The notes under the pieces were generated by a model. That model made no database searches and had not been told where the DNA came from. It saw nothing but the letters and a program-made list of their open reading frames with translations. The translations under genes were made by a program, and so were the position numbers. From IMG/VR virus record IMGVR_UViG_3300041411_000080, positions 124,001 to 188,000 of that record: a DNA stretch of 64,000 bases; one strand, given 5' to 3'. Below are positions 1-64,000 of the stretch, one piece after another. Origin of the DNA: a virus. Each line of letters opens with the position of its first letter. Position 1 is the first letter of the stretch.

Positions 1-2
1 AC

Positions 3-80
3 TATGCGTCTGATGACCGGTTCGAGTCGGACATTAAGGACCTGCTGGGCTTCTGTGAAGAAGCTCACAAAGCGAAGTGA
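3..80 (+). CDS. C-terminal end of an unknown protein (partial at left edge)
   Basis: The frame starting at base 3 is open from the window edge and ends with ...GFCEEAHKAK and TGA at 78-80, directly before a terminator hairpin. The charged, helix-like tail and correct placement before the hairpin suggest a genuine gene end. Only 25 codons are visible, so no function can be given. Confidence 0.6.
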   Translation, partial: YASDDRFESDIKDLLGFCEEAHKAK

Positions 81-81
81 T

Positions 82-117
82 GACATATTGCCCCTGCTTA
101 ATCGCAGGGGCTCTATG
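82..117. terminator. Bidirectional intrinsic terminator between convergent genes
   Basis: A 7-bp perfect stem (CCCCTGC at 91-97, GCAGGGG at 104-110) lies between the + gene ending at 80 and the - gene ending at 123. TATG follows the stem on both strands, as in the other terminators of this window. Confidence 0.8.
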
Positions 118-122
118 ACGTA

Positions 123-1037
123 TTACAACTTCAGAATAGCTTTCTCGATTTCAAACAGTACGTTGTTAGTCTCGATGATCCGAGTCATCTGAGCTGCGTA
201 CCATTCTACCCAACGACCTACTTCAGTCAGTTGGTCTGCAACCATCTTAGCGAATTCGTTAGAGTTGGTTACTTTGTCTTCGGACATGCGTCGTACCAGT
301 GCACTAGCAGTCTGCACGAGAGCTTGTACAGCTTTCTTCACATCTTCGGTGCCACCACCATTCAGCATGGTGTTAACAGTCTGCATGTTACGCTCAGCTT
401 CTACAAAGTCACTGAACGAGTTGAACACTTTACCCAGTGTAGTTTGAGCTGCACGGTTACCGGTAAAGAACTTAGCTTCTTCAGCAATGAGACGATCGCG
501 GTCATCACTGATGTGTACGCCGAATTCAAAGTCACGACGTTCAGCACGATCAAACGGAACAGTCAGGTAGTGACCGAAACGAGATGTAGCTGGGCGAATA
601 ACTTCAGTCAGTACTTTCTGCATAACCTTGGCATGATCTACCAGCATGGCGGTCAGTGGAAGGATCTCACCTTTCAGACCGTTAGGTTGTGCCACTGGAA
701 GACTATCATGTTCCAAGAAATCAAGACTGTTGGTGAAGGTGTTCAGATTAGATGGATGTAGGGTTTCCATCGGATCGTAGTTGTACGTGGTCAGATACTT
801 GAAGCCTTCCTGAATAGATACACTCAGGTTATCAACCTTACGACCGAAGTACTTGGAGATGTTACCCATCACCATAGCTTCTGTAGAGATCGTACCGAGG
901 TCTTTGAAGAGTTGGTTAGACGGTGAGTCGTCTATTACTAAAGGTTCAGCTGTGGACTCCGCTGGGGCGCCCCACTCGTCCGCAATATTCTCTTTGGACG
1001 GGCGTTCTACGTATTGATCAAAAATTCCGAATTTCAT
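123..1037 (-). CDS. Hypothetical protein, possibly virion-associated (304 aa)
   Basis: Not recognised. Starts at ATG 1037 with AAGG about 9 nt upstream. The first 50 residues are acidic and probably flexible; the rest is mostly helical without membrane segments or cysteine clusters. S51-T-E53 fits the [S/A/G]-x-E pattern used by phiKZ-type prohead proteases, so a processed head protein is one possibility, but this is weak. It is divergent from the recombinase operon; the 105-bp spacer (1038-1142) is AT-rich and holds no clear TATATTAC promoter. Confidence 0.75.
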   Translation of the reverse strand: MKFGIFDQYVERPSKENIADEWGAPAESTAEPLVIDDSPSNQLFKDLGTISTEAMVMGNISKYFGRKVDNLSVSIQEGFKYLTTYNYDPMETLHPSNLNTFTNSLDFLEHDSLPVAQPNGLKGEILPLTAMLVDHAKVMQKVLTEVIRPATSRFGHYLTVPFDRAERRDFEFGVHISDDRDRLIAEEAKFFTGNRAAQTTLGKVFNSFSDFVEAERNMQTVNTMLNGGGTEDVKKAVQALVQTASALVRRMSEDKVTNSNEFAKMVADQLTEVGRWVEWYAAQMTRIIETNNVLFEIEKAILKL

Positions 1038-1142
1038 TTCAAGGTACCTTATAAATGTTTAAGAAACAGTCGCGACACTGTAAACATAAAATTACACATG
1101 AACCCAATGAAGTGTAGCTCCCATCCAACCAAGGAATCAAAA

Positions 1143-2597
1143 ATGTTTGCAAACCATTTTGAACGACCTGCCTTTCGTCCTGCCCTGAATATCGGGTGCA
1201 TGATGGATATTCCAACAGGCAAATATGAACAGGGTAAACACGGTGAGATGATCATGAACGGTGGCCTCGGGTCACTGACTGGTATCGCATCGCGCCCTAA
1301 CAACTTTAAGACTGCTCTTGGCGTGTACATGCTCGCTATGATCCGTCGTGCCTTTCCAGGCAGCTCTGCTCTGATCTACGATACTGAGGGTACGCTTAAC
1401 CCAGTAGCTCGTTTCAGTTCTCTGGCTAAGTCCATTGAAGAGATCCGTTCCGTAGATTGGGAAAACGATGATCAGTTCGTATTCACTGACTTGTCGCGTT
1501 ACACCGGTGATGAATTCTTCAGTATCTTCCGTAAGGCTCTTGGCGAGAAAGAGAAAGATCAGAAGTCTCACATGCGCACTACTCCATTCTTGGATATGAA
1601 CGGTGCACCACGTAAGTGCCTGTATCCAACAACTGGTTTCATCGACAGCTTCTCGAAGTTTATCGTTACTGCTGTATCGGACATGTACGAGAAGAACGCC
1701 ATTGGTGCATCGGGTAACAACACCGACGCTATGACCAACGGTAAAGCTAAGAACCAACTGTTTAACCAACTACCTCAGGTATGTGCCAAGACTGGTACTT
1801 ACATGATCCTGACTGCACACGTTGGTGATATCATCCAGATGGAGATGTATCCTACCGATAAGCGTAACCTTTCTGAGATGAAGAAAGATACCGTGCTTAA
1901 GGGTGTGTCGTCTGGTTTCTATTCTCTGCCAAACAACGTCTGGGACATTATGTCTAACAAGGTGTTGCTGAACAAAGATAAGATGCCGATCTACCCACTG
2001 GATAACTCCACTGCTATTCAAGGTGACTCTGATCTACGTATTCTCGAGATCAAGAACCTGCGTGGTAAAGGTGGTATTACTGGTCTGCCGTTTAACCTGA
2101 TCGTTTCTCAAACTGAAGGTCTGCTCCCATCGCTCTCCGAGTTCCACTTCTGTAAAGAAGCTTCGTGGGGCATTGGTGGTAACTTGCAGAACTACTACGT
2201 TGAAATGTGTCCTGACGTTAAGCTGACTCGTACTACCGTGCGTAAGAAGCTTGATGAGTCTGGTCCACTGCGTCGTGCTGTAGAGATCCAATCGGAAATG
2301 CTGCAACTGATCATGTTCCAACGTTGGACTGCCGAACAGGTATGTGATCCTAAGACGTTGTACGATGATCTGAAAGCTATGGGTTATGACTGGGATATGA
2401 TTCTGGCCGATACTCGTGGTTATTGGATGTGCGAAGAAGACGAACACTTGGACCGTAAGAAGTTCTTGTCTACCTACGATCTCCTGCGCATGCGTTCTGG
2501 CGATTACAAACCTTACTGGATGTCTGATGCTGATAAAGCCAAAATCATTCCTCTCGCTCTTGCTAAGGGCACTGCTGGTGAAAAGAAAGCAGCCTGA
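1143..2597 (+). CDS. UvsX/RecA-like recombinase ATPase (484 aa)
   Basis: Probable strand-exchange or recombination-mediator ATPase for phage DNA repair and recombination. The order of motifs fits the RecA/UvsX core: a P-loop variant GIASRPNNFKTAL near residue 50 (T4 UvsX likewise has an SFKS-type loop rather than GKT), the strand-Glu motif ALIYDTEGT near 77, a Walker-B-like TTGFIDSF segment, and KTGTYMILTAHV, where RecA/UvsX carry the strand leading to the DNA-binding loop. The C-terminal ~130 residues are an extension of unknown role. ATG 1143 is preferred over upstream non-ATG starts because AAGGA sits 9 nt before it. First gene of a seven-gene + operon ending at the 5948-5968 hairpin. An alternative is another RecA-fold ATPase of unknown use. 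Confidence 0.7.
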   Translation: MFANHFERPAFRPALNIGCMMDIPTGKYEQGKHGEMIMNGGLGSLTGIASRPNNFKTALGVYMLAMIRRAFPGSSALIYDTEGTLNPVARFSSLAKSIEEIRSVDWENDDQFVFTDLSRYTGDEFFSIFRKALGEKEKDQKSHMRTTPFLDMNGAPRKCLYPTTGFIDSFSKFIVTAVSDMYEKNAIGASGNNTDAMTNGKAKNQLFNQLPQVCAKTGTYMILTAHVGDIIQMEMYPTDKRNLSEMKKDTVLKGVSSGFYSLPNNVWDIMSNKVLLNKDKMPIYPLDNSTAIQGDSDLRILEIKNLRGKGGITGLPFNLIVSQTEGLLPSLSEFHFCKEASWGIGGNLQNYYVEMCPDVKLTRTTVRKKLDESGPLRRAVEIQSEMLQLIMFQRWTAEQVCDPKTLYDDLKAMGYDWDMILADTRGYWMCEEDEHLDRKKFLSTYDLLRMRSGDYKPYWMSDADKAKIIPLALAKGTAGEKKAA

Positions 2598-2660
2598 TAA
2601 CACAGATACAGATCCGCGTTTCGATGCGGATCTAACTGGTGCGAAGAAGGAAACATTTAA

Positions 2661-3287
2661 ATGATCTTAGAAGTCGGTGCTGGGGGTTGCATTATGATCA
2701 AGCCCCCAGCTAAAGGTAGTAAACTGGAGAAAGCTCTGGGCCAAGTCGTTGACATTGGGTCAGGTTGTTCAGTTTATAAATCGGAGAGAGTTATGAACGG
2801 TGAGAAGGTTGGCGGTTTAACCGTAAGTAGAATGCAACTAGAGGAATCCGGGTGTCTGCTGGTTGACTATAGTTCCGGTAGCCCGGTGTTTAAGGCGGGT
2901 GAGGAAGAGAAAGAACCTGACTATGTACGTTGGAATACCGATGTACATAAACGTGACGAGCATGGCCAGATCATGATTGATACGAATGGTAACTTTTTGT
3001 TCCTTCATCGTGCAGGCGATGTAATGCTCGATTCTAAGGGCGACCCTATTCTTGCGTCGCGTCCTACCAACTTAAAGAATTCGGCACCACGTATTGTCTT
3101 TGACGGCATTAAAGATGGTGGACTTTACCCACCATGTAAGTTGGATCATCTTGAAGACCCACGTTACATGTCCGGTAAGGATCTTAGTGCTCTTTATGAG
3201 AAGGTATCTGCTGAAGTACGTCGTCGAGTTATGGGCGGTCAGCCGCTCAGCTATGAAGATAACCCACACACGGTTGCAAGCATCTAA
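2661..3287 (+). CDS. Hypothetical protein (208 aa)
   Basis: Not recognised. Starts at ATG 2661 behind AAGGAAAC; its stop overlaps the next start (TAATG). The N-terminal third looks beta-rich (repeated short Val/Gly strands), the middle is acidic (EEEKEPD), the end is helical. No membrane segment or catalytic motif seen. Operon position between a recombinase and a polymerase fragment suggests nucleic-acid metabolism, by context only. Confidence 0.8.
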   Translation: MILEVGAGGCIMIKPPAKGSKLEKALGQVVDIGSGCSVYKSERVMNGEKVGGLTVSRMQLEESGCLLVDYSSGSPVFKAGEEEKEPDYVRWNTDVHKRDEHGQIMIDTNGNFLFLHRAGDVMLDSKGDPILASRPTNLKNSAPRIVFDGIKDGGLYPPCKLDHLEDPRYMSGKDLSALYEKVSAEVRRRVMGGQPLSYEDNPHTVASI

Positions 3288-3634
3288 TGGAAGTGTACAC
3301 GTATCAGTTAGCTAACTGGCGTAAAGTGAAAGCAATGGGGGTGTTCTATATGGACACCACTATCAAGTCGGGAGATTGGATGTTAGCTCCCACTTGGGAG
3401 TTGTTAACTGCTTACCGCCATTTTGGTATGACTGATGACGAGTACGAGAAAGCCTACAATGAATTATTGGAAGCCCGTTTAATCAAATACCCAGAATACT
3501 TCAATGACCTATTTAATATAGAGGTATTGGCGGTTGGCTGTTATTGTCGACCCGGTAAGTTCTGCCATCGTCACTTACTTGTCAAATTTTTAGAGAGACA
3601 CACGGAGACTATAAACCGTGGTGAGATAAAATAA
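3287..3634 (+). CDS. Small Cys/His-motif protein, DUF488/DUF4326-like end (115 aa)
   Basis: The C-terminal part reads VGCYCRPGKFCHRHLL. The C-x-C...C-H-R-H cluster resembles the CHR signature of DUF488 and the Cys-His end of DUF4326, families of unknown biochemical role. The first 80 residues look helical and aromatic-rich. Start overlaps the preceding stop (TAATG), implying translational coupling. Metal binding or redox activity is possible but unproven. Confidence 0.7.
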   Translation: MEVYTYQLANWRKVKAMGVFYMDTTIKSGDWMLAPTWELLTAYRHFGMTDDEYEKAYNELLEARLIKYPEYFNDLFNIEVLAVGCYCRPGKFCHRHLLVKFLERHTETINRGEIK

Positions 3635-3645
3635 ACAGGATTTTT

Positions 3646-3966
3646 ATGATTAACCAAACCGATTTGAAAATGCAGTTGATTTGTTCTTTGCGTGGCAAAG
3701 ATGTAGAACTATCGGAAGACCTCCATCGACGTATGGGTCCTTGCGATTCAGTGGCTCAGCTAAATTCTTTTTTTCATAGTACACTAGCTGCGTACACGGG
3801 TAACACCATTGACTTACGTTCCAGTCTTTTGGTGACTGAAGATTATCCGAGTTGGTATAGCCAATTCATTAGTAAGATCTTCCCTTTCATCTCCAAGAAG
3901 CGTCTACCACCTTGTACAGACACTTTAGCTGGAGAGATCTATAGTGGCCAGTCTAAGAGTCTGTAA
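3646..3966 (+). CDS. Hypothetical protein (106 aa)
   Basis: Not recognised. Starts at ATG 3646 with AGGA 6 nt upstream, 11 nt after the previous gene. Soluble, mixed composition; the C-terminal segment FISKIFPFISKKRLPPC is basic and hydrophobic. No family assignment can be offered. Confidence 0.7.
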   Translation: MINQTDLKMQLICSLRGKDVELSEDLHRRMGPCDSVAQLNSFFHSTLAAYTGNTIDLRSSLLVTEDYPSWYSQFISKIFPFISKKRLPPCTDTLAGEIYSGQSKSL

Positions 3967-3992
3967 TCGTATGACTTAAACTGGAGGCTATC

Positions 3993-4667
3993 ATGGCTAA
4001 CGACAGAAAACTGGCTGAGAAGGAAGCCATCTATTTCATTAGTAAATTCCTTCCCGGTTCTGCTAACGATCAAGTCTACATCGATATGTTCGCTGGTATG
4101 ACCGATAAAGAATTCGAAGAGTGGATTAAAGCTCTTGAAACGGACATTGAGATCATGGCTCTCTATGCTCCTAACCTTCAAGAGTACACACTCAACATGA
4201 ATCGTAACTACGAGATCGCTGATGAACTCGAGTACGATTTGTTTCAGCACGTTATCTTGACTGACCCACAAACAGGTCAAACCTATCGGACTGCTAACAA
4301 ACACCTTGTCGGTATTGTCCCTTTCCGTCGTCAAGTACAGATGCTGGTCAAGAAGGCTTCTATCCCTTCGTCTAACCACATTATCGACCAACGTACAGGC
4401 CAACCTACCGGTGACTCTAAAGGTGCTCGTCTGTCGGCTCCTGAGCTTCAGGTTAACGCCTCGAAAGGTTTGCATGACATGATCCGTGAAATGATCAAAT
4501 GTCGTGGTGGTGATGAACAAGCTTATCTTGCAATGAACCGCTCCATCATGGAAACTGGTGAAGCATCTATTAACTCCATTATGACTGAGTTCGACTCTAC
4601 CGTTAAGTCTAGCAAGACGCTATCGGTTTACTTGAAGGCTCAGCACTTGGATAACAACTTGGTGTAA
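3993..4667 (+). CDS. RNA polymerase beta-subunit C-terminal-like fragment (224 aa)
   Basis: Probable small subunit of a split, phage-encoded multisubunit RNA polymerase. From about residue 88 it tracks the last conserved region of bacterial RpoB: LTDPQTGQTYRT matches LYDGRTGEPFDR, then G-x9-MLVKK matches the HLVDDK strand, DQRTGQPTGDSKG matches TQQPLGGKA, APELQVNASKGL matches GEMEVWALEAYGA, IREMIKCRGGD matches LQEMLTVKSDD, and the end LSVYLKAQHLDNNL matches FNVLLKEIRSLGINIEL. phiKZ-group phages are known to encode beta and beta' in several pieces. The catalytic lysines of RpoB lie upstream of this region and are absent, so it needs partner subunits encoded outside the window. The first 85 residues have no match to RpoB. 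Strong AGG ribosome site at the ATG. Confidence 0.6.
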   Translation: MANDRKLAEKEAIYFISKFLPGSANDQVYIDMFAGMTDKEFEEWIKALETDIEIMALYAPNLQEYTLNMNRNYEIADELEYDLFQHVILTDPQTGQTYRTANKHLVGIVPFRRQVQMLVKKASIPSSNHIIDQRTGQPTGDSKGARLSAPELQVNASKGLHDMIREMIKCRGGDEQAYLAMNRSIMETGEASINSIMTEFDSTVKSSKTLSVYLKAQHLDNNLV

Positions 4668-4669
4668 TA

Positions 4670-5152
4670 ATGTCAGAACTCAACAACCAAATGAAACAAG
4701 CATTGGTTGAGACGTTAGACGAATTGTTTAACGCTGAGGATGAAGCACATGCACACGGCCTGATCAACATCATAAACGAGATTCGTGGCGATACGAATCT
4801 CATTATGTTTGCTGACAAATATGTGGTTACCAACGTCTGGAAGAAGTTGCGTGAACAGACTTCCTTTATCCAGACGCTTATGGCAACCAGCGCTACGTTC
4901 GTACAGTGTATCGATGACATCGATCTTGCTATTAAACGTTTTGTGCCCGGCTTCGTCCCTTTTACCAATAGCACCGGTATCGTAGATAACGAGACCATTG
5001 AGAAAGCAGCAGAGCATAGCGAGCTAGAAGATATCCTTAAGGCTAACTACTGGTTATTCTTTCTTATGTACGCTGCAACTAACATGCGTATCGTCAATCA
5101 TTTCCTTGCACAGTTAGTTCCAACTAAGCCAGGTAAGAAGGAAGGCAAGTAA
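4670..5152 (+). CDS. Hypothetical protein (160 aa)
   Basis: Not recognised. All-helical pattern with an acidic N-terminal half and a Lys-rich end (KPGKKEGK). Starts 2 nt after the beta-like fragment without a clear ribosome site, which suggests coupled translation; its last base is the first base of the next start (TAATG). Tight linkage to the polymerase fragment makes a transcription-related role conceivable, by context only. Confidence 0.75.
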   Translation: MSELNNQMKQALVETLDELFNAEDEAHAHGLINIINEIRGDTNLIMFADKYVVTNVWKKLREQTSFIQTLMATSATFVQCIDDIDLAIKRFVPGFVPFTNSTGIVDNETIEKAAEHSELEDILKANYWLFFLMYAATNMRIVNHFLAQLVPTKPGKKEGK

Positions 5153-5937
5153 TGGGCATTAAACGCATTCTAACACCCCTAGACGCTCACTTAGACACTC
5201 GCCTTGGCACAGTTGCCCGTTTGAACCAAGACGCCGCTAAGAGGCTCCTAGCTGGCACTGACTACTGGACGCGGGAGAATGACTTCTGGTTCCAATTGAC
5301 TGGAGGTCTGATTGCCGACGATGAGTTCAAAGAAGCTTATGCTCAACGTGGTGGTCCAAACACCATGGCTACAATTGGTGCTTCAGTACGTTCGGGTATC
5401 ACCCCATTCATTATTCGTTTGTTGGCCGATGACCACATCAACCGATTGAACCAAATGGGTGAGCCAGACGACCAGATCGGATTGACCATTAACTACTGGC
5501 CATACGAATTTGATTCGGACATGGTGGAGTGGTTACGTGATATCATGCATGAACTCTATGGTCAGACTACGGTTATCGAGTTGATCAGTGTTCCTATGTC
5601 TGAGGTAACTCCTCAGTTCCTACATGAGAACTTCGCAGCTGCCATTATGTACGAGTTCCCTGAATGGATTAAGATGCATGCTGTGGAACTAGGTAAGATT
5701 CGCATTAACTGTTTCAACTTCATTGCACCTAAAATCTTTGAAGCTGATGTTAGTGAAATGTCTATCGATGCTAAGAAACAGATCCTTATGGCTTTCCGTA
5801 GGGAGAAGCTAATCCATATGGATTTCGAATTCATTGATGCTAAGTATTTCAGTGTACTTAATGTGCATGGTGGTACTCGTGAAGATAAATGGTTGACTGA
5901 TGAAGAACGTATTAAACAAGAATTAGAAGAGCCATAA
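5152..5937 (+). CDS. Hypothetical protein, last gene of + operon (261 aa)
   Basis: Not recognised. Begins at ATG 5152 behind AAGGAAGG. Soluble alpha/beta composition with long alternating hydrophobic strands in the middle (ELISVPMSEV, INCFNFIAP) and a charged acidic tail. Followed after 10 nt by a strong terminator shared with the convergent fibre gene. Confidence 0.8.
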   Translation: MGIKRILTPLDAHLDTRLGTVARLNQDAAKRLLAGTDYWTRENDFWFQLTGGLIADDEFKEAYAQRGGPNTMATIGASVRSGITPFIIRLLADDHINRLNQMGEPDDQIGLTINYWPYEFDSDMVEWLRDIMHELYGQTTVIELISVPMSEVTPQFLHENFAAAIMYEFPEWIKMHAVELGKIRINCFNFIAPKIFEADVSEMSIDAKKQILMAFRREKLIHMDFEFIDAKYFSVLNVHGGTREDKWLTDEERIKQELEEP

Positions 5938-5940
5938 CGA

Positions 5941-5975
5941 CATAAGACCCCTCCCGTTAAAGGAGGGGCTTTATG
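5941..5975. terminator. Bidirectional terminator between + operon and giant fibre gene
   Basis: Perfect 7-bp stem CCCCTCC (5948-5954) / GGAGGGG (5962-5968), flanked by CATAAGA on one side and CTTTATG on the other, so U-rich TTATG follows the stem in both directions. It separates genes ending at 5937 (+) and 5985 (-). Confidence 0.85.
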
Positions 5976-5984
5976 ACGCTTCAG

Positions 5985-8900
5985 TTAGTAGCTAGGACCC
6001 TTAGAGATGATCCAAGTACTGATGCCGTTGTAGAAGGCAGTGATTACGGTCTGAGAACTACCGTATTCAATATCAGCCGCGGCAGTGTTGTTGTTGTACG
6101 CAACGGTAGGAGCACCGGTACCAGCAGCGAAGGACAACTTGTTAGTTGAACCAACGATGGTGAATACGCACATCATCGAGCGACCAGCAGCCAACTTAGG
6201 CAGAGTCACGGTGATACCAGCAGTAGTACCCGAAACCGAGTAGCAGTTCTGAGTTACTGGGTTAACCGTAAAGCTTGTGGTACGTGGAGTTTGGTCAGCC
6301 AGCAAAGTGTACGCATCGAAGGTCATTTCTGCCCACGAACCTACACCACTACCATCGACACTGTAACCGTACACCTTGTTAGCTGTGCCAGGAGCAGTAG
6401 CAACTTGGATTGGGGACAGAGCGAATGCACCATTCAACCACACGTATTGCTTACCAGCTGTTTGACCAGTAGGTACAGCGATTACGTTTACCCAGCCAGC
6501 CGAAGTACGACCTTGAGGAACAGTTGTGCCACCCGGAACTTCTGGAACACCGGTAGCAGGAACTACGAGTTCAGCCCAGACAGTCTTACCACCAGCAATG
6601 CCCTTACGGACGTACTGTGTATCAACCACTGGAGAAGGCACTTCATCAACCGGCAATGTTACCCAGTTGTCGCCCTCACGGACAACTTTACCAAGTGCGA
6701 TGTTAGGCGAGGAAATACCACCTGGGGTGATAGGACCGATACGTACCCAACCTGCACCCTCGTCTTTGTAGTAAGCCACAAAGTCGGTGGTAACTGCCCA
6801 GTCGCCCACGGTACCGTAGGTAGGAGTAGGAGCAGCAGTAGAGCTGAGGGTAAGCCACAGAGAACCACGATCACCTTTAACGCCCTTCTCACCTTTCAGA
6901 CCACGGATACCTTGCTCACCCTGATCACCCTTGTCGCCTTTGAACTGACCGGCGTTGTACCACTCGGTGGCACCGCCTACTGGGTTAACACCGTACAGGT
7001 ACAGATCGCCACCTACAGTGTAGGCTTCACCTGGAGAACCGGTAGGATGCGCGGCGATGAGATCACCCGCAGTTGCGTAGGAGCCTTGGATAGTGATACC
7101 TGGACCCATCACACCTTGGATACCTTGGATACCCTGAGGACCGTCTGCACCACGGATAGGAATACCTACACCGTATACACCAGCATCGTTCACTTGGTAC
7201 AGGGAACCGGTTTCTTCAACGTATACCGCATCGCCAGCATCCAAAGTGGAAGCCAGAGGACGGTCAGCCAGCAATGCGACTGTGTCTACGATGTTGATAC
7301 CTTGACCAGCAGGACCCTGAATACCTTGGATACCCTGATCACCTTTGAATTGACCAAGGTCAACCCACGTGGTGTTAATGTACATGTACAGATGACCATC
7401 AGCCAACGAGGTCCATGCATCTTGTTGAGCAGGAGTAGGCAAGGCTTGGATAGCAGCCAGATCAGCTTGAGAACCTTTAACCTGTACGTTCTTACCATCC
7501 GCGCCATCAGTACCGTTGGTACCATTAGTGCCTTTCAGAGACGCCAAGAATTCGGCTTCTGTCTTACCGGCATTACCCGGCTGAGTCAACCATAGTGCAT
7601 AGGTCGATTGACCAGCAGCACCGTCTTCACCGTCTGCCCCACGGAATGGACCAGCATCGATCCAAGTATCGGTGGCGTAGATCCACAGATTACCAGTATC
7701 ATCGGCAACCCAAGCATCTTGGTTGACAGGGGTAGGGAGAGCCTGAATGGCAGCAGCGTTAGCCTGAGTACCATTAACTTGCAGGTTCTTACCTTGCAGG
7801 GATTCGATCCACTCAGCTTCAGTGCCGACGAACCCTTCAACAACAGCCAGCTCGTAAGCAGACTGGCCGTCAGTACCATCGGTACCGTTCGTGCCGTTGG
7901 TACCCTTCAACGAAGCGAGGAACTCAGCCTCCGTCTTACCAACGTTACCGGCTTGCTCTTCCCACAGTTCGTAGGCAGATTGACCATTAGTACCGTTAGT
8001 ACCTTTCAGGCTATTGATGAAGTCTTGTGCAGTACCAGTGTTGCCCAGATCAAGCCAGACTTGGTATGCCGAAGCGCCGTCCAAAGAACCGAGGTTCTCA
8101 TAGTCGTTCTTCGAAGTGAACCAAACGAACAGATCTTTGTTAACGTAGTAAGCACGAGTAGGATCACCCGGACGTGGCAGTTGAGCTTCATCAGTCAGTT
8201 GATCGATGATCTCGAAGGCAGCAGCAGCTTCACCCTTCTCGCCTTTCAGCGAGGCAATGAATTCTACTTCAGTCTTACCGGCATTACCCGGTTGAGTCAA
8301 CCACAGCTGATAAGCTGATTGACCATGCAACGATTCGAGCCATACTTCAACAGTACCTACGAAACCGTCTTCTACAGCCAGTTGATAAGCGGACTTACCG
8401 TCTGGACCGATGTCACCGGTATCACCTTTGGTACCCTTGATGGAGTCAATAAACTCCTGCTCGGTTTTACCAGTATTACCCGGCAGTTGAAGCCAAGTCT
8501 GATAAGCCGAATCGCCTTTAGGACCCGGTACACCGATGTCTACCCACTGGCGTACAGGTTCTTCAACCAAAGTCCAGAGGGATTTATTAACATCACCAGC
8601 ACCCCAAACGTAGGTGTCACCAGCTACGTAGTTGTCACCCATAGGCAACGACAGGTTACCTGGCCACTCACCCAGATAGTTCAGACCTTTACCGTCTTTA
8701 CCACGGACGTTCGGGGATTGAACCCAGTCAGTACCGTTGTAAACGTAGATGAAGTCACCTACCCAGTAAGCATCAGCACTAACAGAGGTACCTTCCGATA
8801 CGATCTGATCGAACTCATCCTGAGTCAGGGTTGCCAGTACAGTGATTGGCTTACCATTCTGGCCGTCAGTACCATCGGTACCATTCTCGCCATCTGCACC

Positions 8901-10331
8901 TTTGAGGGACGCCAAGTAAACAGCCTGCGAACCAGTGTTACCTGCCGAAAGCCATACTTCATAAGCGGAGTCACCTTGTGCACCACGGTCACCTTTCAGC
9001 GACAGCAGGAATGCAGCAGTATCACCGGTGTTGCCCAGATCAAGCCACTCTTGGTAAGCAGACTTACCTTCAAGGCTTTCCAAGAACTCAGCTTCTGTCT
9101 TACCAACGTTAGCTGGCAGAGCTACCCAGAGGTCATACGCCGAAGCGCCGTCTTCCCCGTTCTCACCATTGGTGCCGTTAGTTCCGTCGGCGCCTTTAAT
9201 AGCAAGAATGAAATCAGCTTCTGTCTTACCGGCATTACCCGGCAAGGCTTCCCAGACTTCATATGCGGATTTACCATCTTCGCCATTGGTACCGTTAGTA
9301 CCATTGGTGCCACGCAGCGAAGTAATAAACTCTTGTTGAGTCTTACCTTCGTTACCTGGGATAGCAAGCCATACTTCATAAGCCGAGAGACCGTCCTCAC
9401 CATTCGTGCCGTTGGTACCATTAGTACCGTCTGCACCTTTCAGGCTAGCGATAAACTCAGCTTCTGTTTTGTTCTCGTTACCAGGCAAAGCTTTATAGGT
9501 GTCATAGGCAGATGCGCCATCATCACCATTAGTACCGTTGGTACCATCTTTACCCTTCAGGGATTCCAAGAACTCTGCTTCGGTCTTACCCGCGTTGGCA
9601 GGTACGGCTTCCCAGATCTCGTAAGCCGAAGCGCCGTCATCACCATCTGCGCCTTTCAGCGATGTGATGAAATCGGCTTCTGTACCCACGTTACCTTGAG
9701 CAACCCAGATCTGATAAGCAGACTTACCTTTCAGGGAATCCAGCCAAGCTGCTTCCGAACCTACGAAGCCACCTTCAACAGCAACCTGATAAGCAGAAGC
9801 ACCCACCAAGGTAGCAAGCCATTCAGCTTCAGTACCTACAGTAGGATCAATTTCTTTAGCGATCTCATAGGCAGATTTACCTTTGAGCGACGCAAGCCAC
9901 TGGGACTCGGTACCAACAAAGCCATTGGCCTTGGCGATATCGAATGCGGACTTACCTTGCAAAGACAGAAGCCATTCAGCCTCAGTCCCAACGAAACCAT
10001 TCTTAACGGCTTCATCGTAAGCAGATGGGCCAACCAGTGTGGCGAGCCATTGGGGTTCAGTACCGGTATAGCCAAGCTCTACCGCAAGTTCATATGCCGA
10101 CTTACCATTCAGTGTAAGCAACCATTCTTCTTCAGTGCCTTGATAACCGTTCTTCACAGCTACTTCATAAGCAGAGAGGCCTTGGTTGGTACGGATCTTG
10201 TTGATCAGAATGGAAAACGTTTTCCAAGTCCCGTCGCTTTGGCGAGAGGAGACTTCCATCAGCTCATCACCGGTGATGACCGCCAGTGGCGACATGCCCG
10301 AGATCATACCAGCTTTCTTTGGATCAGCCAT
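5985..10331 (-). CDS. Giant tail fibre with SAY repeats and collagen-like stretches (1448 aa)
   Basis: Long trimeric fibre candidate. Residues 1-50 form a short, probably virion-attaching head. From about residue 53 there are 21 copies of a 25-27 residue unit of the form SAYxxAVxxGxxGTExxWLxSLxG, a repeat common in phage fibres. They are separated by collagen-like triplets (G-T-N, G-A-D, G-E-D). In the second half at least four small beta units recur, of the type LPTP-x4-DAW-x8-LYIY-x5-W-x4-G. The last ~110 residues lack repeats, are Ser/Thr/Gly rich and end in STWIISKGPSY, the likely trimerising tip. AAAGGA precedes the ATG. It lies directly downstream of the lysin gene, as fibre and lysin are neighbours in phiKZ. 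Host-receptor binding is inferred. Confidence 0.88.
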   Translation of the reverse strand: MADPKKAGMISGMSPLAVITGDELMEVSSRQSDGTWKTFSILINKIRTNQGLSAYEVAVKNGYQGTEEEWLLTLNGKSAYELAVELGYTGTEPQWLATLVGPSAYDEAVKNGFVGTEAEWLLSLQGKSAFDIAKANGFVGTESQWLASLKGKSAYEIAKEIDPTVGTEAEWLATLVGASAYQVAVEGGFVGSEAAWLDSLKGKSAYQIWVAQGNVGTEADFITSLKGADGDDGASAYEIWEAVPANAGKTEAEFLESLKGKDGTNGTNGDDGASAYDTYKALPGNENKTEAEFIASLKGADGTNGTNGTNGEDGLSAYEVWLAIPGNEGKTQQEFITSLRGTNGTNGTNGEDGKSAYEVWEALPGNAGKTEADFILAIKGADGTNGTNGENGEDGASAYDLWVALPANVGKTEAEFLESLEGKSAYQEWLDLGNTGDTAAFLLSLKGDRGAQGDSAYEVWLSAGNTGSQAVYLASLKGADGENGTDGTDGQNGKPITVLATLTQDEFDQIVSEGTSVSADAYWVGDFIYVYNGTDWVQSPNVRGKDGKGLNYLGEWPGNLSLPMGDNYVAGDTYVWGAGDVNKSLWTLVEEPVRQWVDIGVPGPKGDSAYQTWLQLPGNTGKTEQEFIDSIKGTKGDTGDIGPDGKSAYQLAVEDGFVGTVEVWLESLHGQSAYQLWLTQPGNAGKTEVEFIASLKGEKGEAAAAFEIIDQLTDEAQLPRPGDPTRAYYVNKDLFVWFTSKNDYENLGSLDGASAYQVWLDLGNTGTAQDFINSLKGTNGTNGQSAYELWEEQAGNVGKTEAEFLASLKGTNGTNGTDGTDGQSAYELAVVEGFVGTEAEWIESLQGKNLQVNGTQANAAAIQALPTPVNQDAWVADDTGNLWIYATDTWIDAGPFRGADGEDGAAGQSTYALWLTQPGNAGKTEAEFLASLKGTNGTNGTDGADGKNVQVKGSQADLAAIQALPTPAQQDAWTSLADGHLYMYINTTWVDLGQFKGDQGIQGIQGPAGQGINIVDTVALLADRPLASTLDAGDAVYVEETGSLYQVNDAGVYGVGIPIRGADGPQGIQGIQGVMGPGITIQGSYATAGDLIAAHPTGSPGEAYTVGGDLYLYGVNPVGGATEWYNAGQFKGDKGDQGEQGIRGLKGEKGVKGDRGSLWLTLSSTAAPTPTYGTVGDWAVTTDFVAYYKDEGAGWVRIGPITPGGISSPNIALGKVVREGDNWVTLPVDEVPSPVVDTQYVRKGIAGGKTVWAELVVPATGVPEVPGGTTVPQGRTSAGWVNVIAVPTGQTAGKQYVWLNGAFALSPIQVATAPGTANKVYGYSVDGSGVGSWAEMTFDAYTLLADQTPRTTSFTVNPVTQNCYSVSGTTAGITVTLPKLAAGRSMMCVFTIVGSTNKLSFAAGTGAPTVAYNNNTAAADIEYGSSQTVITAFYNGISTWIISKGPSY
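7520..10178 (-). repeat. 21-copy SAY-type protein repeat region inside the giant fibre
   Basis: Copies 1-14 run almost back to back (about codons 53-480). After a beta insert they resume as copies 15-21 up to near base 7525. Two classes alternate: a 25-residue AVxxGFVGTE class near the N terminus and a 27-residue WxxxPGNxGKTEAEF class further in. Several units are nearly identical (GKTEAEFLASLKG occurs repeatedly), implying recent tandem duplication and possible length variation. Confidence 0.85.
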
Positions 10332-10404
10332 TGTGATTTCCTTTAAAAAATAGATTAACCACCCAATTTCGCCTTAGTAAAATAAGACACATACTGTTGG
10401 GTAT

Positions 10405-11199
10405 TTATTTCAAGCCGCCATGCTTCTTGAAAGCAGCTTCAAGCTTTTCATCGTACTTGTTAGCACGATAATTAGAGCCGTTGTAATAGCGGGCGAAAGT
10501 AACCCAGTCATCCTGACGAATCGCTTTCAGCAATACAGGGTTTGCCTTAATGAAACGCACGAAGCATTCCAATTGACCGCGTTCCGAAGACTTCAGCTTT
10601 TCGACGAATTCGTAAACGTCCTTGAACCCCAGTAGTTTCCAATGGTAACCCATTATCTGGTATGCACCCCACGAGCAGGACTCTAGTGCAGATACTTCGT
10701 GGATAGCCTTAGCTTGATCCAGGCGATTGTATTCAGCAGCCTTACCCAAATAACCCCCAGTTTTCTTACTGACGATATCTGGATACTTGGCCCAGTACTG
10801 TTCTGGATTAATACCGTTAGCAGCAAGCTGTCGGTACATCACGTGACGTTCGTAGAGAATGGTTACACGTCCATCTGGAAGGAAGCCACCTTGTGGAGCC
10901 TCAACCTCACGTACAGCCTTAATAGATGGTACGTCGTCAGCAAGGAACTCTGCTGCCCATTTAAAGTCTTCTTCCGTAAGCGACTTCAACGTGGTGTTAG
11001 GTGTGTTAAACACAGCCCAAGTTTTGTCACCTACAATCCCATCATCCTTGAGTTTGAATTTACGTTGTACTTCCTTAACGTAACGTTCAGTGGTATCACC
11101 AAAGACACCATCGTCTTTAAGGTCGTACCCAAGACTCTTCAGTTGACGCTGTAGTGCAGCAACCTGTTCCCCACGGGAACCATTCTTTAACAAAGCCAT
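10405..11199 (-). CDS. Modular muramidase endolysin (264 aa)
   Basis: Peptidoglycan hydrolase that releases progeny. Residues 1-62 hold a peptidoglycan-binding repeat (GSRGEQVAALQRQLKSLG..DGVFGDTTERYVKEVQ..DGIVGDKTW, PG_binding_1 type), an N-terminal binder as in KZ144, EL188 and OBPgp279. Residues ~70-264 fit the N-acetylmuramidase family DUF3380 (PF11860): SIKAVREVEAPQGGFLPDGR with the likely catalytic Glu, VTILYERHVMYR, ESCSWGAYQIMGYHWK, and the C-terminal FARYYNGSNYRANKYDEKL. No signal peptide, so release needs a holin. Start placed at ATG 11199 behind GGGG, two bases from the preceding stop, rather than at an in-frame upstream ATG inside the previous gene. Confidence 0.93.
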   Translation of the reverse strand: MALLKNGSRGEQVAALQRQLKSLGYDLKDDGVFGDTTERYVKEVQRKFKLKDDGIVGDKTWAVFNTPNTTLKSLTEEDFKWAAEFLADDVPSIKAVREVEAPQGGFLPDGRVTILYERHVMYRQLAANGINPEQYWAKYPDIVSKKTGGYLGKAAEYNRLDQAKAIHEVSALESCSWGAYQIMGYHWKLLGFKDVYEFVEKLKSSERGQLECFVRFIKANPVLLKAIRQDDWVTFARYYNGSNYRANKYDEKLEAAFKKHGGLK

Positions 11200-11200
11200 A

Positions 11201-11755
11201 TTAACCCCATGTCGCAGACAAGCGATGTTCAAGTTCGCGTGTCACGCCTTCTTCTGTATAGCGAATTGTTCCGGCTTCAAGATAGCGGGTCCATTGAGAG
11301 ACTGGAATCACCTCTACTTGAACAAGCGTCTTACCGATGTATGCATAGCTACCGGTCAGTGCTGTAAACTCATATTCAAAAGTGGTCCCAATAACTGGAA
11401 TCACTTCTTCAGAGAAAGATACATCACTTGGTCCAAATGTCATTCTTCGCGCCCGATTGATTTCGAGAGCGATGCTAGCCGGGGTGGGATCACCCATGAC
11501 CTTAATGCTAACTAGTGGTCCCAGACACCGGCGGTCTGAAAGCTCGAGACGACGGAATTCAAACCAGTCTTTGTGACTGGTTACTTTGTCAATCATCTCA
11601 ATGTAGCTTCGACCCGGTTCTACTTCCGTTGGAGAGAAGAACAAATCTTCAAAGGTAATGTACTCATCCTTCAGGTCAGGTCGGTTCTGGGATCGCCGGA
11701 CCAGTTCTACAAGTGCCTGACGAGAAGGCATGTTGTAGGGGAAACGATCGCTCAT
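11201..11755 (-). CDS. Hypothetical, probably structural protein (184 aa)
   Basis: Not recognised. Starts at ATG 11755 with GAGGG upstream. The first half is charged; the second half has alternating beta-strand segments (FEYEFTALTGSYAYIG, LVQVEVIPVSQW) as in small baseplate or tail components. Co-transcribed with the lysin, separated by one base, and preceded by a promoter-like sequence at 11787-11810. Confidence 0.8.
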   Translation of the reverse strand: MSDRFPYNMPSRQALVELVRRSQNRPDLKDEYITFEDLFFSPTEVEPGRSYIEMIDKVTSHKDWFEFRRLELSDRRCLGPLVSIKVMGDPTPASIALEINRARRMTFGPSDVSFSEEVIPVIGTTFEYEFTALTGSYAYIGKTLVQVEVIPVSQWTRYLEAGTIRYTEEGVTRELEHRLSATWG

Positions 11756-11786
11756 GTTAAACCCTCTTTAAAAACGTGCGAAAAAT

Positions 11787-11810
11787 CCACTTAAGTTACA
11801 TAGCATTATA
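11787..11810 (-). promoter_or_regulatory. Promoter-like element ahead of the lysin-fibre unit
   Basis: On the minus strand the spacer reads TATAATGC-TATGTAAC-TTAA-GTGG. The TATGTAAC-N4-GTG spacing equals that of the TATATTAC-N4-GTGA promoters elsewhere in the window, with two changes in the core. A TATAAT hexamer is also present. It lies about 30 nt before ATG 11755 and just after a terminator. A diverged phage promoter is likely; which polymerase uses it is unknown. Confidence 0.4.
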
Positions 11811-11813
11811 AAA

Positions 11814-11833
11814 CCTCCCCTAGAAAGGGGAGG
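11814..11833. terminator. Terminator after candidate holin gene
   Basis: Perfect 7-bp stem CCTCCCC (11814-11820) / GGGGAGG (11827-11833), followed on the minus strand by TTTTATAATG. It closes the spanin/holin-like unit and precedes the lysin unit. Confidence 0.75.
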
Positions 11834-11839
11834 CTAAAA

Positions 11840-12235
11840 TTAGGTAGCTGGTGGAGCATTAGAGGCAATGAGACTAAAGATCGACTGTGCGATTGACTTA
11901 AGTGCATCGATTGCTTCAGGGCTTAGGTGACCGCCAGTGACGACCAACCCAATTACGATCATAGCTAACAGGATTGCCCCGTACATGCTAATCCGTTTAT
12001 AATTCGAATCCCCCTTAAGATTAGCTACTGTGCGATTAAGCAAAGTAGTCTGCACGTCTATATCTTCGATGCTGTAAATGCGTTCGAGGATAATGTCACA
12101 TGGGGTATCAGGCGTGATAGGTTCAAAGCCAACCCTTTTGAGGTTAGCATTGATAAACGCGCGCAGTGGACGACCGTTGAGTTCATCCGACAAAGGATCG
12201 GTGCCCTGCTCACTAAGGAGTTGTTCGAGCTTCAT
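11840..12235 (-). CDS. Membrane protein, candidate holin (131 aa)
   Basis: Residues ~82-102 form one clear membrane helix (ISMYGAILLAMIVIGLVV) followed by an amphipathic helix and a short Pro-Ala tail; the first 80 residues are soluble and charged. It lies between overlapping spanin genes and the lysin gene, the place where a holin would be expected, and its start overlaps the Rz1 end. One membrane helix with a large N-domain could also be an antiholin or an unrelated inner-membrane protein. GGAG precedes the ATG. Confidence 0.8.
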   Translation of the reverse strand: MKLEQLLSEQGTDPLSDELNGRPLRAFINANLKRVGFEPITPDTPCDIILERIYSIEDIDVQTTLLNRTVANLKGDSNYKRISMYGAILLAMIVIGLVVTGGHLSPEAIDALKSIAQSIFSLIASNAPPAT

Positions 12236-12605
12236 TATTCATCTCCAGATGTTTGTCGTCCCAACTACGGATAGAATCAATCTGAAGATCACAGTTATAC
12301 AGGTTCCCTGTCTGACCTAAGTAGGCATCGTACATAATCAAGAATCTGGCTTCCCACACATTGGTAGCTGTAGGAAACAGATCAGTGGCATTTACGAGTT
12401 GTTCTTTGGTTGGCGGTGCATCAATCCTACATTTACTTTTCAGGACTGACGGCACTGCATCGTGTGTCTTGGGGGCGGGCACGACAATAGTTCTCGTGCA
12501 AGCGGTCAGCGAGGATACCAACACGATCAGCCCCATCAGGAACATCAGTTTTCGGAGTTGTTTCCTTAGCCGGTACCACAGGTTCGATTTTCTTAACGTA
12601 CTCAT
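12213..12605 (-). CDS. Rz1-like outer-membrane lipoprotein spanin (130 aa)
   Basis: Outer-membrane partner of the spanin pair that fuses the membranes in the last step of lysis. Basic N terminus, then a signal core LMFLMGLIVLVSS and lipobox LTAC near residue 36; the mature protein starts at that Cys and continues TRTIVVPAPKT, Pro-containing as usual for Rz1. It begins inside the Rz gene in another frame and extends past its end, the classic overlapping arrangement. At 130 aa it is longer than lambda Rz1 and ends in a charged domain that overlaps the next start. Confidence 0.85.
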   Translation of the reverse strand: MSTLRKSNLWYRLRKQLRKLMFLMGLIVLVSSLTACTRTIVVPAPKTHDAVPSVLKSKCRIDAPPTKEQLVNATDLFPTATNVWEARFLIMYDAYLGQTGNLYNCDLQIDSIRSWDDKHLEMNNEARTTP

Positions 12606-12870
12606 TGATTGTCTCTTTTCGGAAGTTGTCCGTAGCTAACTGGGACGTCTTGGCTTCAGTTGCGTAGTCTAAAACTACACGGTCAGTGATCTCAGCTGAT
12701 TTCTCCGCGTGGACCACATTTTGTTGTAGAGTCCCATTCTCCGTTTGTAGGCTTCCGTTCTCTACCAAGTTATTCGTGTACAGCTTCCATAATCCAAAGC
12801 TCCCCAATAAAAGTATTAGGATTACGATCACGAATATCTTAGTGCTTGCACTTTTAAACAGGGTGAACAT
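12433..12870 (-). CDS. Rz-like inner-membrane spanin (145 aa)
   Basis: Type II inner-membrane protein: basic start MFTLFKSASTK, membrane helix IFVIVILILLLGSFGLWKLY, then a periplasmic Gln/Glu-rich coiled coil (VENGSLQTENGTLQQNVVHAE...). It ends with ADRLHENYCRARPQDTRC, like the Cys-containing ends of many Rz proteins. Start taken at ATG 12870 (AGAGG, 6 nt spacing) instead of an upstream in-frame ATG. Rz1 overlaps the last 173 bases in a different frame. Confidence 0.87.
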   Translation of the reverse strand: MFTLFKSASTKIFVIVILILLLGSFGLWKLYTNNLVENGSLQTENGTLQQNVVHAEKSAEITDRVVLDYATEAKTSQLATDNFRKETINEYVKKIEPVVPAKETTPKTDVPDGADRVGILADRLHENYCRARPQDTRCSAVSPEK

Positions 12871-12880
12871 AGTCAACCTC

Positions 12881-13444
12881 TTAAAGTAGTTGCGATGAGT
12901 AGTAGTAGCCGATTGCAACCGAGTCGATAGAGTGTTCGTCTAGGGTATCGATATCGATATCATCCCATGCGAGTTCTTTCAAGTTAGCTAAGGCTCTGCG
13001 TACGTCTTCTTTGTCTGTGCCACGAATCTTAACCATCCCGATATTTGTCTTCACTGTAGTAGGATCGACGATTTGTAGGGGGAGGAATGGATCGTAGGCG
13101 TAACATGCGTTCCGTATAACTGTTACACACTCTACGAGGCTCGCAAACGCTGTTGCGAAGCGTCCTAGGTAGTTACCCTCCACGATGACACCATGTGGAC
13201 GATGCGTGCGTAAGAATAGGGTTACACGGTCATGTAGGATCATGAGCTTAGCTGCACGATTTCCGTGAAGCTCGGCCATTTCCTTATATCCGAATTCAGC
13301 TGGATTCAGCTTGACTGTTTCCGCTACCTTCACAATTGGCTTAGAACCATCTAAGTGGTTCTCGATAAGGGAAAGACCCAAGTTTGCACCTGGGTCAAAT
13401 CCAGCGATTCTAAAAGGTTCTAAACTTTTAGGCATCACTAACAT
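12881..13444 (-). CDS. RuvC-like Holliday-junction resolvase (187 aa)
   Basis: RNase-H-fold endonuclease that probably resolves branched replication or recombination intermediates before packaging. The motifs are in the right order: GFDPGANLGLS with D17, VIVEGNY with E89, and the C-terminal DEHSIDSVAIGYY with H171 and D174. These match the RuvC acidic residues, with His in place of the third Asp as in some bacterial RuvC. Length fits RuvC. AAGGA precedes ATG 13444. It precedes the spanins by 10 nt. Confidence 0.82.
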   Translation of the reverse strand: MLVMPKSLEPFRIAGFDPGANLGLSLIENHLDGSKPIVKVAETVKLNPAEFGYKEMAELHGNRAAKLMILHDRVTLFLRTHRPHGVIVEGNYLGRFATAFASLVECVTVIRNACYAYDPFLPLQIVDPTTVKTNIGMVKIRGTDKEDVRRALANLKELAWDDIDIDTLDEHSIDSVAIGYYYSSQLL

Positions 13445-13453
13445 TTTAAGTCC

Positions 13454-14350
13454 TTAAACGAACTGAGCCTGTTGGACAGCGTTCGAGCCAAGGGTAGGTT
13501 CTACACCACCGATGTCGAAGGTCAGATCCAGACCACTGGAGTTATAACCGATCGGGTGGTTAGTCGAGATGAATACGTTTACTTGGCAAGCGATTACTTC
13601 GTTATACTGGAAGCCTTGACCCGGTGCAGTTACACGACGATCTACACCAGAACACAGACCCATCTCAGAGATGATCGGAGAGCGGATAGAACCAGTACGG
13701 ATACGGTGAGCATCGGTGATATCACGGATCTCTTCAGCACTCAGGCTAACCTTAACGATTGCCGAGGCCGATACAGTTTTGTTGGAACCGATTACGGTAC
13801 CACTGTTCGAGATAACTGGTGGGGTGGGGTTCAGGTCATCAACGGTAGGAGTGTAAGGCTTAGCGGTTACAACACCGTTAATAACTTCCAGTTCCAGTAG
13901 TTGTGGTTGTACACCGGTAACGTTAATACGACGACCGTAGTAAACGATGTAATTCTTACCACCGTGTGTTTCTTCAGTACGTAGACAATACTGGTCACGA
14001 CGATCCGCTGGAAGGTCTTGACTAGGCTCACGCATTACAAAAGGAATATGGTTGTAAAGAGCAGCATCGTTAGAACGGTGGATGCGGTTAGCAGTTTCAT
14101 CCGAACCGTCTGGACCTTTAACGAAGTAATGGCCCATGTTACCAATAACGAGGTAGCGAACGTTAGGCACTTCACCAGCAGCAGGAGCGATACCGTTTTC
14201 GATACCGAACTTCTCATTCAGTGTGGTGTGTGGAATAACGCGAAAAGGTGTAAGACCCAGATACTTGGTCGTTTGCAGATAAGCTGCATATGCAGTACGG
14301 GTTACGTTGATCAATTGTTGATCAATAGGGTTTGCGACAACGTCGGCCAT
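13454..14350 (-). CDS. Probable virion structural protein (298 aa)
   Basis: Function unknown. Beta-rich and Gly/Pro/Thr-rich, without signal or membrane segments; the end contains [20 protein letters not shown], typical of beta-sandwich virion proteins. AGAGG lies before ATG 14350, and a promoter-like TTACAATGCTATTTAC sequence lies about 20 nt further up. Placed between lysis and fibre genes; a tail or decoration protein is the best guess. Confidence 0.75.
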
Positions 14351-14362
14351 GATGAACCTCTA

Positions 14363-14391
14363 AGTTTGTAAATAGCATTGTAAGATTGTGC
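14363..14391 (-). promoter_or_regulatory. Possible promoter before the 298-aa structural gene
   Basis: Minus strand TTACAATGCTATTTAC followed by AAACTTAG. It shares AATGCTAT-[GT]-TA with the element at 11787-11810 and resembles a shortened TATATTAC core. It sits in the 42-bp gap after the gene that ends at 14393. No hairpin precedes it. Confidence 0.3.
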
Positions 14392-14392
14392 A

Positions 14393-14881
14393 TCAATCGG
14401 TTAGTTTGAGTGGGCAACCCAAGATCATGACACACGCCCAAAGCTGGCCATCCTTAGAAGGTTTCAGTTCATGCAGGGTCTGAAGGTTAAAACCTATTTG
14501 CTGACCCTTCTTAACTTTTACTTCTTTGTGATCCAGATGAATCGACTGGTTCTTCAGTGCTGTAGCAATGACTGTACCTGAAAGTGGCTTACCTACCCAT
14601 GCATCCATCAGATCCAAGAAGCCTGTACCCCGAGGGATCTCAAGGAACCAACCTTGCAGGATTTTACTTTGGATTGGAGCAGGGAACTTGATGCGATACA
14701 GTTCTCGCTGAGCATGTGTCCAATCAAACCACTTGGCTACGTTATAGCGACTAAGGGCATTAGGACCATTGACTCCACCGCGACGACGATAGCCTTCAGC
14801 TTTCTGGAACTTTACTTCTTTGCTGAGGACTTCCAATTCTTCGAGTTCTGTTTCGGAAACGTTTTCATATTGCTTGTACAT
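14393..14881 (-). CDS. Hypothetical protein, possible jelly-roll neighbour of the oxygenase (162 aa)
   Basis: Not firmly recognised. N-terminal ~35 residues are acidic then Arg/Gly-rich (YRRRGGVNGPN). The C-terminal half shows a strand pattern with IHLDHKEVKVKKGQQIGF and LHELKPSKDGQLWACVMIL, reminiscent of a cupin or double-stranded beta-helix, with an H-x-D and a later His. Adjacent to a clear 2-oxoglutarate oxygenase (9 nt apart), so it may be a partner or a degenerate relative. AGAGG before the ATG. Confidence 0.7.
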   Translation of the reverse strand: MYKQYENVSETELEELEVLSKEVKFQKAEGYRRRGGVNGPNALSRYNVAKWFDWTHAQRELYRIKFPAPIQSKILQGWFLEIPRGTGFLDLMDAWVGKPLSGTVIATALKNQSIHLDHKEVKVKKGQQIGFNLQTLHELKPSKDGQLWACVMILGCPLKLTD

Positions 14882-14889
14882 GTTAACCT

Positions 14890-15372
14890 CTATTCGTAGA
14901 GATAGATGAGTGTGTATCGTCTATGGGTTACAGGTGGAACTTCATGTGGAGGAGATTTGAATGGCATGATCAACCCAGACCCCGGTACATCCACATAGAA
15001 CTCGTCACCAACCTTTAATCCATCACCATGGTCACTGAGTGGGATTACCATGTTGTGCCGATACATTGCTATATCGACATGTTCTGGCATTCCATTTCCG
15101 ATCTCATAGCGGTTGACACACGCTTCAGCAGGTTTCTCACCATCGATGATTGGGGCTAGGGCAAACAGGTGGTCCCTTAGTTCTTTAGGCATCTGCCGAT
15201 CCCCTAGGAACCAGTAGTCTGCTGTAGGGTCACCCTTGGTAGGTTTACTGTTAATCTTGAGACGATGGAACCACCGTGTTTCAGGTAGTTCCTCCAAGTA
15301 CTCAACTACCTCAGCGGAGGTCTGAGCCGAAAATGCTACCACCGGCAACAGATCTTGGGCCAAGTGCTTCAT
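14890..15372 (-). CDS. 2-oxoglutarate/Fe(II)-dependent oxygenase, prolyl-hydroxylase type (160 aa)
   Basis: Likely hydroxylase or related oxidase using O2 and 2-oxoglutarate. The catalytic core is visible: NRYEIGNGMPEHVD with metal ligands H98 and D100, a jelly-roll core, then PFKSPPHEVPPVTHRRYTL with distal ligand H143 and the 2OG-binding Arg R151 or R152. This is the P4H/PiuC-like arrangement (H-x-D...H-x-V...R-Y-x-L). Start at ATG 15372 (AAGGCGG upstream) is chosen; the longer frame would overlap the upstream gene by 140 bases. It still overlaps that gene by 62. Substrate unknown; neighbouring virion proteins are possible. Confidence 0.82.
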   Translation of the reverse strand: MKHLAQDLLPVVAFSAQTSAEVVEYLEELPETRWFHRLKINSKPTKGDPTADYWFLGDRQMPKELRDHLFALAPIIDGEKPAEACVNRYEIGNGMPEHVDIAMYRHNMVIPLSDHGDGLKVGDEFYVDVPGSGLIMPFKSPPHEVPPVTHRRYTLIYLYE

Positions 15373-15916
15373 GGATACCGCCTTCCATTCGGGCGGAAGT
15401 CTCAGCTTCGATTTGTTCGTCAGTGATGTAGTCGACGTCTGGGCTTGCACTATAGAATTCCTTCTTCGCTTGGTTGGTTGCGATACATTGGTCGATGTAA
15501 GAGGTCATCTCACCCAAGGCAATAAACTCTGGGAGATCCGAGAGTTCATGTTCCTGACCCAACCGCTGTACGGCTTTAACCAACATGTTGATCTGATCAA
15601 CCAAAGGATATTTCTTGGTGATCTTACTCTCAGCCATGATGTTCAATTGCTTTTCGAAGATCTGTTCTTTCTGCTCACTACGTTTGATTACCTCGAAGGC
15701 ATCACTAAACGTACCGTCTTCATTCTTAATGAGTTTACCGAGCAGCACATCATCTGCAAAGTTAAACAGTACCGAGCGACCTACGTACAGATTTTGATCG
15801 TACTGAGAGTCGTCGTAGGGGATACCCACGGTTGTTACGTATACGCCATTCTGTTTGTTGAACAAGGCGGTAGCTGAAATGCGACCGTCTTCATGGATTT
15901 CTTCATATGCTGCCAT
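15311..15916 (-). CDS. Hypothetical protein, fibre-cluster member (201 aa)
   Basis: Not recognised. N-terminal ~70 residues look beta-rich (ISATALFNKQNGVYVTTVGIPYDD), the middle is a long charged helix, the end is Gly/Ser-rich. GGAG precedes ATG 15916. It sits directly downstream of the three fibre paralogues and could be a fibre assembly factor or a small baseplate component; neither is shown by the sequence. Confidence 0.75.
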   Translation of the reverse strand: MAAYEEIHEDGRISATALFNKQNGVYVTTVGIPYDDSQYDQNLYVGRSVLFNFADDVLLGKLIKNEDGTFSDAFEVIKRSEQKEQIFEKQLNIMAESKITKKYPLVDQINMLVKAVQRLGQEHELSDLPEFIALGEMTSYIDQCIATNQAKKEFYSASPDVDYITDEQIEAETSARMEGGIHEALGPRSVAGGSIFGSDLR

Positions 15917-15935
15917 TTTGTTACTCCACTATTAA

Positions 15936-17282
15936 TTAGATGCGAATCGCGTATGTACCAGGACCCGTCTTCTGAGCAACTACCAAGGCGGTGTTGTAAC
16001 GACCACCGTTGAAGTTCATTGCATATTGACCGATCAACCAAGAGTTGACACCAGCTTCTGGATCATTCGCTTTACGTTGGATAGCTGCTAACGCTGCGTT
16101 ATAATCAGTTGATGCACCTTCAAGACCAACAAAGTAAACTGTACCCGCTTGAGCGTTGTAAGGTCTCAGGATATCGTCGATGTTAGCGTAGGTGTTATTA
16201 CCTGCTAACACGTAACGCCCTGGGTCCCAACCTTGTACCACTGGTGCGAAGTATGGCTCAGTAAACCGAGTATTAGGGTCGATGTTAGACGCATCCAAGT
16301 TAGCCTGAATATTACTGAACACTGTTGCTGCTGGTAATCCAGCAAAGCGTGCAGAGTCAGCTGCTGTTTGAGTGCGGGCCAGACGCAGTGCAAAGAGGTC
16401 AAGGATCTGCTGAGTGCTATACAGGTTCAACAGTGGGTCAGTCAGCAATACTTGGTGCGGGTTAGAGGTGTTAGCCACGTGTGCAGTCAAGAGCGGATGT
16501 GCGTGCGCAGCAAGCTGATTATAGATACCGCCGATTGGCTGGTATTTATTGTTAACTGTTTTAGTAGTCGACTCAGCTGTATTAGCCATTGGCCAGTTAT
16601 TCACGTTACCCAACTGGATCTTGATTTTATCGGTCTTGTGTGGATTAGCTCGATCAGCAATGTGAGCGTTAACCTGAAGTCGATATGAATCAACTGCTGC
16701 CTGCGCCAAGAGGATGTAGTTCTGATAATAGGTACGGTTCCCTTCAATCAGAGACTTACGTCCTAATGCCCACGCCTTACCCAAAGCATCCAGGTTGAAG
16801 TTAGTAGACTCCAATCCATAGAGTTGCCAGTATTCGTGTTCGTGATCATCAGGGACGTACTGAAGTGGTTTGTCAATAATGTCTTCCCACTTGATCTTAC
16901 CGGGAGCAGTCTCGGTTTCATCCAGTACAGCTTTCAGTTCTTTAAAGCTCAGCGCGTATGGTCCACCTACAGCACGATAAGTAATTCGCACTCCGGGGGT
17001 TACATCCTTGTTTGTCACCACGATGATAGCACAGACTTCTTTAGCAGTAACAGCGCCGAGGTCTTTGTAGTAATAAGTCACTACATAGTCTTTATCACGG
17101 ACCAATAACTTCCCATCGGCCTGGCGAACAACAAGTGACTCGGTGTAGAACGCACCGAAGTCAGGTGTGAACATTCGATTGACTCGACCATTAGCCTTAG
17201 TCAGTGTATGTTCCTCACCCTCTCGGTAGTTTGAAGCAAGTGTCCCCTTGAAGTCCAAGGGGAGTTTTGTGATCGTTGCCAT
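15936..17282 (-). CDS. Fibre paralogue 1 (448 aa)
   Basis: Member of a four-gene paralogous family here, comparable to the tandem fibre family gp131-135 of phiKZ. N-terminal domain (~1-120): LPLDFKGT...EGEEHTL, FYTESLVV, DKDYVVTYYY, and AVGGPYAL. Middle: segments of the type HIADRANPHKTDKIKIQLGNVNNW, a fibre shaft motif (H-x5-NPH-x-T...GNV-x-N) seen again as HVANTSNPHQVLLTD. C-terminal ~150 residues are a distinct beta domain. RBS AAGAGG. Co-transcribed with 17292-18656 with a 9-nt gap. Confidence 0.82.
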   Translation of the reverse strand: MATITKLPLDFKGTLASNYREGEEHTLTKANGRVNRMFTPDFGAFYTESLVVRQADGKLLVRDKDYVVTYYYKDLGAVTAKEVCAIIVVTNKDVTPGVRITYRAVGGPYALSFKELKAVLDETETAPGKIKWEDIIDKPLQYVPDDHEHEYWQLYGLESTNFNLDALGKAWALGRKSLIEGNRTYYQNYILLAQAAVDSYRLQVNAHIADRANPHKTDKIKIQLGNVNNWPMANTAESTTKTVNNKYQPIGGIYNQLAAHAHPLLTAHVANTSNPHQVLLTDPLLNLYSTQQILDLFALRLARTQTAADSARFAGLPAATVFSNIQANLDASNIDPNTRFTEPYFAPVVQGWDPGRYVLAGNNTYANIDDILRPYNAQAGTVYFVGLEGASTDYNAALAAIQRKANDPEAGVNSWLIGQYAMNFNGGRYNTALVVAQKTGPGTYAIRI

Positions 17283-17291
17283 AATTACCTC

Positions 17292-18656
17292 TTAACGCCA
17301 ACCCGGTGAGTACCAAGTACCGTTACTGATGGTGGCCATTGCTAGGGTGGATACCGGTGTAGTGATCGCGCCGTTACTCGTACCAATACCGTAGGATGCA
17401 GTTGATCGGTAGACAGCAATCGTCCCGTTAGGCCAGTTAGTTCCTGCGATACTAGCGATCGTAGCTGGAGAAGCATTGTAATCAAGTGTACCGACGTAAA
17501 GGATCGTATTACCACGCTTAGCGAAGATATTGAAGATCGATTCAATCGAACGCCAACCCAAGATACCGAATACCGATGGAGCTAGTACGTAACCAGATCC
17601 TTGATAGATCTGACCGCAGAAGACTTGCCATGGGAAAATGCCGGTCGTAATGTTTCTTACTGGGATCGCATATCGAACGTTGCTGTAGAACGTACCGAAG
17701 CTCCGACCACCAAGAGCCAATGTAGATCGTACCGTATCTCCACGCGTGTAATACTCGTTAGCTTTCTGGTTCATTTCGACATTAGTCATCGTCCCCAGTT
17801 TAGCAGCGGTATCTTGGTGTGGGTTATTCAAGTCTTGGATGTGAGACAGTAGCTGTGGTGTGAAGTTAGTTGCAATCGACTGTGCTGCTCGTAAAGGAGT
17901 AGCATAGGCATTCATTACAGTACCCGAGGCCGTCTGCGCTTGCCCTATAGTTGCAGGAGCATTGTTATACACAAATTGCAACTGGACTTGTTCAGCCGTT
18001 ACGTCATGCGGGTCGGTCTGGTCTTGGATGTGAGAAGTCAATCGTGCTTCTACGTCCGCAAGGTCGGTCTTCACTGCATCAAACTTAGTGCTGAACTCAC
18101 CGTACAGATTATCAAACTCCCGCTTGGTCATCTTGTCTAGAGCGGTTGTCATCCGATGAATGATTGCCGTCTGTGGAGTAAACCCAAAGAGTTCCCACAA
18201 TGCGTGCAAGTGACCATTAGGTCGGAAGCTACTTGGTTTACCCGTGAGGTTCTTCCAGAATACCTTACGGTTAGCCGAACGGATAACGTTAGCGGCTTGC
18301 TCCAAGATAGCCGTGTTCAATGAGCAGTATACACCACCCACCATCTGAGCTTCGATGTACAGGAAGTTGCCGATACTTGGATTCGTAACAACCAACACAG
18401 CGCATGCAGTCAAACCACGCTTCTTAGCGATCGTCGGTTCCATCAGCAAGCACTGATAGTCTTTGTCTTCTTCGAGGACGTGACCACGGTTGTCGATGAT
18501 GTACATGTTATCGGTGTAGAAATAACCTTTCTCCATTACCACAATGCGGTAAGGTAGATCGAATTGCGGGGAAAGATCATGGACCTCCCCTTTAGTCCGG
18601 TTATCAGGGGACTCACCCGACCAATCGATCGGTAGAGCTTGTAATACAGGAATCAT
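17292..18656 (-). CDS. Fibre paralogue 2 (454 aa)
   Basis: Same architecture as its neighbours: N-terminal LPIDWSGESPDNRTKGEVHDL, FYTDNMYIID, DKDYQCLL and AQMVGGVYCSL; two H-x5-[DN]PH shaft motifs (HIQDQTDPHDVTAEQV, HIQDLNNPHQDTAAKL); C-terminal Gly/Ser/Thr-rich beta domain ending in NGTWYSPGWR. Length nearly equals paralogues 1 and 3. GAGG precedes ATG 18656. Probable receptor-binding or baseplate fibre. Confidence 0.82.
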   Translation of the reverse strand: MIPVLQALPIDWSGESPDNRTKGEVHDLSPQFDLPYRIVVMEKGYFYTDNMYIIDNRGHVLEEDKDYQCLLMEPTIAKKRGLTACAVLVVTNPSIGNFLYIEAQMVGGVYCSLNTAILEQAANVIRSANRKVFWKNLTGKPSSFRPNGHLHALWELFGFTPQTAIIHRMTTALDKMTKREFDNLYGEFSTKFDAVKTDLADVEARLTSHIQDQTDPHDVTAEQVQLQFVYNNAPATIGQAQTASGTVMNAYATPLRAAQSIATNFTPQLLSHIQDLNNPHQDTAAKLGTMTNVEMNQKANEYYTRGDTVRSTLALGGRSFGTFYSNVRYAIPVRNITTGIFPWQVFCGQIYQGSGYVLAPSVFGILGWRSIESIFNIFAKRGNTILYVGTLDYNASPATIASIAGTNWPNGTIAVYRSTASYGIGTSNGAITTPVSTLAMATISNGTWYSPGWR

Positions 18657-18665
18657 GTAATCACC

Positions 18666-20027
18666 TCAAAGTTGAATCCAACCGGATGCTGATTTATACG
18701 AGCCGAACACGATCGGGAAACTGTTGACGTATGTACCGTTACCAGCACCCCAGATGTATTGCGTTTGCACACGGTAGAAAGCGATCGATCCAACTGGAGC
18801 ACTGAATGCCCATGGTTGACTGATAACAAACTGGTGACCTTGTGCAGCTGAACCCATTGCTCCGATAGGGAATACCTGTGGAGAAGGAGGTGGGCCATGG
18901 TTGATGATAATCGAGTCCCATGTTACCCATTGACCATCACCGTTCAGTGCAGTGTTAGCACTAGGTGTGCCTCGACCGATACGACGTGGGTCAATCCAAC
19001 CTGCTGAAGCATCAGCGACGAAATTGGGAGCTGGGATATTACGCCGAGCGAACTGGTAGTACTCGTTATAGCCGTAAGCGGTTGCACCGTCTGTAAAGAT
19101 ATCGGCGTTAACAACTTGCTCGTTACGAAGATACTTAGAATTAACAGCTGCATCTACCACGGGCTTGCGTGGAGCACTGATAGTCTCAGGTGTAGTCTGG
19201 TGTGGGTTAGAACGGTTACCAATGTGCAGGTTGAGAGGCTTGATAGCTTTCTCATCAATGGTAGCCCAAGACAACAGCGGCGTCAGATACAAGTTGTTAG
19301 CTGTGGCCGCACGTGCATCGAGTTCTGTTGCCAAAGCATAGTTCTCGACAAGGTTCAACCCTACGTCGTCTTTGGTATCTTGATGAGGGTTAGCCTCATC
19401 ACGGATATGTCGTTCCAGTCGGTCGTTAAAGAGATCTAGGAACGCGTTATAATCAGCCAAGACCTTATCGCGATACTCTTGCTCGTAGTTACCGGACAGA
19501 CCTTGTACAGCCCGGCGCATCTTGTAGATTTCATTGTTGAACGGTTGGTATGTGTCTAAGGCCCATCGTTCCTTATCCAGCTCACCGGGTTTCCAGATAG
19601 GTTCATTACCCGCATAATCCTTGGACTTTGGAATATAACCATCGGGTTGTTGATTGTACCAACTAATGTAATCCTCAACTGTGGTTAAGCTGAAGGCTAC
19701 ATCACCACCGACCATCTGTGCAGACAGATATACTTGTCCAGAGAGGTTAGGGTCGAGGAACACAATTACACCTTCTACGTCCAAACCTAGTTTATCACTA
19801 AGGTTAGCGTAGCGATAAGTAAAAATGTAATCAACGCCAAGTGTCATCTTAGCATACGACGAGTTATAGACCCGAAGTGTATCAGAATAGAATCCGCCAT
19901 TGTCCATCGGCAAGATCTTGTAAGGAAAACCGTTGATCGATTGAAGATCATGGGGTTCACCGGGAATCAGGTTATCAGGGTTTCGTCCGGTGGGGTCGTA
20001 CGATAACCTTACGTAAATGTTAGCCAT
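18666..20027 (-). CDS. Fibre paralogue 3 (453 aa)
   Basis: Third family member: RNPDNLIPGEPHDL, FYSDTLRVYN, GVDYIFTY and AQMVGGDVAFSL define the shared N-domain; shaft motifs HIRDEANPHQDTKDDVGLNLV and HIGNRSNPHQTTPETI follow. The C-terminal domain differs from the other copies, as expected if the tips have diverged for different receptors. Strong GGAGATGAC start context. Confidence 0.82.
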   Translation of the reverse strand: MANIYVRLSYDPTGRNPDNLIPGEPHDLQSINGFPYKILPMDNGGFYSDTLRVYNSSYAKMTLGVDYIFTYRYANLSDKLGLDVEGVIVFLDPNLSGQVYLSAQMVGGDVAFSLTTVEDYISWYNQQPDGYIPKSKDYAGNEPIWKPGELDKERWALDTYQPFNNEIYKMRRAVQGLSGNYEQEYRDKVLADYNAFLDLFNDRLERHIRDEANPHQDTKDDVGLNLVENYALATELDARAATANNLYLTPLLSWATIDEKAIKPLNLHIGNRSNPHQTTPETISAPRKPVVDAAVNSKYLRNEQVVNADIFTDGATAYGYNEYYQFARRNIPAPNFVADASAGWIDPRRIGRGTPSANTALNGDGQWVTWDSIIINHGPPPSPQVFPIGAMGSAAQGHQFVISQPWAFSAPVGSIAFYRVQTQYIWGAGNGTYVNSFPIVFGSYKSASGWIQL

Positions 20028-20047
20028 GTCATCTCCGAAAAGGATAT

Positions 20048-20094
20048 AGCAACAGAAGGAGACACCGGGTTGCCCAAGTGCTCCTTCTGCTGCT
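20048..20094. terminator. Long hairpin between fibre genes
   Basis: CAGAAGGAG (20053-20061) pairs with CTCCTTCTG (20081-20089), extended inward by CAC/GTG and outward by AGCA/TGCT. No good U-run follows on the minus strand, so it may be a weak terminator, an RNA processing site or a stabiliser that sets different expression of the fibre genes above and below it. Confidence 0.5.
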
Positions 20095-20102
20095 CGGTTT
20101 AG

Positions 20103-20426
20103 TTACAGATCATCAGCCGCGTCAGCAAAAGCGTCACCGATAACTTTGTAGATGTTTTCATCTGCATAGTCGTCGACACGTTTCGGAGTCATGAATGCGT
20201 TGTTACTCAGGCCACGCTTGGCTTGAACCAAAGAAGCTGGTAGCCAATCGGGAACGTTACCCAAACCAATATCAGCTGGTTCCATATCGTGCACGTTACC
20301 TGTCGCAGTTGTATGCGCATTCAGACGATTGCGTATTGTGGTAAACTTCTGAAGCACGCTACCGAAGTATTGTGCCATAACCGTTTTGAGTTGCGAAAGC
20401 TTGACGGTATAATCAGTCATTGCCAT
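20103..20426 (-). CDS. Small fibre-shaft fragment protein (107 aa)
   Basis: Residues ~34-85 carry one shaft unit (RLNAHTTATGNVHDMEPADI, then GLGNVPDWLPAS and NNAFMTPKRVDD) that is almost the same as a unit in the adjacent 737-aa fibre, but the N-terminal attachment domain and tip are missing. GGAGG before ATG 20426 shows it is meant to be translated. Possibly a separate small fibre or connector subunit, or a decaying duplicate. Confidence 0.75.
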   Translation of the reverse strand: MAMTDYTVKLSQLKTVMAQYFGSVLQKFTTIRNRLNAHTTATGNVHDMEPADIGLGNVPDWLPASLVQAKRGLSNNAFMTPKRVDDYADENIYKVIGDAFADAADDL

Positions 20427-20440
20427 GATAGGACCTCCCT

Positions 20441-22654
20441 TTATGGACTGACAGTTTCAATGTACTTGCCACCGCGCCAGACCAACGAGTTGTCAGGAGA
20501 ATCACCCCAGAACTCAGCATAGTTTTGACTGTTGACAGTTACAGTGAAGCCATAGCCAGCAGCTACAGCCAAGAAAGGACCAGAGGCAGGAGTAATCTCC
20601 AACTGACCCATAGATTCGTCGCCAAAGGAAAGAAGATCCGACAGATCTGTATCTGGACCAATAGGCTTGGTAAATACAAAGTGTCCGAAACTACCCGCAA
20701 GACTAGACGCACCAGTAATAGTAGAAGCAGCAGCCAGTAGACCAGTCGAGTGATCGCGTACCAGTGTGGAACCAGATACGTCAGTCAGAGTGATGCTTGC
20801 CCCGTAGTTGAGTCGGTAGACCCAGATAAAGGTGTCATCATCTTTCTGTACCAATACCACCACATACTCAGAACCGATTCGCATATCAACGATTTCGAAT
20901 GCGCCGGTAGAAGCACGCGTCTTAACAGCGTTGAATGCCGTAACCCAGCTAGCGTCGCCCAAACCAGTCCATGTAGTATCACCACCAGCGTCCTGTGTTT
21001 CGATAACACAGAAAGCACGCGGATCAGTCAATCCATTATTACCGAAGAGGCTGAATACGTCGGCATGAACACCCATAGAGGTTTCAGTACCGTTGCGGTC
21101 AATCCGAACAATGGTTTCATCGTTTGCACGAATCATGTAGACGTGATCTTTCGAAGCGTAGATACTCGAGAGCTTGCCAGTGGTGTCAGAAGAACCAGCA
21201 GCATACTTAGGTGGGATAACGATTGCACCCGTACCAGAAGTCTCTACATAGCCCAGAGGGTTAATGTAGTAAGATGCATCCACTGATGTAGACCATTTAC
21301 CCGGAGCCCCTTCCAGCGCACCGGTAGGGAAGTCTTGAGCGTAAGCTGTGTCAGCAACAATGTAGCCATTACCCAACGAGTTGTACAATCCGTAAGCTTG
21401 GTACTCACCGAAACCCCAACTGATCTTAGATGCATTGCGTTCAGCAATATCACCTGGAGTTACTGGGTCTTCTACATCGAGTTCACCCAGTGAGGTGTTA
21501 GCCGACAGATAAACTTCAAACAGTTGTTGTAAGATCTCATTGATATCCCCTACAGCAGGGAACATAGAAATCCATTCGTCTGGAGTCTTACCATCGAACG
21601 TAGCTGCATCACCACCTTGTTCAAGTGCTTGAAGCTTCTCATCGATTTGTTCGGACGTATAGGTACCGATCAACTGAGGGGTGATATCGTGAGGATTCTG
21701 TGCAGTCAAGTGATTATTGAAATCAATGATCAGCTGATCTAGTCGTGGATCGTTCTGAAGCTTTTGGATCAGCAAGCTGGTCGTATAAGGCGTCATGAAC
21801 GAAGTGTTGTTCGTTGGATCAATCGCATTGACTGGCGAAGCTGGCAACCAGTTAGGGACGTTGCCCAAGCCGATGTCAGCAGGTACCATGTCGTGGACGT
21901 TACCCGTAGCTTGAATGTGTGCATTCAAAGGCACCACAGCAAACTTGTTAACCAACAGTTGTACACCACGGGGGTTCGTAAACAAATCGTTACGAGTTGC
22001 ATCAAGGTGTTGTTGGTCATTCGCCATTGCAAAGTTAGGTACGTTACCGAGACCTACTTGGATGGCAGTTACAACGTGTGGGTTGTTACGATCGTCAATG
22101 TGAGACTTGGATGTTCCTTCAGCAGTAGCTTCAAGGATCTCTGCGATTTTCTCGAGAGTAGCATTGATCTCTGCGGAACCCACCAGACTGTCGATACGTT
22201 GATCGTGCGGTAGAGGTGGGAACGAGTACGGAAGTACATCGATATCACCCCAACTACGAATGAGTGGGTTGAGATGTTTATTGGACAGTTCGCGAAGGAT
22301 AGCCTGATCGCTGAAGCCCCATGGGCCACCCAGAGTTCGATAAGTCAGACGAACTTGACCTACGATAGATGGTTTCATGAATCGAATACTACCGGCGATA
22401 GGACGACCAGTCGAATTCATTGCTTCAATGAAGAGGTGACCCACCTGGTAGTCATCACCTTCCACGTAAGGTTGCGAGGTTGCTGGGTTGACTACGATAA
22501 GGGAGTCAACAAAGAACGGCGCGGCCTTCGGGATAATAAAATAGTAATCGTTTGGACCAGGAGCCTGTAGCGTATGTGTCTCGCTAGGAATCAGGTTACT
22601 CGGCAGGGTCCCATTAAGGTCTTCTGGATACAGAAACGTGGTGCTGTAAGCCAT
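20441..22654 (-). CDS. Fibre paralogue 4, long form with possible RCC1-like end (737 aa)
   Basis: First gene of the fibre operon (AGGAGGG before the ATG). N-domain shared with paralogues 1-3 (NGTLPSNLIPSETHTL, FFVDSLIVVN, GDDYQVG, LGGPWGFS). Then at least three shaft motifs (HIDDRNNPHVVTAIQVGLGN, HIQATGNVHDMVPADIGLGN, HLTAQNPHDITPQLIG). Residues ~430-737 form a large beta domain with motifs such as YASKDHVYMIRANDETIVRI and VAAGYGFTVTVNSQNYAEFW, resembling RCC1/beta-propeller blades. Probably a receptor- or glycan-contacting fibre. Confidence 0.82.
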   Translation of the reverse strand: MAYSTTFLYPEDLNGTLPSNLIPSETHTLQAPGPNDYYFIIPKAAPFFVDSLIVVNPATSQPYVEGDDYQVGHLFIEAMNSTGRPIAGSIRFMKPSIVGQVRLTYRTLGGPWGFSDQAILRELSNKHLNPLIRSWGDIDVLPYSFPPLPHDQRIDSLVGSAEINATLEKIAEILEATAEGTSKSHIDDRNNPHVVTAIQVGLGNVPNFAMANDQQHLDATRNDLFTNPRGVQLLVNKFAVVPLNAHIQATGNVHDMVPADIGLGNVPNWLPASPVNAIDPTNNTSFMTPYTTSLLIQKLQNDPRLDQLIIDFNNHLTAQNPHDITPQLIGTYTSEQIDEKLQALEQGGDAATFDGKTPDEWISMFPAVGDINEILQQLFEVYLSANTSLGELDVEDPVTPGDIAERNASKISWGFGEYQAYGLYNSLGNGYIVADTAYAQDFPTGALEGAPGKWSTSVDASYYINPLGYVETSGTGAIVIPPKYAAGSSDTTGKLSSIYASKDHVYMIRANDETIVRIDRNGTETSMGVHADVFSLFGNNGLTDPRAFCVIETQDAGGDTTWTGLGDASWVTAFNAVKTRASTGAFEIVDMRIGSEYVVVLVQKDDDTFIWVYRLNYGASITLTDVSGSTLVRDHSTGLLAAASTITGASSLAGSFGHFVFTKPIGPDTDLSDLLSFGDESMGQLEITPASGPFLAVAAGYGFTVTVNSQNYAEFWGDSPDNSLVWRGGKYIETVSP

Positions 22655-22745
22655 CGCGCCCTCCTAAGAAGCGCTAGTGCGCTGTTGTTAGCGTAATGAT
22701 GTGAAATTCACATAGGATTGTCCAATCTTTCTTTCGGAGGTAAAT
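22655..22745. promoter_or_regulatory. Divergent intergenic region between fibre operon and + structural gene
   Basis: This 91-bp spacer must hold start signals for both directions. It contains imperfect inverted repeats (AGCGCTAGTGCGCT at the left; GTGAAATTCAC at 22701-22711, a perfect 4-bp-arm dyad) and both ribosome sites. No TATATTAC element was found. Late-type promoters are expected here but cannot be pinned down by eye. Confidence 0.35.
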
Positions 22746-24029
22746 ATGTACACTCTAGTGCGGGCCCGCTACCGCAGAGACCGTCGCAGTGGACGTTGGA
22801 TTGAAGCCGATCTAGCCGATGAAGCTATTGGTACTCTCTCAGCAAACTACGGTGACATTTATCTGTACATCGAATACCCTGGGGCAGGCGCACCCATTAC
22901 CAAAGCCCTTCACTGGGTTAACGTAGAACAAGACGTCAACAACTACAACCCTAGCTTGACCGTACAGCAGTGGTTGACTCAAGTCGGTAACAAGACACTA
23001 CCTTTTGACGCAAAGCTCCCTAATGAGACTCTGAGGCTCGTACGTTATGCTCAGGCATGGCATGCTGGTTATAAGATCCAAGCTAAGGGGTTCAATGGTA
23101 GTCTCAATCAAGATATCTCGGTGCATTACAAAGAAGACTTGGTACTGACTCATCCGAAACACAAACCTCAGACTATTCGCGACTATTGCATGATCTCGGT
23201 TAATGGTTACTTCCATCTAACTGACTGGACTGACGAAGGTGTTCGGATCATTGACGGTAACAAGACTGTTATTGCTTCTAACGATAACCAAGTTGGATTG
23301 TACTCTTTTGAGACGATCGGGAAGTTGAAGTATATCCCTATTGCTGATGAGATGATTCGTAAGGCTGGTACTGATATTCCATTGTGGGATTCTGCTTACC
23401 TGCAACTACCTGCTGATGTTGATATAGAGAACAAAACAGTATTACTCGTGACCGGTGGTTATCTGAACGTGTTGTCTGATGTATACGAACGTATTAATGA
23501 ACGGACGTGGCGCATTAGCTTTGGTCGGATGATGTTCCTTAATCGGTACATTCAATCTGCACAAGACATGGATCTCTCTAGCTTGGGGCTGACTCGTAGT
23601 AAAGCTGATCCAACGTTGTTCGATGCTCAAGAGCTTAAACATGATGATGTCATTAAGAAGTATCTGCAACTATCGCAAAGCTTCTTTGTGATCGTAGACT
23701 CTCCAAGTATGTTCCAGTCGTATGAACCTGTACAGTACTTGAATCTACCGGGTCGGTTTATTGATAGTAAGCAAGAACAACTTCCACTGGTTGGTGCTTA
23801 CGGTCGGATGTTGGATTACCACATCATCAAAGAACCTAACCAAGCATCGGCTATCCTCCCCTCAGACACCGCTGAATACGTTTACTGTTCAACTCTGAAC
23901 CAACGTAACGACTACGACGCACATCACCGTCCTTGGCACCAGCAGAAGGCTGTGAATGGTGGTCGTTATCCAGCGAGTCCGTTTAAGAACGAAACCGCAT
24001 ACTTCCGCATCCTTGGTGTAGAAGGCTAA
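22746..24029 (+). CDS. Probable virion structural protein (427 aa)
   Basis: Function unknown. Strong GGAGGTAAAT ribosome site. Starts with a basic stretch (RARYRRDRRSGRW), followed by a beta-rich body with many aromatic residues and no membrane helices. Monocistronic + gene sandwiched between the - fibre operon and - portal gene and closed by a terminator. Large, single-copy and located next to the portal, it is likely a tail or baseplate protein. Confidence 0.78.
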   Translation: MYTLVRARYRRDRRSGRWIEADLADEAIGTLSANYGDIYLYIEYPGAGAPITKALHWVNVEQDVNNYNPSLTVQQWLTQVGNKTLPFDAKLPNETLRLVRYAQAWHAGYKIQAKGFNGSLNQDISVHYKEDLVLTHPKHKPQTIRDYCMISVNGYFHLTDWTDEGVRIIDGNKTVIASNDNQVGLYSFETIGKLKYIPIADEMIRKAGTDIPLWDSAYLQLPADVDIENKTVLLVTGGYLNVLSDVYERINERTWRISFGRMMFLNRYIQSAQDMDLSSLGLTRSKADPTLFDAQELKHDDVIKKYLQLSQSFFVIVDSPSMFQSYEPVQYLNLPGRFIDSKQEQLPLVGAYGRMLDYHIIKEPNQASAILPSDTAEYVYCSTLNQRNDYDAHHRPWHQQKAVNGGRYPASPFKNETAYFRILGVEG

Positions 24030-24044
24030 AAAAGAAACGGCATA

Positions 24045-24073
24045 AAACCCCTACCAATCGGTAGGGGCAATAT
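24045..24073. terminator. Bidirectional terminator between structural gene and portal gene
   Basis: Perfect stem CCCCTAC (24048-24054) / GTAGGGG (24061-24067); CATAAAA before and CAATATG after give TATG on both strands. It serves the convergent genes ending at 24029 and 24080. Confidence 0.85.
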
Positions 24074-24079
24074 GTTGTC

Positions 24080-26845
24080 TTACAGAGGTTTCTCTTCCTC
24101 TTCCTCTTCTTCCGCATTCTCATCAGCTTCCGCTTCACCCATTGGATCTTCTAATCCTGAGGTATCAGCTTCGTCTGGTTCGTCGGCGCTACTTTGGTCA
24201 TCCATTGACTGGTCACCATTGTTACCACCCATGTCGAAGTCCGAGTCTAGTTCGTTTTGAGTTCCCTCATCCAAACCTTGCTCATCGCCTTGGTCGTCGA
24301 ATCCTCCAGAGTCATTACCGAAGTCATCTCCACCTTCATCATCAAAGCCACCGCCGGAATCATCTCCGCCGTAGGTATCATCTGCACCCGAGTTAATCTT
24401 CTCGATCATTTCGCCGTAGATCTCTTTAAGACGATCTTTAAACTTCTTCTTACCAGCAGCGTATTCAAGGAATGCTTGAACCGATGTGGCACGAGAAACG
24501 TTGATGTGATCCAACAGACTAAATGCAGGACGGCTACCGTCCATCTCAGTCAGGATGTTGAGTTCTGGCAGGATGTTGTTAGTCGACATGAACTGTCGAA
24601 TGAACAAAGCTTTGAGGTTAACGAGTACATCGTCAGCCAGACCAGAAATCTCAGTAACGTCATCAGGGAACAGGTCAGGAGTAATGTAAGCTTCCAGACC
24701 TTTATCCAACAGACGCTCATAAGCCTCGATGGATTCCAGTTGACGTTCATGTTGGGTGTTGTCAGGTGCTGGCAGATCCACGCTCAATGCGAGAATGAAT
24801 TCATCAATCACTTGGTCAACAGTCAAGGTCTTCAGTTCAGGAGCTACCAGCATCTGTACGTTAGCTTCAATCTTCTTCTTCAACTCATCACGAATGATAG
24901 AGCTGTTTACACAGAAGACACGAATGAACTTCGACAGCATAGCACAGAGAGCTTTCTGACGTTCTTTAACTACACGCGAACTTACCAAGTCGTTATGTAC
25001 GATCGAGGTTGCAAAGTCAGGCGAAGACATCGGGTCAACTTTCTCTGGTGGGATACCGAAGGAGCTGATGTGATAACGACGCAGACGATCTTGCAGTTCA
25101 GGGTTACCAGCGTTAACGTTGGTGTTGTAGTCGTCGAATGTAACTTTGGTTTGAGCATAAGCCGAATCGTTCGAGTTGATCTCGAAGTCATAGCCCGAAC
25201 GAATCAACGCATCCATCGTCTGTGCAGGATCTGGTGCAGCCAGAGGGAAGCTCCGGTGACCTTGTTCCATAATGACGGACTGGATGTTAGAGATTGTTTG
25301 TTCTGGATCTGGATCGTCCGGGTCAATTTCGACCAGAACTTTCTTACGACCCATTGCGTTACGCATGCCACCAATGGTTTCAGCGAACAGCAGTGTAGTA
25401 CGCATAGTCGACAGCATCTTGGTACGGGCGATGAGAGTCTCACCGATACCGTTAGCGTTGAAGTCGAATGCGATGTAGGTCAGGAGTTCTTCAGGGATAA
25501 AGATCAGCTGTGTAGTCTTAGCCTTCCAGCTACGATACAACATGATCCGTTGGATTTCCTGAGTTACGCCAAACTCTACGTCTTGATCGTACATGCCATT
25601 ACGAAGACGGTTATTCAAGTCGCTCGTAAGAATAGCGTTGAATGCCGTTTGGATATGGTCAACTTCATAAGCAGACTTGTTATCGTTGTCACCCATTGCT
25701 TCACGGGTTAGACGCAAGATCTCAGAGTTACCCAAACCACCAGCACCTTGATTACCTTTCCAACCAGCTTGGAGTTCACCGTAGAAGTCACGGGTAGAAT
25801 CCTTAGACACTGGATAACCGTGATGGTCTACCAGCAGGAAGTAACCAATGTGCTCATGAGGACGACCAGCTACGAATACCGGGATAACCGATTCCGAAGG
25901 CAATGGCAGGATCAACGGGTGACCTACCGATGGACGGTTCATGTACTTAGGTGAAGTCAGTACCTGAGTTTGTTCGCTACCAGCACGAGTGTTCTGATAG
26001 AGGGCTTCAATCTCAGCGTTGTTAAACGAGTGTACTTCAGATTCCAACGATACACGGTTACGGCGCAGCTTAGCGCTAATACCGAGTTCACGTACACGCT
26101 TGGACATCTGTGGAACTTTCAAGACATCGAAGTTATCCGACACCTTAATGTAATCGAACTTACAGAGCGTGCTATCATGCAGGCCTTGTAGTGTGTTCTC
26201 ATCCCCAGTAGCTTGATAGCCTTCAAGAGAGATCTTCTTACCATCGGTACTCTTTCTCGGTGAGCCAAGGAAACCAAGGTTGTCACCAGTCGAGTTAGCG
26301 ATGCGATCACGGATAGCACCAAATGCTTCCATAGACACTTCACGACGACCGTTAACCATCTCGTCGAGTTTGTTCTCTGGTAGGACACAGAGGATCGATG
26401 AACCCTTGTTGAACAGGCAGTCTTCGATAATCAAATCGAGACGGTCGTCAATCTTATAGTCCTTCTTAAAGAAGTTCTCAATAGGCTCCATCAGTAGCTT
26501 ACCAATCTCGCTGTCGAATATAGCGGGATCAACTGAAAACGTAAGGTTAGCTTCCGACATAGACTTCGGATCTAGCGTGGTACCGACTGCAACCGTCTTC
26601 ACTAACTGAAGTTCTGGTAGCAGTTGCATCACAGCATTCGAGTCTGTAATGTCCTGCGAGGTTTGTCGAGAAACCTTATCCATAGTAAAGCGGTTAATAT
26701 CAACTGTTGGCTTAGTAGCCTCTCCTGTGGGAGTGTTGATATCTTTACGTAACAGGTTCAGCAACGCGTTAGTTGGCGTTGCATTATGCCCTAGTCGTAA
26801 AGCCGCAAGTTTTGGATAATAGTTCTCTTTTGACTTTTGAGCCAT
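24080..26845 (-). CDS. Portal protein with long acidic C-terminal tail (921 aa)
   Basis: Likely dodecameric portal at the head vertex through which DNA is packaged; resembles the large portals of phiKZ-like phages (phiKZ gp129 group). The central region has typical portal features: ALTSDLNNRLRNGMYDQD-type helices, a wing/clip-like segment IMLYRSWKAKTTQLIFIPEE with LTYIAFDFNANGIGETLIAR, and SSFGIPPEKVDPMSSPDFATS before the stem helices. Residues ~815-921 are extremely Asp/Glu/Gly-rich and end in EEEEEEKPL, probably disordered. VSMEAF (near residue 185) also fits the head-protease motif. GGGAG precedes the ATG. About 870-920 aa is usual for this group. Confidence 0.75.
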   Translation of the reverse strand: MAQKSKENYYPKLAALRLGHNATPTNALLNLLRKDINTPTGEATKPTVDINRFTMDKVSRQTSQDITDSNAVMQLLPELQLVKTVAVGTTLDPKSMSEANLTFSVDPAIFDSEIGKLLMEPIENFFKKDYKIDDRLDLIIEDCLFNKGSSILCVLPENKLDEMVNGRREVSMEAFGAIRDRIANSTGDNLGFLGSPRKSTDGKKISLEGYQATGDENTLQGLHDSTLCKFDYIKVSDNFDVLKVPQMSKRVRELGISAKLRRNRVSLESEVHSFNNAEIEALYQNTRAGSEQTQVLTSPKYMNRPSVGHPLILPLPSESVIPVFVAGRPHEHIGYFLLVDHHGYPVSKDSTRDFYGELQAGWKGNQGAGGLGNSEILRLTREAMGDNDNKSAYEVDHIQTAFNAILTSDLNNRLRNGMYDQDVEFGVTQEIQRIMLYRSWKAKTTQLIFIPEELLTYIAFDFNANGIGETLIARTKMLSTMRTTLLFAETIGGMRNAMGRKKVLVEIDPDDPDPEQTISNIQSVIMEQGHRSFPLAAPDPAQTMDALIRSGYDFEINSNDSAYAQTKVTFDDYNTNVNAGNPELQDRLRRYHISSFGIPPEKVDPMSSPDFATSIVHNDLVSSRVVKERQKALCAMLSKFIRVFCVNSSIIRDELKKKIEANVQMLVAPELKTLTVDQVIDEFILALSVDLPAPDNTQHERQLESIEAYERLLDKGLEAYITPDLFPDDVTEISGLADDVLVNLKALFIRQFMSTNNILPELNILTEMDGSRPAFSLLDHINVSRATSVQAFLEYAAGKKKFKDRLKEIYGEMIEKINSGADDTYGGDDSGGGFDDEGGDDFGNDSGGFDDQGDEQGLDEGTQNELDSDFDMGGNNGDQSMDDQSSADEPDEADTSGLEDPMGEAEADENAEEEEEEEKPL

Positions 26846-26881
26846 TTGAAAACTCCCAATTAAACAAGTGAGTATCTTACC

Positions 26882-29056
26882 ATGAGTAACGTATACTTTA
26901 ATATCTTTCGTGACGATACTATTAAATTGGTAAGGTCAGTTATTGTTAAGTTCAGTGAAACTGCGACTCAAGTCAATAATGGTCTTTACCAATTAACAGG
27001 TATTGAAGCCGATCCCCTGCGCCCTGAAACATGGAAGTACTACATGCACTTGGCGGGGGAGTACCATTCAACTGATGAAATGATGTACGTTAAGTCTGCT
27101 GACACACTCGAACAAATCGAGTTCACGAAAGCTAACCTAGAATTCCATCGCGCTACAGCTCGTGAGTACTACCCAGGTAGTACACTCTACAAGTCTCTAG
27201 CTCGTCAATATCCAAATCAAGTTGACCTAATTACTGGGATTCTTTATCCCATTGACATTCAAGTCGCAATCGATGCAGCTGATGGGAAGATCTTGTATCA
27301 CGACCCAGCATACGTTGAGCCTCAGGAAGACACGTTTATATTTGAACTACAAGATTGGGTTAACACATTCTATCTACGTTGGTACAACAAACAGTTTAAC
27401 ATCGTAGACGAGTTGTTTCACACAGCTTTCTTAGGTAACCTTTATTCCCGGATGGTACCCGCTATCATGGCAATGCGGTTAGCTAAAGCTAAGACTAATC
27501 AAGCCCATAGCTATCATATCCGTGAGTACTTGGCGTCTCATGAACATCTTGATGATTTCATCCCGTATCTCGATACCTATCAGATGCTGTGGCTTTATCG
27601 TAACATCGACTACTTACAACGTCATGCTGGTAACAAAAATACTTTCCAGCGTTTGGTTAAGAACATCCTGACTCATCGCGGTATTCCTATTCTGGAGTAT
27701 ACGCTTGAACAGAACTCTACCAACATGCTCCGGGATAATCTGGCACACGTTGAAATGGTTAAGCATGACATCAACTTCAATATCGTTCAGGAAGGGCAGG
27801 AGTCTGTGCCTGTATCCACAATCCTGACTCGTGAGCAGTTGTTGGCTCGTGATAACCCGTTGGTTGAATTTGATACAGAACGTGACATCATGCAAGAGAT
27901 GGGTTACTCCGCATCTAGTTCTTTGCCTACACGGGTATACGACTCTGAGGTAATTGACCGTTCGGTGTCTAACGTTCGTAGTCTACAATCGGTACTGTTG
28001 AATGAGTGGCTACAGCTGGCTTCCAGTGATCGCTACAGAGCGTTCGTTCAAATCCCTAACCCTAAGACGGGTGAGATGATGACGATGTCGGTAAAGGATG
28101 CTTACCTCGTTACCATGTACTGCTGGTTGAAGACTCGTGAAGTATTGCCTGAGTTCATTCCAAAGTTTACGGCATATGAAGTACTGTTGCCTAAGTCTCC
28201 TACATTCATGGAACTGCGGTGGATGTCTCCTAAGCGTATTATCCCTGATAAGGTGATTACCGCTATTCAGGATATTACCCCGCCGATGAGTAGCTATATC
28301 TCAACGGAACGTTTCTATTTGGATTGTGCTAAGGCACATGCCAACTACCTGAAACAATGGGAACTCTATTCGTTCCAAGAACACATGGTAGGACGCGGTT
28401 ACTGTGAGCAGATCGTTAAGATGCATTACATGAACCGACAGTGTACTTTGGTAGAGGGGCAGGTAACGTGGGAGGACTACTTTACATCGCAAGGCTTTAA
28501 CATCCTCGATATGTCTAACCCTGAAATGGAACAGCTTTGCCTTGATACCATCAACATCGCTACCGGTGCAAACTTGGTTAAGATCATTACCTTGGGTGAG
28601 ATCCAGCGAGAGCTTCTGCGTCTGATGTCTCGGATGTCTAGTTACATCGCTCAGTACCTGCGTAACGTTGAGTTCACTAAGTTCCACGTGTTGGGTATGG
28701 TGATGCCACGAGTTGGTGATTACTCCGCCCATTCGGAATCTGGTGATCTGGTACCAATCGTTAACGTTAACGTCCGTAACGTAGCTTCCTTGGGTAAGAC
28801 ACTTATCCCAATTAAGGAAGGTTCGATTACCCCATCGATTCTGTGGAGCTATCGTGGGTATGGTCGTTGGTGGATTGACCCATGTGTTAACATCGTTGAG
28901 ACGTCGTTCAAAGAGCATGCATATCCAATGCCTGTCTGCAATATCGGTGTAGGTGGAGTTAGTATCTCTGTACCTTCCAATCCAAACCCAGATGGGGATC
29001 TAGATTTCTATGATCTACCAACTGATCCTAACTGGCCTAAATTCGAGAAGCCATAA
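26882..29056 (+). CDS. Large probable virion structural protein (724 aa)
   Basis: Function unknown. Mainly helical, rich in Tyr/Met/Leu, no signal peptide or membrane helices; the C-terminal 60 residues are Gly/Pro-rich (NIGVGGVSISVPSNPNPDGDLDFYDLP). First of three + genes with overlapping starts and stops, next to the portal gene, so a tail or baseplate component is likely. The ribosome site at ATG 26882 is weak; the 36-bp divergent spacer to the portal gene is very short. Confidence 0.8.
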   Translation: MSNVYFNIFRDDTIKLVRSVIVKFSETATQVNNGLYQLTGIEADPLRPETWKYYMHLAGEYHSTDEMMYVKSADTLEQIEFTKANLEFHRATAREYYPGSTLYKSLARQYPNQVDLITGILYPIDIQVAIDAADGKILYHDPAYVEPQEDTFIFELQDWVNTFYLRWYNKQFNIVDELFHTAFLGNLYSRMVPAIMAMRLAKAKTNQAHSYHIREYLASHEHLDDFIPYLDTYQMLWLYRNIDYLQRHAGNKNTFQRLVKNILTHRGIPILEYTLEQNSTNMLRDNLAHVEMVKHDINFNIVQEGQESVPVSTILTREQLLARDNPLVEFDTERDIMQEMGYSASSSLPTRVYDSEVIDRSVSNVRSLQSVLLNEWLQLASSDRYRAFVQIPNPKTGEMMTMSVKDAYLVTMYCWLKTREVLPEFIPKFTAYEVLLPKSPTFMELRWMSPKRIIPDKVITAIQDITPPMSSYISTERFYLDCAKAHANYLKQWELYSFQEHMVGRGYCEQIVKMHYMNRQCTLVEGQVTWEDYFTSQGFNILDMSNPEMEQLCLDTINIATGANLVKIITLGEIQRELLRLMSRMSSYIAQYLRNVEFTKFHVLGMVMPRVGDYSAHSESGDLVPIVNVNVRNVASLGKTLIPIKEGSITPSILWSYRGYGRWWIDPCVNIVETSFKEHAYPMPVCNIGVGGVSISVPSNPNPDGDLDFYDLPTDPNWPKFEKP

Positions 29057-29925
29057 TGCTAATGACTAGAGACTACTTGAAAGCCGACCCTTGGGACGCT
29101 CTCATTGCGCGTATAAACGACCTCTACCAAATCGAGCTGCAACCTTACACCACTAAGCTGATCGAGCTTCAGTCGCAGGGTGGGACACGTACCCGTGTGG
29201 TTATCGGTCCTAACCAAAGTGCCTCTGAGACAAACACTGCTCCTGCTGTAGAACGTACGGAATATTTCTACGATCGCTTGGATCTGGCAAGTTTCTTTAA
29301 AGGTGGAGTTAAACAAGTAGGTGGCTTTCAGCTGCCTACTGATACCTTCAAGATCTTGGATGCGATTAGTGAATTGAATGACATCACCTTCACACTGAAT
29401 GATTTCATGCATGTTCAGTATGATGCTTACGGTCAGACTTACACGCTCACGGCCAACCCTAAGTCAATGCGTTTTGTAGGTTCGGTTCAGTTCCAATTGG
29501 TTAACACCACCAAGCGACTATTGTCTGATCAAGGTAGCGTACGTGAGTTCCCTGATGCTAACCCATTTCCTTTGGGTGCTTCAGGAGATAAGCTAATCGC
29601 TCAGTACATGACATCAGGTTTTGACTTTACCGATGAACGTGAATTCTTGAAGACGCTAGATAAAGATTCTATTTGGCCTACCGGTAAGAAGCTTGCAGCA
29701 ATTCTACAGGACGTCACCAAACGTCCGTGGGTGTGCTCTGACACAGAAGTCGAGTGGAACATAGCCTACGAGGCTAAGAACGGTGAGGGGCGCTTAGAGG
29801 TGATCTACAACGGCATTGTATTGCCAAGGTTCTCTCCACGTAAAGATATCCGTCGGGTATTGGTATTGCGTACCAGTGAACTGAGTACTAACGTCGATGG
29901 CTATCTGCTGTTGCACTATAACTGA
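29056..29925 (+). CDS. Probable virion structural protein (289 aa)
   Basis: Not recognised. Its start overlaps the preceding stop (TAATG), so it is translationally coupled to the 724-aa gene. Beta-rich, with an Arg/Thr/Val strand region (GTRTRVVIGPNQS) and a long charged C-terminal half. No catalytic motif seen. Confidence 0.8.
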   Translation: MLMTRDYLKADPWDALIARINDLYQIELQPYTTKLIELQSQGGTRTRVVIGPNQSASETNTAPAVERTEYFYDRLDLASFFKGGVKQVGGFQLPTDTFKILDAISELNDITFTLNDFMHVQYDAYGQTYTLTANPKSMRFVGSVQFQLVNTTKRLLSDQGSVREFPDANPFPLGASGDKLIAQYMTSGFDFTDEREFLKTLDKDSIWPTGKKLAAILQDVTKRPWVCSDTEVEWNIAYEAKNGEGRLEVIYNGIVLPRFSPRKDIRRVLVLRTSELSTNVDGYLLLHYN

Positions 29926-29932
29926 GGTCATC

Positions 29933-30367
29933 ATGATTACAACTAACGTTAAGCAATCTCTGTTGAATCAATTCAACCTAGCAAACCGTATCAGTCCACC
30001 TATTCAGATGACTGATGTAAACTTTCTGACACCGGAGATCTGGTTGCAAGGTTTGTGTAACTCACGTGTGGTTATTCAAGCTGCTGCTACGAGTAATGAG
30101 TTTGCTGGCCAAGAGACTCTTTACTTTATCCGTCGTCGGATTGAAGAAGATCTGGTAGATGTAAAGGTTCCGGGTAAACCTTCCGACTATCGTCGTTATT
30201 ACGATGTGTTGAAAGTCCTACGGGAAAAGCTTGGTCTACCGTTACAGGAATCTGAATACCTGGATAAAGCCTTCTCGGCTAACGTGTTCCAGATTGATGT
30301 AACAACTGTGAGTATGGCTTACCTTCCGGGTGGGTCGATCACATTACAATTCGAAGAATCGAATTAA
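29933..30367 (+). CDS. Probable small structural protein (144 aa)
   Basis: Not recognised. ATG 29933 is chosen because GAGG lies 6 nt upstream and it falls 7 nt after the previous stop; a longer frame would overlap that gene. Mixed alpha/beta; ends in a hydrophobic strand (SMAYLPGGSITLQFEESN). Third gene of the + structural trio, followed by a terminator. Confidence 0.78.
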   Translation: MITTNVKQSLLNQFNLANRISPPIQMTDVNFLTPEIWLQGLCNSRVVIQAAATSNEFAGQETLYFIRRRIEEDLVDVKVPGKPSDYRRYYDVLKVLREKLGLPLQESEYLDKAFSANVFQIDVTTVSMAYLPGGSITLQFEESN

Positions 30368-30382
30368 CACAAAAAAAATAAC

Positions 30383-30415
30383 ATATTGCCAGCCCCCGAA
30401 GGAGCTGGCTTTATG
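30383..30415. terminator. Bidirectional terminator
   Basis: Stem GCCAGC (30388-30393) / GCTGGC (30404-30409) with a CCCCGAAGGA loop; A-run before, CTTTATG after, TATG on both strands. It ends the + structural trio and the - unit driven by the promoter at 32425-32458. Confidence 0.8.
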
Positions 30416-30418
30416 TCG

Positions 30419-30769
30419 TCATTCAGTGTGCGCCATCTTTACATCACGGATGTAGGTGTTGAAGCTATTCTTCAAACCCCAACCATAAGACCAGCGCTTG
30501 TTGATGCCGCAGTTGCGACGACTTACCTTCGCTCGGAAATGGTCATGCCATTCTTTGAACGTCAGTTCATCACGCATTGCTTTCTGCATGATACTCCAGC
30601 CACCTTCGTAATGCTGAAGGTCATTCAGAATGTCAGTGGCCTTCTTGAGGATACGCTTGTTACCGTAAGCATTGCGATCCCGGTTGTTACGCAGTACCTG
30701 ACCGTAGTAAGAGGACGGTGTATTAAACCGCCCCAGCTTTGGATTGAACTGGTAGATACGTTTCGTCAT
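30419..30769 (-). CDS. Hypothetical basic protein (116 aa)
   Basis: Not recognised. Rich in Lys, Arg, Asn, Tyr and Trp (RRNCGINKRWSYGWGLKNS), net positive, possibly nucleic-acid binding. Start overlaps the previous stop (TAATG). Last gene of the four-gene unit behind a TATATTAC promoter. Confidence 0.72.
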   Translation of the reverse strand: MTKRIYQFNPKLGRFNTPSSYYGQVLRNNRDRNAYGNKRILKKATDILNDLQHYEGGWSIMQKAMRDELTFKEWHDHFRAKVSRRNCGINKRWSYGWGLKNSFNTYIRDVKMAHTE

Positions 30770-31452
30770 TACAGGTACACCTTGAAGTCATTCGTTTTGA
30801 ACAGAGGACGATTTTGTGTCTCGTCCCAAGTCAGGCTTGCTTTGTTATGGTGCAATACATCCACCACCGGTGCGAACATGTCGGTCTTACTACGAGCGCT
30901 GGAACTCAGCAGCTGATAGAGGGCCTTGTGTTCACGTTGGAACCACTCGGTAGCGTTGCGTTCTGGATCAGTGCTAGGACCACGAGACAACAGATCCTGC
31001 AAGCACATATTGTGCCCTACGACACCGAGGCGGCGAAGCATATCGAGGTCTGCACGCAGAGCGATAAGGTTGTAGTAGACCGCCAGTGAAGGAGAGCTAC
31101 CACCACGGACTTGCTCCAGGCTAAGGCTAGCCAGTTGCGCAGAGTAGTCCACGATTTGCGTGTTTGGTCGAAAGGTACGGGGCTTCTCCCAGTATTGTGG
31201 ATCAACGCCGTAAACGTATGGATTGGCTTCATGGTAGGCTCCATCTGCCCAACGCCACAAAGACATGTCAGCGGTTACGTGGTATTTGATATCGGCTTCC
31301 CCATCCACAGGGAGGTCGGTCAAATCCTTTACGTACACTTCTTCTGGCGAAATCGATTCTTCTACTTCACGGGTCCAATCTGATTCACGACCGAGGAAGG
31401 CCAACAGAGTAGACAGGGGTGCGGAAAGACGAGCTGGCATGCTAAGGTTCAT
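30769..31452 (-). CDS. Hypothetical protein (227 aa)
   Basis: Not recognised. Begins with an amphipathic leader (MNLSMPARLSAPLSTLLAFLG) that is not a clear signal peptide; then an acidic region and a helical second half. AAGGA before ATG 31452. In one unit with the genes on both sides (12-nt and 1-nt junctions). Confidence 0.75.
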   Translation of the reverse strand: MNLSMPARLSAPLSTLLAFLGRESDWTREVEESISPEEVYVKDLTDLPVDGEADIKYHVTADMSLWRWADGAYHEANPYVYGVDPQYWEKPRTFRPNTQIVDYSAQLASLSLEQVRGGSSPSLAVYYNLIALRADLDMLRRLGVVGHNMCLQDLLSRGPSTDPERNATEWFQREHKALYQLLSSSARSKTDMFAPVVDVLHHNKASLTWDETQNRPLFKTNDFKVYL

Positions 31453-31464
31453 TGGTAAATTCCT

Positions 31465-31935
31465 TTAGATAAGTGTGGTGTTATAACGACCGCGTTGGAC
31501 AGGAGTGTAATCAAGGTTATGGATGTTAGTCACGATAGGTTCACCGGACTCTTCATCTTCACCCATGGTTACACGGAAGGTTACGAACTGATCTTCTAAC
31601 GGATTCGAATCAACAGATAGCTTGAATGCAGTACCCAAGCGACCCCATGGACGAATCTTGATTTGCAGGTAGCGATTAGCAAAAGGCATTGCCTCGTACA
31701 ACATGAGGCAAGCCCGAGTTTCATCAACCTGGTTGAGTCGATGGAACGTAGCGAGTTCATTACCGACCAATGCCGAAGCATCAGGTGCATTGAATTCACC
31801 AATCGACTGACCCCGGATCAATCTACGACGAAAGCTACTGTGCTCCATTGCGTCTTCAAAGCCCGCAGGAGTATCTTCAAAGTCGATGGTGATATAGAGC
31901 GTACCATCGGCTAGCCGTTGAATGGGGAGACGCAT
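31465..31935 (-). CDS. Hypothetical protein, possibly structural (156 aa)
   Basis: Not recognised. Beta-rich pattern with LYITIDFEDTPAGFED near the start and RYLQIKIRPWGRLGTAFKL in the middle, like the small beta proteins of phage baseplates. It overlaps neither neighbour (1 nt after the previous gene). AAGGATC before the ATG. Confidence 0.75.
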   Translation of the reverse strand: MRLPIQRLADGTLYITIDFEDTPAGFEDAMEHSSFRRRLIRGQSIGEFNAPDASALVGNELATFHRLNQVDETRACLMLYEAMPFANRYLQIKIRPWGRLGTAFKLSVDSNPLEDQFVTFRVTMGEDEESGEPIVTNIHNLDYTPVQRGRYNTTLI

Positions 31936-31936
31936 C

Positions 31937-32392
31937 TTAGATCCTTACAGACTTGTAGGGGTGCTCACTTTCGAGACGCATCTGCAAACACTTGAACGCG
32001 TCTACAACGTGAGGGTAGTATTGAGAACACATCGAAGAGAAGTGTTCTTCGAGATCTTCGCTTTCACGGAAGTATTCCATGTAGCTTACACCGTATTGCG
32101 GTTTGCAATCTTCACCTTCGATGGTCTTCACACGCAGGAAGTCAGGAGCACGACCTGGAGCGACGATATCGAGTTCTTTGGTGATTAGTGCTTTCAAGCG
32201 ATCGACTGCGCGCATCTCACCAAGGTGCAGGCCGAAGGTAGTGGCCAGGCATGGGTTGATTGCTCCCGAAGGAACTGACTTCAACCACAGTACCAGATTA
32301 CGTGCTTCGGCTTCACGTGGATCAACACGTTTGATTTCGACCGATACGATCGGGGAACGGGAGCAACGACGATTCGATTTAGCAGTAGACAT
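31937..32392 (-). CDS. Hypothetical protein, first gene of a TATATTAC unit (151 aa)
   Basis: Not recognised. Basic N terminus (TAKSNRRCSRSP), helical middle and acidic end. It begins 36 nt after the presumed start G of the promoter at 32425-32458, so it should be the first protein made from that promoter. AGAGGAA ribosome site. Confidence 0.75.
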   Translation of the reverse strand: MSTAKSNRRCSRSPIVSVEIKRVDPREAEARNLVLWLKSVPSGAINPCLATTFGLHLGEMRAVDRLKALITKELDIVAPGRAPDFLRVKTIEGEDCKPQYGVSYMEYFRESEDLEEHFSSMCSQYYPHVVDAFKCLQMRLESEHPYKSVRI

Positions 32393-32424
32393 GGTAAGTT
32401 CCTCTAGATAAGTTGGGTACTACA

Positions 32425-32458
32425 TCACGTTTGTAATATAGCCTTTAAAGGGTTTCTA
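32425..32458 (-). promoter_or_regulatory. Hairpin + TATATTAC-N4-GTGA promoter, copy 1
   Basis: Minus strand: AGAAACCCTTTAAAGGC (small hairpin with a CCTTTAAAGG core), then TATATTAC at 32440-32433, AAAC, and GTGA at 32428-32425. TATATTAC is the known phiKZ early-promoter consensus recognised by the virion RNA polymerase. ATG of the first gene lies 36 nt after the G of GTGA. The hairpin sits right after the stop of the GNAT gene and may terminate its transcript. Confidence 0.75.
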
Positions 32459-32917
32459 TTAAGCCCCGTTGAAAGCGTATTCCAATTTACCACGACGATA
32501 CCGACCTTTGTCAACATCAGATAGCTCAAACCCATAGCGTTTAATGAACGGACGACTATAGAGGTGGAACATTTCTTCAGAGACTGTAACACCCGGCTTA
32601 CGCGATTCGATCAGTTCAAGCATCTTGTCGATCAGACGTATACCCAAACCACCATGCTGATGATCTGGATGCACTCTTACACAACGTAACTTAGATTCAT
32701 CCGCTTCCATCTTACCTAAAGCGATACCAGCAATTCGATCGTTGTCCCGAGCAATCAACAATTTATCTTTACCGGTAATCAAACCGGGAACGACTTTGTT
32801 GACATACCAGTATTCGATGTCAGGGTAGTATTGATTCAGAGATTGGATGAAAGGTAAGACCGAGAAGGCTTCGACAAATGACGTGGTCGATTCAAGCTTT
32901 AGCATATCTGTAACCAT
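32459..32917 (-). CDS. GNAT-family N-acetyltransferase (152 aa)
   Basis: Acetyl-CoA-dependent acetyltransferase. Motif A is clear at residues ~75-102: LRCVRVHPDHQHGGLGIRLI, where Q-x-x-G-x-G binds the CoA pyrophosphate. Before it the strand IAGIALGKM, and after it the motif-B region LYSRPFIKRYGFEL, complete the fold. Length is typical. Substrate unknown; phage or host protein modification, or a small molecule, are possible. It stands alone between the terminator at 32926-32952 and promoter copy 1. Start could also be the next Met (residue 5). Confidence 0.88.
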   Translation of the reverse strand: MVTDMLKLESTTSFVEAFSVLPFIQSLNQYYPDIEYWYVNKVVPGLITGKDKLLIARDNDRIAGIALGKMEADESKLRCVRVHPDHQHGGLGIRLIDKMLELIESRKPGVTVSEEMFHLYSRPFIKRYGFELSDVDKGRYRRGKLEYAFNGA

Positions 32918-32925
32918 CCGGTATA

Positions 32926-32952
32926 AAGCCCTACCCGAAGGTAGGGCGTTTA
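32926..32952. terminator. Terminator after the 701-aa gene
   Basis: Perfect stem GCCCTAC (32929-32935) / GTAGGGC (32941-32947) with CCGAAG loop; minus-strand continuation is TTTATACC, plus-strand GTTTATG. Lies in the 40-bp gap between the Gln-rich gene and the GNAT gene. Confidence 0.75.
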
Positions 32953-32957
32953 TGTTG

Positions 32958-35063
32958 TTACTTGACCATCTTCAACAGAGTCGCCTTAGCAATCAGACGA
33001 CCTTTGATCACTTCCAGATACACGCCATCGGCAGTAATCACACGCATGGTACCAGCTACGAACTCTTCGTTGTTAACCGAACGAGTGATCATACCACGCA
33101 GGGATTCCAGCAGAGTTGGGTGAGCCGATGCAGAGATCAGCACAGCTTTACCGGAACGGATGTTCTGAGTAGACAGTTCATCCAGAGTCCAGCCCAGTTG
33201 GAAGTTGATGTAGTTATCGGCGATGTGATAAACAGGCTTAGCATCTGGATCAGTGCTTTCCACAGTTTCCATCAGGTACATAGCTTTGTTCAGTACGTTG
33301 AGATACGCACCACGCAGAACCTTAACCATGTTCTCGCCTTTCTTACGGGCCAGATAGTCTTCCAGTTCCAGATAGTCTTCACAGAAGTCAGTGATGTCAA
33401 CAGTCAGGGTCATGGCATCAGTCAGTACATCGTTGACAGCCTTAGTCAGACGGTCATTGATGAAACGATAGTAACGTACTGGCAGGATCTCTTGAGTAAC
33501 CAGTTCACGCAGCATCAGAGCTACTTGAGACAGTTCTTCTTGATCACCGATCAGACTCAGTTTATCGAAGCACTCTTTCGAGATGTTCATCGGATGTAGG
33601 AAGGTCGAACGATACTCAGCAGCAGGCATTGGAATGTCTTTGCTGAAGTCTACTTCCAACAGGTTCTGGAGTTCTTCACGGACAGTCATCTCAACTTCGA
33701 GATCAGTCGAGCCAGTGAAGGTGGTTGCCAGAATGACTGGTGGAGTAGCAGAACGTTTCAGGTGACCATCTTGTACCATCAACGCTACATCTGCTTCAGG
33801 TGCAGCATCACCACCGATGGTGGAGATTGGGGTGTCCGAGGCAACTACTTCACCATTCGGACGATACGCTTTACGACGCAGTTCTGCATCGAGTTCGTGG
33901 TCGAGGTATTTCATGTTTTGGGTCCATTCTACAAATTTCTCACGCACTGTACCGTCAGGGAACCGGACGTAGAACAGGCAGAAGCGACTTGGGTCAGCGG
34001 TTTGCTGCCAAGGCATATCATCACCGATGGTCACTTCCCAATCCACCGTTTGCGCTGGACGGGTCTCTACACCACCTGGGCTATAGATAACATCGAACGG
34101 ACGATTGATATCCAGCTTGAAGCCTGCCGGTGCATAGTAGGTTGGGTCCATGACAACTTCATCAACCGAACGTGGTGCTGGCAGATCGGTTTCTTCGATT
34201 ACTGGAGCTTGCTGTTGTTGAGTGAAGGATTGCATTGGTTTTTGTTCCTGTTGGATTGGGTTACCGAAGTAATCAGTGTTGTCGCTACTGATCTCTTCTA
34301 CTGGACGCAGTGGTTGCGTTGGAGCAGGCTCATCGTAAAAGCTATTACCGATGCTATCGCTACCACCAACCTGAGGCTGGTGATAAGACGATGGGTGAGC
34401 CATAGCAGGACCGTTACCAGACGTCTGGAAGTTATTGATCCCACCACCATAACTGTTGTTGTTATAGGTTTGCTGCGGTTGACTGAAGCTGATAGGTGGC
34501 AGTTGATTACCACCCGGAGTACCATACGCAGTCTGATGTTGGAACGTTGGCTGTTGCTGACCACCCTGACGGAAGTTGTTAATATCATTAACAACCTGTT
34601 GGTAGATCTGGAGTGCTGTTTGCAGACCAGGCCAGTACTTGCTATCCGTTACTTGTTGCAGCTGGGGGTAGGTGTTAAAGGTCATACCCAGGAATGCTTC
34701 GTACACTCGCTGAGCAGCCATTTTCTGAGCAGCGTCTGGTTGATAGTTCTTACCACGGATCAGAATCTCAGTCAGCTCTACGACCATCTGGCACCATTGT
34801 GGCCACAGCTGGTTCTGGAAGTGATTCTGAGAGAGCAAGTTATACGCGGCAACGTGAGTAGCGGAGTTGCCGATAGCACTCTGTGCAACCGACCGAAACA
34901 GACCGATGGCAAACAACCCGATCTGTTGGTTCTGATTCATCCACGGTGTCAGCTGGATTTGTGGAACACGATCATTACCCTGTGGCAGGTTAGGATTCTG
35001 GGTTGATGGATCAATGCCGTTGTAAGGAACTGGCAATTGGGCGGACTGGTTTTGCTGAAACAT
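32958..35063 (-). CDS. Large Gln/Asn-rich probable virion protein (701 aa)
   Basis: Function unknown. Residues ~1-165 include a helical domain. Residues ~165-300 are low complexity, dominated by Gln, Asn, Pro, Gly and Tyr (runs such as GGQQQPTFQHQT, QPQQTYNNNSYGGG, TQQQQ) and likely disordered. Residues ~320-701 are a folded, acidic C-terminal part. Size and location suggest a virion or head-assembly protein. AGGAATCACC precedes the ATG. Confidence 0.8.
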   Translation of the reverse strand: MFQQNQSAQLPVPYNGIDPSTQNPNLPQGNDRVPQIQLTPWMNQNQQIGLFAIGLFRSVAQSAIGNSATHVAAYNLLSQNHFQNQLWPQWCQMVVELTEILIRGKNYQPDAAQKMAAQRVYEAFLGMTFNTYPQLQQVTDSKYWPGLQTALQIYQQVVNDINNFRQGGQQQPTFQHQTAYGTPGGNQLPPISFSQPQQTYNNNSYGGGINNFQTSGNGPAMAHPSSYHQPQVGGSDSIGNSFYDEPAPTQPLRPVEEISSDNTDYFGNPIQQEQKPMQSFTQQQQAPVIEETDLPAPRSVDEVVMDPTYYAPAGFKLDINRPFDVIYSPGGVETRPAQTVDWEVTIGDDMPWQQTADPSRFCLFYVRFPDGTVREKFVEWTQNMKYLDHELDAELRRKAYRPNGEVVASDTPISTIGGDAAPEADVALMVQDGHLKRSATPPVILATTFTGSTDLEVEMTVREELQNLLEVDFSKDIPMPAAEYRSTFLHPMNISKECFDKLSLIGDQEELSQVALMLRELVTQEILPVRYYRFINDRLTKAVNDVLTDAMTLTVDITDFCEDYLELEDYLARKKGENMVKVLRGAYLNVLNKAMYLMETVESTDPDAKPVYHIADNYINFQLGWTLDELSTQNIRSGKAVLISASAHPTLLESLRGMITRSVNNEEFVAGTMRVITADGVYLEVIKGRLIAKATLLKMVK

Positions 35064-35078
35064 GGTGATTCCTATTAA

Positions 35079-36701
35079 TTAACGATTGAAACGTTCTTGT
35101 ACACTATCCAAGAATTCTCGGTCATGATCATTACGCTTAATCAACCCGTCATGCGATACCCCCGCATACAAGTTGAGTCGGCCACGCCCATCCGGGTTAT
35201 TCTTGGGTTGGTTTTTATACTGACCGACATCCGCAAGGGATACGTGAATCAGTCGACTGGAGTCACCGATCAAGGATTTGTTATGCCCACCTTTAGTACG
35301 GGCACGATCCTGTGGTACCACCATCGAGGTTAACTTAATTGCTTTGTTGTCACCTGGATAACTGATAGTGTCGAACTCACCGTGTTCACTAGTAAGCTTA
35401 CGCATGCAGGTATTCAGTTTAAACGACCGCTTCATGGCATCGTTAATTTCTTGAGCGGTCCACTCTTTGTTTAGACGTGACTGGAACGAATAGCCGAACA
35501 TGGTAATGGCGTAGTTCAGGTCAGCGAATACATAACGCAGTACAGACAGACTCTTGTTCCACAGGCTGGTTTCATCCAGATCGGTGTCATACAAGTGGTG
35601 AGCCATGTCAGTCATGATCTTGTACATCAGTTCCCAGATTGTTGAGACTTTAATCCCAACGCTACCAAGTTCCTTAATTGTCATCTCATCGAGAGAACTA
35701 TTGAAGGACTTCAAGTGGGAATCGATGTTCTCCGCCAATTTGCCTTGGTGCTCAAAGTCACCGAAGATCATCAGGCCAAGAATGATCCTCCACAACTCCT
35801 TAGAGTCGAGGTAGTGGGGTTCTACGAAACGGCTAGGGAAAGCATCGACTACATACCAGAACCCCGCTATCAAGCGTTGTACGAAGTCTGAGTCGGATTC
35901 AATCGGTACGGCAATAGCCATATCTCCGGTAGGGTGTCGACCAACCAAGAAAGCTGATTGATAAACGTGCCACTTATCTCGAGGATAGTCAGTTGGGTTG
36001 AAGTCTTTGAAGTACCCAATCTGTACATCGGCGTTAGCCCAGCGTTTGAATGTTTCCTTCACTCCGAACTCACAGAAGAAGTATTGTGCCAGGCACGATT
36101 CAATCTGTGGACGGTTATCAAGGTCACGCTTAGTACGCTTAGACATCTCGTTATGGATCTGCGACCAGATCACGTACATGATCTCACGCTCACCATTACA
36201 AACGTAGTGATGATCAATCTGCTTGAACGTAAGCTTAGCCCGTTGGAATGGAATGAACAAGCTGTTGTTCAGTACAGAATAACCTACGTCAGTCATTACT
36301 GGTGTGATGCTGTAACGTGCGCCGTTCAGGTTAGTGGTAGCACCCTGTTCAGCAAACGGTACCAAGATGTAACGATCAAACAACGGCTCGCCTTTGAAAG
36401 AACTCTTCAATGCGATCATACGGGTGTTGGTCTTAGCGATGTTTGCATTACGCTTCGAACCGTACTCTCGTGTAATCTCGTCGAACATCTTTTCAGGACG
36501 ACACACTACACTACCTTCATACTTGAACCCTTCTGGGAACATCATGGCGTTGATAGCCCACAGTTGGTCAATGTGTGCACGCCGATTACATACCCCCGCA
36601 GAGTTAACACCCATGAGGTGTTCTAAGGCAATACCATTAGCAATCGTTTTATTGAAAGCTGGTGTACGTTCCAACATTTTGCCTTTGAGGAATTTATCCA
36701 T
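35079..36701 (-). CDS. Large hypothetical protein (540 aa)
   Basis: Not recognised. No membrane helix, signal or clear enzymatic motif; Trp- and Tyr-rich helical body with a basic C terminus (KNNPDGRGRLNLY...RNDHDREFLDSVQERFNR). Ends 15 nt before the Gln-rich gene and starts 12 nt after the 346-aa gene, so it belongs to the same - unit. Weak ribosome site. Likely a virion or assembly protein by location. Confidence 0.78.
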   Translation of the reverse strand: MDKFLKGKMLERTPAFNKTIANGIALEHLMGVNSAGVCNRRAHIDQLWAINAMMFPEGFKYEGSVVCRPEKMFDEITREYGSKRNANIAKTNTRMIALKSSFKGEPLFDRYILVPFAEQGATTNLNGARYSITPVMTDVGYSVLNNSLFIPFQRAKLTFKQIDHHYVCNGEREIMYVIWSQIHNEMSKRTKRDLDNRPQIESCLAQYFFCEFGVKETFKRWANADVQIGYFKDFNPTDYPRDKWHVYQSAFLVGRHPTGDMAIAVPIESDSDFVQRLIAGFWYVVDAFPSRFVEPHYLDSKELWRIILGLMIFGDFEHQGKLAENIDSHLKSFNSSLDEMTIKELGSVGIKVSTIWELMYKIMTDMAHHLYDTDLDETSLWNKSLSVLRYVFADLNYAITMFGYSFQSRLNKEWTAQEINDAMKRSFKLNTCMRKLTSEHGEFDTISYPGDNKAIKLTSMVVPQDRARTKGGHNKSLIGDSSRLIHVSLADVGQYKNQPKNNPDGRGRLNLYAGVSHDGLIKRNDHDREFLDSVQERFNR

Positions 36702-36713
36702 ACTGCCATTTAC

Positions 36714-37754
36714 CTAGCTAACAAGTTTCTCTATGTTGCTCTTCAGTTTCACTGCATGTTCGAGAGTAGTTATAATCTCTTTCAAGCTGTGTCCAAAGAA
36801 ACAACGAATGTCTACCAACTCTTTCGGTCCACCTTGAGCTTGCGGTGGTATTAGATTTTGATTTAGGAACTCTTGCATACGCTTAAACATTTTGTCGACA
36901 TCAGCTTTAGGTAACGACTTGGTCTCACGATCAAAGTTGTTATTAAAGTTATCTAGTCCGCGAAAGCACAGTCGCTTGCGGAAGTCGGCAATTGGAATAT
37001 GTTCCACCTCAGACGTTCTCGTATCTCCGGGAGACCTACGACCGCCAATAGAGATTAGATGTACACCCTCGGGTAGCTCTTGGGTGCAAATCGGATCTAA
37101 CACAACTAGGCCTGTTGTTGAAACCATAAACAACGTCTCACGATCGGTTGGATCATGAACAACGTAAGCAGCCATACATGTCGCTGCTTGAGACACCCCC
37201 TCATCATCGTTAAAGTCTGCTATGCCTATTTGTGCCTGTCTTCGGTATGGAACCGCTACGTCCAGATGACGCGTCGCTACCAACTGAACATCAGCTGGTT
37301 TGATATATATTCCGTTTGGCCGATAATCTAAATCGCTGATATCGACGATGTAATAGAACTCCACCATACATGGAGCGTACGATCCATTATTAACCTCTCG
37401 GTCGAATCGTTCCTTTACTCTCTGAATGAAAGCTAGGTCTTGCTCTGGTAAGTTCTTGCTTACGTTTGCCCAGGGAATCGTAGCGCCCCCTGAAATCTCG
37501 TATCGCACTATTACGGTAGCTTCTTGTTTGAAGCTCTGATTGTCTTGTGGAATGTTGACCACCATCCCATCAGAATACATTACTGACAAAGGAATCGGAG
37601 ACGTGTTCAATACATCAACCGAACGCGGACCCCTTGGACGTGAGTTAACATTATAAATGTCTCTCGTGTCATAATGACTACCAGCATACTGCGGAGGTTC
37701 TAGGGAGGGGTTACAGTCAATCACCTTAGGTCTTTTAATACCAAGATTGTCCAT
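36714..37754 (-). CDS. Hypothetical protein, probably structural (346 aa)
   Basis: Not recognised. ATG 37754 is taken as start; the codon before it is TTG. N-terminal ~60 residues are Pro/Arg/Asn rich, the middle beta-rich (ATVIVRYEISGG, EFYYIVDISDLDY), the C terminus helical. Overlaps the upstream gene by 20 nt, in another frame, with AAGG inside that gene. Confidence 0.78.
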   Translation of the reverse strand: MDNLGIKRPKVIDCNPSLEPPQYAGSHYDTRDIYNVNSRPRGPRSVDVLNTSPIPLSVMYSDGMVVNIPQDNQSFKQEATVIVRYEISGGATIPWANVSKNLPEQDLAFIQRVKERFDREVNNGSYAPCMVEFYYIVDISDLDYRPNGIYIKPADVQLVATRHLDVAVPYRRQAQIGIADFNDDEGVSQAATCMAAYVVHDPTDRETLFMVSTTGLVVLDPICTQELPEGVHLISIGGRRSPGDTRTSEVEHIPIADFRKRLCFRGLDNFNNNFDRETKSLPKADVDKMFKRMQEFLNQNLIPPQAQGGPKELVDIRCFFGHSLKEIITTLEHAVKLKSNIEKLVS

Positions 37755-38196
37755 CAACTACTACCTTATCTAACTGGACATTTACTTTACGTCCAGCCCC
37801 TAGTTTCTTCAACGCCTTATTTCTAAGACGTTTAACTTCCCTGGCGGTCTTTTTCGTTTGATCACCACCTGCACCCTCTCTCCCGAATCGTTCACTTTCC
37901 ACATTGCGGTTTCGTGAAGCTTTTGCTTCGCGGATTGGCCGTGTATCTTCTGCCACTTCTTGAACTCGTTGGGTTGGCCTAGCTGACCCCCGTTCAAATT
38001 TAGAAGAGGGCATAGACCCATCCTGAGTAGGACGGATAGTTTCTGGTTGAGGTTGAGTTGGTTTGCGATCTACACTATCAGTCGCCTGAGTATTTTCTTT
38101 TAAGAGTTCGACATCAATACGGATGTCACCATAGTTCATACCAGTCTCGGTATGTTGACGCTGGACAGCATTCCAATAACGAGAAAGGAAACTCAT
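37735..38196 (-). CDS. Basic, probably disordered protein upstream of the 346-aa gene (153 aa)
   Basis: Not recognised. After a short helix (FLSRYWNAVQRQHTETG) it is dominated by Arg, Lys, Gln, Thr and Pro, ending with a Lys/Arg-rich helix (KTAREVKRLRNKALKKLGAG). Such composition fits a nucleic-acid-binding or scaffold-like internal protein, but this is inference. ATG 38196 preferred because GAGGA lies upstream. First gene after the terminator downstream of the capsid gene. Confidence 0.72.
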   Translation of the reverse strand: MSFLSRYWNAVQRQHTETGMNYGDIRIDVELLKENTQATDSVDRKPTQPQPETIRPTQDGSMPSSKFERGSARPTQRVQEVAEDTRPIREAKASRNRNVESERFGREGAGGDQTKKTAREVKRLRNKALKKLGAGRKVNVQLDKVVVDGQSWY

Positions 38197-38285
38197 TTGG
38201 GTAAATCCTCTAGAGAACATTAATTGTAATTACCCAAGCATGATATAAATCTGAAATAAATTCTGTTAAGCTATAAGACGACATA

Positions 38286-38313
38286 AAACCCCTACCCGAA
38301 GGTAGGGGCCTAT
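38286..38313. terminator. Terminator downstream of the major capsid gene
   Basis: Perfect 8-bp stem CCCCTACC (38289-38296) / GGTAGGGG (38301-38308), CATAAAA before and CCTATG after; minus strand reads GTTTTATG after the stem. About 100 nt of unassigned sequence (38314-38409) separates it from the capsid stop codon. That stretch has a small CTCCAT/ATGGAG stem overlapping the stop and no open frame. Confidence 0.85.
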
Positions 38314-38409
38314 GACTTGGTATTACCGCTCGGGTCCACGGGCTATCCCGCTTTCTTCGTACCTTAGACTTAAACCGTCTTCAGTATAGCGGGAACTACC
38401 CTCTCCATT

Positions 38410-40632
38410 TCATGGAGTGTTCAGACCATCAACAACTGGCTTGTTCCACTGCGAGTGACCCATTACTTCCTGGAAGCCTGTTACTTCAAATTCCAGTGCG
38501 AATGGAATGTTGTTGATGTGCAGGTTGAAAGGAATGGCTGCGATCTCGCGGGAGATCTGGTGACCGCCACGGCTGATCGGAAGATCGGCGATGATAGTCG
38601 ACACGTAGAAGAACTGACCGAAGCTCAGGATGTCGTTCTCTACCGGAGTCTTACGGGTTGGTACTACTACCAGCTTACCATCGAACAGTTCGTTGTTGGT
38701 CGACACGATGTCGTACTCGAGGTAAGCACCCAGGGTACGGTCGTCGCCTTTGGTCATCAGGTAGTTGGCGATCTCTTTGTCCGAGCAGAACAGGAACATT
38801 GGACGCTCATCTTGGTTGCCCGAGATTACTCGGAAAGCAGCTTCGATGTTCGAGTTACGGTATGCTGGGAACAGCGCACCTTTAACTTTGTTCAGGATAG
38901 CGGAGCAAACGTCGTCCCAACGGTCTTTCGACTTCAGGGTATCGATCATGTCAGGCAGGTGCATGCGTTCGAAGTAGTAGGTAGGACGCATTACTGCGGC
39001 CAGAGCACCTTCGTACACGTTGATCACTGGACGGTTGAAGCCGTTACCAGTCAGTTCACGCAGCTGAGCCAGGTAGTTCAACAGAGTCTTAACAGCGTTG
39101 TTGCTGTTACGAATGTTGGTGTTCACAGTCAGTGCTTTAACAACTTCGCCTGGACCTTCTTCTTCCATGGTGCTCAGTGGCAGAGTCACTGGAGCGTGCA
39201 TTGGGATTGGGTGACGGAATTGCAGAGCACGAGTTTGCAACAGGTGACCGCGCTGACGACGGTTAGTGTTGGTGAAACGGGTGTGCAGATCGAAACCAAC
39301 GATTTCCAGATCGGTGATCGAATCAACCAGAGTCTTACCAGCGCCAGTTTTGGTATCTACTGGACGACGGTCAGAGTTCAGGATAGCAGCAACTTCTACA
39401 TCGCCATTACCGAAACGAGAATCACCTTTCGAGGTGCTGATGTTACCGTTGAAGTCAACGCTCAGACGCAGTACCCATTCACGCTGGGCCAGTTCTGTCA
39501 TTGCAGCGGTTTGTACGCCGTCGATGGTACGGGTGATCGAACTTACGCTCAGATCATCAGTCCAGAAGTCGATACGAGCACCACGGGTATCGCCGATCAG
39601 GTCAGGTTGGAACACAGCACGTGGCATGCGGTCAACTTTGAACTTGATTACTTTACCTTGGAACTTAACGTACAGGTTCTTCAGACGACCAGCAGGGTCG
39701 ATGGTATCAGAAACTTCCAGCATGCCAGCCGAGATCAGCAGGTTAGCGTTCGAGTTACCGATCAGGTCAATACGAATACCAGGCTTCAGAGGAGCGGTTT
39801 CGATCGACAGGTTTTGTTCGTTAACGATGGTCTCAGCAGGAACCAGAGCAGGGTCAACGAAGAAGTCCAGGTTGGTACCAGCTGGATCGATCGCAGGGAT
39901 CAGATCAGTAGCGTTGTCGTCAAGAATCGACGGATCACGGTATGCTTCTACCATGTTCACTTCTTCGTTCTTCCAACGAGCACCGTTAACAGCGTGATGG
40001 ACGTCTTTCATTACAGCGATGTACGGCAGAACCTGAACTACACCACCCTCGATAGGGTTGATAACGGTAGTTGGGTAGATCCGCTCAGAGAACTCGTCCT
40101 GACGGGAAGCAGCCAGGTTATAACCAACGGTTACAACACGGAAGTCACGTTGCGATTTCTCGTTGTAGTTTTCCAGACCCATGGTCTTGGCGCCTTCAGC
40201 GTCAAACACTTGCAGGGAACCGGCAGGACCGTCGAATTTGTGTTCGATGGTTTTGATCGACTCGGTCGAAGGGATTACTTTCGACAGGCCGCGCAGAGCC
40301 TTGATGTACTGATCAGGGTTAGCAGCAGCGATGGTGCCCAGGAAGGCAGCAGTCAGCTGGTTTTCAGCAACGCGTTGATCTTCAGAGATAAACGCTTCAA
40401 AGCCGAGGTTAACGGCCATGGTACGCAGTTGCTTGTAGACGTTAGCGGCTTGACCGGCTTCATCCTTTTGACCGAACGATTCCAGACCTACAGTAGAGGC
40501 CAGACCAGCAGCGGTAGAGAACACACCGTCAGCCAGATCGTTTTCGAAGTTCAGCTTGGTAACAAATGCTTCCATGGAGAAGACTGGTTTATCTGTGGCG
40601 CTAGCCTTCAGAAGAGATTTCAAAGTTTTCAT
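38410..40632 (-). CDS. Major capsid protein precursor (740 aa)
   Basis: Main shell subunit. Length and style match phiKZ-group major capsid proteins (phiKZ gp120 is about 745 aa and is cleaved near residue 160). The N-terminal ~154 residues form an Ala/Leu-rich delta-like domain bearing the protease pattern [S/A/G]-x-E: S19-M-E21, G49-L-E51, G77-F-E79, G152-L-E154. Cleavage after E154 would give a mature shell protein beginning NYNEKSQRDFRVV. The rest is beta-rich HK97-like, including FTNTNRRQRGHLLQTR and the end ISREIAAIPFNLHIN...EFEVTGFQEVMGHSQW. Coding bias is strong, as expected of the most abundant protein. ATG 40632 is chosen over the TTG just before it; AGGAAA lies upstream. Confidence 0.9.
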   Translation of the reverse strand: MKTLKSLLKASATDKPVFSMEAFVTKLNFENDLADGVFSTAAGLASTVGLESFGQKDEAGQAANVYKQLRTMAVNLGFEAFISEDQRVAENQLTAAFLGTIAAANPDQYIKALRGLSKVIPSTESIKTIEHKFDGPAGSLQVFDAEGAKTMGLENYNEKSQRDFRVVTVGYNLAASRQDEFSERIYPTTVINPIEGGVVQVLPYIAVMKDVHHAVNGARWKNEEVNMVEAYRDPSILDDNATDLIPAIDPAGTNLDFFVDPALVPAETIVNEQNLSIETAPLKPGIRIDLIGNSNANLLISAGMLEVSDTIDPAGRLKNLYVKFQGKVIKFKVDRMPRAVFQPDLIGDTRGARIDFWTDDLSVSSITRTIDGVQTAAMTELAQREWVLRLSVDFNGNISTSKGDSRFGNGDVEVAAILNSDRRPVDTKTGAGKTLVDSITDLEIVGFDLHTRFTNTNRRQRGHLLQTRALQFRHPIPMHAPVTLPLSTMEEEGPGEVVKALTVNTNIRNSNNAVKTLLNYLAQLRELTGNGFNRPVINVYEGALAAVMRPTYYFERMHLPDMIDTLKSKDRWDDVCSAILNKVKGALFPAYRNSNIEAAFRVISGNQDERPMFLFCSDKEIANYLMTKGDDRTLGAYLEYDIVSTNNELFDGKLVVVPTRKTPVENDILSFGQFFYVSTIIADLPISRGGHQISREIAAIPFNLHINNIPFALEFEVTGFQEVMGHSQWNKPVVDGLNTP

Positions 40633-40706
40633 CAATTAATTTCCTACGCAGGATGGGTTTTGGTTTTAAACGAGTATCTATTGTCCAGGACTATTTTTCA
40701 CCGGAA

Positions 40707-41243
40707 CTAGACCTTGGACATAAGATAATAGTTGAAGAGATTCGTTGATGCTACTTGCTCAAACTTGCAAGTTCTCAGCAACTCATTAATCATACTATCA
40801 AAGAACGTACGGTTACTGATCAAAGTAAACCGTTCAGGATCGCTATTGGTGATAGGCAGACTCTTCTGCACCGCAACCCAAAGATTCTCATCTACAGGAT
40901 AAAGGGAATATTCACTACAAACTTTTGGTTCATTAGCGAATCGGAGCGTAATGGTCTCAATACGTTCCTCTAAAGCATTATGCAAATCTTGCATCTTAAA
41001 CCGTTCGAGGTTATCTGCGGTAGATGCAATTGCAATGCCAGCTCGTGGGCTCACAGCCAGACTTACGCCTGTACCGGCGCCGAACACGAATGGAAATTGG
41101 TTCATAGCTAAGTCGATTTGCGCCAGGTCGTTAACCGAACTAACGCTAGCTATATAGTTGGTGTCTAAAAGACGAGTGAAGAGTACGCCATCAGATTTGT
41201 ACTGATCGAAGACTGCTTCTGGTACGACTAAGAGCTGGGCCAT
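40707..41243 (-). CDS. Hypothetical protein upstream of capsid gene (178 aa)
   Basis: Not recognised. ATG 41243 (AAAGG, 8 nt) is preferred to an upstream non-consensus start. Mixed alpha/beta: GAGTGVSLAVSPRAGIAIAST in the middle, a helix with EERIETITLRF, and a helical end. No membrane helix. Located between the capsid gene and the divergent helicase; head-assembly role possible from position only. Confidence 0.75.
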   Translation of the reverse strand: MAQLLVVPEAVFDQYKSDGVLFTRLLDTNYIASVSSVNDLAQIDLAMNQFPFVFGAGTGVSLAVSPRAGIAIASTADNLERFKMQDLHNALEERIETITLRFANEPKVCSEYSLYPVDENLWVAVQKSLPITNSDPERFTLISNRTFFDSMINELLRTCKFEQVASTNLFNYYLMSKV

Positions 41244-41377
41244 ACAGTTAACCTTTGGTTTCATCGAGGGTTAGTTAATCATTCATAAAAATAGTGATTA
41301 AAACCATCGACAATTAAATACTTACTCACAAGATGATACACGATACAATCCACTATTTTTACTATCAAGGATTTAAA

Positions 41378-42910
41378 ATGGCATCTCCAAAGCAACTCTT
41401 GGTACAATGCGTAACTCTATTGTGCCTTGAACACCGTGAAGACTCACCCGCTTCTCCTTCTACAGAATTGATCGATAAAGTGGTATCGTCTTTGGAAATG
41501 AAGGAAACAACTGTAGACCACGATCATGGTCGTCAGACATTCCTGGAATTGCGTAACCTCGTAAACGAACTTAATCAGAAACCCAAGAATGCTTTTCCGG
41601 GTTCTCAGGAAGTTCTACAGCTGGTTCGTGTTAGCTGCCGTGAGGAATCTTTCCTATACGATTCCGTTGAACAAGGCGTAATGGAAAACTTCCCAGACGG
41701 GATGAGTATCATGAAGGCTATCAATAGTCGTCGTGGTGCGCTTAATTATTATCTCAATGACACTACAATCAAAACCATTCTGAAGGAGTATTCCCAGAAG
41801 GCTATCTTTGACCGAGGCAATATCGATATCGCCAGTATGGTTAATGAGATGGGTGCAAAGCTTGAACCTTATGTAAAGGCTCGTGCTGAATCTAAGCATC
41901 CGGCAGAGATGGGAGCTATCGACTTTGATAATCCCGAAGCAGTAGAAGACTTCTTTGAAGCTGTAAAAGATACGTTGTCTTCAGATGGTGCATTCAAACT
42001 AGGTTGGAAAGGCTTTAACCGCATCCTTGGTATCTTGGGGGCATTCCGTCGTGGTGAGTTTATTATTACATCTGCACTACAGCACAACTTTAAGTCTTAT
42101 CTTGCTATGTTCTTGTTCGTTCACGTATGTTTGTTTAACAAACCCTTCCTACGAGACCGAACCAAGAAACCGTTGATTCTGTTCGTTACACTTGAGAACG
42201 AAATCACAGATAACCTTTTGACTATGTATAAGTACATCCGTGAAAACGAAACGGGTGAAGAGATCGTCGTTAAGGATATCAACAAGAAAGAAGCAGCTGC
42301 TTATGTCTGTGCTCGATTGGAAGAGAATGGTTTTAAAGTGAAGATGATTCGCTTTGACCCAACTGAGTTTACCGTAGCTGGTTTTGTAAACTACCTCGAC
42401 TCGTTGCAAGCTCAGGGCTTTGAACTTCAGTACCTGACCGTTGACTATCTCAATATGCTGCCTAAGACTGGGTTGGATGCTAAGATTGCAGGTGATGACA
42501 TTCGACTGTTGTTCCGTCGTATGCGTAACTACACTGCGCCTCGTGGCATTACTTTCCTGTCCCCTCACCAGATGTCGTCTGATGCTTTGCAACTGCAACG
42601 TGAGAACACTGAGGACTTCGTACAGGTCGTAGCAAACAAAGGTTACTATGATGGTTGCCGTCGACTGGGTCAAGAACCGGATCTGGAATTGTTCCACCAC
42701 ATTATCCGTCGTAAGGGCAAAGCGTATCTTGCTATTCAACGTGGTAAGCATCGTAACACCGTGACTCCAGTAGAGGACCAATACATTATTCTACCTATGA
42801 CTCAAATTGGCGTTATGCCGTGGGACATTGACAAAGAAGAAGATTATTCCCTCAAAGTTATTCCTGGCTCTGTGATCGGTAGTGATGACGAAAGTGGTTG
42901 GGACGCATAA
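41378..42910 (+). CDS. DnaB-like replicative helicase / RecA-fold ATPase (510 aa)
   Basis: Probable hexameric replicative helicase. The C-terminal half (from ~residue 200) carries the DnaB core in order: RRGEFIITSALQHNFKSYLAM (P-loop variant HNFKS), LFVTLENEITDNLLTMYKYI (H1a/helix with catalytic Glu), ELQYLTVDYLNML (Walker B, DY-L as in DnaB IDYLQLM), GITFLSPHQMSSDALQLQR (H3 Gln-type), then a DnaB-like RKGKAYLAIQRGKHR segment with the Arg finger region. The N-terminal 200 residues are helical and probably the DnaG-interacting type domain. ATG 41378 has AAGG 7 nt upstream. An acidic tail follows. Closed by a terminator. Confidence 0.78.
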   Translation: MASPKQLLVQCVTLLCLEHREDSPASPSTELIDKVVSSLEMKETTVDHDHGRQTFLELRNLVNELNQKPKNAFPGSQEVLQLVRVSCREESFLYDSVEQGVMENFPDGMSIMKAINSRRGALNYYLNDTTIKTILKEYSQKAIFDRGNIDIASMVNEMGAKLEPYVKARAESKHPAEMGAIDFDNPEAVEDFFEAVKDTLSSDGAFKLGWKGFNRILGILGAFRRGEFIITSALQHNFKSYLAMFLFVHVCLFNKPFLRDRTKKPLILFVTLENEITDNLLTMYKYIRENETGEEIVVKDINKKEAAAYVCARLEENGFKVKMIRFDPTEFTVAGFVNYLDSLQAQGFELQYLTVDYLNMLPKTGLDAKIAGDDIRLLFRRMRNYTAPRGITFLSPHQMSSDALQLQRENTEDFVQVVANKGYYDGCRRLGQEPDLELFHHIIRRKGKAYLAIQRGKHRNTVTPVEDQYIILPMTQIGVMPWDIDKEEDYSLKVIPGSVIGSDDESGWDA

Positions 42911-42926
42911 AAAAGAAAACGATATA

Positions 42927-42953
42927 AAGCCTCTCCGTAAGGAGAGGCGATTT
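42927..42953. terminator. Terminator after helicase gene
   Basis: Perfect 8-bp stem GCCTCTCC (42929-42936) / GGAGAGGC (42941-42948), A-rich before and GATTTATT after on the plus strand. Belongs to the same family but lacks TATG. Confidence 0.85.
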
Positions 42954-42975
42954 ATTCATTCTCAGGTAATTACGA

Positions 42976-43302
42976 ATGACCCATATAGACCACATTGTTA
43001 ATGACATCATCGGTCAGATCCAACTGTCGATCACATGCAAGCACAGAGCTTATATCGGGGTATACACGGCAAGGCAGAATCTGTTGCCTGTAATCGAGAC
43101 GTTTATCTCCCGCATTAATAAGCAGTACCAAATCAATACCGAGTCCCTAGCGGATGTCCAGAACTTCCTTAAGGCCAGTGGTTTGCGTATTGACATCTGG
43201 CAGAAGCCTGATCCATTTAAAGAAAAGAATCACCTCACCCTGACCGTGGGCGGGTTGACCGCTATCATTTTTGATTACGAGGAAAGTGTCTATGTCAATT
43301 GA
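42976..43302 (+). CDS. Small hypothetical protein, paralogue A (108 aa)
   Basis: Not recognised. Related to the next gene: both share a helix-strand layout and the segment [IL]-DIWQKP (here LRIDIWQKPDPF) followed by HLTLTV...IIFDYE. Overlaps the next gene by 11 nt in another frame. CAGG lies upstream. Likely arose by tandem duplication; soluble, no catalytic motif. Confidence 0.75.
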   Translation: MTHIDHIVNDIIGQIQLSITCKHRAYIGVYTARQNLLPVIETFISRINKQYQINTESLADVQNFLKASGLRIDIWQKPDPFKEKNHLTLTVGGLTAIIFDYEESVYVN

Positions 43303-43654
43303 AAAATTGAACAACGAAGTAGTAGAACATCTGAAGCATTGCATTAAGTGGCATCAAAGCACCGCCATCCTCGTTCAGGCAGCCGATTACAACGTAGCCC
43401 ACGTCATGGGTGCAGTTACACGTTACGTGGCTGAAATCGAATCGTGGGGCGAAACAGACTATACCAGCTATAGTTCGTTCAACGTCGCTAAGCAATCGCT
43501 TTACTTGAAGTACAACATCCTGTTGGATATCTGGCAGAAGCCACACGGTCATCCAGACTACAGTCACATCAGTTTGGAATGCCGTAACTACAATCGAATC
43601 CTGTTTGATCTCGAATTGAACAGTGATGATCCATCCAACGCACCAAAAGTATAA
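43292..43654 (+). CDS. Small hypothetical protein, paralogue B (120 aa)
   Basis: Paralogue of the preceding gene (ILLDIWQKPHGHPDY, then HISLECRNYNRILFDLE). ATG 43292 chosen with GAGG 9 nt upstream, inside the previous gene. Function unknown. Followed immediately by a terminator. Confidence 0.75.
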   Translation: MSIEKLNNEVVEHLKHCIKWHQSTAILVQAADYNVAHVMGAVTRYVAEIESWGETDYTSYSSFNVAKQSLYLKYNILLDIWQKPHGHPDYSHISLECRNYNRILFDLELNSDDPSNAPKV

Positions 43655-43657
43655 CTA

Positions 43658-43684
43658 CGGCTACCCTTCGGGGTAGCTTTATGC
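43658..43684 (+). terminator. Intrinsic terminator after the paralogue pair
   Basis: Stem GCTACCC (43660-43666) / GGGTAGC (43671-43677) with a UUCG-type loop and CTTTATG after the stem: a strong plus-strand terminator. Confidence 0.88.
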
Positions 43685-44034
43685 CCGCCAAGCCCGTGGG
43701 ACCCGTTTTAAGAGCTTTCTTTTAATAAGGGGTATCATTTAATGGATTACACTACATCACGTCATAAACGCCATCCCATGGAGGATGGCTTAGTGGGTAT
43801 ATTCAGCTAACGCTATTAGAATAAGGCATTGCTGACTAAAGAGTTTATAGACGTATTACCATTGAGGTAATACTAACTAAGGATTGATTACTATCGTAAT
43901 CGCTGTATATTACAAAATAAAGCCCTACGGGCGATCCTATGCTCTTTAGTGCTAGTCCTGTACTACATGGGGATGTCCAGTATTTTAAATCAATCGTATG
44001 TTAACAATAGAAAACCCTGATCAGGTAGACACAT
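43685..44034 (+). promoter_or_regulatory. 350-bp non-coding spacer with serial hairpins
   Basis: No open frame with a ribosome site was found. On the plus strand it holds, in order: a perfect stem GCCATCC/GGATGGC around 43770-43790, a perfect 8-bp stem GTATTACC/GGTAATAC around 43853-43873, a 6-bp stem GATTAC/GTAATC at 43885-43900, the octamer TATATTAC at 43906-43913, and a small GCCC/GGGC stem at 43922-43932. It precedes two internal-head genes. A non-coding RNA, a packaging or replication signal, or stacked promoters and processing sites are all possible. Confidence 0.5.
43906..43913 (+). promoter_or_regulatory. TATATTAC octamer, plus-strand copy
   Basis: Exact match to the phiKZ early-promoter core, preceded by a hairpin (GATTAC-TATC-GTAATC) and a GCTG like the GGC before the four minus-strand copies. 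It is followed by AAAATAAAG and lacks the GTGA that all four others have, and the next ATG is 122 nt away. Either a diverged promoter or chance. Confidence 0.35.
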
Positions 44035-45171
44035 ATGAGCGCCGAGCGTATCACTGACATGGACATTGCTAATCCTGAAGTAACTGAGGATTGGGTTAGT
44101 GTACCAGATGACGAAGCAGCACCAGAGATCTTTGAAACTGAGAAGATCCATACAGCCTTAACAGACCTCGCCAAAGACGTAGACACTGTGCGAGATCAAG
44201 TAACACTTGAAGCATACCAGAAGCGCTATCAGAGCCTTGTAGGGGTATCTGAGGTAGTAACGCTACCGACTATCACCCTAGAGTCTTTTGTAGGTGGTGC
44301 TCTGACTAAGAAGACCCTATTGGCGAAGGCTATCAGAGCCGAAGCTGATCGTGTAGGTGCACAGCTAGAAGCTGCCCTAGAGTCTTATGCCTCAGACATC
44401 AAAGAAGACTTTGGCGAGATGGTCAAAACATTCGATCAAGCTAACCGTAAGCTACGTGCTACTGATGCTGATATCGAAAACGTAGATTCCAAGAAGATCG
44501 AAGTTAACCACCAGCGTATCTTTGATATGTTCATGGTTAAGGATGTCTTCAAAGGCAAGGAACCATTGCCTACCATTCGTACTGAGACTCAACACCTAGA
44601 ACGACTCACTCAACTCGTTGGTCGTGCGGTAGAACGCATCTCCAAAGATGTAGGGATGTTAGATCAAGATGATAAGCTGGAACGTAATGGCCGCGATCTT
44701 CCAGATCAGAATTCCTTACAGCTAATGTTCAACCGAAAGGCTAAGACTAGCGGTGGTCAGTTTGAGACTGATGCTCGTAAAGTACGTGGTCCAAGGAAGT
44801 CACATAGCTGGGGACAACACTTCTGGATTGCCTTTGGTGCGATCATGTTTGGTAGTTTAGGACACTCGATTGCCAAAGCGATCAACAGTGACAAAAAGGA
44901 TACCGAAGCAAAGGTATCCAATAATTTGACTGAGATCCACAAGTTCATTCGGCATGTCGAAGGACTTGATGAAATCGTTGATGATCTAGCCGGTCATGTA
45001 CAGGACTTGGTTGATCTGTTTAAGCAAGTCAACGAACGTCAGGAATCAGCATTGAATCGCCGCGTAGTACCAGTGATGGAACTCGCAAACTTTATCATGA
45101 AGCAGATTGTCGATATCACAAAAGGAACCGACACTCTCTTTACTCGACTCGTACGAAAACACAGCAAATAA
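44035..45171 (+). CDS. Internal head protein paralogue 1 (378 aa)
   Basis: Probable internal (inner-body type) head protein of the phiKZ kind. Acidic first ~50 residues, helical body, a hydrophobic segment near residues 265-285 (HFWIAFGAIMFGSLGHSIAKAI) and helical end (VVPVMELANFIMKQIVDITKG). Several protease-like sites [STA]-L-E (TLEAY, TLESF, ALESY) in the first 130 residues suggest processing in the prohead. Shares layout with the next gene. CAGG lies upstream of ATG 44035. Confidence 0.68.
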   Translation: MSAERITDMDIANPEVTEDWVSVPDDEAAPEIFETEKIHTALTDLAKDVDTVRDQVTLEAYQKRYQSLVGVSEVVTLPTITLESFVGGALTKKTLLAKAIRAEADRVGAQLEAALESYASDIKEDFGEMVKTFDQANRKLRATDADIENVDSKKIEVNHQRIFDMFMVKDVFKGKEPLPTIRTETQHLERLTQLVGRAVERISKDVGMLDQDDKLERNGRDLPDQNSLQLMFNRKAKTSGGQFETDARKVRGPRKSHSWGQHFWIAFGAIMFGSLGHSIAKAINSDKKDTEAKVSNNLTEIHKFIRHVEGLDEIVDDLAGHVQDLVDLFKQVNERQESALNRRVVPVMELANFIMKQIVDITKGTDTLFTRLVRKHSK

Positions 45172-45183
45172 GGTACCTTGAAA

Positions 45184-46359
45184 ATGGCCAAAGTAAACCC
45201 TGTAATGCAACACGCTCCTGTTAAGAAAACTGCTGAGCAAATTGCACTCGAAGACTTCCTGAATACCGTGCCACCAGCACTCGTCAAGGAAGGCGATATC
45301 ATGATCGACAACTCGCCAGCTGAATGGATCGAAGTTGAAGATACCAGCCTGGAACCAATTGTTGATTCCGTAGCTGTAGCCGACACACTGGACGATCTGG
45401 CTGATGACGTAGATGCGTCCACTACCGCTATCGCAATGGAATCCTATCGGCGCCTGTTTACTCAAGTAACTGAGTTGACCGGTCACCCTATTCAACCGGG
45501 TGTATCGCTGGAAAGCTTTAAGCTGACCAAAGGTGGCAAGAAGAAGCTGTCTACATCGATTCGTGAGCACGCTGCTACTATCCGCAGTTGTGTTAACATC
45601 GCTCTGGAAGACTACGTTGATTCCGTAGATGAGAAAGTAGCTAACACTATCGCGAACTACAAGCAGGTTATCGGTGATCTGAATCGTTTGGAAACTTCGA
45701 TCGACGTTCCTGATACTCCTATCCAGATCGACCACAAACAAATCTGGGATATGTTCTTCATTAACGATGAAGCAATCGATCCTACTGAAATTGGTTTGGA
45801 AGTTTCGGCAGTTAAAGAACTGGCCGAGATCGTTAGCAAAGGTGTATCGAACCTGAAGACCATGTCGAGTGGTGGCGCAGAAGGCGCTGCACTGGGTGGT
45901 AGCGAGTTCGTACAACTGATGTACAACACTGACGTTAAGATTTCCAATGGCCGCGCCAAGTTCGAGAAACAACCTACTCCTAAACCATCTAAAGAGTTGG
46001 CTAGTAAAGACTGGGGCTGGTTGGTATTCTGGGGTATCCTCGGCGGCCCGGTTGGTCTGATCACTGCTGCTATCTACCGCGGTATCGCCGGCGGTAACGG
46101 TAAAGAGAAAACCAAGAAAGAACAATCCAAAGCACAGATGCAGAACATGATCCGTGCAATCAAAGGCATGTCGTCGGTTGTTACTAAACTGGATCAAGAA
46201 GTTGACACTATCTTGAAACTGGTTGAAGCTGCTCCCGAAGAAAACAAAGCAAGTCTGAAGCGTGCCGCTTCCCCAGTACTGGAATTGGCCTCGAAGACAA
46301 TTGCCCACGTTACTGAAGTTTCTTACGGTGCTAAGGTACTGTTTAGCAAACTCGGCTAA
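45184..46359 (+). CDS. Internal head protein paralogue 2 (391 aa)
   Basis: Clear relative of the preceding protein: matching acidic leader, AMESYRR, SLESFKL and ALEDYVD protease-like sites, IQIDHKQIWDMFFI (compare IEVNHQRIFDMFMV), a hydrophobic segment near residues 275-300 (WLVFWGILGGPVGLITAAIY), and the end SPVLELASKTIAHVTEVSYGAKVLF. ATG 45184 with AAGG upstream, preferred to the TTG 6 nt earlier. Codon use is smooth and strong, like the capsid gene, suggesting high expression. Confidence 0.7.
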   Translation: MAKVNPVMQHAPVKKTAEQIALEDFLNTVPPALVKEGDIMIDNSPAEWIEVEDTSLEPIVDSVAVADTLDDLADDVDASTTAIAMESYRRLFTQVTELTGHPIQPGVSLESFKLTKGGKKKLSTSIREHAATIRSCVNIALEDYVDSVDEKVANTIANYKQVIGDLNRLETSIDVPDTPIQIDHKQIWDMFFINDEAIDPTEIGLEVSAVKELAEIVSKGVSNLKTMSSGGAEGAALGGSEFVQLMYNTDVKISNGRAKFEKQPTPKPSKELASKDWGWLVFWGILGGPVGLITAAIYRGIAGGNGKEKTKKEQSKAQMQNMIRAIKGMSSVVTKLDQEVDTILKLVEAAPEENKASLKRAASPVLELASKTIAHVTEVSYGAKVLFSKLG

Positions 46360-46371
46360 AAAAAAATAAAG

Positions 46372-46405
46372 CATATTACCCCAGCCATCAGGCCGGGGTT
46401 TTATG
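46372..46405. terminator. Bidirectional terminator
   Basis: Stem CCCCAGCC (46379-46386) / GGCCGGGG (46391-46398) with one A-C mismatch, a run of eight A before and GTTTTATG after; the minus strand reads TAATATGC. Separates the + head genes from the - small-gene region. Confidence 0.85.
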
Positions 46406-46669
46406 TCATGCTTTCAGTTTCACGTTATCCCAACCACTCACGATGTACGTACCCGAACCACGAGCAACATTGAAACCTTTGGCGATCAATGCGTTCGCTG
46501 TTATCATGTGGAGGTGAGTATCGCTAACCAACTCGTGTCGATCGGTGGTATTAAAGATCACCTCAGACTTACCTGAGAACATCGCCGACTCGATGGTTTC
46601 GAGTACGACCGAAAATGACTCTACCATCCGTTGTTCAGCGTTAGTAACCAAAGTAGCCAAGCATGACAT
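46406..46669 (-). CDS. Small hypothetical protein (87 aa)
   Basis: Not recognised. ATG 46669 is chosen (CAGGAG 9 nt upstream); a longer frame to 46813 lacks a site. Soluble, ending in a short beta region (ARGSGTYIVSGWDNVKL). The stretch 46670-46881 above it has no convincing gene and contains one terminator. Confidence 0.7.
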   Translation of the reverse strand: MSCLATLVTNAEQRMVESFSVVLETIESAMFSGKSEVIFNTTDRHELVSDTHLHMITANALIAKGFNVARGSGTYIVSGWDNVKLKA

Positions 46670-46830
46670 AAAAGAATACTCCTGATCTAATGTTATGTAA
46701 AGTGAGTGTACAGTTTGTATCGTTCCGATTCCATCACCGGAATGACGGTCTGGTCCCACGAGGGGATCATTCTGAAATGAGGGTGATTGAGTCAACCCAT
46801 GAAAGACGACCACTAATCGTCTGACATGGT

Positions 46831-46871
46831 CAGCCTAAGGGGAGTAGTGCCCCCTTAGGCTTCCTTTCTTT
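46831..46871. terminator. Strong 10-bp terminator
   Basis: Perfect GCCTAAGGGG (46833-46842) / CCCCTTAGGC (46851-46860), followed on the plus strand by TTCCTTTCTTTATG. On the minus strand it follows the gene ending at 46882 and so closes that unit. Confidence 0.85.
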
Positions 46872-46881
46872 ATGCCGCGTT

Positions 46882-47091
46882 TTACAACCACTCGAATTTG
46901 ATGTCATCGCCTTCCCACACGTAAGTGGCTAAAACATTGGCGCAGGTCGGACTACTATAGACCTTCCCGTTTCCGATGGCGTAGTTACCTACGACACCAC
47001 AGGAACGACCTTCCTGCTCACACAGTGCATTTAATACAGCACCAATTGATCCAGCTTTGTAACTACCGAATGGACCATTGTACATTTTCAT
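46882..47091 (-). CDS. Small hypothetical protein (69 aa)
   Basis: Not recognised. Compact Gly/Tyr/Cys-containing sequence (three Cys) with alternating strands, ending YVWEGDDIKFEWL. Its ATG overlaps the previous stop and GAGG lies upstream. Last gene before the 46833-46860 terminator. Confidence 0.72.
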   Translation of the reverse strand: MKMYNGPFGSYKAGSIGAVLNALCEQEGRSCGVVGNYAIGNGKVYSSPTCANVLATYVWEGDDIKFEWL

Positions 47092-47513
47092 TATGCTGCC
47101 TCAGCTAGTTGTGCACTGGAATGCACTTGATCTGGAGTAATACCGATCTCTTTGGGATTGATAGTAATACCCCAGTCAGGATTACCTTTACGGAGTTCTG
47201 CAACCATCTTAGCGTAGAAAGCCCGATGGATAACAATTCGCTTATTCCAACCTAACCGGGAGAACTGGTCACTCGTTTCAGTTACATACCCATCATCGTT
47301 AAGTTGAACCTGGATGTGCCAACCCAACGTAGGACGTCCACCGAGGATACGTTCAATGTGGAGGCGCGCTGCACGTTTGAATGGGTGCATTGTACGGAAC
47401 CCGAGTACTGGACAGAGGAACTTACAACGCTCGTAATACTCGGAGGCAGCAGCCTTTTCGATTTCCGCAGCTACTCGATTAAGAATTAGCTGAGCGAACC
47501 AACGCTTGATCAT
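47091..47513 (-). CDS. Hypothetical protein (140 aa)
   Basis: Not recognised. Basic helical N terminus (MIKRWFAQLILNRVAAEIEKAAASEYY), two Cys around residue 33, and a mixed body with HIQVQLNDDGY. GGAG precedes the ATG; overlaps the previous gene by 4 nt (ATGA-type junction). Confidence 0.75.
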   Translation of the reverse strand: MIKRWFAQLILNRVAAEIEKAAASEYYERCKFLCPVLGFRTMHPFKRAARLHIERILGGRPTLGWHIQVQLNDDGYVTETSDQFSRLGWNKRIVIHRAFYAKMVAELRKGNPDWGITINPKEIGITPDQVHSSAQLAEAA

Positions 47514-47908
47514 ACCAGCTCCTTACTGATCGGACCTACGATCAACGACATATACGCATCGCGGCGCCCTTCGAATTCAACCGCCCAACCCAGTGAGCTG
47601 TAGTATTTTTCGATGTAATTTTTGACGAGTTTAGGGACAAAATAGTAACCCGCACCCTTATCACGTTCTTCATCGGTACGGTCCTCGTTAGCCAGGCCGT
47701 CCAGATCAAATTGAATCTTGATCTGACCATCTTCGGTTAAGAAGTTGTAATGGCGATCTTCGGCGAACGCGTTTGTAGACAATGTGTGATCGATCTTTTG
47801 TTTCAGACGATCACCGAGTTCACGCAGTGAATTGCAAACAGCTTCGCGAACTTTACCAGCGGATACTGGATTTTCATTTGGGTTACGAGTGAGGCCATGG
47901 TGCGACAT
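47510..47908 (-). CDS. Hypothetical protein (132 aa)
   Basis: Not recognised. N-terminal helix, a strongly acidic middle (DLDGLANEDRTDEERDKG) and an aromatic C-terminal part (YYFVPKLVKNYIEKYYSSLGWAVEFEGRRDAYMSL). AAGGAG ribosome site just after the microprotein stop at 47920. Confidence 0.75.
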   Translation of the reverse strand: MSHHGLTRNPNENPVSAGKVREAVCNSLRELGDRLKQKIDHTLSTNAFAEDRHYNFLTEDGQIKIQFDLDGLANEDRTDEERDKGAGYYFVPKLVKNYIEKYYSSLGWAVEFEGRRDAYMSLIVGPISKELV

Positions 47909-47919
47909 TGTAAACTCCT

Positions 47920-48009
47920 TTAAAAGAAATGGATGTAGAGGAAGCCACCGGTCAACCCGATGGCTAGTCCCCAGCAGATTGTTGCAGTACCTAGTGGTAA
48001 TGCATTCAT
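47920..48009 (-). CDS. One-pass membrane microprotein (29 aa)
   Basis: Short frame ATG 48009 to TAA 47920: a single membrane helix (LGTATICWGLAIGLTGGFLY) with almost nothing else. Its ATG overlaps the stop of the preceding membrane gene in an ATGA junction, the same coupling used throughout this region, which argues that it is translated. Function unknown; it may act with the preceding two-helix protein. Confidence 0.5.
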   Translation of the reverse strand: MNALPLGTATICWGLAIGLTGGFLYIHFF

Positions 48010-48233
48010 GTAAACGCTATCAGTAACCCTGCGGAGATTACTGCTCCGATGACCGTTGGTAGAAAGCTCACATAAAGGAAAAGTTCCCAGTAGATGGCGA
48101 GCGGTTTATTCGACGTGTCGTGGTATTGCTGGACAGCAGATGCACCGACTAGCTGTAGTACCCCGGTAAGACAGAAGACTACCAAACTAGCCAGTGCAAT
48201 GTACTCTATTTTAAACGTGAAGGTGAAAGACAT
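48006..48233 (-). CDS. Two-helix membrane protein (75 aa)
   Basis: Two membrane segments, IEYIALASLVVFCLTGVLQLVGA and LFLYVSFLPTVIGAVISAGLLIAF, joined by a short polar loop (QQYHDTSNKPLAIYWE). ATG 48233 is one base after the previous stop; the longer frame to 48422 overlaps that gene heavily and is rejected. Unknown role in the host inner membrane. Confidence 0.7.
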   Translation of the reverse strand: MSFTFTFKIEYIALASLVVFCLTGVLQLVGASAVQQYHDTSNKPLAIYWELFLYVSFLPTVIGAVISAGLLIAFT

Positions 48234-48234
48234 G

Positions 48235-48528
48235 TTAATCCCGGCAAAGGTCTGAGAGTAGGTAGTTCGTGGTATATTCGCAAGGCTCTTGACGCCGAGT
48301 GATTTCCCAGTAGTTGCCATACGTACCAGAGTCACTACAGCAACTGCATTCCCGGACGTGTGTCCAACGAATGAATTCAATATCAAATTCACCCAGTGAA
48401 GGTGCACCGCCGAAGTGGGCACGGATCAAGGAAAGAAGATCACCGAACGAACGACGATCCTCCGCATGTGCAATGAACAACTTCGATTCACTGTTTACCG
48501 GGAAATCCCACGCATCTGCTCTACTCAC
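48235..48528 (-). CDS. Hypothetical Cys-rich protein (97 aa)
   Basis: Not recognised. Starts with GTG at 48528 (GGAG upstream), overlapping the previous stop. Contains ECSCCSDSGTYGNYW and a later Cys (five Cys in all), a possible small metal-binding knuckle. Unit member with 1-4 nt junctions on both sides. Confidence 0.7.
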   Translation of the reverse strand: MSRADAWDFPVNSESKLFIAHAEDRRSFGDLLSLIRAHFGGAPSLGEFDIEFIRWTHVRECSCCSDSGTYGNYWEITRRQEPCEYTTNYLLSDLCRD

Positions 48529-49022
48529 GACAACAACTCCAGATCAACCTTTTCCAGCGCCAGTGCAGGCATGTGACGTTCTGCGTCATGCAGATCGATC
48601 TTGCGCCATTTAACGATCAGCTCGTTGAGCATCTCAGCTACAGCAATAGCTGCCCCACGGAACTGAGCGCCTTCACTCGCTTTACCGACATGATGTTCCA
48701 CGAACTTTGCCATGTCATCATGGTTAGGTTTACCACACCACGGCAACTGCCGATCAACAACGATCAGTGGAACGGTCCAACCCGTGCGGTAGATAGCGAG
48801 AGATTGTACACCGATGTCGGTATTGAGTGACCACTCGTACGACAGGTTACCACCACCCATGAACGCCGTGCAGCTATGGTGGTCTTCACCCTTCGCTTTC
48901 ATTGCAGCCACGATACGATCGAGTTGGGAATTAGCCTCACGACGCATCGTTACTTCTACGCCACTAGGATCGGCGCAGTACAACGTGATGTTACTGTTAA
49001 ACTTATGCTGAAAGAACGACAT
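48525..49022 (-). CDS. Hypothetical protein (165 aa)
   Basis: Not recognised. ATG 49022 chosen with CAGGAG upstream. Alpha/beta composition; GVQSLAIYRTGWTVPLIVVDRQLPWCG in the middle is the most structured region. Followed by overlapping GTG start of the next gene. Confidence 0.75.
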   Translation of the reverse strand: MSFFQHKFNSNITLYCADPSGVEVTMRREANSQLDRIVAAMKAKGEDHHSCTAFMGGGNLSYEWSLNTDIGVQSLAIYRTGWTVPLIVVDRQLPWCGKPNHDDMAKFVEHHVGKASEGAQFRGAAIAVAEMLNELIVKWRKIDLHDAERHMPALALEKVDLELLS

Positions 49023-49027
49023 GGTTG

Positions 49028-49564
49028 TTACTCCTGGGGATGGGTAATGCTTTCGATATCCAGCCACCCGAAACAGGTAGGTCGGGTATCTACATCGCGG
49101 ATACGAAGACAGATCGCGTCGAACACGTTGCGAGTCAGGTCTTCGTGGTACTCGTGGTTGAGCGTTTCGGCTTGGTTCTTTACTACACGTAGAGCGTAGA
49201 CCTCTTTAGGACCATCGCGCCCAACTTCGAGGGTCATCCCCAACAGCAGGGAATCTTTGTTATCCCAACGATGGATCAACAACAACCCACGTTCGTTGCA
49301 CAGCAGGTGTACGTGACGCAGCAGGACCTTTTCATAGGCCCAACGCAGACTGCTAACCGAGGTGTAGTTATGACGGATTTCTTCAGCTTCACGAATCAGC
49401 TGATTCAACTCAGCGTCATCCTTGATGAATTCCCATTCTTCATGAGAGGCCATTGCCTTGAGGATCTCAGGCAGTTGCGGCATCTTCAGAACATCCCCGT
49501 GATCCGACACCTTGGAGATGATGGTGAGCAGATCGTTGTCGTTACGCAGTTCAATGTTAGTCAT
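49028..49564 (-). CDS. Hypothetical protein (178 aa)
   Basis: Not recognised. Helical, acidic first half (NDNDLLTIISKVSDHGD...KDDAELNQLIREAEEIR), then a mixed second half with LLLIHRWDNKDSLLLGMTLEVG. AAGGAA ribosome site. Overlaps the previous stop by 4 nt. Confidence 0.75.
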   Translation of the reverse strand: MTNIELRNDNDLLTIISKVSDHGDVLKMPQLPEILKAMASHEEWEFIKDDAELNQLIREAEEIRHNYTSVSSLRWAYEKVLLRHVHLLCNERGLLLIHRWDNKDSLLLGMTLEVGRDGPKEVYALRVVKNQAETLNHEYHEDLTRNVFDAICLRIRDVDTRPTCFGWLDIESITHPQE

Positions 49565-49791
49565 AGCTTGAATTCCTTTGCAATGGCACTTACGTCTACA
49601 GCGGTGGTGTCACCGACTTTAACACGTTCGTACGCTTCGATGATGGTAGCCACGCTCAGAAAACCCTCACGGGTATTGGCGTAGTCATTGGCAACGCGGT
49701 ATTCGGTTGTAGTTGGACCACCCTTCAACCAATCTTCTTGGGTGTAAGCGTGGTTCAATACAGCATCAACAATTTCCTTCGAGACCGCCAT
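49561..49791 (-). CDS. Small hypothetical protein (76 aa)
   Basis: Not recognised. Helical and acidic, ending VDVSAIAKEFKL. AAGGA precedes ATG 49791; 9 nt after the preceding gene. Confidence 0.72.
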   Translation of the reverse strand: MAVSKEIVDAVLNHAYTQEDWLKGGPTTTEYRVANDYANTREGFLSVATIIEAYERVKVGDTTAVDVSAIAKEFKL

Positions 49792-49800
49792 TTTAAATCC

Positions 49801-50103
49801 TTAACGTGGTAGGTAAGCCAACATGGTGATCATGTCGAGTGGCTTGAACTTGGCATATTCGTTTGCCTGTACGTCCGTAAGTTCTTTAGCCAGATCGGCA
49901 TCGATTGCATGCAGATCAAAGAACGCTTTAGAAGCGGACTCACTAATGAAGAACTTGCCAGTGGTGTAGATCGAGTGATCGTTGTGGTAGTAGCAAACCA
50001 CATAGACCTCACGATTGTTCAACAGCACCAACTGACGTTGGATAGCCGTAACAGGGGAAACGAGTACAGCTGTATCGAGAACTTCCAGTAATTGAGGGAT
50101 CAT
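49801..50103 (-). CDS. Hypothetical protein (100 aa)
   Basis: Not recognised. ATG 50103 preferred (AAGGAG) over an upstream in-frame start. Hydrophobic strands near the start (AVLVSPVTAIQRQLVLLNNREVYVVCYY), a helical end. First gene of a unit that follows the terminator at 50152-50171. Confidence 0.72.
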   Translation of the reverse strand: MIPQLLEVLDTAVLVSPVTAIQRQLVLLNNREVYVVCYYHNDHSIYTTGKFFISESASKAFFDLHAIDADLAKELTDVQANEYAKFKPLDMITMLAYLPR

Positions 50104-50148
50104 GTTACACTCCTTGGGATTAAATAAAAGTACAGCCAACAGAAAATA

Positions 50149-50176
50149 AAGCCCCTCCCGTTAAGGAGGGGTATAT
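50149..50176. terminator. Terminator within small-gene region
   Basis: Perfect stem CCCCTCC (50152-50158) / GGAGGGG (50165-50171), ATAAAG before and TATATG after. On the minus strand it ends the unit whose last gene is 50178-50711; the run there is CTTTATTTTC. Confidence 0.85.
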
Positions 50177-50177
50177 G

Positions 50178-50711
50178 TCACGGTAGTTCTTTAACCGGCT
50201 CAACTTCAACTTCGAACTGATAAATCAGATTCGATTCAGTAGGGATACTGAAAGTGCCGAAGTTTTCCATTACTTCCCCTTCAACCCGGCAAGTGACTTC
50301 CCCGATCTGATCACCACGCATGGTGACGTCAACGAAGGTATCTTTATTGCGGTTGATACAAAGGGTCTGTTCGATGGTACCGACATCTTTGATGAACCAG
50401 CCATCACCACGCGAGTTAGCAAACTTGACCATGTGAGCTTTACCAGTCAAGGCGCTGATCACAACCCAACCCAGACCTTTCCAGTAATACAACTGCATGT
50501 CATGATGGGTGGGGGAGAGCTGAGCGTTGATGCCACGCTTGATCATACGGTCATGCCATTCCAGCGCACGAACCTTACCCAGGACAGAGACTTCGCTGTG
50601 GTTGGGATCAGTTACCCAATCTTGTCCACCAGCCCAGTACTCCTTACCGTTAGGACCATCCGAAACGAGATGGAAGTGTTCAGCGTGTTTCGACAGGTTT
50701 TCATAAGCCAT
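50178..50711 (-). CDS. Hypothetical protein (177 aa)
   Basis: Not recognised. Beta-rich with many Trp/His/Gly (WAGGQDWVTDPNHSEVSVLG, MQLYYWKGLGWVVISALTG), and a C-terminal strand-rich domain ending QFEVEVEPVKELP. GGAG before ATG 50711. Soluble cytoplasmic protein of unknown use. Confidence 0.75.
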   Translation of the reverse strand: MAYENLSKHAEHFHLVSDGPNGKEYWAGGQDWVTDPNHSEVSVLGKVRALEWHDRMIKRGINAQLSPTHHDMQLYYWKGLGWVVISALTGKAHMVKFANSRGDGWFIKDVGTIEQTLCINRNKDTFVDVTMRGDQIGEVTCRVEGEVMENFGTFSIPTESNLIYQFEVEVEPVKELP

Positions 50712-50713
50712 TT

Positions 50714-50866
50714 TTATTTCTCCTTGGTGCGACGTTTCCGTTTCTTTTTGGGTTGGTGTCGAGCGAGTGCAGTCATAATGGTTTTACCCATTTCCTGCTT
50801 ACGCTCGAACTCCAGTTCTGACTTTGTCTTACGACGAGGTGCTGGCCACATACACGGTGGCAGCAT
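50714..50866 (-). CDS. Very basic small protein (50 aa)
   Basis: Open frame ATG 50866 to TAA 50714, filling the gap between two clear genes; it starts 5 nt after the previous stop. The C-terminal half is RHQPKKKRKRRTKEK, highly positive, so nucleic-acid or ribosome binding is plausible. No strong ribosome site; translation by coupling is assumed. Confidence 0.5.
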   Translation of the reverse strand: MLPPCMWPAPRRKTKSELEFERKQEMGKTIMTALARHQPKKKRKRRTKEK

Positions 50867-50871
50867 TATAT

Positions 50872-51282
50872 TCACAGCAAGCCCAGCTTAACGAGATCTA
50901 CGATGGCTTTAGCATCTTTGATGTCAACACGAATTGGACCGAAACATTCACGGATAGCTTTCACCGCCCGTACAACATGTGGACCTTGAGCCAGCTCGTG
51001 CCAACTTACACCTTCAGCTGTAACCAGTTCACGCCTTGGATCACGAGCCTGCACGTAACCGATCAACACCATGTGTTCACAGATGTTGGTGATCTGCTTC
51101 ATACGCAGGTTCAGGACAGCCGGTTCCAGAATCGTTACCCGGTTATTGGTATCAGAAACTTCCGCAACGATCTGCGCCATATTCGGAGAGTCCATGAGAC
51201 CTTTGATGATACGTTCAGCTTTGTCCATCGCGGCTTGCAATTCGTTAACGGTGTCGATGAACAGGATCGATTGGTCGAGCAC
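50872..51282 (-). CDS. Hypothetical protein with GTG start (136 aa)
   Basis: Not recognised. AAAGGAATTTACC places the start at GTG 51282, 11 nt after the previous stop; longer frames overlap that gene by 76 nt. Helical (ELQAAMDKAERIIKGLMDS), then EHMVLIGYVQARDPRRELVTAEG and a helical end. Confidence 0.72.
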   Translation of the reverse strand: MLDQSILFIDTVNELQAAMDKAERIIKGLMDSPNMAQIVAEVSDTNNRVTILEPAVLNLRMKQITNICEHMVLIGYVQARDPRRELVTAEGVSWHELAQGPHVVRAVKAIRECFGPIRVDIKDAKAIVDLVKLGLL

Positions 51283-51293
51283 GGTAAATTCCT

Positions 51294-51731
51294 TTAGAGA
51301 GTTTTGAGAAGATGTTTGATTTGTGGATGGTCTGCCAGAGCCAACACTTTCTGCAACCGAGGACCCCAAACATCAATAGGGTCCACAGCCGCAGGTTTAA
51401 GACCCATAGCTACCCGATTGGCATTACAGTCAGAACAGAACTTGTGGATAGTACCAGCTACGATCAGGTGGTTGAAGAGCAGTTGTGTAGACCAGGCACC
51501 GCGGGAGTCATAAGCAACACGACTACCCGTAAGAGTAAGGTCAGCTTCTTTGGCAAGCTCTCGCAGGCTAGCGAGTTCTCTGACGAATAACTCCATGTCC
51601 TTTAATTCGCCATCCCACCACCATACACCCACAGGGGAATAATTGATGAACTCCAGAAGATGGTGCGAAACGTAAAAATCACGTTTACGCTCCAGAGCTT
51701 CTGCACGTTTTACTTCTTTAGACTTGGCCAT
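51294..51731 (-). CDS. Hypothetical protein with CxxC (145 aa)
   Basis: Not recognised. Charged helical N terminus (KSKEVKRAEALERKRDFYVSHH) and a FCSDCNANR motif near residue 104, a single CxxC that could hold half a zinc site. AAGGG ribosome site. Confidence 0.72.
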   Translation of the reverse strand: MAKSKEVKRAEALERKRDFYVSHHLLEFINYSPVGVWWWDGELKDMELFVRELASLRELAKEADLTLTGSRVAYDSRGAWSTQLLFNHLIVAGTIHKFCSDCNANRVAMGLKPAAVDPIDVWGPRLQKVLALADHPQIKHLLKTL

Positions 51732-51740
51732 CGTGAACCC

Positions 51741-52031
51741 TTAACGGAAAGAAAGATCGACTTTAACTTCCAGACCGTTTTCTTTGCAGATGGTCAGGAT
51801 ACGACGCAGAGCATGCTTGTACGGCAGGCGCAAAGCATAGTCGGTGTCGTAGGTGTTGTCGATCTCTTTTACTTCGATCAACATGTTTGGCAGATAATCA
51901 TCAGCCTTGAACTTTTCCGAGAGTGGATGGGTATCCAGCATTTCGAACAGGTCTTCATGTTTTGGCAGATCAAGACCGCCACCCATGCGTTGAGTCGATT
52001 TGTACCAGTCTTCCAAAGTTGGGATAAACAT
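51741..52031 (-). CDS. Hypothetical protein (96 aa)
   Basis: Not recognised. ATG 52031 (AAGGAG, 8 nt) is chosen over a TTG 6 nt upstream. Mixed, acidic, ending CKENGLEVKVDLSFR. First gene downstream of the terminator at 52060-52090. Confidence 0.72.
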   Translation of the reverse strand: MFIPTLEDWYKSTQRMGGGLDLPKHEDLFEMLDTHPLSEKFKADDYLPNMLIEVKEIDNTYDTDYALRLPYKHALRRILTICKENGLEVKVDLSFR

Positions 52032-52059
52032 ATTCAAACTCCTTTAAAAAGAAAATATA

Positions 52060-52090
52060 AGACCCCACCTCCTTTCGGAAGTGGGGGTCT
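52060..52090. terminator. Terminator closing a one-gene promoter unit
   Basis: AGACCCCAC (52060-52068) pairs with GTGGGGGTCT (52081-52090) with one bulged G. It lies 4 nt after the stop of the membrane-protein gene 52094-52432, whose own promoter is at 52482-52515. Confidence 0.8.
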
Positions 52091-52093
52091 CGT

Positions 52094-52432
52094 TTAGGCC
52101 TTGCGAATATCTTTCATCAGCTTCTTGACTTGCTCGTCGAAACGTGCGAGCCACTCGTTCAGCTCCTTCTCGTGTTGGGAGTTAAGCTCCACGAAGGTCT
52201 TACGGATTTCAGCCGCGGCCAGCTCGAAGGTGAAACGTGCTCTCTCACGATCGTTCGGGTGATCCTTCATCGCAGCATCAAACGCATGAATCATGGATTC
52301 ATACGCGGTGTCAGCATGCTTAGGGCACCACTTCTTACGCGTGGTCAACATAACCACACCCACAACAGCCGCAGTTGCTGCAACTGCGATACCAGCGGCG
52401 ATAAGGATGTTTTTCTTGTTGAACTCGATCAT
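52094..52432 (-). CDS. Membrane-anchored coiled-coil protein (112 aa)
   Basis: N-terminal anchor: KKNILIAAGIAVAATAAVVGVVML, then TRKKW and ~75 residues of highly charged helix (FELAAAEIRKTFVELNSQHEKELNEWLARFDEQVKKLMKDI), likely a cytoplasmic or periplasmic coiled coil. Only gene in its unit: promoter copy 2 upstream, terminator 4 nt downstream. A stable 8-bp dyad lies in its leader. AGGAG before ATG. Strong, separate early expression is inferred. Confidence 0.8.
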   Translation of the reverse strand: MIEFNKKNILIAAGIAVAATAAVVGVVMLTTRKKWCPKHADTAYESMIHAFDAAMKDHPNDRERARFTFELAAAEIRKTFVELNSQHEKELNEWLARFDEQVKKLMKDIRKA

Positions 52433-52461
52433 TTTTGAAACTCCTGTAGATATGTTTGGAT

Positions 52462-52487
52462 AGGTGATACCCAGTTGAATATCACCT
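52462..52487 (-). promoter_or_regulatory. Perfect dyad in the leader of the promoter-copy-2 transcript
   Basis: AGGTGATA and TATCACCT (arms 52480-52487 and 52462-52469, loop of 10) form an 8-bp perfect stem that begins on the GTGA of the promoter. It could be a 5' protective stem of the mRNA or an operator at the start site. The other three copies lack it. Confidence 0.55.
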
Positions 52488-52515
52488 TTGTAATATAGCC
52501 TTAAATGAGGTTCTA
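52482..52515 (-). promoter_or_regulatory. Hairpin + TATATTAC-N4-GTGA promoter, copy 2
   Basis: Minus strand: TAGAACCTCATTTAAGGC, then TATATTAC at 52497-52490, AAAG, GTGA at 52485-52482. Follows the stop of gene 52516-52839 without a gap. ATG 52432 is 53 nt after the G. Confidence 0.75.
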
Positions 52516-52839
52516 TTACAGCTTGTTGCGGTTACGGCAAATGGCTCGCTTCAGATAACGCTTGAAACTGGCCTTGTGGATGTACAGGTGTTCGTCAACA
52601 ACGACGTAAACCTTTTCTTTGAGTTCCATCAGACGGAACGCAACCCCGGTTACACTAATCCAGGCGTTTTGTCGCAGCTGAGGATACATCTCGTCGATCT
52701 TACCCGAGATGAATTCCAGGATGGCATCAGGCATGTGTCCGGTGTAGAGAGCGTAATACTCTTTACCGAAACCATGATGCCGTTTCATTGCATTACCACT
52801 TTCAATGGCAACGCCCAGCTTAGCTTTTTCAGATACCAT
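52516..52839 (-). CDS. Hypothetical protein (107 aa)
   Basis: Not recognised. ATG 52839 with AAGGA upstream. Central acidic helix (PDAILEFISGKIDEMYPQLRQ), strands EKVYVVVDEHLYIH, and a basic tail (RYLKRAICRNRNKL). Last gene of the unit that starts near 55849; its TAA is joined directly to promoter copy 2. Confidence 0.75.
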   Translation of the reverse strand: MVSEKAKLGVAIESGNAMKRHHGFGKEYYALYTGHMPDAILEFISGKIDEMYPQLRQNAWISVTGVAFRLMELKEKVYVVVDEHLYIHKASFKRYLKRAICRNRNKL

Positions 52840-52850
52840 GATTGTATTCC

Positions 52851-53315
52851 TTACAAGGCTACAAAGAGTGAGTCGAAATGGTCGATACCAGCGAAGGCCT
52901 CCCAAGCGAAATGGAAGACCTCTGTTGCAACGATGGAACCGTCAGGTCGTACCACCATTACGTGGTACTTCTTATCGGCCCCGAGCTTAACATCGATGGC
53001 GAAACCATTTTCTTGCTCTTCGCTGTAGCCGAACTCGAACAGTACGTGGAGAATGCATTGCTCGAACAAATCACGACAAGCCATCCCATAGTGGCGACGG
53101 CGATCACGATTCGGTTCGTTGTAACGCATCTGGAAACGTTCCCAGAGGTTGTCTTCACGAATCTTTCTTGCAATGCCTAGAACCGTACACTCGAGGTGAA
53201 TCATGAGGGCACGGATGTTGTCGCCATATGGCAGACTCTTTTTGTCACGACGGTTGATTTCTCGAACCATAGCAACAATCAGAGCCATTCCGGTTTTGTC
53301 AGTGATTTGCAGCAT
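52851..53315 (-). CDS. Hypothetical protein (154 aa)
   Basis: Not recognised. Basic helical first half (VREINRRDKKSLPYGDNIRAL, NEPNRDRRRHYGMACRDLFEQC) and a beta C-terminal half (GFAIDVKLGADKKYHVMVVRPDGSIVATEVFHFAW). GGAG lies 11 nt before ATG 53315. Confidence 0.75.
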   Translation of the reverse strand: MLQITDKTGMALIVAMVREINRRDKKSLPYGDNIRALMIHLECTVLGIARKIREDNLWERFQMRYNEPNRDRRRHYGMACRDLFEQCILHVLFEFGYSEEQENGFAIDVKLGADKKYHVMVVRPDGSIVATEVFHFAWEAFAGIDHFDSLFVAL

Positions 53316-53320
53316 TTCTG

Positions 53321-54634
53321 TTAACTCTCCAGTTTGATAGCATGACGCTCGGCGAGGTCAGTGCGATGGCGGTCGTGGTCGATATAGTCGCCGGTGAAGA
53401 AGTTACGGATAACCCACGAACCCATCAATGGGTTACCTTCAGGGCTTTGACCGTATTCACGAGCGATTACGAATTGAACATCGTTACGGGTATAGCGGTA
53501 GTGATCGTCAACCTCGAAAGCTTTGACGGGTTCTTGTAGTGCAGTGTTCTCTAAGCTGATGAGGGCATTGAGTGCATCCACCCCCGAGTACCGGCTATTA
53601 ACTACAACTTCAGCTTCACCGATGTTACGGGTAATGCTTTGTTTAGTGTCACCCATTTCGAGTGCTACCAGAACCTGTTCAGCAATGTACTCGCAAGTCG
53701 GCCAGCCGTTCTTTGCATTGGCGTCCCACAGCTTACGACTGAACTCACGGATCTTGCCCATGGTCCAGGATTCACCTTGAGCAGCGAGTACCCGACGGAC
53801 TTCTTCGGCTACAGCTTTATGTTCAGGGCTCATATCTGCAAATGGATCAGGCTTTTCACCGATGGCAATAATCCCGCGGGCCGTTTCAGATTCACGTGCG
53901 ATAATACCACCCAATGAGTTGTAGATATCACTATCACTCAGCCATTGCCCACGCTGATTGCTGCTGAAGATCGCATCCGCATAGTTACGGCACTGCCATG
54001 CCATACGAACTAAACCATTTCCCTCGATATGACGGGTCACCTCACGCAAGATCCGACTGTGTTGAACCGCATCACCAATGCTGATCTCGTAACCGCTTGG
54101 ATTTAATTGGCCCAGACGGTGGTTGAGATAGGTGAGCGACTCTTCAAAAGATGTTGCCCCATGGTCAAGCGCTTCGGCAGCGTAAATCTCAGCGTCTTTC
54201 ATGCTAAGGGGTACGCATGCCTGGTGTGCGATCGACATGAATCTTTCCGGTACGCTTAGTCCGATCTTGCAACCCGCCGACCAATTAGCGAGCAGATTGA
54301 AAAAGGAACGGACATCAAACCCAGATTTAGGTAGGGGGTCCATGTCTTTGATTGCTTTCTGGCGTACGCGTGCCAACTGGCCCTTCTCACCATATCCCAC
54401 AGTCTTACCAGTGTTGTCGATCTTACCTTCCAGGTACATCGCCATGTTGTGGGACGCCGAGCCGAATGCCGAGATATCCGTCAGATGGAGGATTTCACTG
54501 ATCGCAGTTTTTTCGATCGCCATTGCTTCTTCAGCAGAATTGCACTGAAGATTCAATTTGGATAACCACTGACCTACGGCCTGTGCAACGGCTTCGTAGT
54601 TTGGGTGAGTGGTCATGCTATCTTTTACAGACAT
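53321..54634 (-). CDS. Hypothetical protein, largest of the small-gene region (437 aa)
   Basis: Not recognised. Helical, soluble, with conserved-looking segments SGFDVRSFFNLLANWSAGCKIG, YGQSPEGNPLMGSWVIRNFFTGDYIDHDRHRTDLAERH at the end. No nucleotide-binding or nuclease motif could be picked out. GAGG before the ATG; overlaps the preceding gene by 10 nt. Its size in a field of tiny genes makes it a candidate main effector of this unit. Confidence 0.78.
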   Translation of the reverse strand: MSVKDSMTTHPNYEAVAQAVGQWLSKLNLQCNSAEEAMAIEKTAISEILHLTDISAFGSASHNMAMYLEGKIDNTGKTVGYGEKGQLARVRQKAIKDMDPLPKSGFDVRSFFNLLANWSAGCKIGLSVPERFMSIAHQACVPLSMKDAEIYAAEALDHGATSFEESLTYLNHRLGQLNPSGYEISIGDAVQHSRILREVTRHIEGNGLVRMAWQCRNYADAIFSSNQRGQWLSDSDIYNSLGGIIARESETARGIIAIGEKPDPFADMSPEHKAVAEEVRRVLAAQGESWTMGKIREFSRKLWDANAKNGWPTCEYIAEQVLVALEMGDTKQSITRNIGEAEVVVNSRYSGVDALNALISLENTALQEPVKAFEVDDHYRYTRNDVQFVIAREYGQSPEGNPLMGSWVIRNFFTGDYIDHDRHRTDLAERHAIKLES

Positions 54635-54921
54635 TTAAAAAGCCTCTTGTGGAAACGAATTGAAAGAACTGTACCCAGTGCACCACCAGTCATTGCGGTG
54701 AGCAATGCCGGTAGACCCGCTAGGACCAGAAAGGAAAGGTTAGCTGCAAAGGTCAGCGTAACGGCGCAGGATGTAATACCCGCTGCCAGTTCACGACCTT
54801 GTGCAATGTTCCGGGATTGGAAGCACTTCACGAATGCTTCACCGAAGTTGGATAGTAAACTACCCAACAACAGTATCCAGATCGGGATAACAGGTAACCC
54901 GAGGATTTCAGCGATGCTCAA
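54625..54921 (-). CDS. Multi-pass membrane protein, TTG start (98 aa)
   Basis: Three hydrophobic segments: ILGLPVIPIWILLLGSLL, ITSCAVTLTFAANLSFLVLAGL and LLTAMTGGALGTVLSI. No ATG exists before residue 78; TTG 54921 lies 7 nt after GGGG and overlaps the end of the preceding gene by 14 nt. Basic C terminus (RFHKRLFKCL) probably cytoplasmic. A holin-like or host-membrane role is possible but unsupported. Confidence 0.65.
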   Translation of the reverse strand: MSIAEILGLPVIPIWILLLGSLLSNFGEAFVKCFQSRNIAQGRELAAGITSCAVTLTFAANLSFLVLAGLPALLTAMTGGALGTVLSIRFHKRLFKCL

Positions 54922-55183
54922 GGATCAACCCCATAGCTTCAGGTTCGGTGTACACCAACTCGCCGTTAACGAACTTACAGCTCTGAAGATGCAAATGCGC
55001 TTTACGGAAACCGTAGTTACGGCTAGCTGGATCACGTACGATCTCTTCGATCTTAGCAGCGACGATGTTGATTGCCGCTTCACGAGTAACCAGATCAGAC
55101 TTGACATGTTGATCAACCCACTGGGTCGCATTCTCACGTGCAGTGGTCACTAAAAAGTGTTCCAACTTCTCTTTGTTGTTCAT
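54908..55183 (-). CDS. Hypothetical protein (91 aa)
   Basis: Not recognised. Highly charged helix start (NNKEKLEHFLVTTARENATQWVD), second half mixed. AAGGAG 6 nt before ATG 55183. Confidence 0.72.
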   Translation of the reverse strand: MNNKEKLEHFLVTTARENATQWVDQHVKSDLVTREAAINIVAAKIEEIVRDPASRNYGFRKAHLHLQSCKFVNGELVYTEPEAMGLILEHR

Positions 55184-55193
55184 GTACTACTCC

Positions 55194-55352
55194 TTAACGA
55201 GAAGTTACGAGTACAGGTTCGCCAGTAGGACCGATGCGATGACCGTAAACGATTTCAGTTTTGTTTTCTTCAGCCTGCGGAGGAGTGGTCAGCTTTTCGT
55301 TAGCGAACATTGCACCGAGGATGATACCAGATACCAGAAGCATAGCTTTCAT
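55194..55352 (-). CDS. Small exported or membrane-anchored protein (52 aa)
   Basis: Open frame ATG 55352 to TAA 55194 with a good ribosome site (AAGGA, 9 nt). MKAMLLVSGIILGAMFANEK looks like a signal peptide with possible cleavage after MFA, followed by a ~34-residue polar, acidic then neutral tail. No function recognised. Fills an otherwise empty gap. Confidence 0.65.
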   Translation of the reverse strand: MKAMLLVSGIILGAMFANEKLTTPPQAEENKTEIVYGHRIGPTGEPVLVTSR

Positions 55353-55393
55353 TTTTAGATTCCTTCAATTAATGAATTTAGGGTTGAGGCTCC

Positions 55394-55654
55394 TTAGAGC
55401 CCCATGGTAGGTTGTTGGAAGTGTGCCAGTACATCGTTCAAAGAAACGTTGGAGGGAAGCTCCAGCGCTTCAGCAAGCCCTTGTGTCAGGCTTACTGTAC
55501 AGAGATCATCATGAACACCATTGGTGTCCAGCAGATAGAACGCACGATCCATTTCACTGAAGGGATCATGGATGCAATATTCGTTGTCATCGAGGATATG
55601 ATCGATGTGGTGAAAGTTGCGGGTCAAGATTTCGTTAAGTGTTACACGACGCAT
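55394..55654 (-). CDS. Hypothetical acidic protein (86 aa)
   Basis: Not recognised. His/Asp-rich first half (NFHHIDHILDDNEYCIHDPFSEMD) then a helical second half. AGGAAA upstream of ATG 55654. GGCTC/GAGCC forms a small stem over its stop codon. Confidence 0.72.
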   Translation of the reverse strand: MRRVTLNEILTRNFHHIDHILDDNEYCIHDPFSEMDRAFYLLDTNGVHDDLCTVSLTQGLAEALELPSNVSLNDVLAHFQQPTMGL

Positions 55655-55678
55655 TGTTTTAATTTCCTATTGGTCAGA

Positions 55679-55849
55679 CTACTGTTTTATTAGTTTACGT
55701 ATTGCTTTAACGCCCCAGCAACCTAGTTCCCAGATACCCCAAAGCGAAGCTAGTATTGCAAAAAAACTCAAAGTAAAAATTACCATACTAGTGAAATTAT
55801 CACTACTGGTATCAGTATAAGAAAATAAAATGTATTGTGTGGTGGTCAT
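55679..55849 (-). CDS. One-pass membrane microprotein (56 aa)
   Basis: Open frame ATG 55849 to TAG 55679: polar N terminus (MTTTQYILFSYTDTSSDNF), membrane helix SMVIFTLSFFAILASLWGIW, then basic KAIRKLIKQ, giving an N-out orientation. The ribosome site is weak, but base composition and the membrane topology rule (basic inside) support a gene. First gene after the terminator at 55879-55896. Confidence 0.55.
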   Translation of the reverse strand: MTTTQYILFSYTDTSSDNFTSMVIFTLSFFAILASLWGIWELGCWGVKAIRKLIKQ

Positions 55850-55876
55850 GGGTATGGTCCATCATAGGGGAATAAA

Positions 55877-55900
55877 AAGGGAGTCCGAAGACTCCCCTTG
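55877..55900. terminator. Terminator after the 91-aa membrane protein gene
   Basis: GGGAGT (55879-55884) / ACTCCC (55891-55896) stem; minus strand continues CCCTTTTTATTCC, a proper U-run. It follows the gene ending at 55905. Confidence 0.75.
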
Positions 55901-55904
55901 GGTA

Positions 55905-56180
55905 TTACAGCCAGGCACCATAAAGCAGTTGGGCCTTACGACCGGTATCTGCCATGGTGTAGGAGTGATCCCACGAATCACGATGTTGACGGATGAATGC
56001 AATCATCTCGGTCTTCAGGTCTTCATCAGACAGACCCTTGGCACGAGAGATGGCTTCATGAGCTGTGATCATATCTTCGATATGAGTCAGAGCTTCTTCG
56101 TCAGCGACATGCATGCAGGTAGCGAAGATAACCGCACCAGCAAATGCTGCCAACGAATATTTGATAATAGACCCGATCAT
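55905..56180 (-). CDS. Small membrane-anchored protein (91 aa)
   Basis: N-terminal hydrophobic segment IIKYSLAAFAGAVIFATCMHVA, then an acidic and His-containing helical domain (LTHIEDMITAHEAISRAKGL...). AAGGAG before ATG. Last gene of the promoter-copy-3 unit. Confidence 0.75.
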   Translation of the reverse strand: MIGSIIKYSLAAFAGAVIFATCMHVADEEALTHIEDMITAHEAISRAKGLSDEDLKTEMIAFIRQHRDSWDHSYTMADTGRKAQLLYGAWL

Positions 56181-56210
56181 TTAAATTCTCCTTAAAGACC
56201 GTTACCGCGA

Positions 56211-56369
56211 TTAAATGTTTGCTGCGGACTCTTCGGCTTCGGCAGTTGCTTCAGCACGTTGAGCGTTAGCCTGATCTTCTGCGGCTTTACCATCTTTGTC
56301 TTGCAGGTAGAAGTAAGCAGCAGTACCAACAGCAGCCAGAACAGCAACACCAGCGTATACGAATTTCAT
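56211..56369 (-). CDS. One-pass membrane microprotein with Ala/Glu tail (52 aa)
   Basis: Open frame ATG 56369 to TAA 56211: KFVYAGVAVLAAVGTAAYFYLQ membrane helix, then a charged Ala/Glu-rich tail (AAEDQANAQRAEATAEAEES). TGAGGA upstream and an ATGA overlap with the previous stop support translation. Unknown function. Confidence 0.65.
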   Translation of the reverse strand: MKFVYAGVAVLAAVGTAAYFYLQDKDGKAAEDQANAQRAEATAEAEESAANI

Positions 56370-56713
56370 GTTGTTTCCTCAGAGCAGATTTGGATTAGGT
56401 CGTTTAGAGCGAAGTCTTTAGCAGTTCCCCGATACATCAGGTCAACTTGCTCAAGCATTGAATTTACCACAAGTGTAGCGATGTCTCTGATCTCGTCAGC
56501 TCTCTCCTCAGGAAAGAGTCGACGGTAGTTATCACATTGCATGAGACACAGATGCAAACGCCTCACAGCGCTTCGTGCGCGGTTTGAGTGATATATCTGT
56601 AACTCTCTGACATCACCTAAGCGAGCAGAGACCAACAAAGCTACGGAAGCCACTACAGCTACCGATGCCGCACAGCCTACGGCCATGCCTTTCATCATCC
56701 GACCGATGTTCAT
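56366..56713 (-). CDS. Membrane-anchored small protein (115 aa)
   Basis: Starts NIGRMMKGMAVGCAASVAVVASVALLVSARLGD, an anchor or signal with Cys at its core, then a basic helical domain (YHSNRARSAVRRLHLCLMQCDNYRRLFPEERADE). ATGA overlaps on both sides. Confidence 0.75.
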   Translation of the reverse strand: MNIGRMMKGMAVGCAASVAVVASVALLVSARLGDVRELQIYHSNRARSAVRRLHLCLMQCDNYRRLFPEERADEIRDIATLVVNSMLEQVDLMYRGTAKDFALNDLIQICSEETT

Positions 56714-56805
56714 GGGTCAACCGCGTCGACTACAACTTCGTAGACGACACGCACCACGATTACAACAGTCATGATGCTGATCAAACCCTTGACCACTTCA
56801 CGCAT
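56710..56805 (-). CDS. One-pass membrane microprotein (31 aa)
   Basis: Open frame ATG 56805 to TGA 56710: MREVVKGLISIMTVVIVVRV plus VYEVVVDAVDP. AAAGGA lies 8 nt upstream inside the previous gene, and its stop overlaps the next ATG (ATGA). A Val-rich membrane helix with an acidic end. Tight coupling on both sides is the main evidence. Confidence 0.6.
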   Translation of the reverse strand: MREVVKGLISIMTVVIVVRVVYEVVVDAVDP

Positions 56806-57121
56806 CGTTTGTTTCCTTTTGTCGCATCATTGGGGTAACAGCACCCCACAGACCGTTATCAGTTTTCTCTTGATCCGCAGGTCGCTCCACGATCCGATAG
56901 ATCGAGTTCAGAGTTTCCACCTGACCTTCTTCGATACTACCTGCAATGATCGGGGAAGTCCGAGTATCGCCGCCCAGGATGGTACCGTTAGCCAGAACCA
57001 TAATGCCGACAGCGACATTACGACCCACGGCTTGTTCATGACCAGGCCAGAAAGTTTCAGCCGAGACCAGTTCAACGTCACAGATTTGGTAAACAGGTTT
57101 AACGCGTTCTTGATTAGACAT
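56798..57121 (-). CDS. Hypothetical protein, first gene of promoter-copy-3 unit (107 aa)
   Basis: Not recognised. Beta-rich first half (ICDVELVSAETFWPGHEQAVGRNVAVGIMVLANGTILGGD), soluble. ATG 57121 is 29 nt after the presumed start G of promoter copy 3, AAGGA upstream. The NVAVGIMVLANG pattern is reminiscent of a small beta-barrel but no family is claimed. Confidence 0.75.
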   Translation of the reverse strand: MSNQERVKPVYQICDVELVSAETFWPGHEQAVGRNVAVGIMVLANGTILGGDTRTSPIIAGSIEEGQVETLNSIYRIVERPADQEKTDNGLWGAVTPMMRQKETNDA

Positions 57122-57146
57122 GGTAGATTCCTTCAGGTTGGTTAAT

Positions 57147-57180
57147 TCACAAAAGTAATATAGCCTTGAGTTGGCTTCTA
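57147..57180 (-). promoter_or_regulatory. Hairpin + TATATTAC-N4-GTGA promoter, copy 3
   Basis: Minus strand: TTAGAAGCCAACTCAAGGC, then TATATTAC at 57162-57155, TTTT, GTGA at 57150-57147. The AGCC/GGCT stem is perfect here. It overlaps the TAG stop of gene 57178-57570. Confidence 0.75.
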
Positions 57181-57570
57181 ATACCAGCTTGCTTGGTTAA
57201 AGGCATCCCGATACGACATGTGGTCAGGTACACCCAGATTTTCTTTTACAGCGTCTTGTATTACAGTAGTCTCGGCTTCGTAGAAACACTCAAAGCGTTC
57301 CAACGGTACACCGATACGTTCTTCTTTGATCGCACGAGCAATCCCCATTCCTTTAGGATATACATAACCCTTTGGCCATGGTCGAGTCGCCGGTTGGTGA
57401 AACCAACTAGGACGTTCTTCTGGTTCAGACCGGCGCCTTACTACAGCGTCGATCTCTTGGAAGTCTTTAACTGCTTGGTTAGACGCACTGAATGCGCCGA
57501 CACCCATTGTTTCTTCGATCTCAGCCAGCATCTGACTGATTCGGCTAATTGGTGTAATACCTATTCGCAC
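57178..57570 (-). CDS. Hypothetical protein, GTG start (130 aa)
   Basis: Not recognised. GTG 57570 behind GAGGAG. Acidic helical N-terminal half, a Pro/Arg/Trp-rich middle (RRRSEPEERPSWFHQPATRPWPKG) and a helical end. Lies alone between the terminator at 57597-57616 and promoter copy 3. Confidence 0.72.
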   Translation of the reverse strand: MRIGITPISRISQMLAEIEETMGVGAFSASNQAVKDFQEIDAVVRRRSEPEERPSWFHQPATRPWPKGYVYPKGMGIARAIKEERIGVPLERFECFYEAETTVIQDAVKENLGVPDHMSYRDAFNQASWY

Positions 57571-57591
57571 AACTATCTCCTCGTAACGTCA

Positions 57592-57622
57592 TAAGACCCC
57601 TGCGGTTAAGCAGGGGCTTTAT
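57592..57622. terminator. Terminator after macro-domain gene
   Basis: Perfect CCCCTGC (57597-57603) / GCAGGGG (57610-57616) with CATAAGA before and CTTTATG after; minus strand reads GTCTTATGACG. Closes the promoter-copy-4 unit. Confidence 0.85.
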
Positions 57623-57623
57623 G

Positions 57624-58106
57624 TTAATCCCACGCGTTAGTGGTTTCCATCCATGGCGGATAGACCACTACCACTTCATTCGGCATGTGCTCAGCAAAGA
57701 GTTTAATGCTTTCTTTTACATCCGAAAAACTAAGCCCACCGTTTGCACAGCCCAGAGGAGGGACAATGATTTTCCACGTTGGGTCGATATCACCTTCTTC
57801 ACCAACTGAGTCTACCATCCACTGTAAACCAGCAGATATGTATTCGGTCAATGATGGATCTTGCCAGCGATCCTTAGTAGGGAACATCATGTAGTGCTTG
57901 CCGTTATCAGCTTTGTAGATTACAGGATTACCGATTGTAATAATCTTCATCCGACAATCATGACGATAGCGTTCATATAGGTCGGGATGGGCGTCTTTGA
58001 AAGATTTGGCTAATCCTTTGCCCATCACGCCTACACAGTTAACGGTGATTAGATAAAGATCACCTTCTTGACGAAAGATGTCTTGTCCAATTACGAATTC
58101 AACCAT
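57624..58106 (-). CDS. Macro-domain protein, DarG-like ADP-ribosyl hydrolase candidate (160 aa)
   Basis: Macro domain binding ADP-ribose. The signature TVNCVGVMGKGLAKSFKDAHPD (residues 21-42) is the DarG/ALC1-type loop, and MMFPTKDRWQDPSLTEYISAGLQW carries Lys78 in the FPTK motif that DarG uses to remove ADP-ribose from DNA. IIVPPLGCANGGLSF supplies the second phosphate loop. Full-length single domain, as usual. ATG 58106 with GGAG upstream. Third gene of a short unit with two membrane microproteins under an early-type promoter, so an early role in reversing host (DarT-like) ADP-ribosylation is inferred, not shown. NAD-metabolite processing is the alternative. Confidence 0.87.
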   Translation of the reverse strand: MVEFVIGQDIFRQEGDLYLITVNCVGVMGKGLAKSFKDAHPDLYERYRHDCRMKIITIGNPVIYKADNGKHYMMFPTKDRWQDPSLTEYISAGLQWMVDSVGEEGDIDPTWKIIVPPLGCANGGLSFSDVKESIKLFAEHMPNEVVVVYPPWMETTNAWD

Positions 58107-58160
58107 GGTAGGTCTCCAAGTAGATGTGTGTAAATTCACTCATCTAATTGGGCACAATGG

Positions 58161-58334
58161 TTATCTTACTTCTTCGTACACCTTCTTAGCACCAACGATT
58201 GCTGCACAGATACCGGTGAACAGTGCTACAGCGATTACATAATGCTGCGTCACTTCTTTGTTGTGGTGTGCTTTCGCGAATTCTTCCGCGTTAGCTTCTT
58301 TGGACTTCTTTGGATCGTAGAATTTACCGAACAT
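58161..58334 (-). CDS. C-terminal-anchored membrane microprotein (57 aa)
   Basis: Open frame ATG 58334 to TAA 58161, TGAGG 7 nt upstream. Charged helix FYDPKKSKEANAEEFAKAHHNKE followed by membrane helix YVIAVALFTGICAAIVGA and basic-acidic end KKVYEEVR. Second gene of the macro-domain unit. Confidence 0.68.
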   Translation of the reverse strand: MFGKFYDPKKSKEANAEEFAKAHHNKEVTQHYVIAVALFTGICAAIVGAKKVYEEVR

Positions 58335-58344
58335 ATTGCGTACC

Positions 58345-58512
58345 TCAAAAACCGTTTAGACAGAAAGTTATTAACAGTGTCACAACAAACGTTACAGCTA
58401 TTCGCATTGGTGTTATCACGCGGACCGCAGGGTCATGCATGATGTTCTCTTTCCAATATTTCTCGACAGCCTTTTTATGGGCTTTATCGTAAGCAAATGT
58501 AGCCTTATCCAT
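58345..58512 (-). CDS. C-terminal-anchored membrane microprotein (55 aa)
   Basis: Open frame ATG 58512 to TGA 58345, AGGAG 9 nt upstream. Basic helix (DKATFAYDKAHKKAVEKYWKE) followed by membrane helix MRIAVTFVVTLLITFCL at the very end. Layout resembles the next gene (amphipathic helix then C-terminal anchor), so the two may be distant relatives. First gene after promoter copy 4 (24 nt from the G). Confidence 0.68.
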   Translation of the reverse strand: MDKATFAYDKAHKKAVEKYWKENIMHDPAVRVITPMRIAVTFVVTLLITFCLNGF

Positions 58513-58532
58513 TGGTTATTACTCCTGTAGGT

Positions 58533-58566
58533 TCACGATTGTAATATAGGCGTTAAAACGCTTCTA
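58533..58566 (-). promoter_or_regulatory. Hairpin + TATATTAC-N4-GTGA promoter, copy 4
   Basis: Minus strand: TTAGAAGCGTTTTAACGCC, then TATATTAC with its T at 58548 down to 58541, AATC, GTGA at 58536-58533. The stem is GCG/CGC here instead of GCC/GGC, a compensated change. The element is also the coding 3' end of gene 58533-58934. Confidence 0.75.
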
Positions 58567-58934
58567 ATCTCAATAGTGACTACGATGGCGGTCAGTATAC
58601 CCGTATCATCGCAAACAGTCTGTATCTTCGTTATAGGTCCTTGTAGGGCACCCAAGGATGGTCGGTGGGTCTGGTGTAAATCAATGAATGCCTGAGTGAT
58701 CTTATTTGCAAGTTCTGGGTAAGTATTGCACAGAGCCATAGCCTGACTAATCGAGGCATGATATTCGGTAGAACATTTACTGTAATGGTAATTGCATTGC
58801 GTCTGAAGGTAGAGCATAGCCGAACTATAGAACGTATCCAAGAAAGCCATGAAGTCTACCTTACCGATGGCAGGCTTATTGAACTCGAAGAAGTGATATG
58901 ACCACGACGGATCAATGTGAATCAATATATTCAT
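58533..58934 (-). CDS. Hypothetical protein whose end is coded by a promoter element (133 aa)
   Basis: Not recognised. ATG 58934 (GGAG, 7 nt) chosen over one 12 nt upstream. His/Tyr/Cys-rich helical body (CNYHYSKCSTEYHASISQAMALCNTYPELANKITQAFIDLHQ). Its last residues (IRSVLTPILQS) are translated from promoter copy 4, and its TGA stop is the GTGA of that promoter; at the other three copies the upstream gene stops just before the hairpin. Confidence 0.75.
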   Translation of the reverse strand: MNILIHIDPSWSYHFFEFNKPAIGKVDFMAFLDTFYSSAMLYLQTQCNYHYSKCSTEYHASISQAMALCNTYPELANKITQAFIDLHQTHRPSLGALQGPITKIQTVCDDTGILTAIVVTIEIRSVLTPILQS

Positions 58935-58947
58935 CGTGGTCTCCACG

Positions 58948-60327
58948 TCAAGCGATAGTTACACGTTCATTTTCAGTAGCCCGTACCAAGAACAAACTCA
59001 GGTTGGCGATACCGTCATATTTGGATGTGTTGTTACCGCCGTCCGTAGGGATGCGGTTATCGTTCACACCCAATAGCGTACCGTAGTAGGTCTTAACGGT
59101 ATTACCATCTAGCGTCTGATACTTAACTGGCATACCCGGCTCTAAGAGATCGGGGTTAGATCTGAACCATTGTACGTCAAGCTTCTGGCCACGCTTCTGA
59201 GCCATTGTAGTGTATTGCTTCAATGGGTTACCAGTAAACCGATCTGCTGCCCAACGTACGTTGTTAATACCTTCTGCCAGTGCTTCACTAGCAACCTCAA
59301 AGAGACTGGTAGCTCGATCAATCAACATCCGGTTATCTTTAACCACACCCATTTGCAAAAGCTTCTTGGCATCACCAAAGCGGAAACCGTTGCCCTCTTG
59401 AATATTCTTAGAGGTAGACTGATCTTCACTTAGGTTGTCACCAGTACAAATAATCGTTAGGGATCTTGGGGTATCGAGGAAAGTCTTTTCAGTACCTTTG
59501 AAACGTTCATTCGGCATGTTGATGATGTTAAGCACTTTTGAATGCTTTTGGTATCGTGTTGTATCAAACAGGGGATAAACGTAGAATTGACTGTTCTGAA
59601 TGTACCGCCCCAATCCGGTTGGGTAGACTCCAGCTTCATCGTTCTGTAGGAACCTTGGGACATCCTTCAACATCATCCCATCTGGGAAAGCAATCTGATG
59701 CTGAATCTCTGGGTTAAAGTCTTGTCGCCAAACGTTCATAGTTTCGATACGTTTGTTAGAACCTTCGAAGACTTGGTCAAAGTAATACTTGTGAATCCAA
59801 GTCAACATATCTAACGTGGTCATCTGCCGAAGCGTAACTCCCACAGTGGCCATCATCAGTTTATAACACAACTCATCCACCAGAGTGAACACAACGGATT
59901 TCATACCAACTTGGTTCATCTGTTCACGTGTAGACATGGCAGCAGATTTGTTCGTCAGTGTAGTGTTGTCACCACCCTTAAGATCTAATACCGCCTTAAA
60001 GCGTTTAGTACCTGCAAAGCGTTCCCAGTTACGAGCACTAGAACCCTGCATCAGTGGGGTTTCATTTATGTCAACTTTTAGGTTATCCCGGTAAGGTAAG
60101 ATGTCGTAGGTGTAATCACCCAGCAACATCAGTACCTCAATCTGACGGATATCCCCCAAAGCACCAGTACCGTAGTCGCGTGCCAAGTGAATGTGATCAA
60201 AGCGGTTAGGTTTAATCCACTTACCATTCGCAAGAATGTTAATACTCATACGAGTACTGTGGTAACCTTCACCCGCCGTGACGACACGTTCGGCAGCTTT
60301 ATTAAGTAGCGTTGCATCATAAGACAT
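58948..60327 (-). CDS. Probable virion structural protein (459 aa)
   Basis: Function unknown. Mixed alpha/beta, no membrane helix; ends with a beta region (GMPVKYQTLDGNTVKTYYGTLLGVNDNRIPTDGGN). Start overlaps the previous stop (TAATG). Part of a four-gene run of large proteins reaching the window edge, likely a baseplate or tail module of this phage group. Confidence 0.78.
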   Translation of the reverse strand: MSYDATLLNKAAERVVTAGEGYHSTRMSINILANGKWIKPNRFDHIHLARDYGTGALGDIRQIEVLMLLGDYTYDILPYRDNLKVDINETPLMQGSSARNWERFAGTKRFKAVLDLKGGDNTTLTNKSAAMSTREQMNQVGMKSVVFTLVDELCYKLMMATVGVTLRQMTTLDMLTWIHKYYFDQVFEGSNKRIETMNVWRQDFNPEIQHQIAFPDGMMLKDVPRFLQNDEAGVYPTGLGRYIQNSQFYVYPLFDTTRYQKHSKVLNIINMPNERFKGTEKTFLDTPRSLTIICTGDNLSEDQSTSKNIQEGNGFRFGDAKKLLQMGVVKDNRMLIDRATSLFEVASEALAEGINNVRWAADRFTGNPLKQYTTMAQKRGQKLDVQWFRSNPDLLEPGMPVKYQTLDGNTVKTYYGTLLGVNDNRIPTDGGNNTSKYDGIANLSLFLVRATENERVTIA

Positions 60328-60920
60328 TAGTAAAGGTCCGCCATGTAACGTTCAATGTCATCCACGATGGATACATATGGACGTAGTTCTTCTTCACGAG
60401 CATCCAGCGACGTAACGTATTTGTTGGTAGCCATCAAGTTACGTCGTCTGGACATCTCAACGAAAGAGTCAAAGATACTGGATCGTACCTCAGCTCTAGG
60501 CTCTAGCTTTTTAGCAACACGATAAACTTCCAGAGCCAATGCTTCAAATGAACGGAGGTCTTCCAGTGGCGGCAAATCATTCAAATGAAATGCCTGCTTA
60601 GCGGCCTGTAACATATCTCCCAAGTGATCCTGAATATCAGCGTACATCTGAATGCAGTCAGTCAGGTTCGTGATAGCGAATGAGTGGCCCTCAGCCATGA
60701 GCATAGCTAGGGCAGCGGCTGTGAAGTTTTTATACTCCATCCGACCCATCGCTAGGGTGTCGACTTGTTTGTTACCAGTGACGTTCATAATAGCTTTGCC
60801 ACTGGCAAGGTATTCAGTAGAGACCTCGGTCAAACAACTTGCCATACACTTGTATCGAAGGTTAAATAAGCGCCATGCAGGAGTGTAGCGTTTGCATAGT
60901 TTGAATGGTTCACCGGACAT
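60327..60920 (-). CDS. Probable virion-module protein (197 aa)
   Basis: Not recognised. Helical and soluble: Cys/Tyr-rich first 35 residues (KLCKRYTPAWRLFNLRYKCMASC), then long helices (ALAMLMAEGHSFAITNLTDCIQMYADIQD...). GAGGAA before ATG 60920. Sits between two large genes with 1-nt gaps, suggesting fixed stoichiometry. Confidence 0.78.
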   Translation of the reverse strand: MSGEPFKLCKRYTPAWRLFNLRYKCMASCLTEVSTEYLASGKAIMNVTGNKQVDTLAMGRMEYKNFTAAALAMLMAEGHSFAITNLTDCIQMYADIQDHLGDMLQAAKQAFHLNDLPPLEDLRSFEALALEVYRVAKKLEPRAEVRSSIFDSFVEMSRRRNLMATNKYVTSLDAREEELRPYVSIVDDIERYMADLY

Positions 60921-60921
60921 G

Positions 60922-62334
60922 TTATTTCCTCAATGTGTAGCCCAGCAAAAGAATCAGAGCAGGGTGGTAGTAGAAGCGTTCAAGGTTATCCCAAGAAAGG
61001 CAGCACTTAACGACAGCCAACAGTTGTTCCTTGTTGATGTCTTCACCACGAATCATTTGCCAAACCAATAGTTCCAGTTTACTTTGAAGCTTAGCGTCTT
61101 CGTAATAGAAGGCTTCAGAGAAAACGTAATAGTCGTCGATTACAACAGGTTTGATATCAGGAGGGAAACTCCATGCCTTGTTGAGATCGAGTTGTTGTTC
61201 AGGTGGTACACGTTGGAACCACTTCTCGTTACGTTGAGCTTGAGTCTGATAAGGACCCTTTGGTGGACGACGTGGTTTACCGGCTTGGTATGGAATACCT
61301 TCAGGACGGCAACGATTCGATCCATCGTAAGCAGAGTCAACATCAGTAGGTGCATCGATTGGATACACCATGCGTGGAATACCCGAGTAACCGATTGCTT
61401 GGAGTTCAGGTTTCCACCGAGAGATCATGGTCATCACAAGATGAGCACGCTCAGTAGCACCGCACCCAATAGCTGGGTTCTGTCTCACCAGCATATCCCA
61501 CACTGTAGGTTCAGACATTACACGTTCAGACTGCACGTTAAGGATTCTTGCTCGACGTAGTGTCCAATCGCGACTGGTATCCAGAATGCTCAGCAACAGT
61601 TTCGTTACAAAGTGATCGTACGTGTGGTTCAGTTGATCTGGTACCAAGAATGTGTAGAACTGAGTGGAGAAGAAGTCTGCGATATAACGCCGAATGATTT
61701 CAGCTCTTACCTTTGCAAACTCTTGTGCCATAGCTTGTTCAGCTTCTGTGACAAAAGGGTTGCAACCGTTAGCGAGTTTATCAGACGACCAGTAATAGGT
61801 AATCTGAGTCTTACGTTCGAGGTCATCGATTTGCTGTTGAGTTAGGAACCCAACCATCTTCCATTCGATAGCGTACGTGGAGTCCCGCATGAATGTTTCA
61901 CGCCGAGCGCTGGTGATCGTAAATATACCGATACGACCATCGCCGATGTTACCAAACATCATGTCCCCTTGGTTAGGGGTAAGTGCTGGATACGTGTGAC
62001 CACTGCCTGTAACACTGAACGTACGAATACGTTCATCTTGGGAGATATCCAAAGGTTGGTTAACCTTAATGTCAATCCCCATGATCCGTTGGTACTGTTG
62101 ATACGGTGGTTCCCGATCTAGGGCCAGCGGAGTTGGTTCTTGTGTGGGTGCCAGGATCTGAGAGAAATACGTTACTCGCCAGTTAGAACCATTGATCCAA
62201 GCCAACATGCTCGATTGAGGCATGTACTTAGTATCAATGGCAATACCCCGATAAGCTTCAGGATAAGCCTTTACCTTGACGGGGTTTACCTGCTCAGAGA
62301 CTGCTACACTCTCATCTTCTTCGTACAAAGGCAT
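60922..62334 (-). CDS. Probable virion structural protein (470 aa)
   Basis: Not recognised. N-terminal ~180 residues beta-rich with INGSNWRVTYFSQILAP and GSGHTYPALTPNQGDMMFG, the middle helical, then a Pro/Arg/Gln-rich linker (QAGKPRRPPKGPYQTQAQRN) and a helical end. The layout fits a baseplate component. AGAGGA before ATG 62334. Confidence 0.78.
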   Translation of the reverse strand: MPLYEEDESVAVSEQVNPVKVKAYPEAYRGIAIDTKYMPQSSMLAWINGSNWRVTYFSQILAPTQEPTPLALDREPPYQQYQRIMGIDIKVNQPLDISQDERIRTFSVTGSGHTYPALTPNQGDMMFGNIGDGRIGIFTITSARRETFMRDSTYAIEWKMVGFLTQQQIDDLERKTQITYYWSSDKLANGCNPFVTEAEQAMAQEFAKVRAEIIRRYIADFFSTQFYTFLVPDQLNHTYDHFVTKLLLSILDTSRDWTLRRARILNVQSERVMSEPTVWDMLVRQNPAIGCGATERAHLVMTMISRWKPELQAIGYSGIPRMVYPIDAPTDVDSAYDGSNRCRPEGIPYQAGKPRRPPKGPYQTQAQRNEKWFQRVPPEQQLDLNKAWSFPPDIKPVVIDDYYVFSEAFYYEDAKLQSKLELLVWQMIRGEDINKEQLLAVVKCCLSWDNLERFYYHPALILLLGYTLRK

Positions 62335-62345
62335 TTAAGTGTCCT

Positions 62346-64000
62346 CTATGTTTTCGGTTTACGTTCAGCAATGATGCCAGCGTAAAGCACGTTGGTTGGA
62401 CCCCAGTTATCACGTCCGATCATCCCACCCCCTGGACCATTAGGACCTGTCTCATCAGGGTTGGTATCACCACGTTGAATCTTGGCGCAATGGATATCGG
62501 ACATCTTAACGATACCAGTACGGAATGTAGGTACGTCTTTAGTCCAATCGGTAGTACCTTCGCCTGGCCACTTAGGATCAACTGTCCTTGGGCGACCTAC
62601 ACCGAGTAGTTGCATTTTCTCGATAGGCTCACGACCAAAGCATGTAAAGAACATTCGAGCCAGTTGCCACAGTACAGTTGGATAACGACGCATCCCTTGC
62701 CAATAGTCGTTAGGGATAGTCAACCAGTCACCATTAACAGAGATCTGAATATGGTAGTAGTAATGTGGATCTAGATCAGTCAACGTCTTAAGCTTGAGTG
62801 TTCCGGGTTCCATTACCAAAGGTACTTTATGGCGTTCACCATTACGGTACAGTCGGATATTAAACAACCCACCGTCAATGAAAGCTTCTGTCCCTACAGT
62901 ATCGAAGAACTCCAATACGTGTGGACTGAACGAGAAACGACCTAACGACTTAAAGTCCATGACGTATTTAAGGTCTTCACAGTCTAGTGCGATCAACCCA
63001 GTAAAGAATGTCAGATGCTCAGGGAACTCATCGGGTGCAACCCATTCGTCTACGTCTGGATACTGGATGTAAGGTAGTCCTCGACGTTGGGCTAGAATGA
63101 AAGCATGTTCCAACGATCCACGTAGATTGGTAGTCTTACGATCCACTTGCTGGTAGTTGTGATACAGGGGAGCCTCAGGACGGAAGATCTTAGGGATAGG
63201 GCATTGATGCACTACCATTGGATATTCAACGTACAAATGAGTAGGACGATCGTAACGACAGATATAACTGAAGTTAACCTCATAGGCACCAGATTTATCT
63301 GAGACCGGCTGTGGCGTCTCTGGAGTGTTGATGAAGTCGAAGTGACCCACGACATCAACTTGACGTTCATAGATCGACAGCTGACCGTGTGTGCCCGTCA
63401 TGGTGGTCATATCAGTAGTTGGTTGAATAAACCGTTCGTCCAACCAATCTTTAAACTCTTTCCCACTAGGCCAAGCTGATTTCTCCATCGTATCGTAGAG
63501 ACCTCTGAACAGAGCCATCAATGGATGTGGAATGTTGTAATGGTACTCGAGGAAGAATGTGAGATCACCTACACCTTGAGACAACCGGATACGCATGTCA
63601 TCAAGCCAACGCTGTGCAATAACAACGTTAGGGGCTTGGTAACGGATATCAATACGGAAGTCAACAAAGCGACGTACTGGACGAACTACAATCCCACGAG
63701 TCTCATCGATAAAGATCGGAAAGTTCTCTTGACACTTAACGGCTGTGGACAAAGTGAAGTTCTCTTCGGCCAGTTCTTCGTAGGTTACTTCCACACGGGT
63801 TTCTGGATCGAAGTGAACGGCGTTAGCGGTATCACAGCAATTACCGAACATCCCGTTATTCATAGGAACTGTTTCAGAACGTCCGGGGAAATATACATTA
63901 GTATCTTTAGGCAGACCCATGAAGTTAGCGATCTGGCTCACGGCACTTACAGATACGGAACGCATGATGGTTTCGTATACGTCTGGTAGAACAATAACGG
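62346..64000 (-). CDS. Large probable virion structural protein (partial at right edge)
   Basis: The frame contains an ATG at 63965, but the codons upstream remain open to the window end (VLPDVYETI before that Met) and no ribosome site precedes the ATG, so the real start probably lies beyond 64000. At least 551 residues visible. Beta-rich with many Asp/Pro/Phe; segments such as RRFVDFRIDIRYQAPNVVIAQRWL and RPTHLYVEYPMVVHQCPIP recall baseplate-wedge proteins, but no family is named. Confidence 0.78.
   Translation of the reverse strand, partial: VIVLPDVYETIMRSVSVSAVSQIANFMGLPKDTNVYFPGRSETVPMNNGMFGNCCDTANAVHFDPETRVEVTYEELAEENFTLSTAVKCQENFPIFIDETRGIVVRPVRRFVDFRIDIRYQAPNVVIAQRWLDDMRIRLSQGVGDLTFFLEYHYNIPHPLMALFRGLYDTMEKSAWPSGKEFKDWLDERFIQPTTDMTTMTGTHGQLSIYERQVDVVGHFDFINTPETPQPVSDKSGAYEVNFSYICRYDRPTHLYVEYPMVVHQCPIPKIFRPEAPLYHNYQQVDRKTTNLRGSLEHAFILAQRRGLPYIQYPDVDEWVAPDEFPEHLTFFTGLIALDCEDLKYVMDFKSLGRFSFSPHVLEFFDTVGTEAFIDGGLFNIRLYRNGERHKVPLVMEPGTLKLKTLTDLDPHYYYHIQISVNGDWLTIPNDYWQGMRRYPTVLWQLARMFFTCFGREPIEKMQLLGVGRPRTVDPKWPGEGTTDWTKDVPTFRTGIVKMSDIHCAKIQRGDTNPDETGPNGPGGGMIGRDNWGPTNVLYAGIIAERKPKT

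Follow-up and report, generated by a model that had tools for sequence, protein, structure and literature searches.

Phages of the phiKZ type are independent of host RNA polymerase (RNAP), and the early promoters of the phiKZ group are defined by a motif of the kind considered here and are attributed to the virion RNAP (vRNAP). To our knowledge, no sigma factor has been recognized for this enzyme. In phiKZ, 28 early promoters carry TATATTAC. The predicted early promoter of Pseudomonas phage 201phi2-1 reads TTAWTAVAA_HYWTTTRARR_BTATATTACDWHDGTG, a consensus that includes TATATTAC-DWHD-GTG, or TATATTACDWHDGTG (PMC7058600, Table 2). The AR9 early promoter is described as AAATATATATTAT-(6N)-G(+1), and the start site of phiKZ and phiR1-37 is conserved as well and lies 6 nt downstream from the element (PMC5312081). 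Furthermore, phiKZ gp123 is a subunit of the non-virion RNAP (nvRNAP) that is encoded by an early gene (PMC4666361).

The window, by which we mean the whole 64-kb stretch of DNA analyzed, belongs to a 320,858-bp genome that is a relative of 201phi2-1 and that encodes homologues of chimallin and of vRNAP and nvRNAP subunits. Chimallin, the nuclear shell protein, is represented at 241410-243302 by a homologue of 201phi2-1 gp105 (66% over 631 aa), and its presence assigns the phage to the nucleus-forming Chimalliviridae. A homologue of the phiKZ virion head protein gp180, which is a vRNAP subunit, is located at 91517-92983 (70% identity over 490 aa). At the level of the gene, therefore, the phage is predicted to encode a virion RNAP.

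Four exact matches to TATATTAC-N4-GTGA are present on the minus strand of the window, where 0.01 would be expected, and shuffled sequences never reached this number. A first-pass annotation had proposed that these are early promoters of the phiKZ type, each preceding a short operon, and the sequence bears this proposal out, with the coordinates, strand, and N4 bases all exact. It is highly probable (roughly 0.93) that the phage, a nucleus-forming jumbo phage like 201phi2-1, uses the four sites as early promoters, with the vRNAP reading them and transcribing short operons of small proteins.

All four sites belong to the class of promoters that we call class I. Site 1 (32425-32464, minus strand) reads TTAATAGAA-N4-TTTAA-AGGC-TATATTAC-AAAC-GTGA, with its predicted +1 at 32426 and the ATG of the first gene at 32392. 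On the same strand are site 2 (52482-52521; TATATTAC-AAAG-GTGA; predicted +1 at 52483, ATG at 52432), site 3 (57147-57186; TATATTAC-TTTT-GTGA; predicted +1 at 57148, ATG at 57121), and site 4 (58533-58572; TATATTAC-AATC-GTGA; predicted +1 at 58534, ATG at 58512), the last of which overlaps the end of the upstream gp165-homologue gene (stop at 58533). Thus, each of the four lies 22-51 nt before an ATG when measured from the predicted +1 (34, 51, 27, and 22 nt, respectively), which agrees with the 24-53 nt given earlier.

Taken by itself, TATATTAC is not rare (five in the window versus 1.66 expected), and it becomes specific because GTG is added. When the motif was searched for across the whole genome and in relatives, as the first-pass annotation had suggested, 13 exact copies of TATATTACNNNNGTG emerged in the genome, all of them on the minus strand, which is the gene strand, against a composition expectation of about 0.1 per strand; reverse-read controls gave few or none. 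Ten related phages contain 120 further copies, each genome carrying them on a single strand, and the controls there gave none. We also trained a class I weight matrix on the relatives only and then scanned it over the window. Exactly four sites score between 38.7 and 49.2 (44.7, 38.9, 38.7, and 49.2 for sites 1 to 4), and the next best score is -9.4. Occurrence of the motif inside genes as often as before operons had been named as an outcome that would count against promoters, and in the window the four matrix matches are instead confined to one strand, each preceding a gene.

Positional comparison, based like the rest of the analysis on sequence searches and on short segments flanking the sites, reveals counterpart promoters in 201phi2-1 and Viktualia for three of the four sites. 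The position of site 1 is matched in 201phi2-1 by a promoter at 138195 that immediately precedes gp206. Site 3 is one gene downstream of the macro-domain gene, and the promoters at 115387 in 201phi2-1 and 210221 in Viktualia adjoin the macro-domain gene directly downstream. Site 4 corresponds to 114577 in 201phi2-1 and 209424 in Viktualia, between the homologues of gp165 and gp166-gp167. The place in 201phi2-1 that is equivalent to site 2, at the gp180 homologue, carries no promoter. In IMG/VR, the exact class I pattern, which is too strict for this purpose, recovers only four contigs, and the class II pattern described below recovers 32 stretches.

One alternative, that the sites are host sigma-70 promoters with TATATT as the -10 hexamer, we consider very improbable. 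TATATT matches TATAAT at five of six positions and site 1 offers TTAATA-16-TATATT (9/12, spacer 16), but sigma-70-like matches, including that at site 1, are no commoner than in shuffles, and -35/-10 hexamers with a 16-18 bp spacer do not rise above chance. Moreover, the conserved TTAGAA sits 13 bp from the octamer rather than 16-18, conservation extends through AC-N4-GTG, which would be dispensable for sigma-70, and phages of this type do not rely on host RNAP.

The sites are almost certainly read by the virion RNAP, as judged from these comparisons, and they would be early by analogy with relatives. In the mechanism that we propose, the vRNAP would be injected together with the phage DNA and would recognize a block of about 36 bp composed of a TTAGAA-like element, TTTAA-RGC, TATATTAC at -14 to -7, and GTG. 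Transcription would begin at the last G of GTG (+1) and would cover short operons, whose products are small proteins that are mostly specific to the lineage. A second promoter class, with TCAGATY before the octamer, precedes the nuclear shell and nvRNAP genes.

The position of +1 was assigned from the statement in the AR9 paper (PMC5312081) and from a 2020 review. Applied here, the spacing given for AR9, phiKZ, and phiR1-37 makes the second G in GTGA the predicted +1, and so the earlier suggestion of a start site at GTGA appears to be right on sequence comparison. At all four sites a G is found 7 nt after the block, and TATATTAC, at -14 to -7 from the predicted +1, fits the AT-rich block of about 10 nt centered near -10 that is expected of phiKZ-group early promoters. 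The additional idea that GTGA is a constant peculiar to this phage needs to be abandoned. GTG is already in the 201phi2-1 consensus, and TG is conserved in phiKZ, where T is present at position 6 after the octamer in 28 of 33 cases and G at position 7 in 25 of 33. The final A varies: eight of the 13 genomic TATATTACNNNNGTG copies end in GTGA and the rest in GTGG, GTGC, or GTGT, and A is the majority base in one promoter class only.

An inverted repeat, AGGTGATATTCAACTGGGTATCACCT (52462-52488), overlaps the start site of site 2, and repeats of 8-11 bp overlap the start at two other promoters of the genome as well. The pattern AGGTGATA-N5-17-TATCACC occurs in exactly three places in the genome, each at an AAAG-type class I promoter, and is absent from the ten relatives. 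RNA begun at -6 would fold into a hairpin of -14.3 kcal/mol, as might be expected if the block were not the polymerase-binding site but an operator or an RNA element (a conserved 5' leader), such as a site at which one regulator acts on all early genes. We regard this explanation, too, as very improbable, given that the dyad is missing from the remaining three sites of the window and from the majority of the 130 sites tested (perfect 6-bp arms from -2 in 5 of 130), and that the common part lies upstream of and at +1, like that of the mapped AR9 and phiKZ promoters. Least credible of all, with no observation in its favor, is that the block reflects processed 5' ends at an endonuclease site or chance similarity among AT-rich spacers, with 0.01 matches expected, strict confinement to one strand in 11 genomes, and 36 conserved bp that lie mostly upstream of any transcript.

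Two further observations concern the leaders themselves. At the three promoters the dyad extends as far as 5 nt upstream from the predicted +1, and a plain start at that G leaves the dyad unexplained. The idea that early mRNAs generally carry a 5'-terminal hairpin was considered and rejected: perfect 6-bp arms from -2 occur five times among the 130 sites versus 0.5 expected, mostly in a few related leaders, and no such hairpin forms in the window leader when it begins at +1.

Turning to the genes that these predicted vRNAP promoters would serve, the operon behind site 1 (30769-32392, minus strand) encodes proteins of 151 aa (no family), 156 aa (a 201phi2-1 gp206 homologue, PHROG head maturation protease), and 227 aa (homologous to gp207 and phiKZ gp125). 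Site 2 precedes a homologue of 201phi2-1 gp180 (52094-52432, minus strand), a 112-aa protein whose N-terminal region contains one hydrophobic segment. This is probably a one-gene unit because a terminator-like hairpin, CCCCACTTCCGAAAGGAGGTGGGG, with a T-rich tail (52063-52086, minus strand) directly follows the gene. The first gene behind site 3 (56798-57121, minus strand) encodes a 107-aa protein of PHROG 23976 (unknown function). The site 4 operon (57624-58512, minus strand) encodes proteins of 55 aa (with a hydrophobic segment) and 57 aa (gp166 homologue), followed by a macro-domain protein (gp167 and phiKZ gp104 homologue; Pfam Macro, 28.6 bits). The description of these products as unknown and early-type holds for most of them, with the exceptions of the macro-domain protein and the gp206 homologue.

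Across the ten phages compared, early promoters split into two discrete classes, told apart by 12 bases that precede the octamer (BIC 2,968 to 2,569). The promoter type itself is already known from relatives, and the split is new as far as we could check. The class I consensus is TTAGAA/ATTTAAA ... TTTAAARGC-TATATTAC-N4-GTGA, and that of class II is AATYTSAGATY-TATATYAY-N5-TG, with TCAGATY preceding the octamer. The class II core of the present phage has drifted to TATATCAT, so that even the octamer differs between the classes. Class I genes mostly encode small, lineage-specific, often membrane proteins, and class II precedes the chimallin and nvRNAP operons. The same split exists in phiKZ, with class II represented by 57984 (gp68) and by 45568, whose leader resembles the one at the shell gene. 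Among the first three genes in 201phi2-1, a phiKZ homologue is present for 4 of 7 class II versus 3 of 14 class I promoters, a hand count too small for significance, and the argument from gene content is therefore confined to the named operons.

A class II member also lies in the window, so the list of four promoters proposed earlier, although all four are present, omitted a fifth. This predicted promoter at 38247 (38232-38271, minus strand) reads TTAACAGAATTTATTTCAGATT-TATATCAT-GCTT-GGGT, or TCAGATT-TATATCAT-GCTT-GGGT in its proximal part, and was missed by the strict pattern. The gp201-gp204 homologues follow its predicted +1, which is at 38233. It scores 20.7 with the class II matrix versus 6.2 for the best shuffle, and its weak sigma-70-like match (TTAACA-18-TATCAT, 10/12) is within the shuffle range. 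Class II sites occupy the same place in Viktualia (229310) and PhiPA3 (122676). The third gene behind the window promoter (35079-36701, minus strand; 78% identity) encodes the homologue of 201phi2-1 gp203 and phiKZ gp123, the nvRNAP subunit corresponding to the N-terminal half of beta.

Perhaps, and here we see the odds as even, the vRNAP of phiKZ-like phages reads two early promoter classes, with class I serving small, fast-changing, often membrane proteins and class II serving the program that ends vRNAP transcription, namely the nuclear shell and all nvRNAP subunits. If so, one polymerase, or the vRNAP with a co-injected factor, could balance the accessory takeover genes against the nucleus switch, either in timing or in weight. 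The split, which extends from phiKZ to 201phi2-1, bears on how the vRNAP chooses promoters without a recognized sigma factor and on the separation of early takeover genes from nucleus- and polymerase-building genes. In addition, for a nucleus-forming phage about which little is known, the sites allow the early regulon to be read from sequence, as 13 strict promoters plus the class II set.

The window sites resemble those of 201phi2-1, which has 21 exact TATATTACNNNNGTG copies on one strand only, in the octamer, the four-base spacer, the GTG, and the upstream TTA..AA and TTTRARR elements. The spacers AAAG and TTTT fit DWHD, whereas AAAC and AATC break it, a detail of the consensus rather than a defining feature. 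The TTAWTAVAA and HYWTTTRARR elements are reflected in the class I matrix scores of 38.7-49.2; by eye, TTAWTAVAA matches fully at site 1 and the other sites deviate, site 4 doing so in its distal element. One consensus has been published for 201phi2-1, in contrast to the two classes found here. With phiKZ, the likeness includes the octamer, T6 and G7 after it, and the class split, but position 5, which varies among G, A, and T in phiKZ, is almost always G in the present phage and those closely related to it. In AR9 (PMC5312081), an AT-rich block is likewise found about 10 bp upstream, and the start is a G that follows it by exactly 7 nt, although the block ends in T, there is no fixed GTG, and the AR9 genome contains uracil. 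Finally, the OBP and N1M2 promoters, ...TTTCARRYAKATATTATYWAAGTGWA (PMC7058600), differ in their core, TATATTAT, and have no class I counterpart listed in PMC7058600, but they resemble class II in having TTTCAGAT before the octamer and TG at the start.

The phage is nucleus-forming and carries both phage RNA polymerases, because its 320,858-bp record, of which the window comprises bases 124001-188000, encodes homologues of the shell protein chimallin (66% identity), of gp68 and beta of the non-virion RNA polymerase (nvRNAP; 78% each), and of gp180 of the virion RNA polymerase (70%). The best matches to the window are Viktualia and 201phi2-1, which are 201phi2-1-like Pseudomonas jumbo phages (~70-80% DNA identity over parts). 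The first-pass annotation had proposed four promoters of the form TATATTAC-N4-GTGA, and these are present at exactly the places named, on the minus strand only, against 0.01 expected. With +1 counted as the second G of GTGA, the inferred starts are 32426, 52483, 57148 and 58534 (sites 1 to 4, all minus strand), with an ATG 34, 51, 27 and 22 nt downstream, respectively. The bare octamer TATATTAC occurs five times in the window versus 1.7 expected, and therefore the specificity of the set comes from the GTG.

The exact motif TATATTACNNNNGTG occurs 13 times on the minus strand of the genome and never on the plus strand, where composition predicts approximately 0.1 per strand. Ten relatives contribute a further 120 copies, found in every genome and always on a single strand, and reverse-read controls in these ten were all zero. 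A correctly placed RTG follows 15 of the 16 minus-strand copies of TATATTAC in the genome, and GTG follows none of the three plus-strand copies. When the 64-kb window was scanned with a 40-position weight matrix trained on class I sites (defined below) of other phages, four matches scored 38.7 to 49.2 and the next one dropped to -9.4; the top score among 20 shuffles was 7.3. Because of this one-strand distribution, the zero controls, and the restriction of matrix matches to four, the refuting condition set by the annotation, that such motifs are as frequent within genes as before operons, was decided in favor of the annotation. Its main interpretation holds, the sites are real, and as promoters they are a further case of an already known type.

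The octamer-N4-GTG arrangement is indeed present, but the conserved unit extends further than was originally seen: TTAGAA (beginning 19 bp before the octamer), TTTAA-RGC, TATATTAC, N4, and GTG. The GTG, part of the GTGA that had been regarded as an added constant, is not new because a nearly identical consensus has been published for 201phi2-1, TTAWTAVAA_HYWTTTRARR_BTATATTACDWHDGTG (PMC7058600 Table 2). Early promoters of AR9 follow AAATATATATTAT-(6N)-G(+1), and a conserved start lying 6 nt downstream of the element is reported for phiKZ and phiR1-37 (PMC5312081); by this spacing, +1 is probably the second G of GTG. Among phiKZ gene-strand octamers, collected without requiring GTG, position 6 is T in 28 of 33 and position 7 is G in 25 of 33, and position 5 varies among G, A and T; the nine opposite-strand octamers lack such a pattern. 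Because phiKZ keeps T6 and G7 but varies position 5, the TG is a feature shared across the group, and the fixed first G a refinement in this and related genera.

A mixture model of the 12 bases preceding the octamer at 130 sites from ten phages, including this one, divides the promoters in two. The BIC for one to four components is 2,968, 2,569, 2,658 and 2,763, favoring two; the two-component gain is 289 log units versus at most 37 in column-shuffled data, and every site is assigned with a probability of at least 0.9. Class I (n = 89) carries TTTaAAgCC, and class II (n = 41) carries ATnTcAGATY immediately before the octamer. Columns outside the split also differ: A at +2 is found in 80% of class I versus 32% of class II (Fisher p = 3e-7, optimistic, as are all p values comparing the classes, because sites of related phages are non-independent), and the spacer opens with A in 72% of class I sites and with T in 68% of class II sites. 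The final A of GTGA is usual in class I only (71/89 versus 13/41). Median first-gene length is 95 aa for class I and 150 aa for class II, the latter being a minimum, because the class II reading frames are frequently incomplete. A strong hydrophobic segment is present in 41/87 class I first genes versus 4/40 for class II (p = 4e-5). The two classes may also function differently. This division may be new, as no earlier description was found in the literature covered, which did not extend to the primary transcription studies of phiKZ and 201phi2-1.

The products of about half of the class I first genes across the ten phages are very small and contain a single hydrophobic segment, such as those at window 52094-52432 and 58345-58512. 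They make up a set of early small membrane proteins that may be linked to the early infection vesicle.

Class II cores in this phage are mostly TATATCAT or TATATCAC. Class I retains TATATTAC, and drift from it to TATATCAT is seen in class II at genome 243369, 231389, 80422, 62331, 111308 and 162233 (minus strand). Consequently, a strict octamer finds mainly class I, the only class that the annotation saw. The window does hold a class II promoter at 38271-38232 (minus strand; core TATATCAT, GGG at the start), preceded by a terminator-like hairpin. Its first gene (37735-38220, minus strand) is a gp201 homologue, and its third (35079-36701, minus strand) is a homologue of the nvRNAP subunit gp123. 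At Psa21 180764, a class II core is flanked by a long dyad, AATCTCAGATCTAT...ATAGATCTGAGATT, which gives the appearance of a second half-promoter pointing the opposite way.

A class II promoter stands before the shell gene of this phage, 201phi2-1, Viktualia, Phabio and Psa21; phiKZ very probably has one there too (site 45568), to judge from its similar leader. Promoters of this class also precede gp68 in this phage, 201phi2-1, Viktualia, PhiPA3, PA1C and phiKZ (57984), the gp123 operons of Viktualia, PhiPA3 and this phage, and the nvRNAP beta operons of 201phi2-1 (71703) and Viktualia (164093, assigned by position); the phiKZ, PhiPA3, PA1C and Viktualia beta assignments rest on position, reading-frame start or leader similarity rather than full annotation. 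The beta operon of this phage has a degenerate class II promoter, GAGATC-TATATAAT-agcc-ATG, and gp55 sits behind the shell gene in 201phi2-1. With nvRNAP subunits as listed in PMC4666361, the class II targets jointly comprise the shell and the nvRNAP subunits. In the phages compared, no class I promoter turned up before the shell gene, gp68, nvRNAP beta or gp123 operons.

An inverted repeat, AGGTGATA-N9-TATCACC, covers the start of site 2 (window 52462-52488). The genome holds only three copies of it (13695, 176463 and 298342; the other two copies span 13695-13719 and 298342-298366), each time over the start of an AAAG-type class I promoter. The exact pattern is absent from the ten relatives, and looser versions occur at Viktualia 53375 and PhiPA3 302799 and 2327. 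Its left arm starts approximately 5 nt upstream of the inferred +1, and in computed folding RNA from -5 reaches -14.3 kcal/mol and RNA from +1 lacks that hairpin. Either these transcripts begin earlier than inferred, or the repeat functions at the DNA level, an operator being one option.

Site 2 itself, whose gene is a homologue of 201phi2-1 gp180, has no counterpart; in 201phi2-1, gp180 lies inside a gene run without such a promoter. Upstream of site 1 is an acetyltransferase gene (window 32459-32917, minus strand) homologous to 201phi2-1 gp209, which in 201phi2-1 is on the opposite side of gp206-gp208, indicating a local rearrangement. The macro-domain (ADP-ribose binding) protein at 57624-58139 (minus strand), a phiKZ gp104 homologue within an early operon, is 77-81% identical to those of 201phi2-1 and Viktualia. 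Site 3 lies just past this gene, as do 201phi2-1 115387 and Viktualia 210221, but with one extra gene inserted, and the genes driven bear no recognizable relation to those at these two promoters. Site 1 is ahead of gp206-gp207 homologues, as is 201phi2-1 138195, with one extra gene intervening. Site 4 is flanked by homologues of gp165 and gp166-gp167, the same interval that holds 201phi2-1 114577 and Viktualia 209424. These positional counterparts, with their changed genes, show that the promoters persist across these phages while the small genes downstream turn over.
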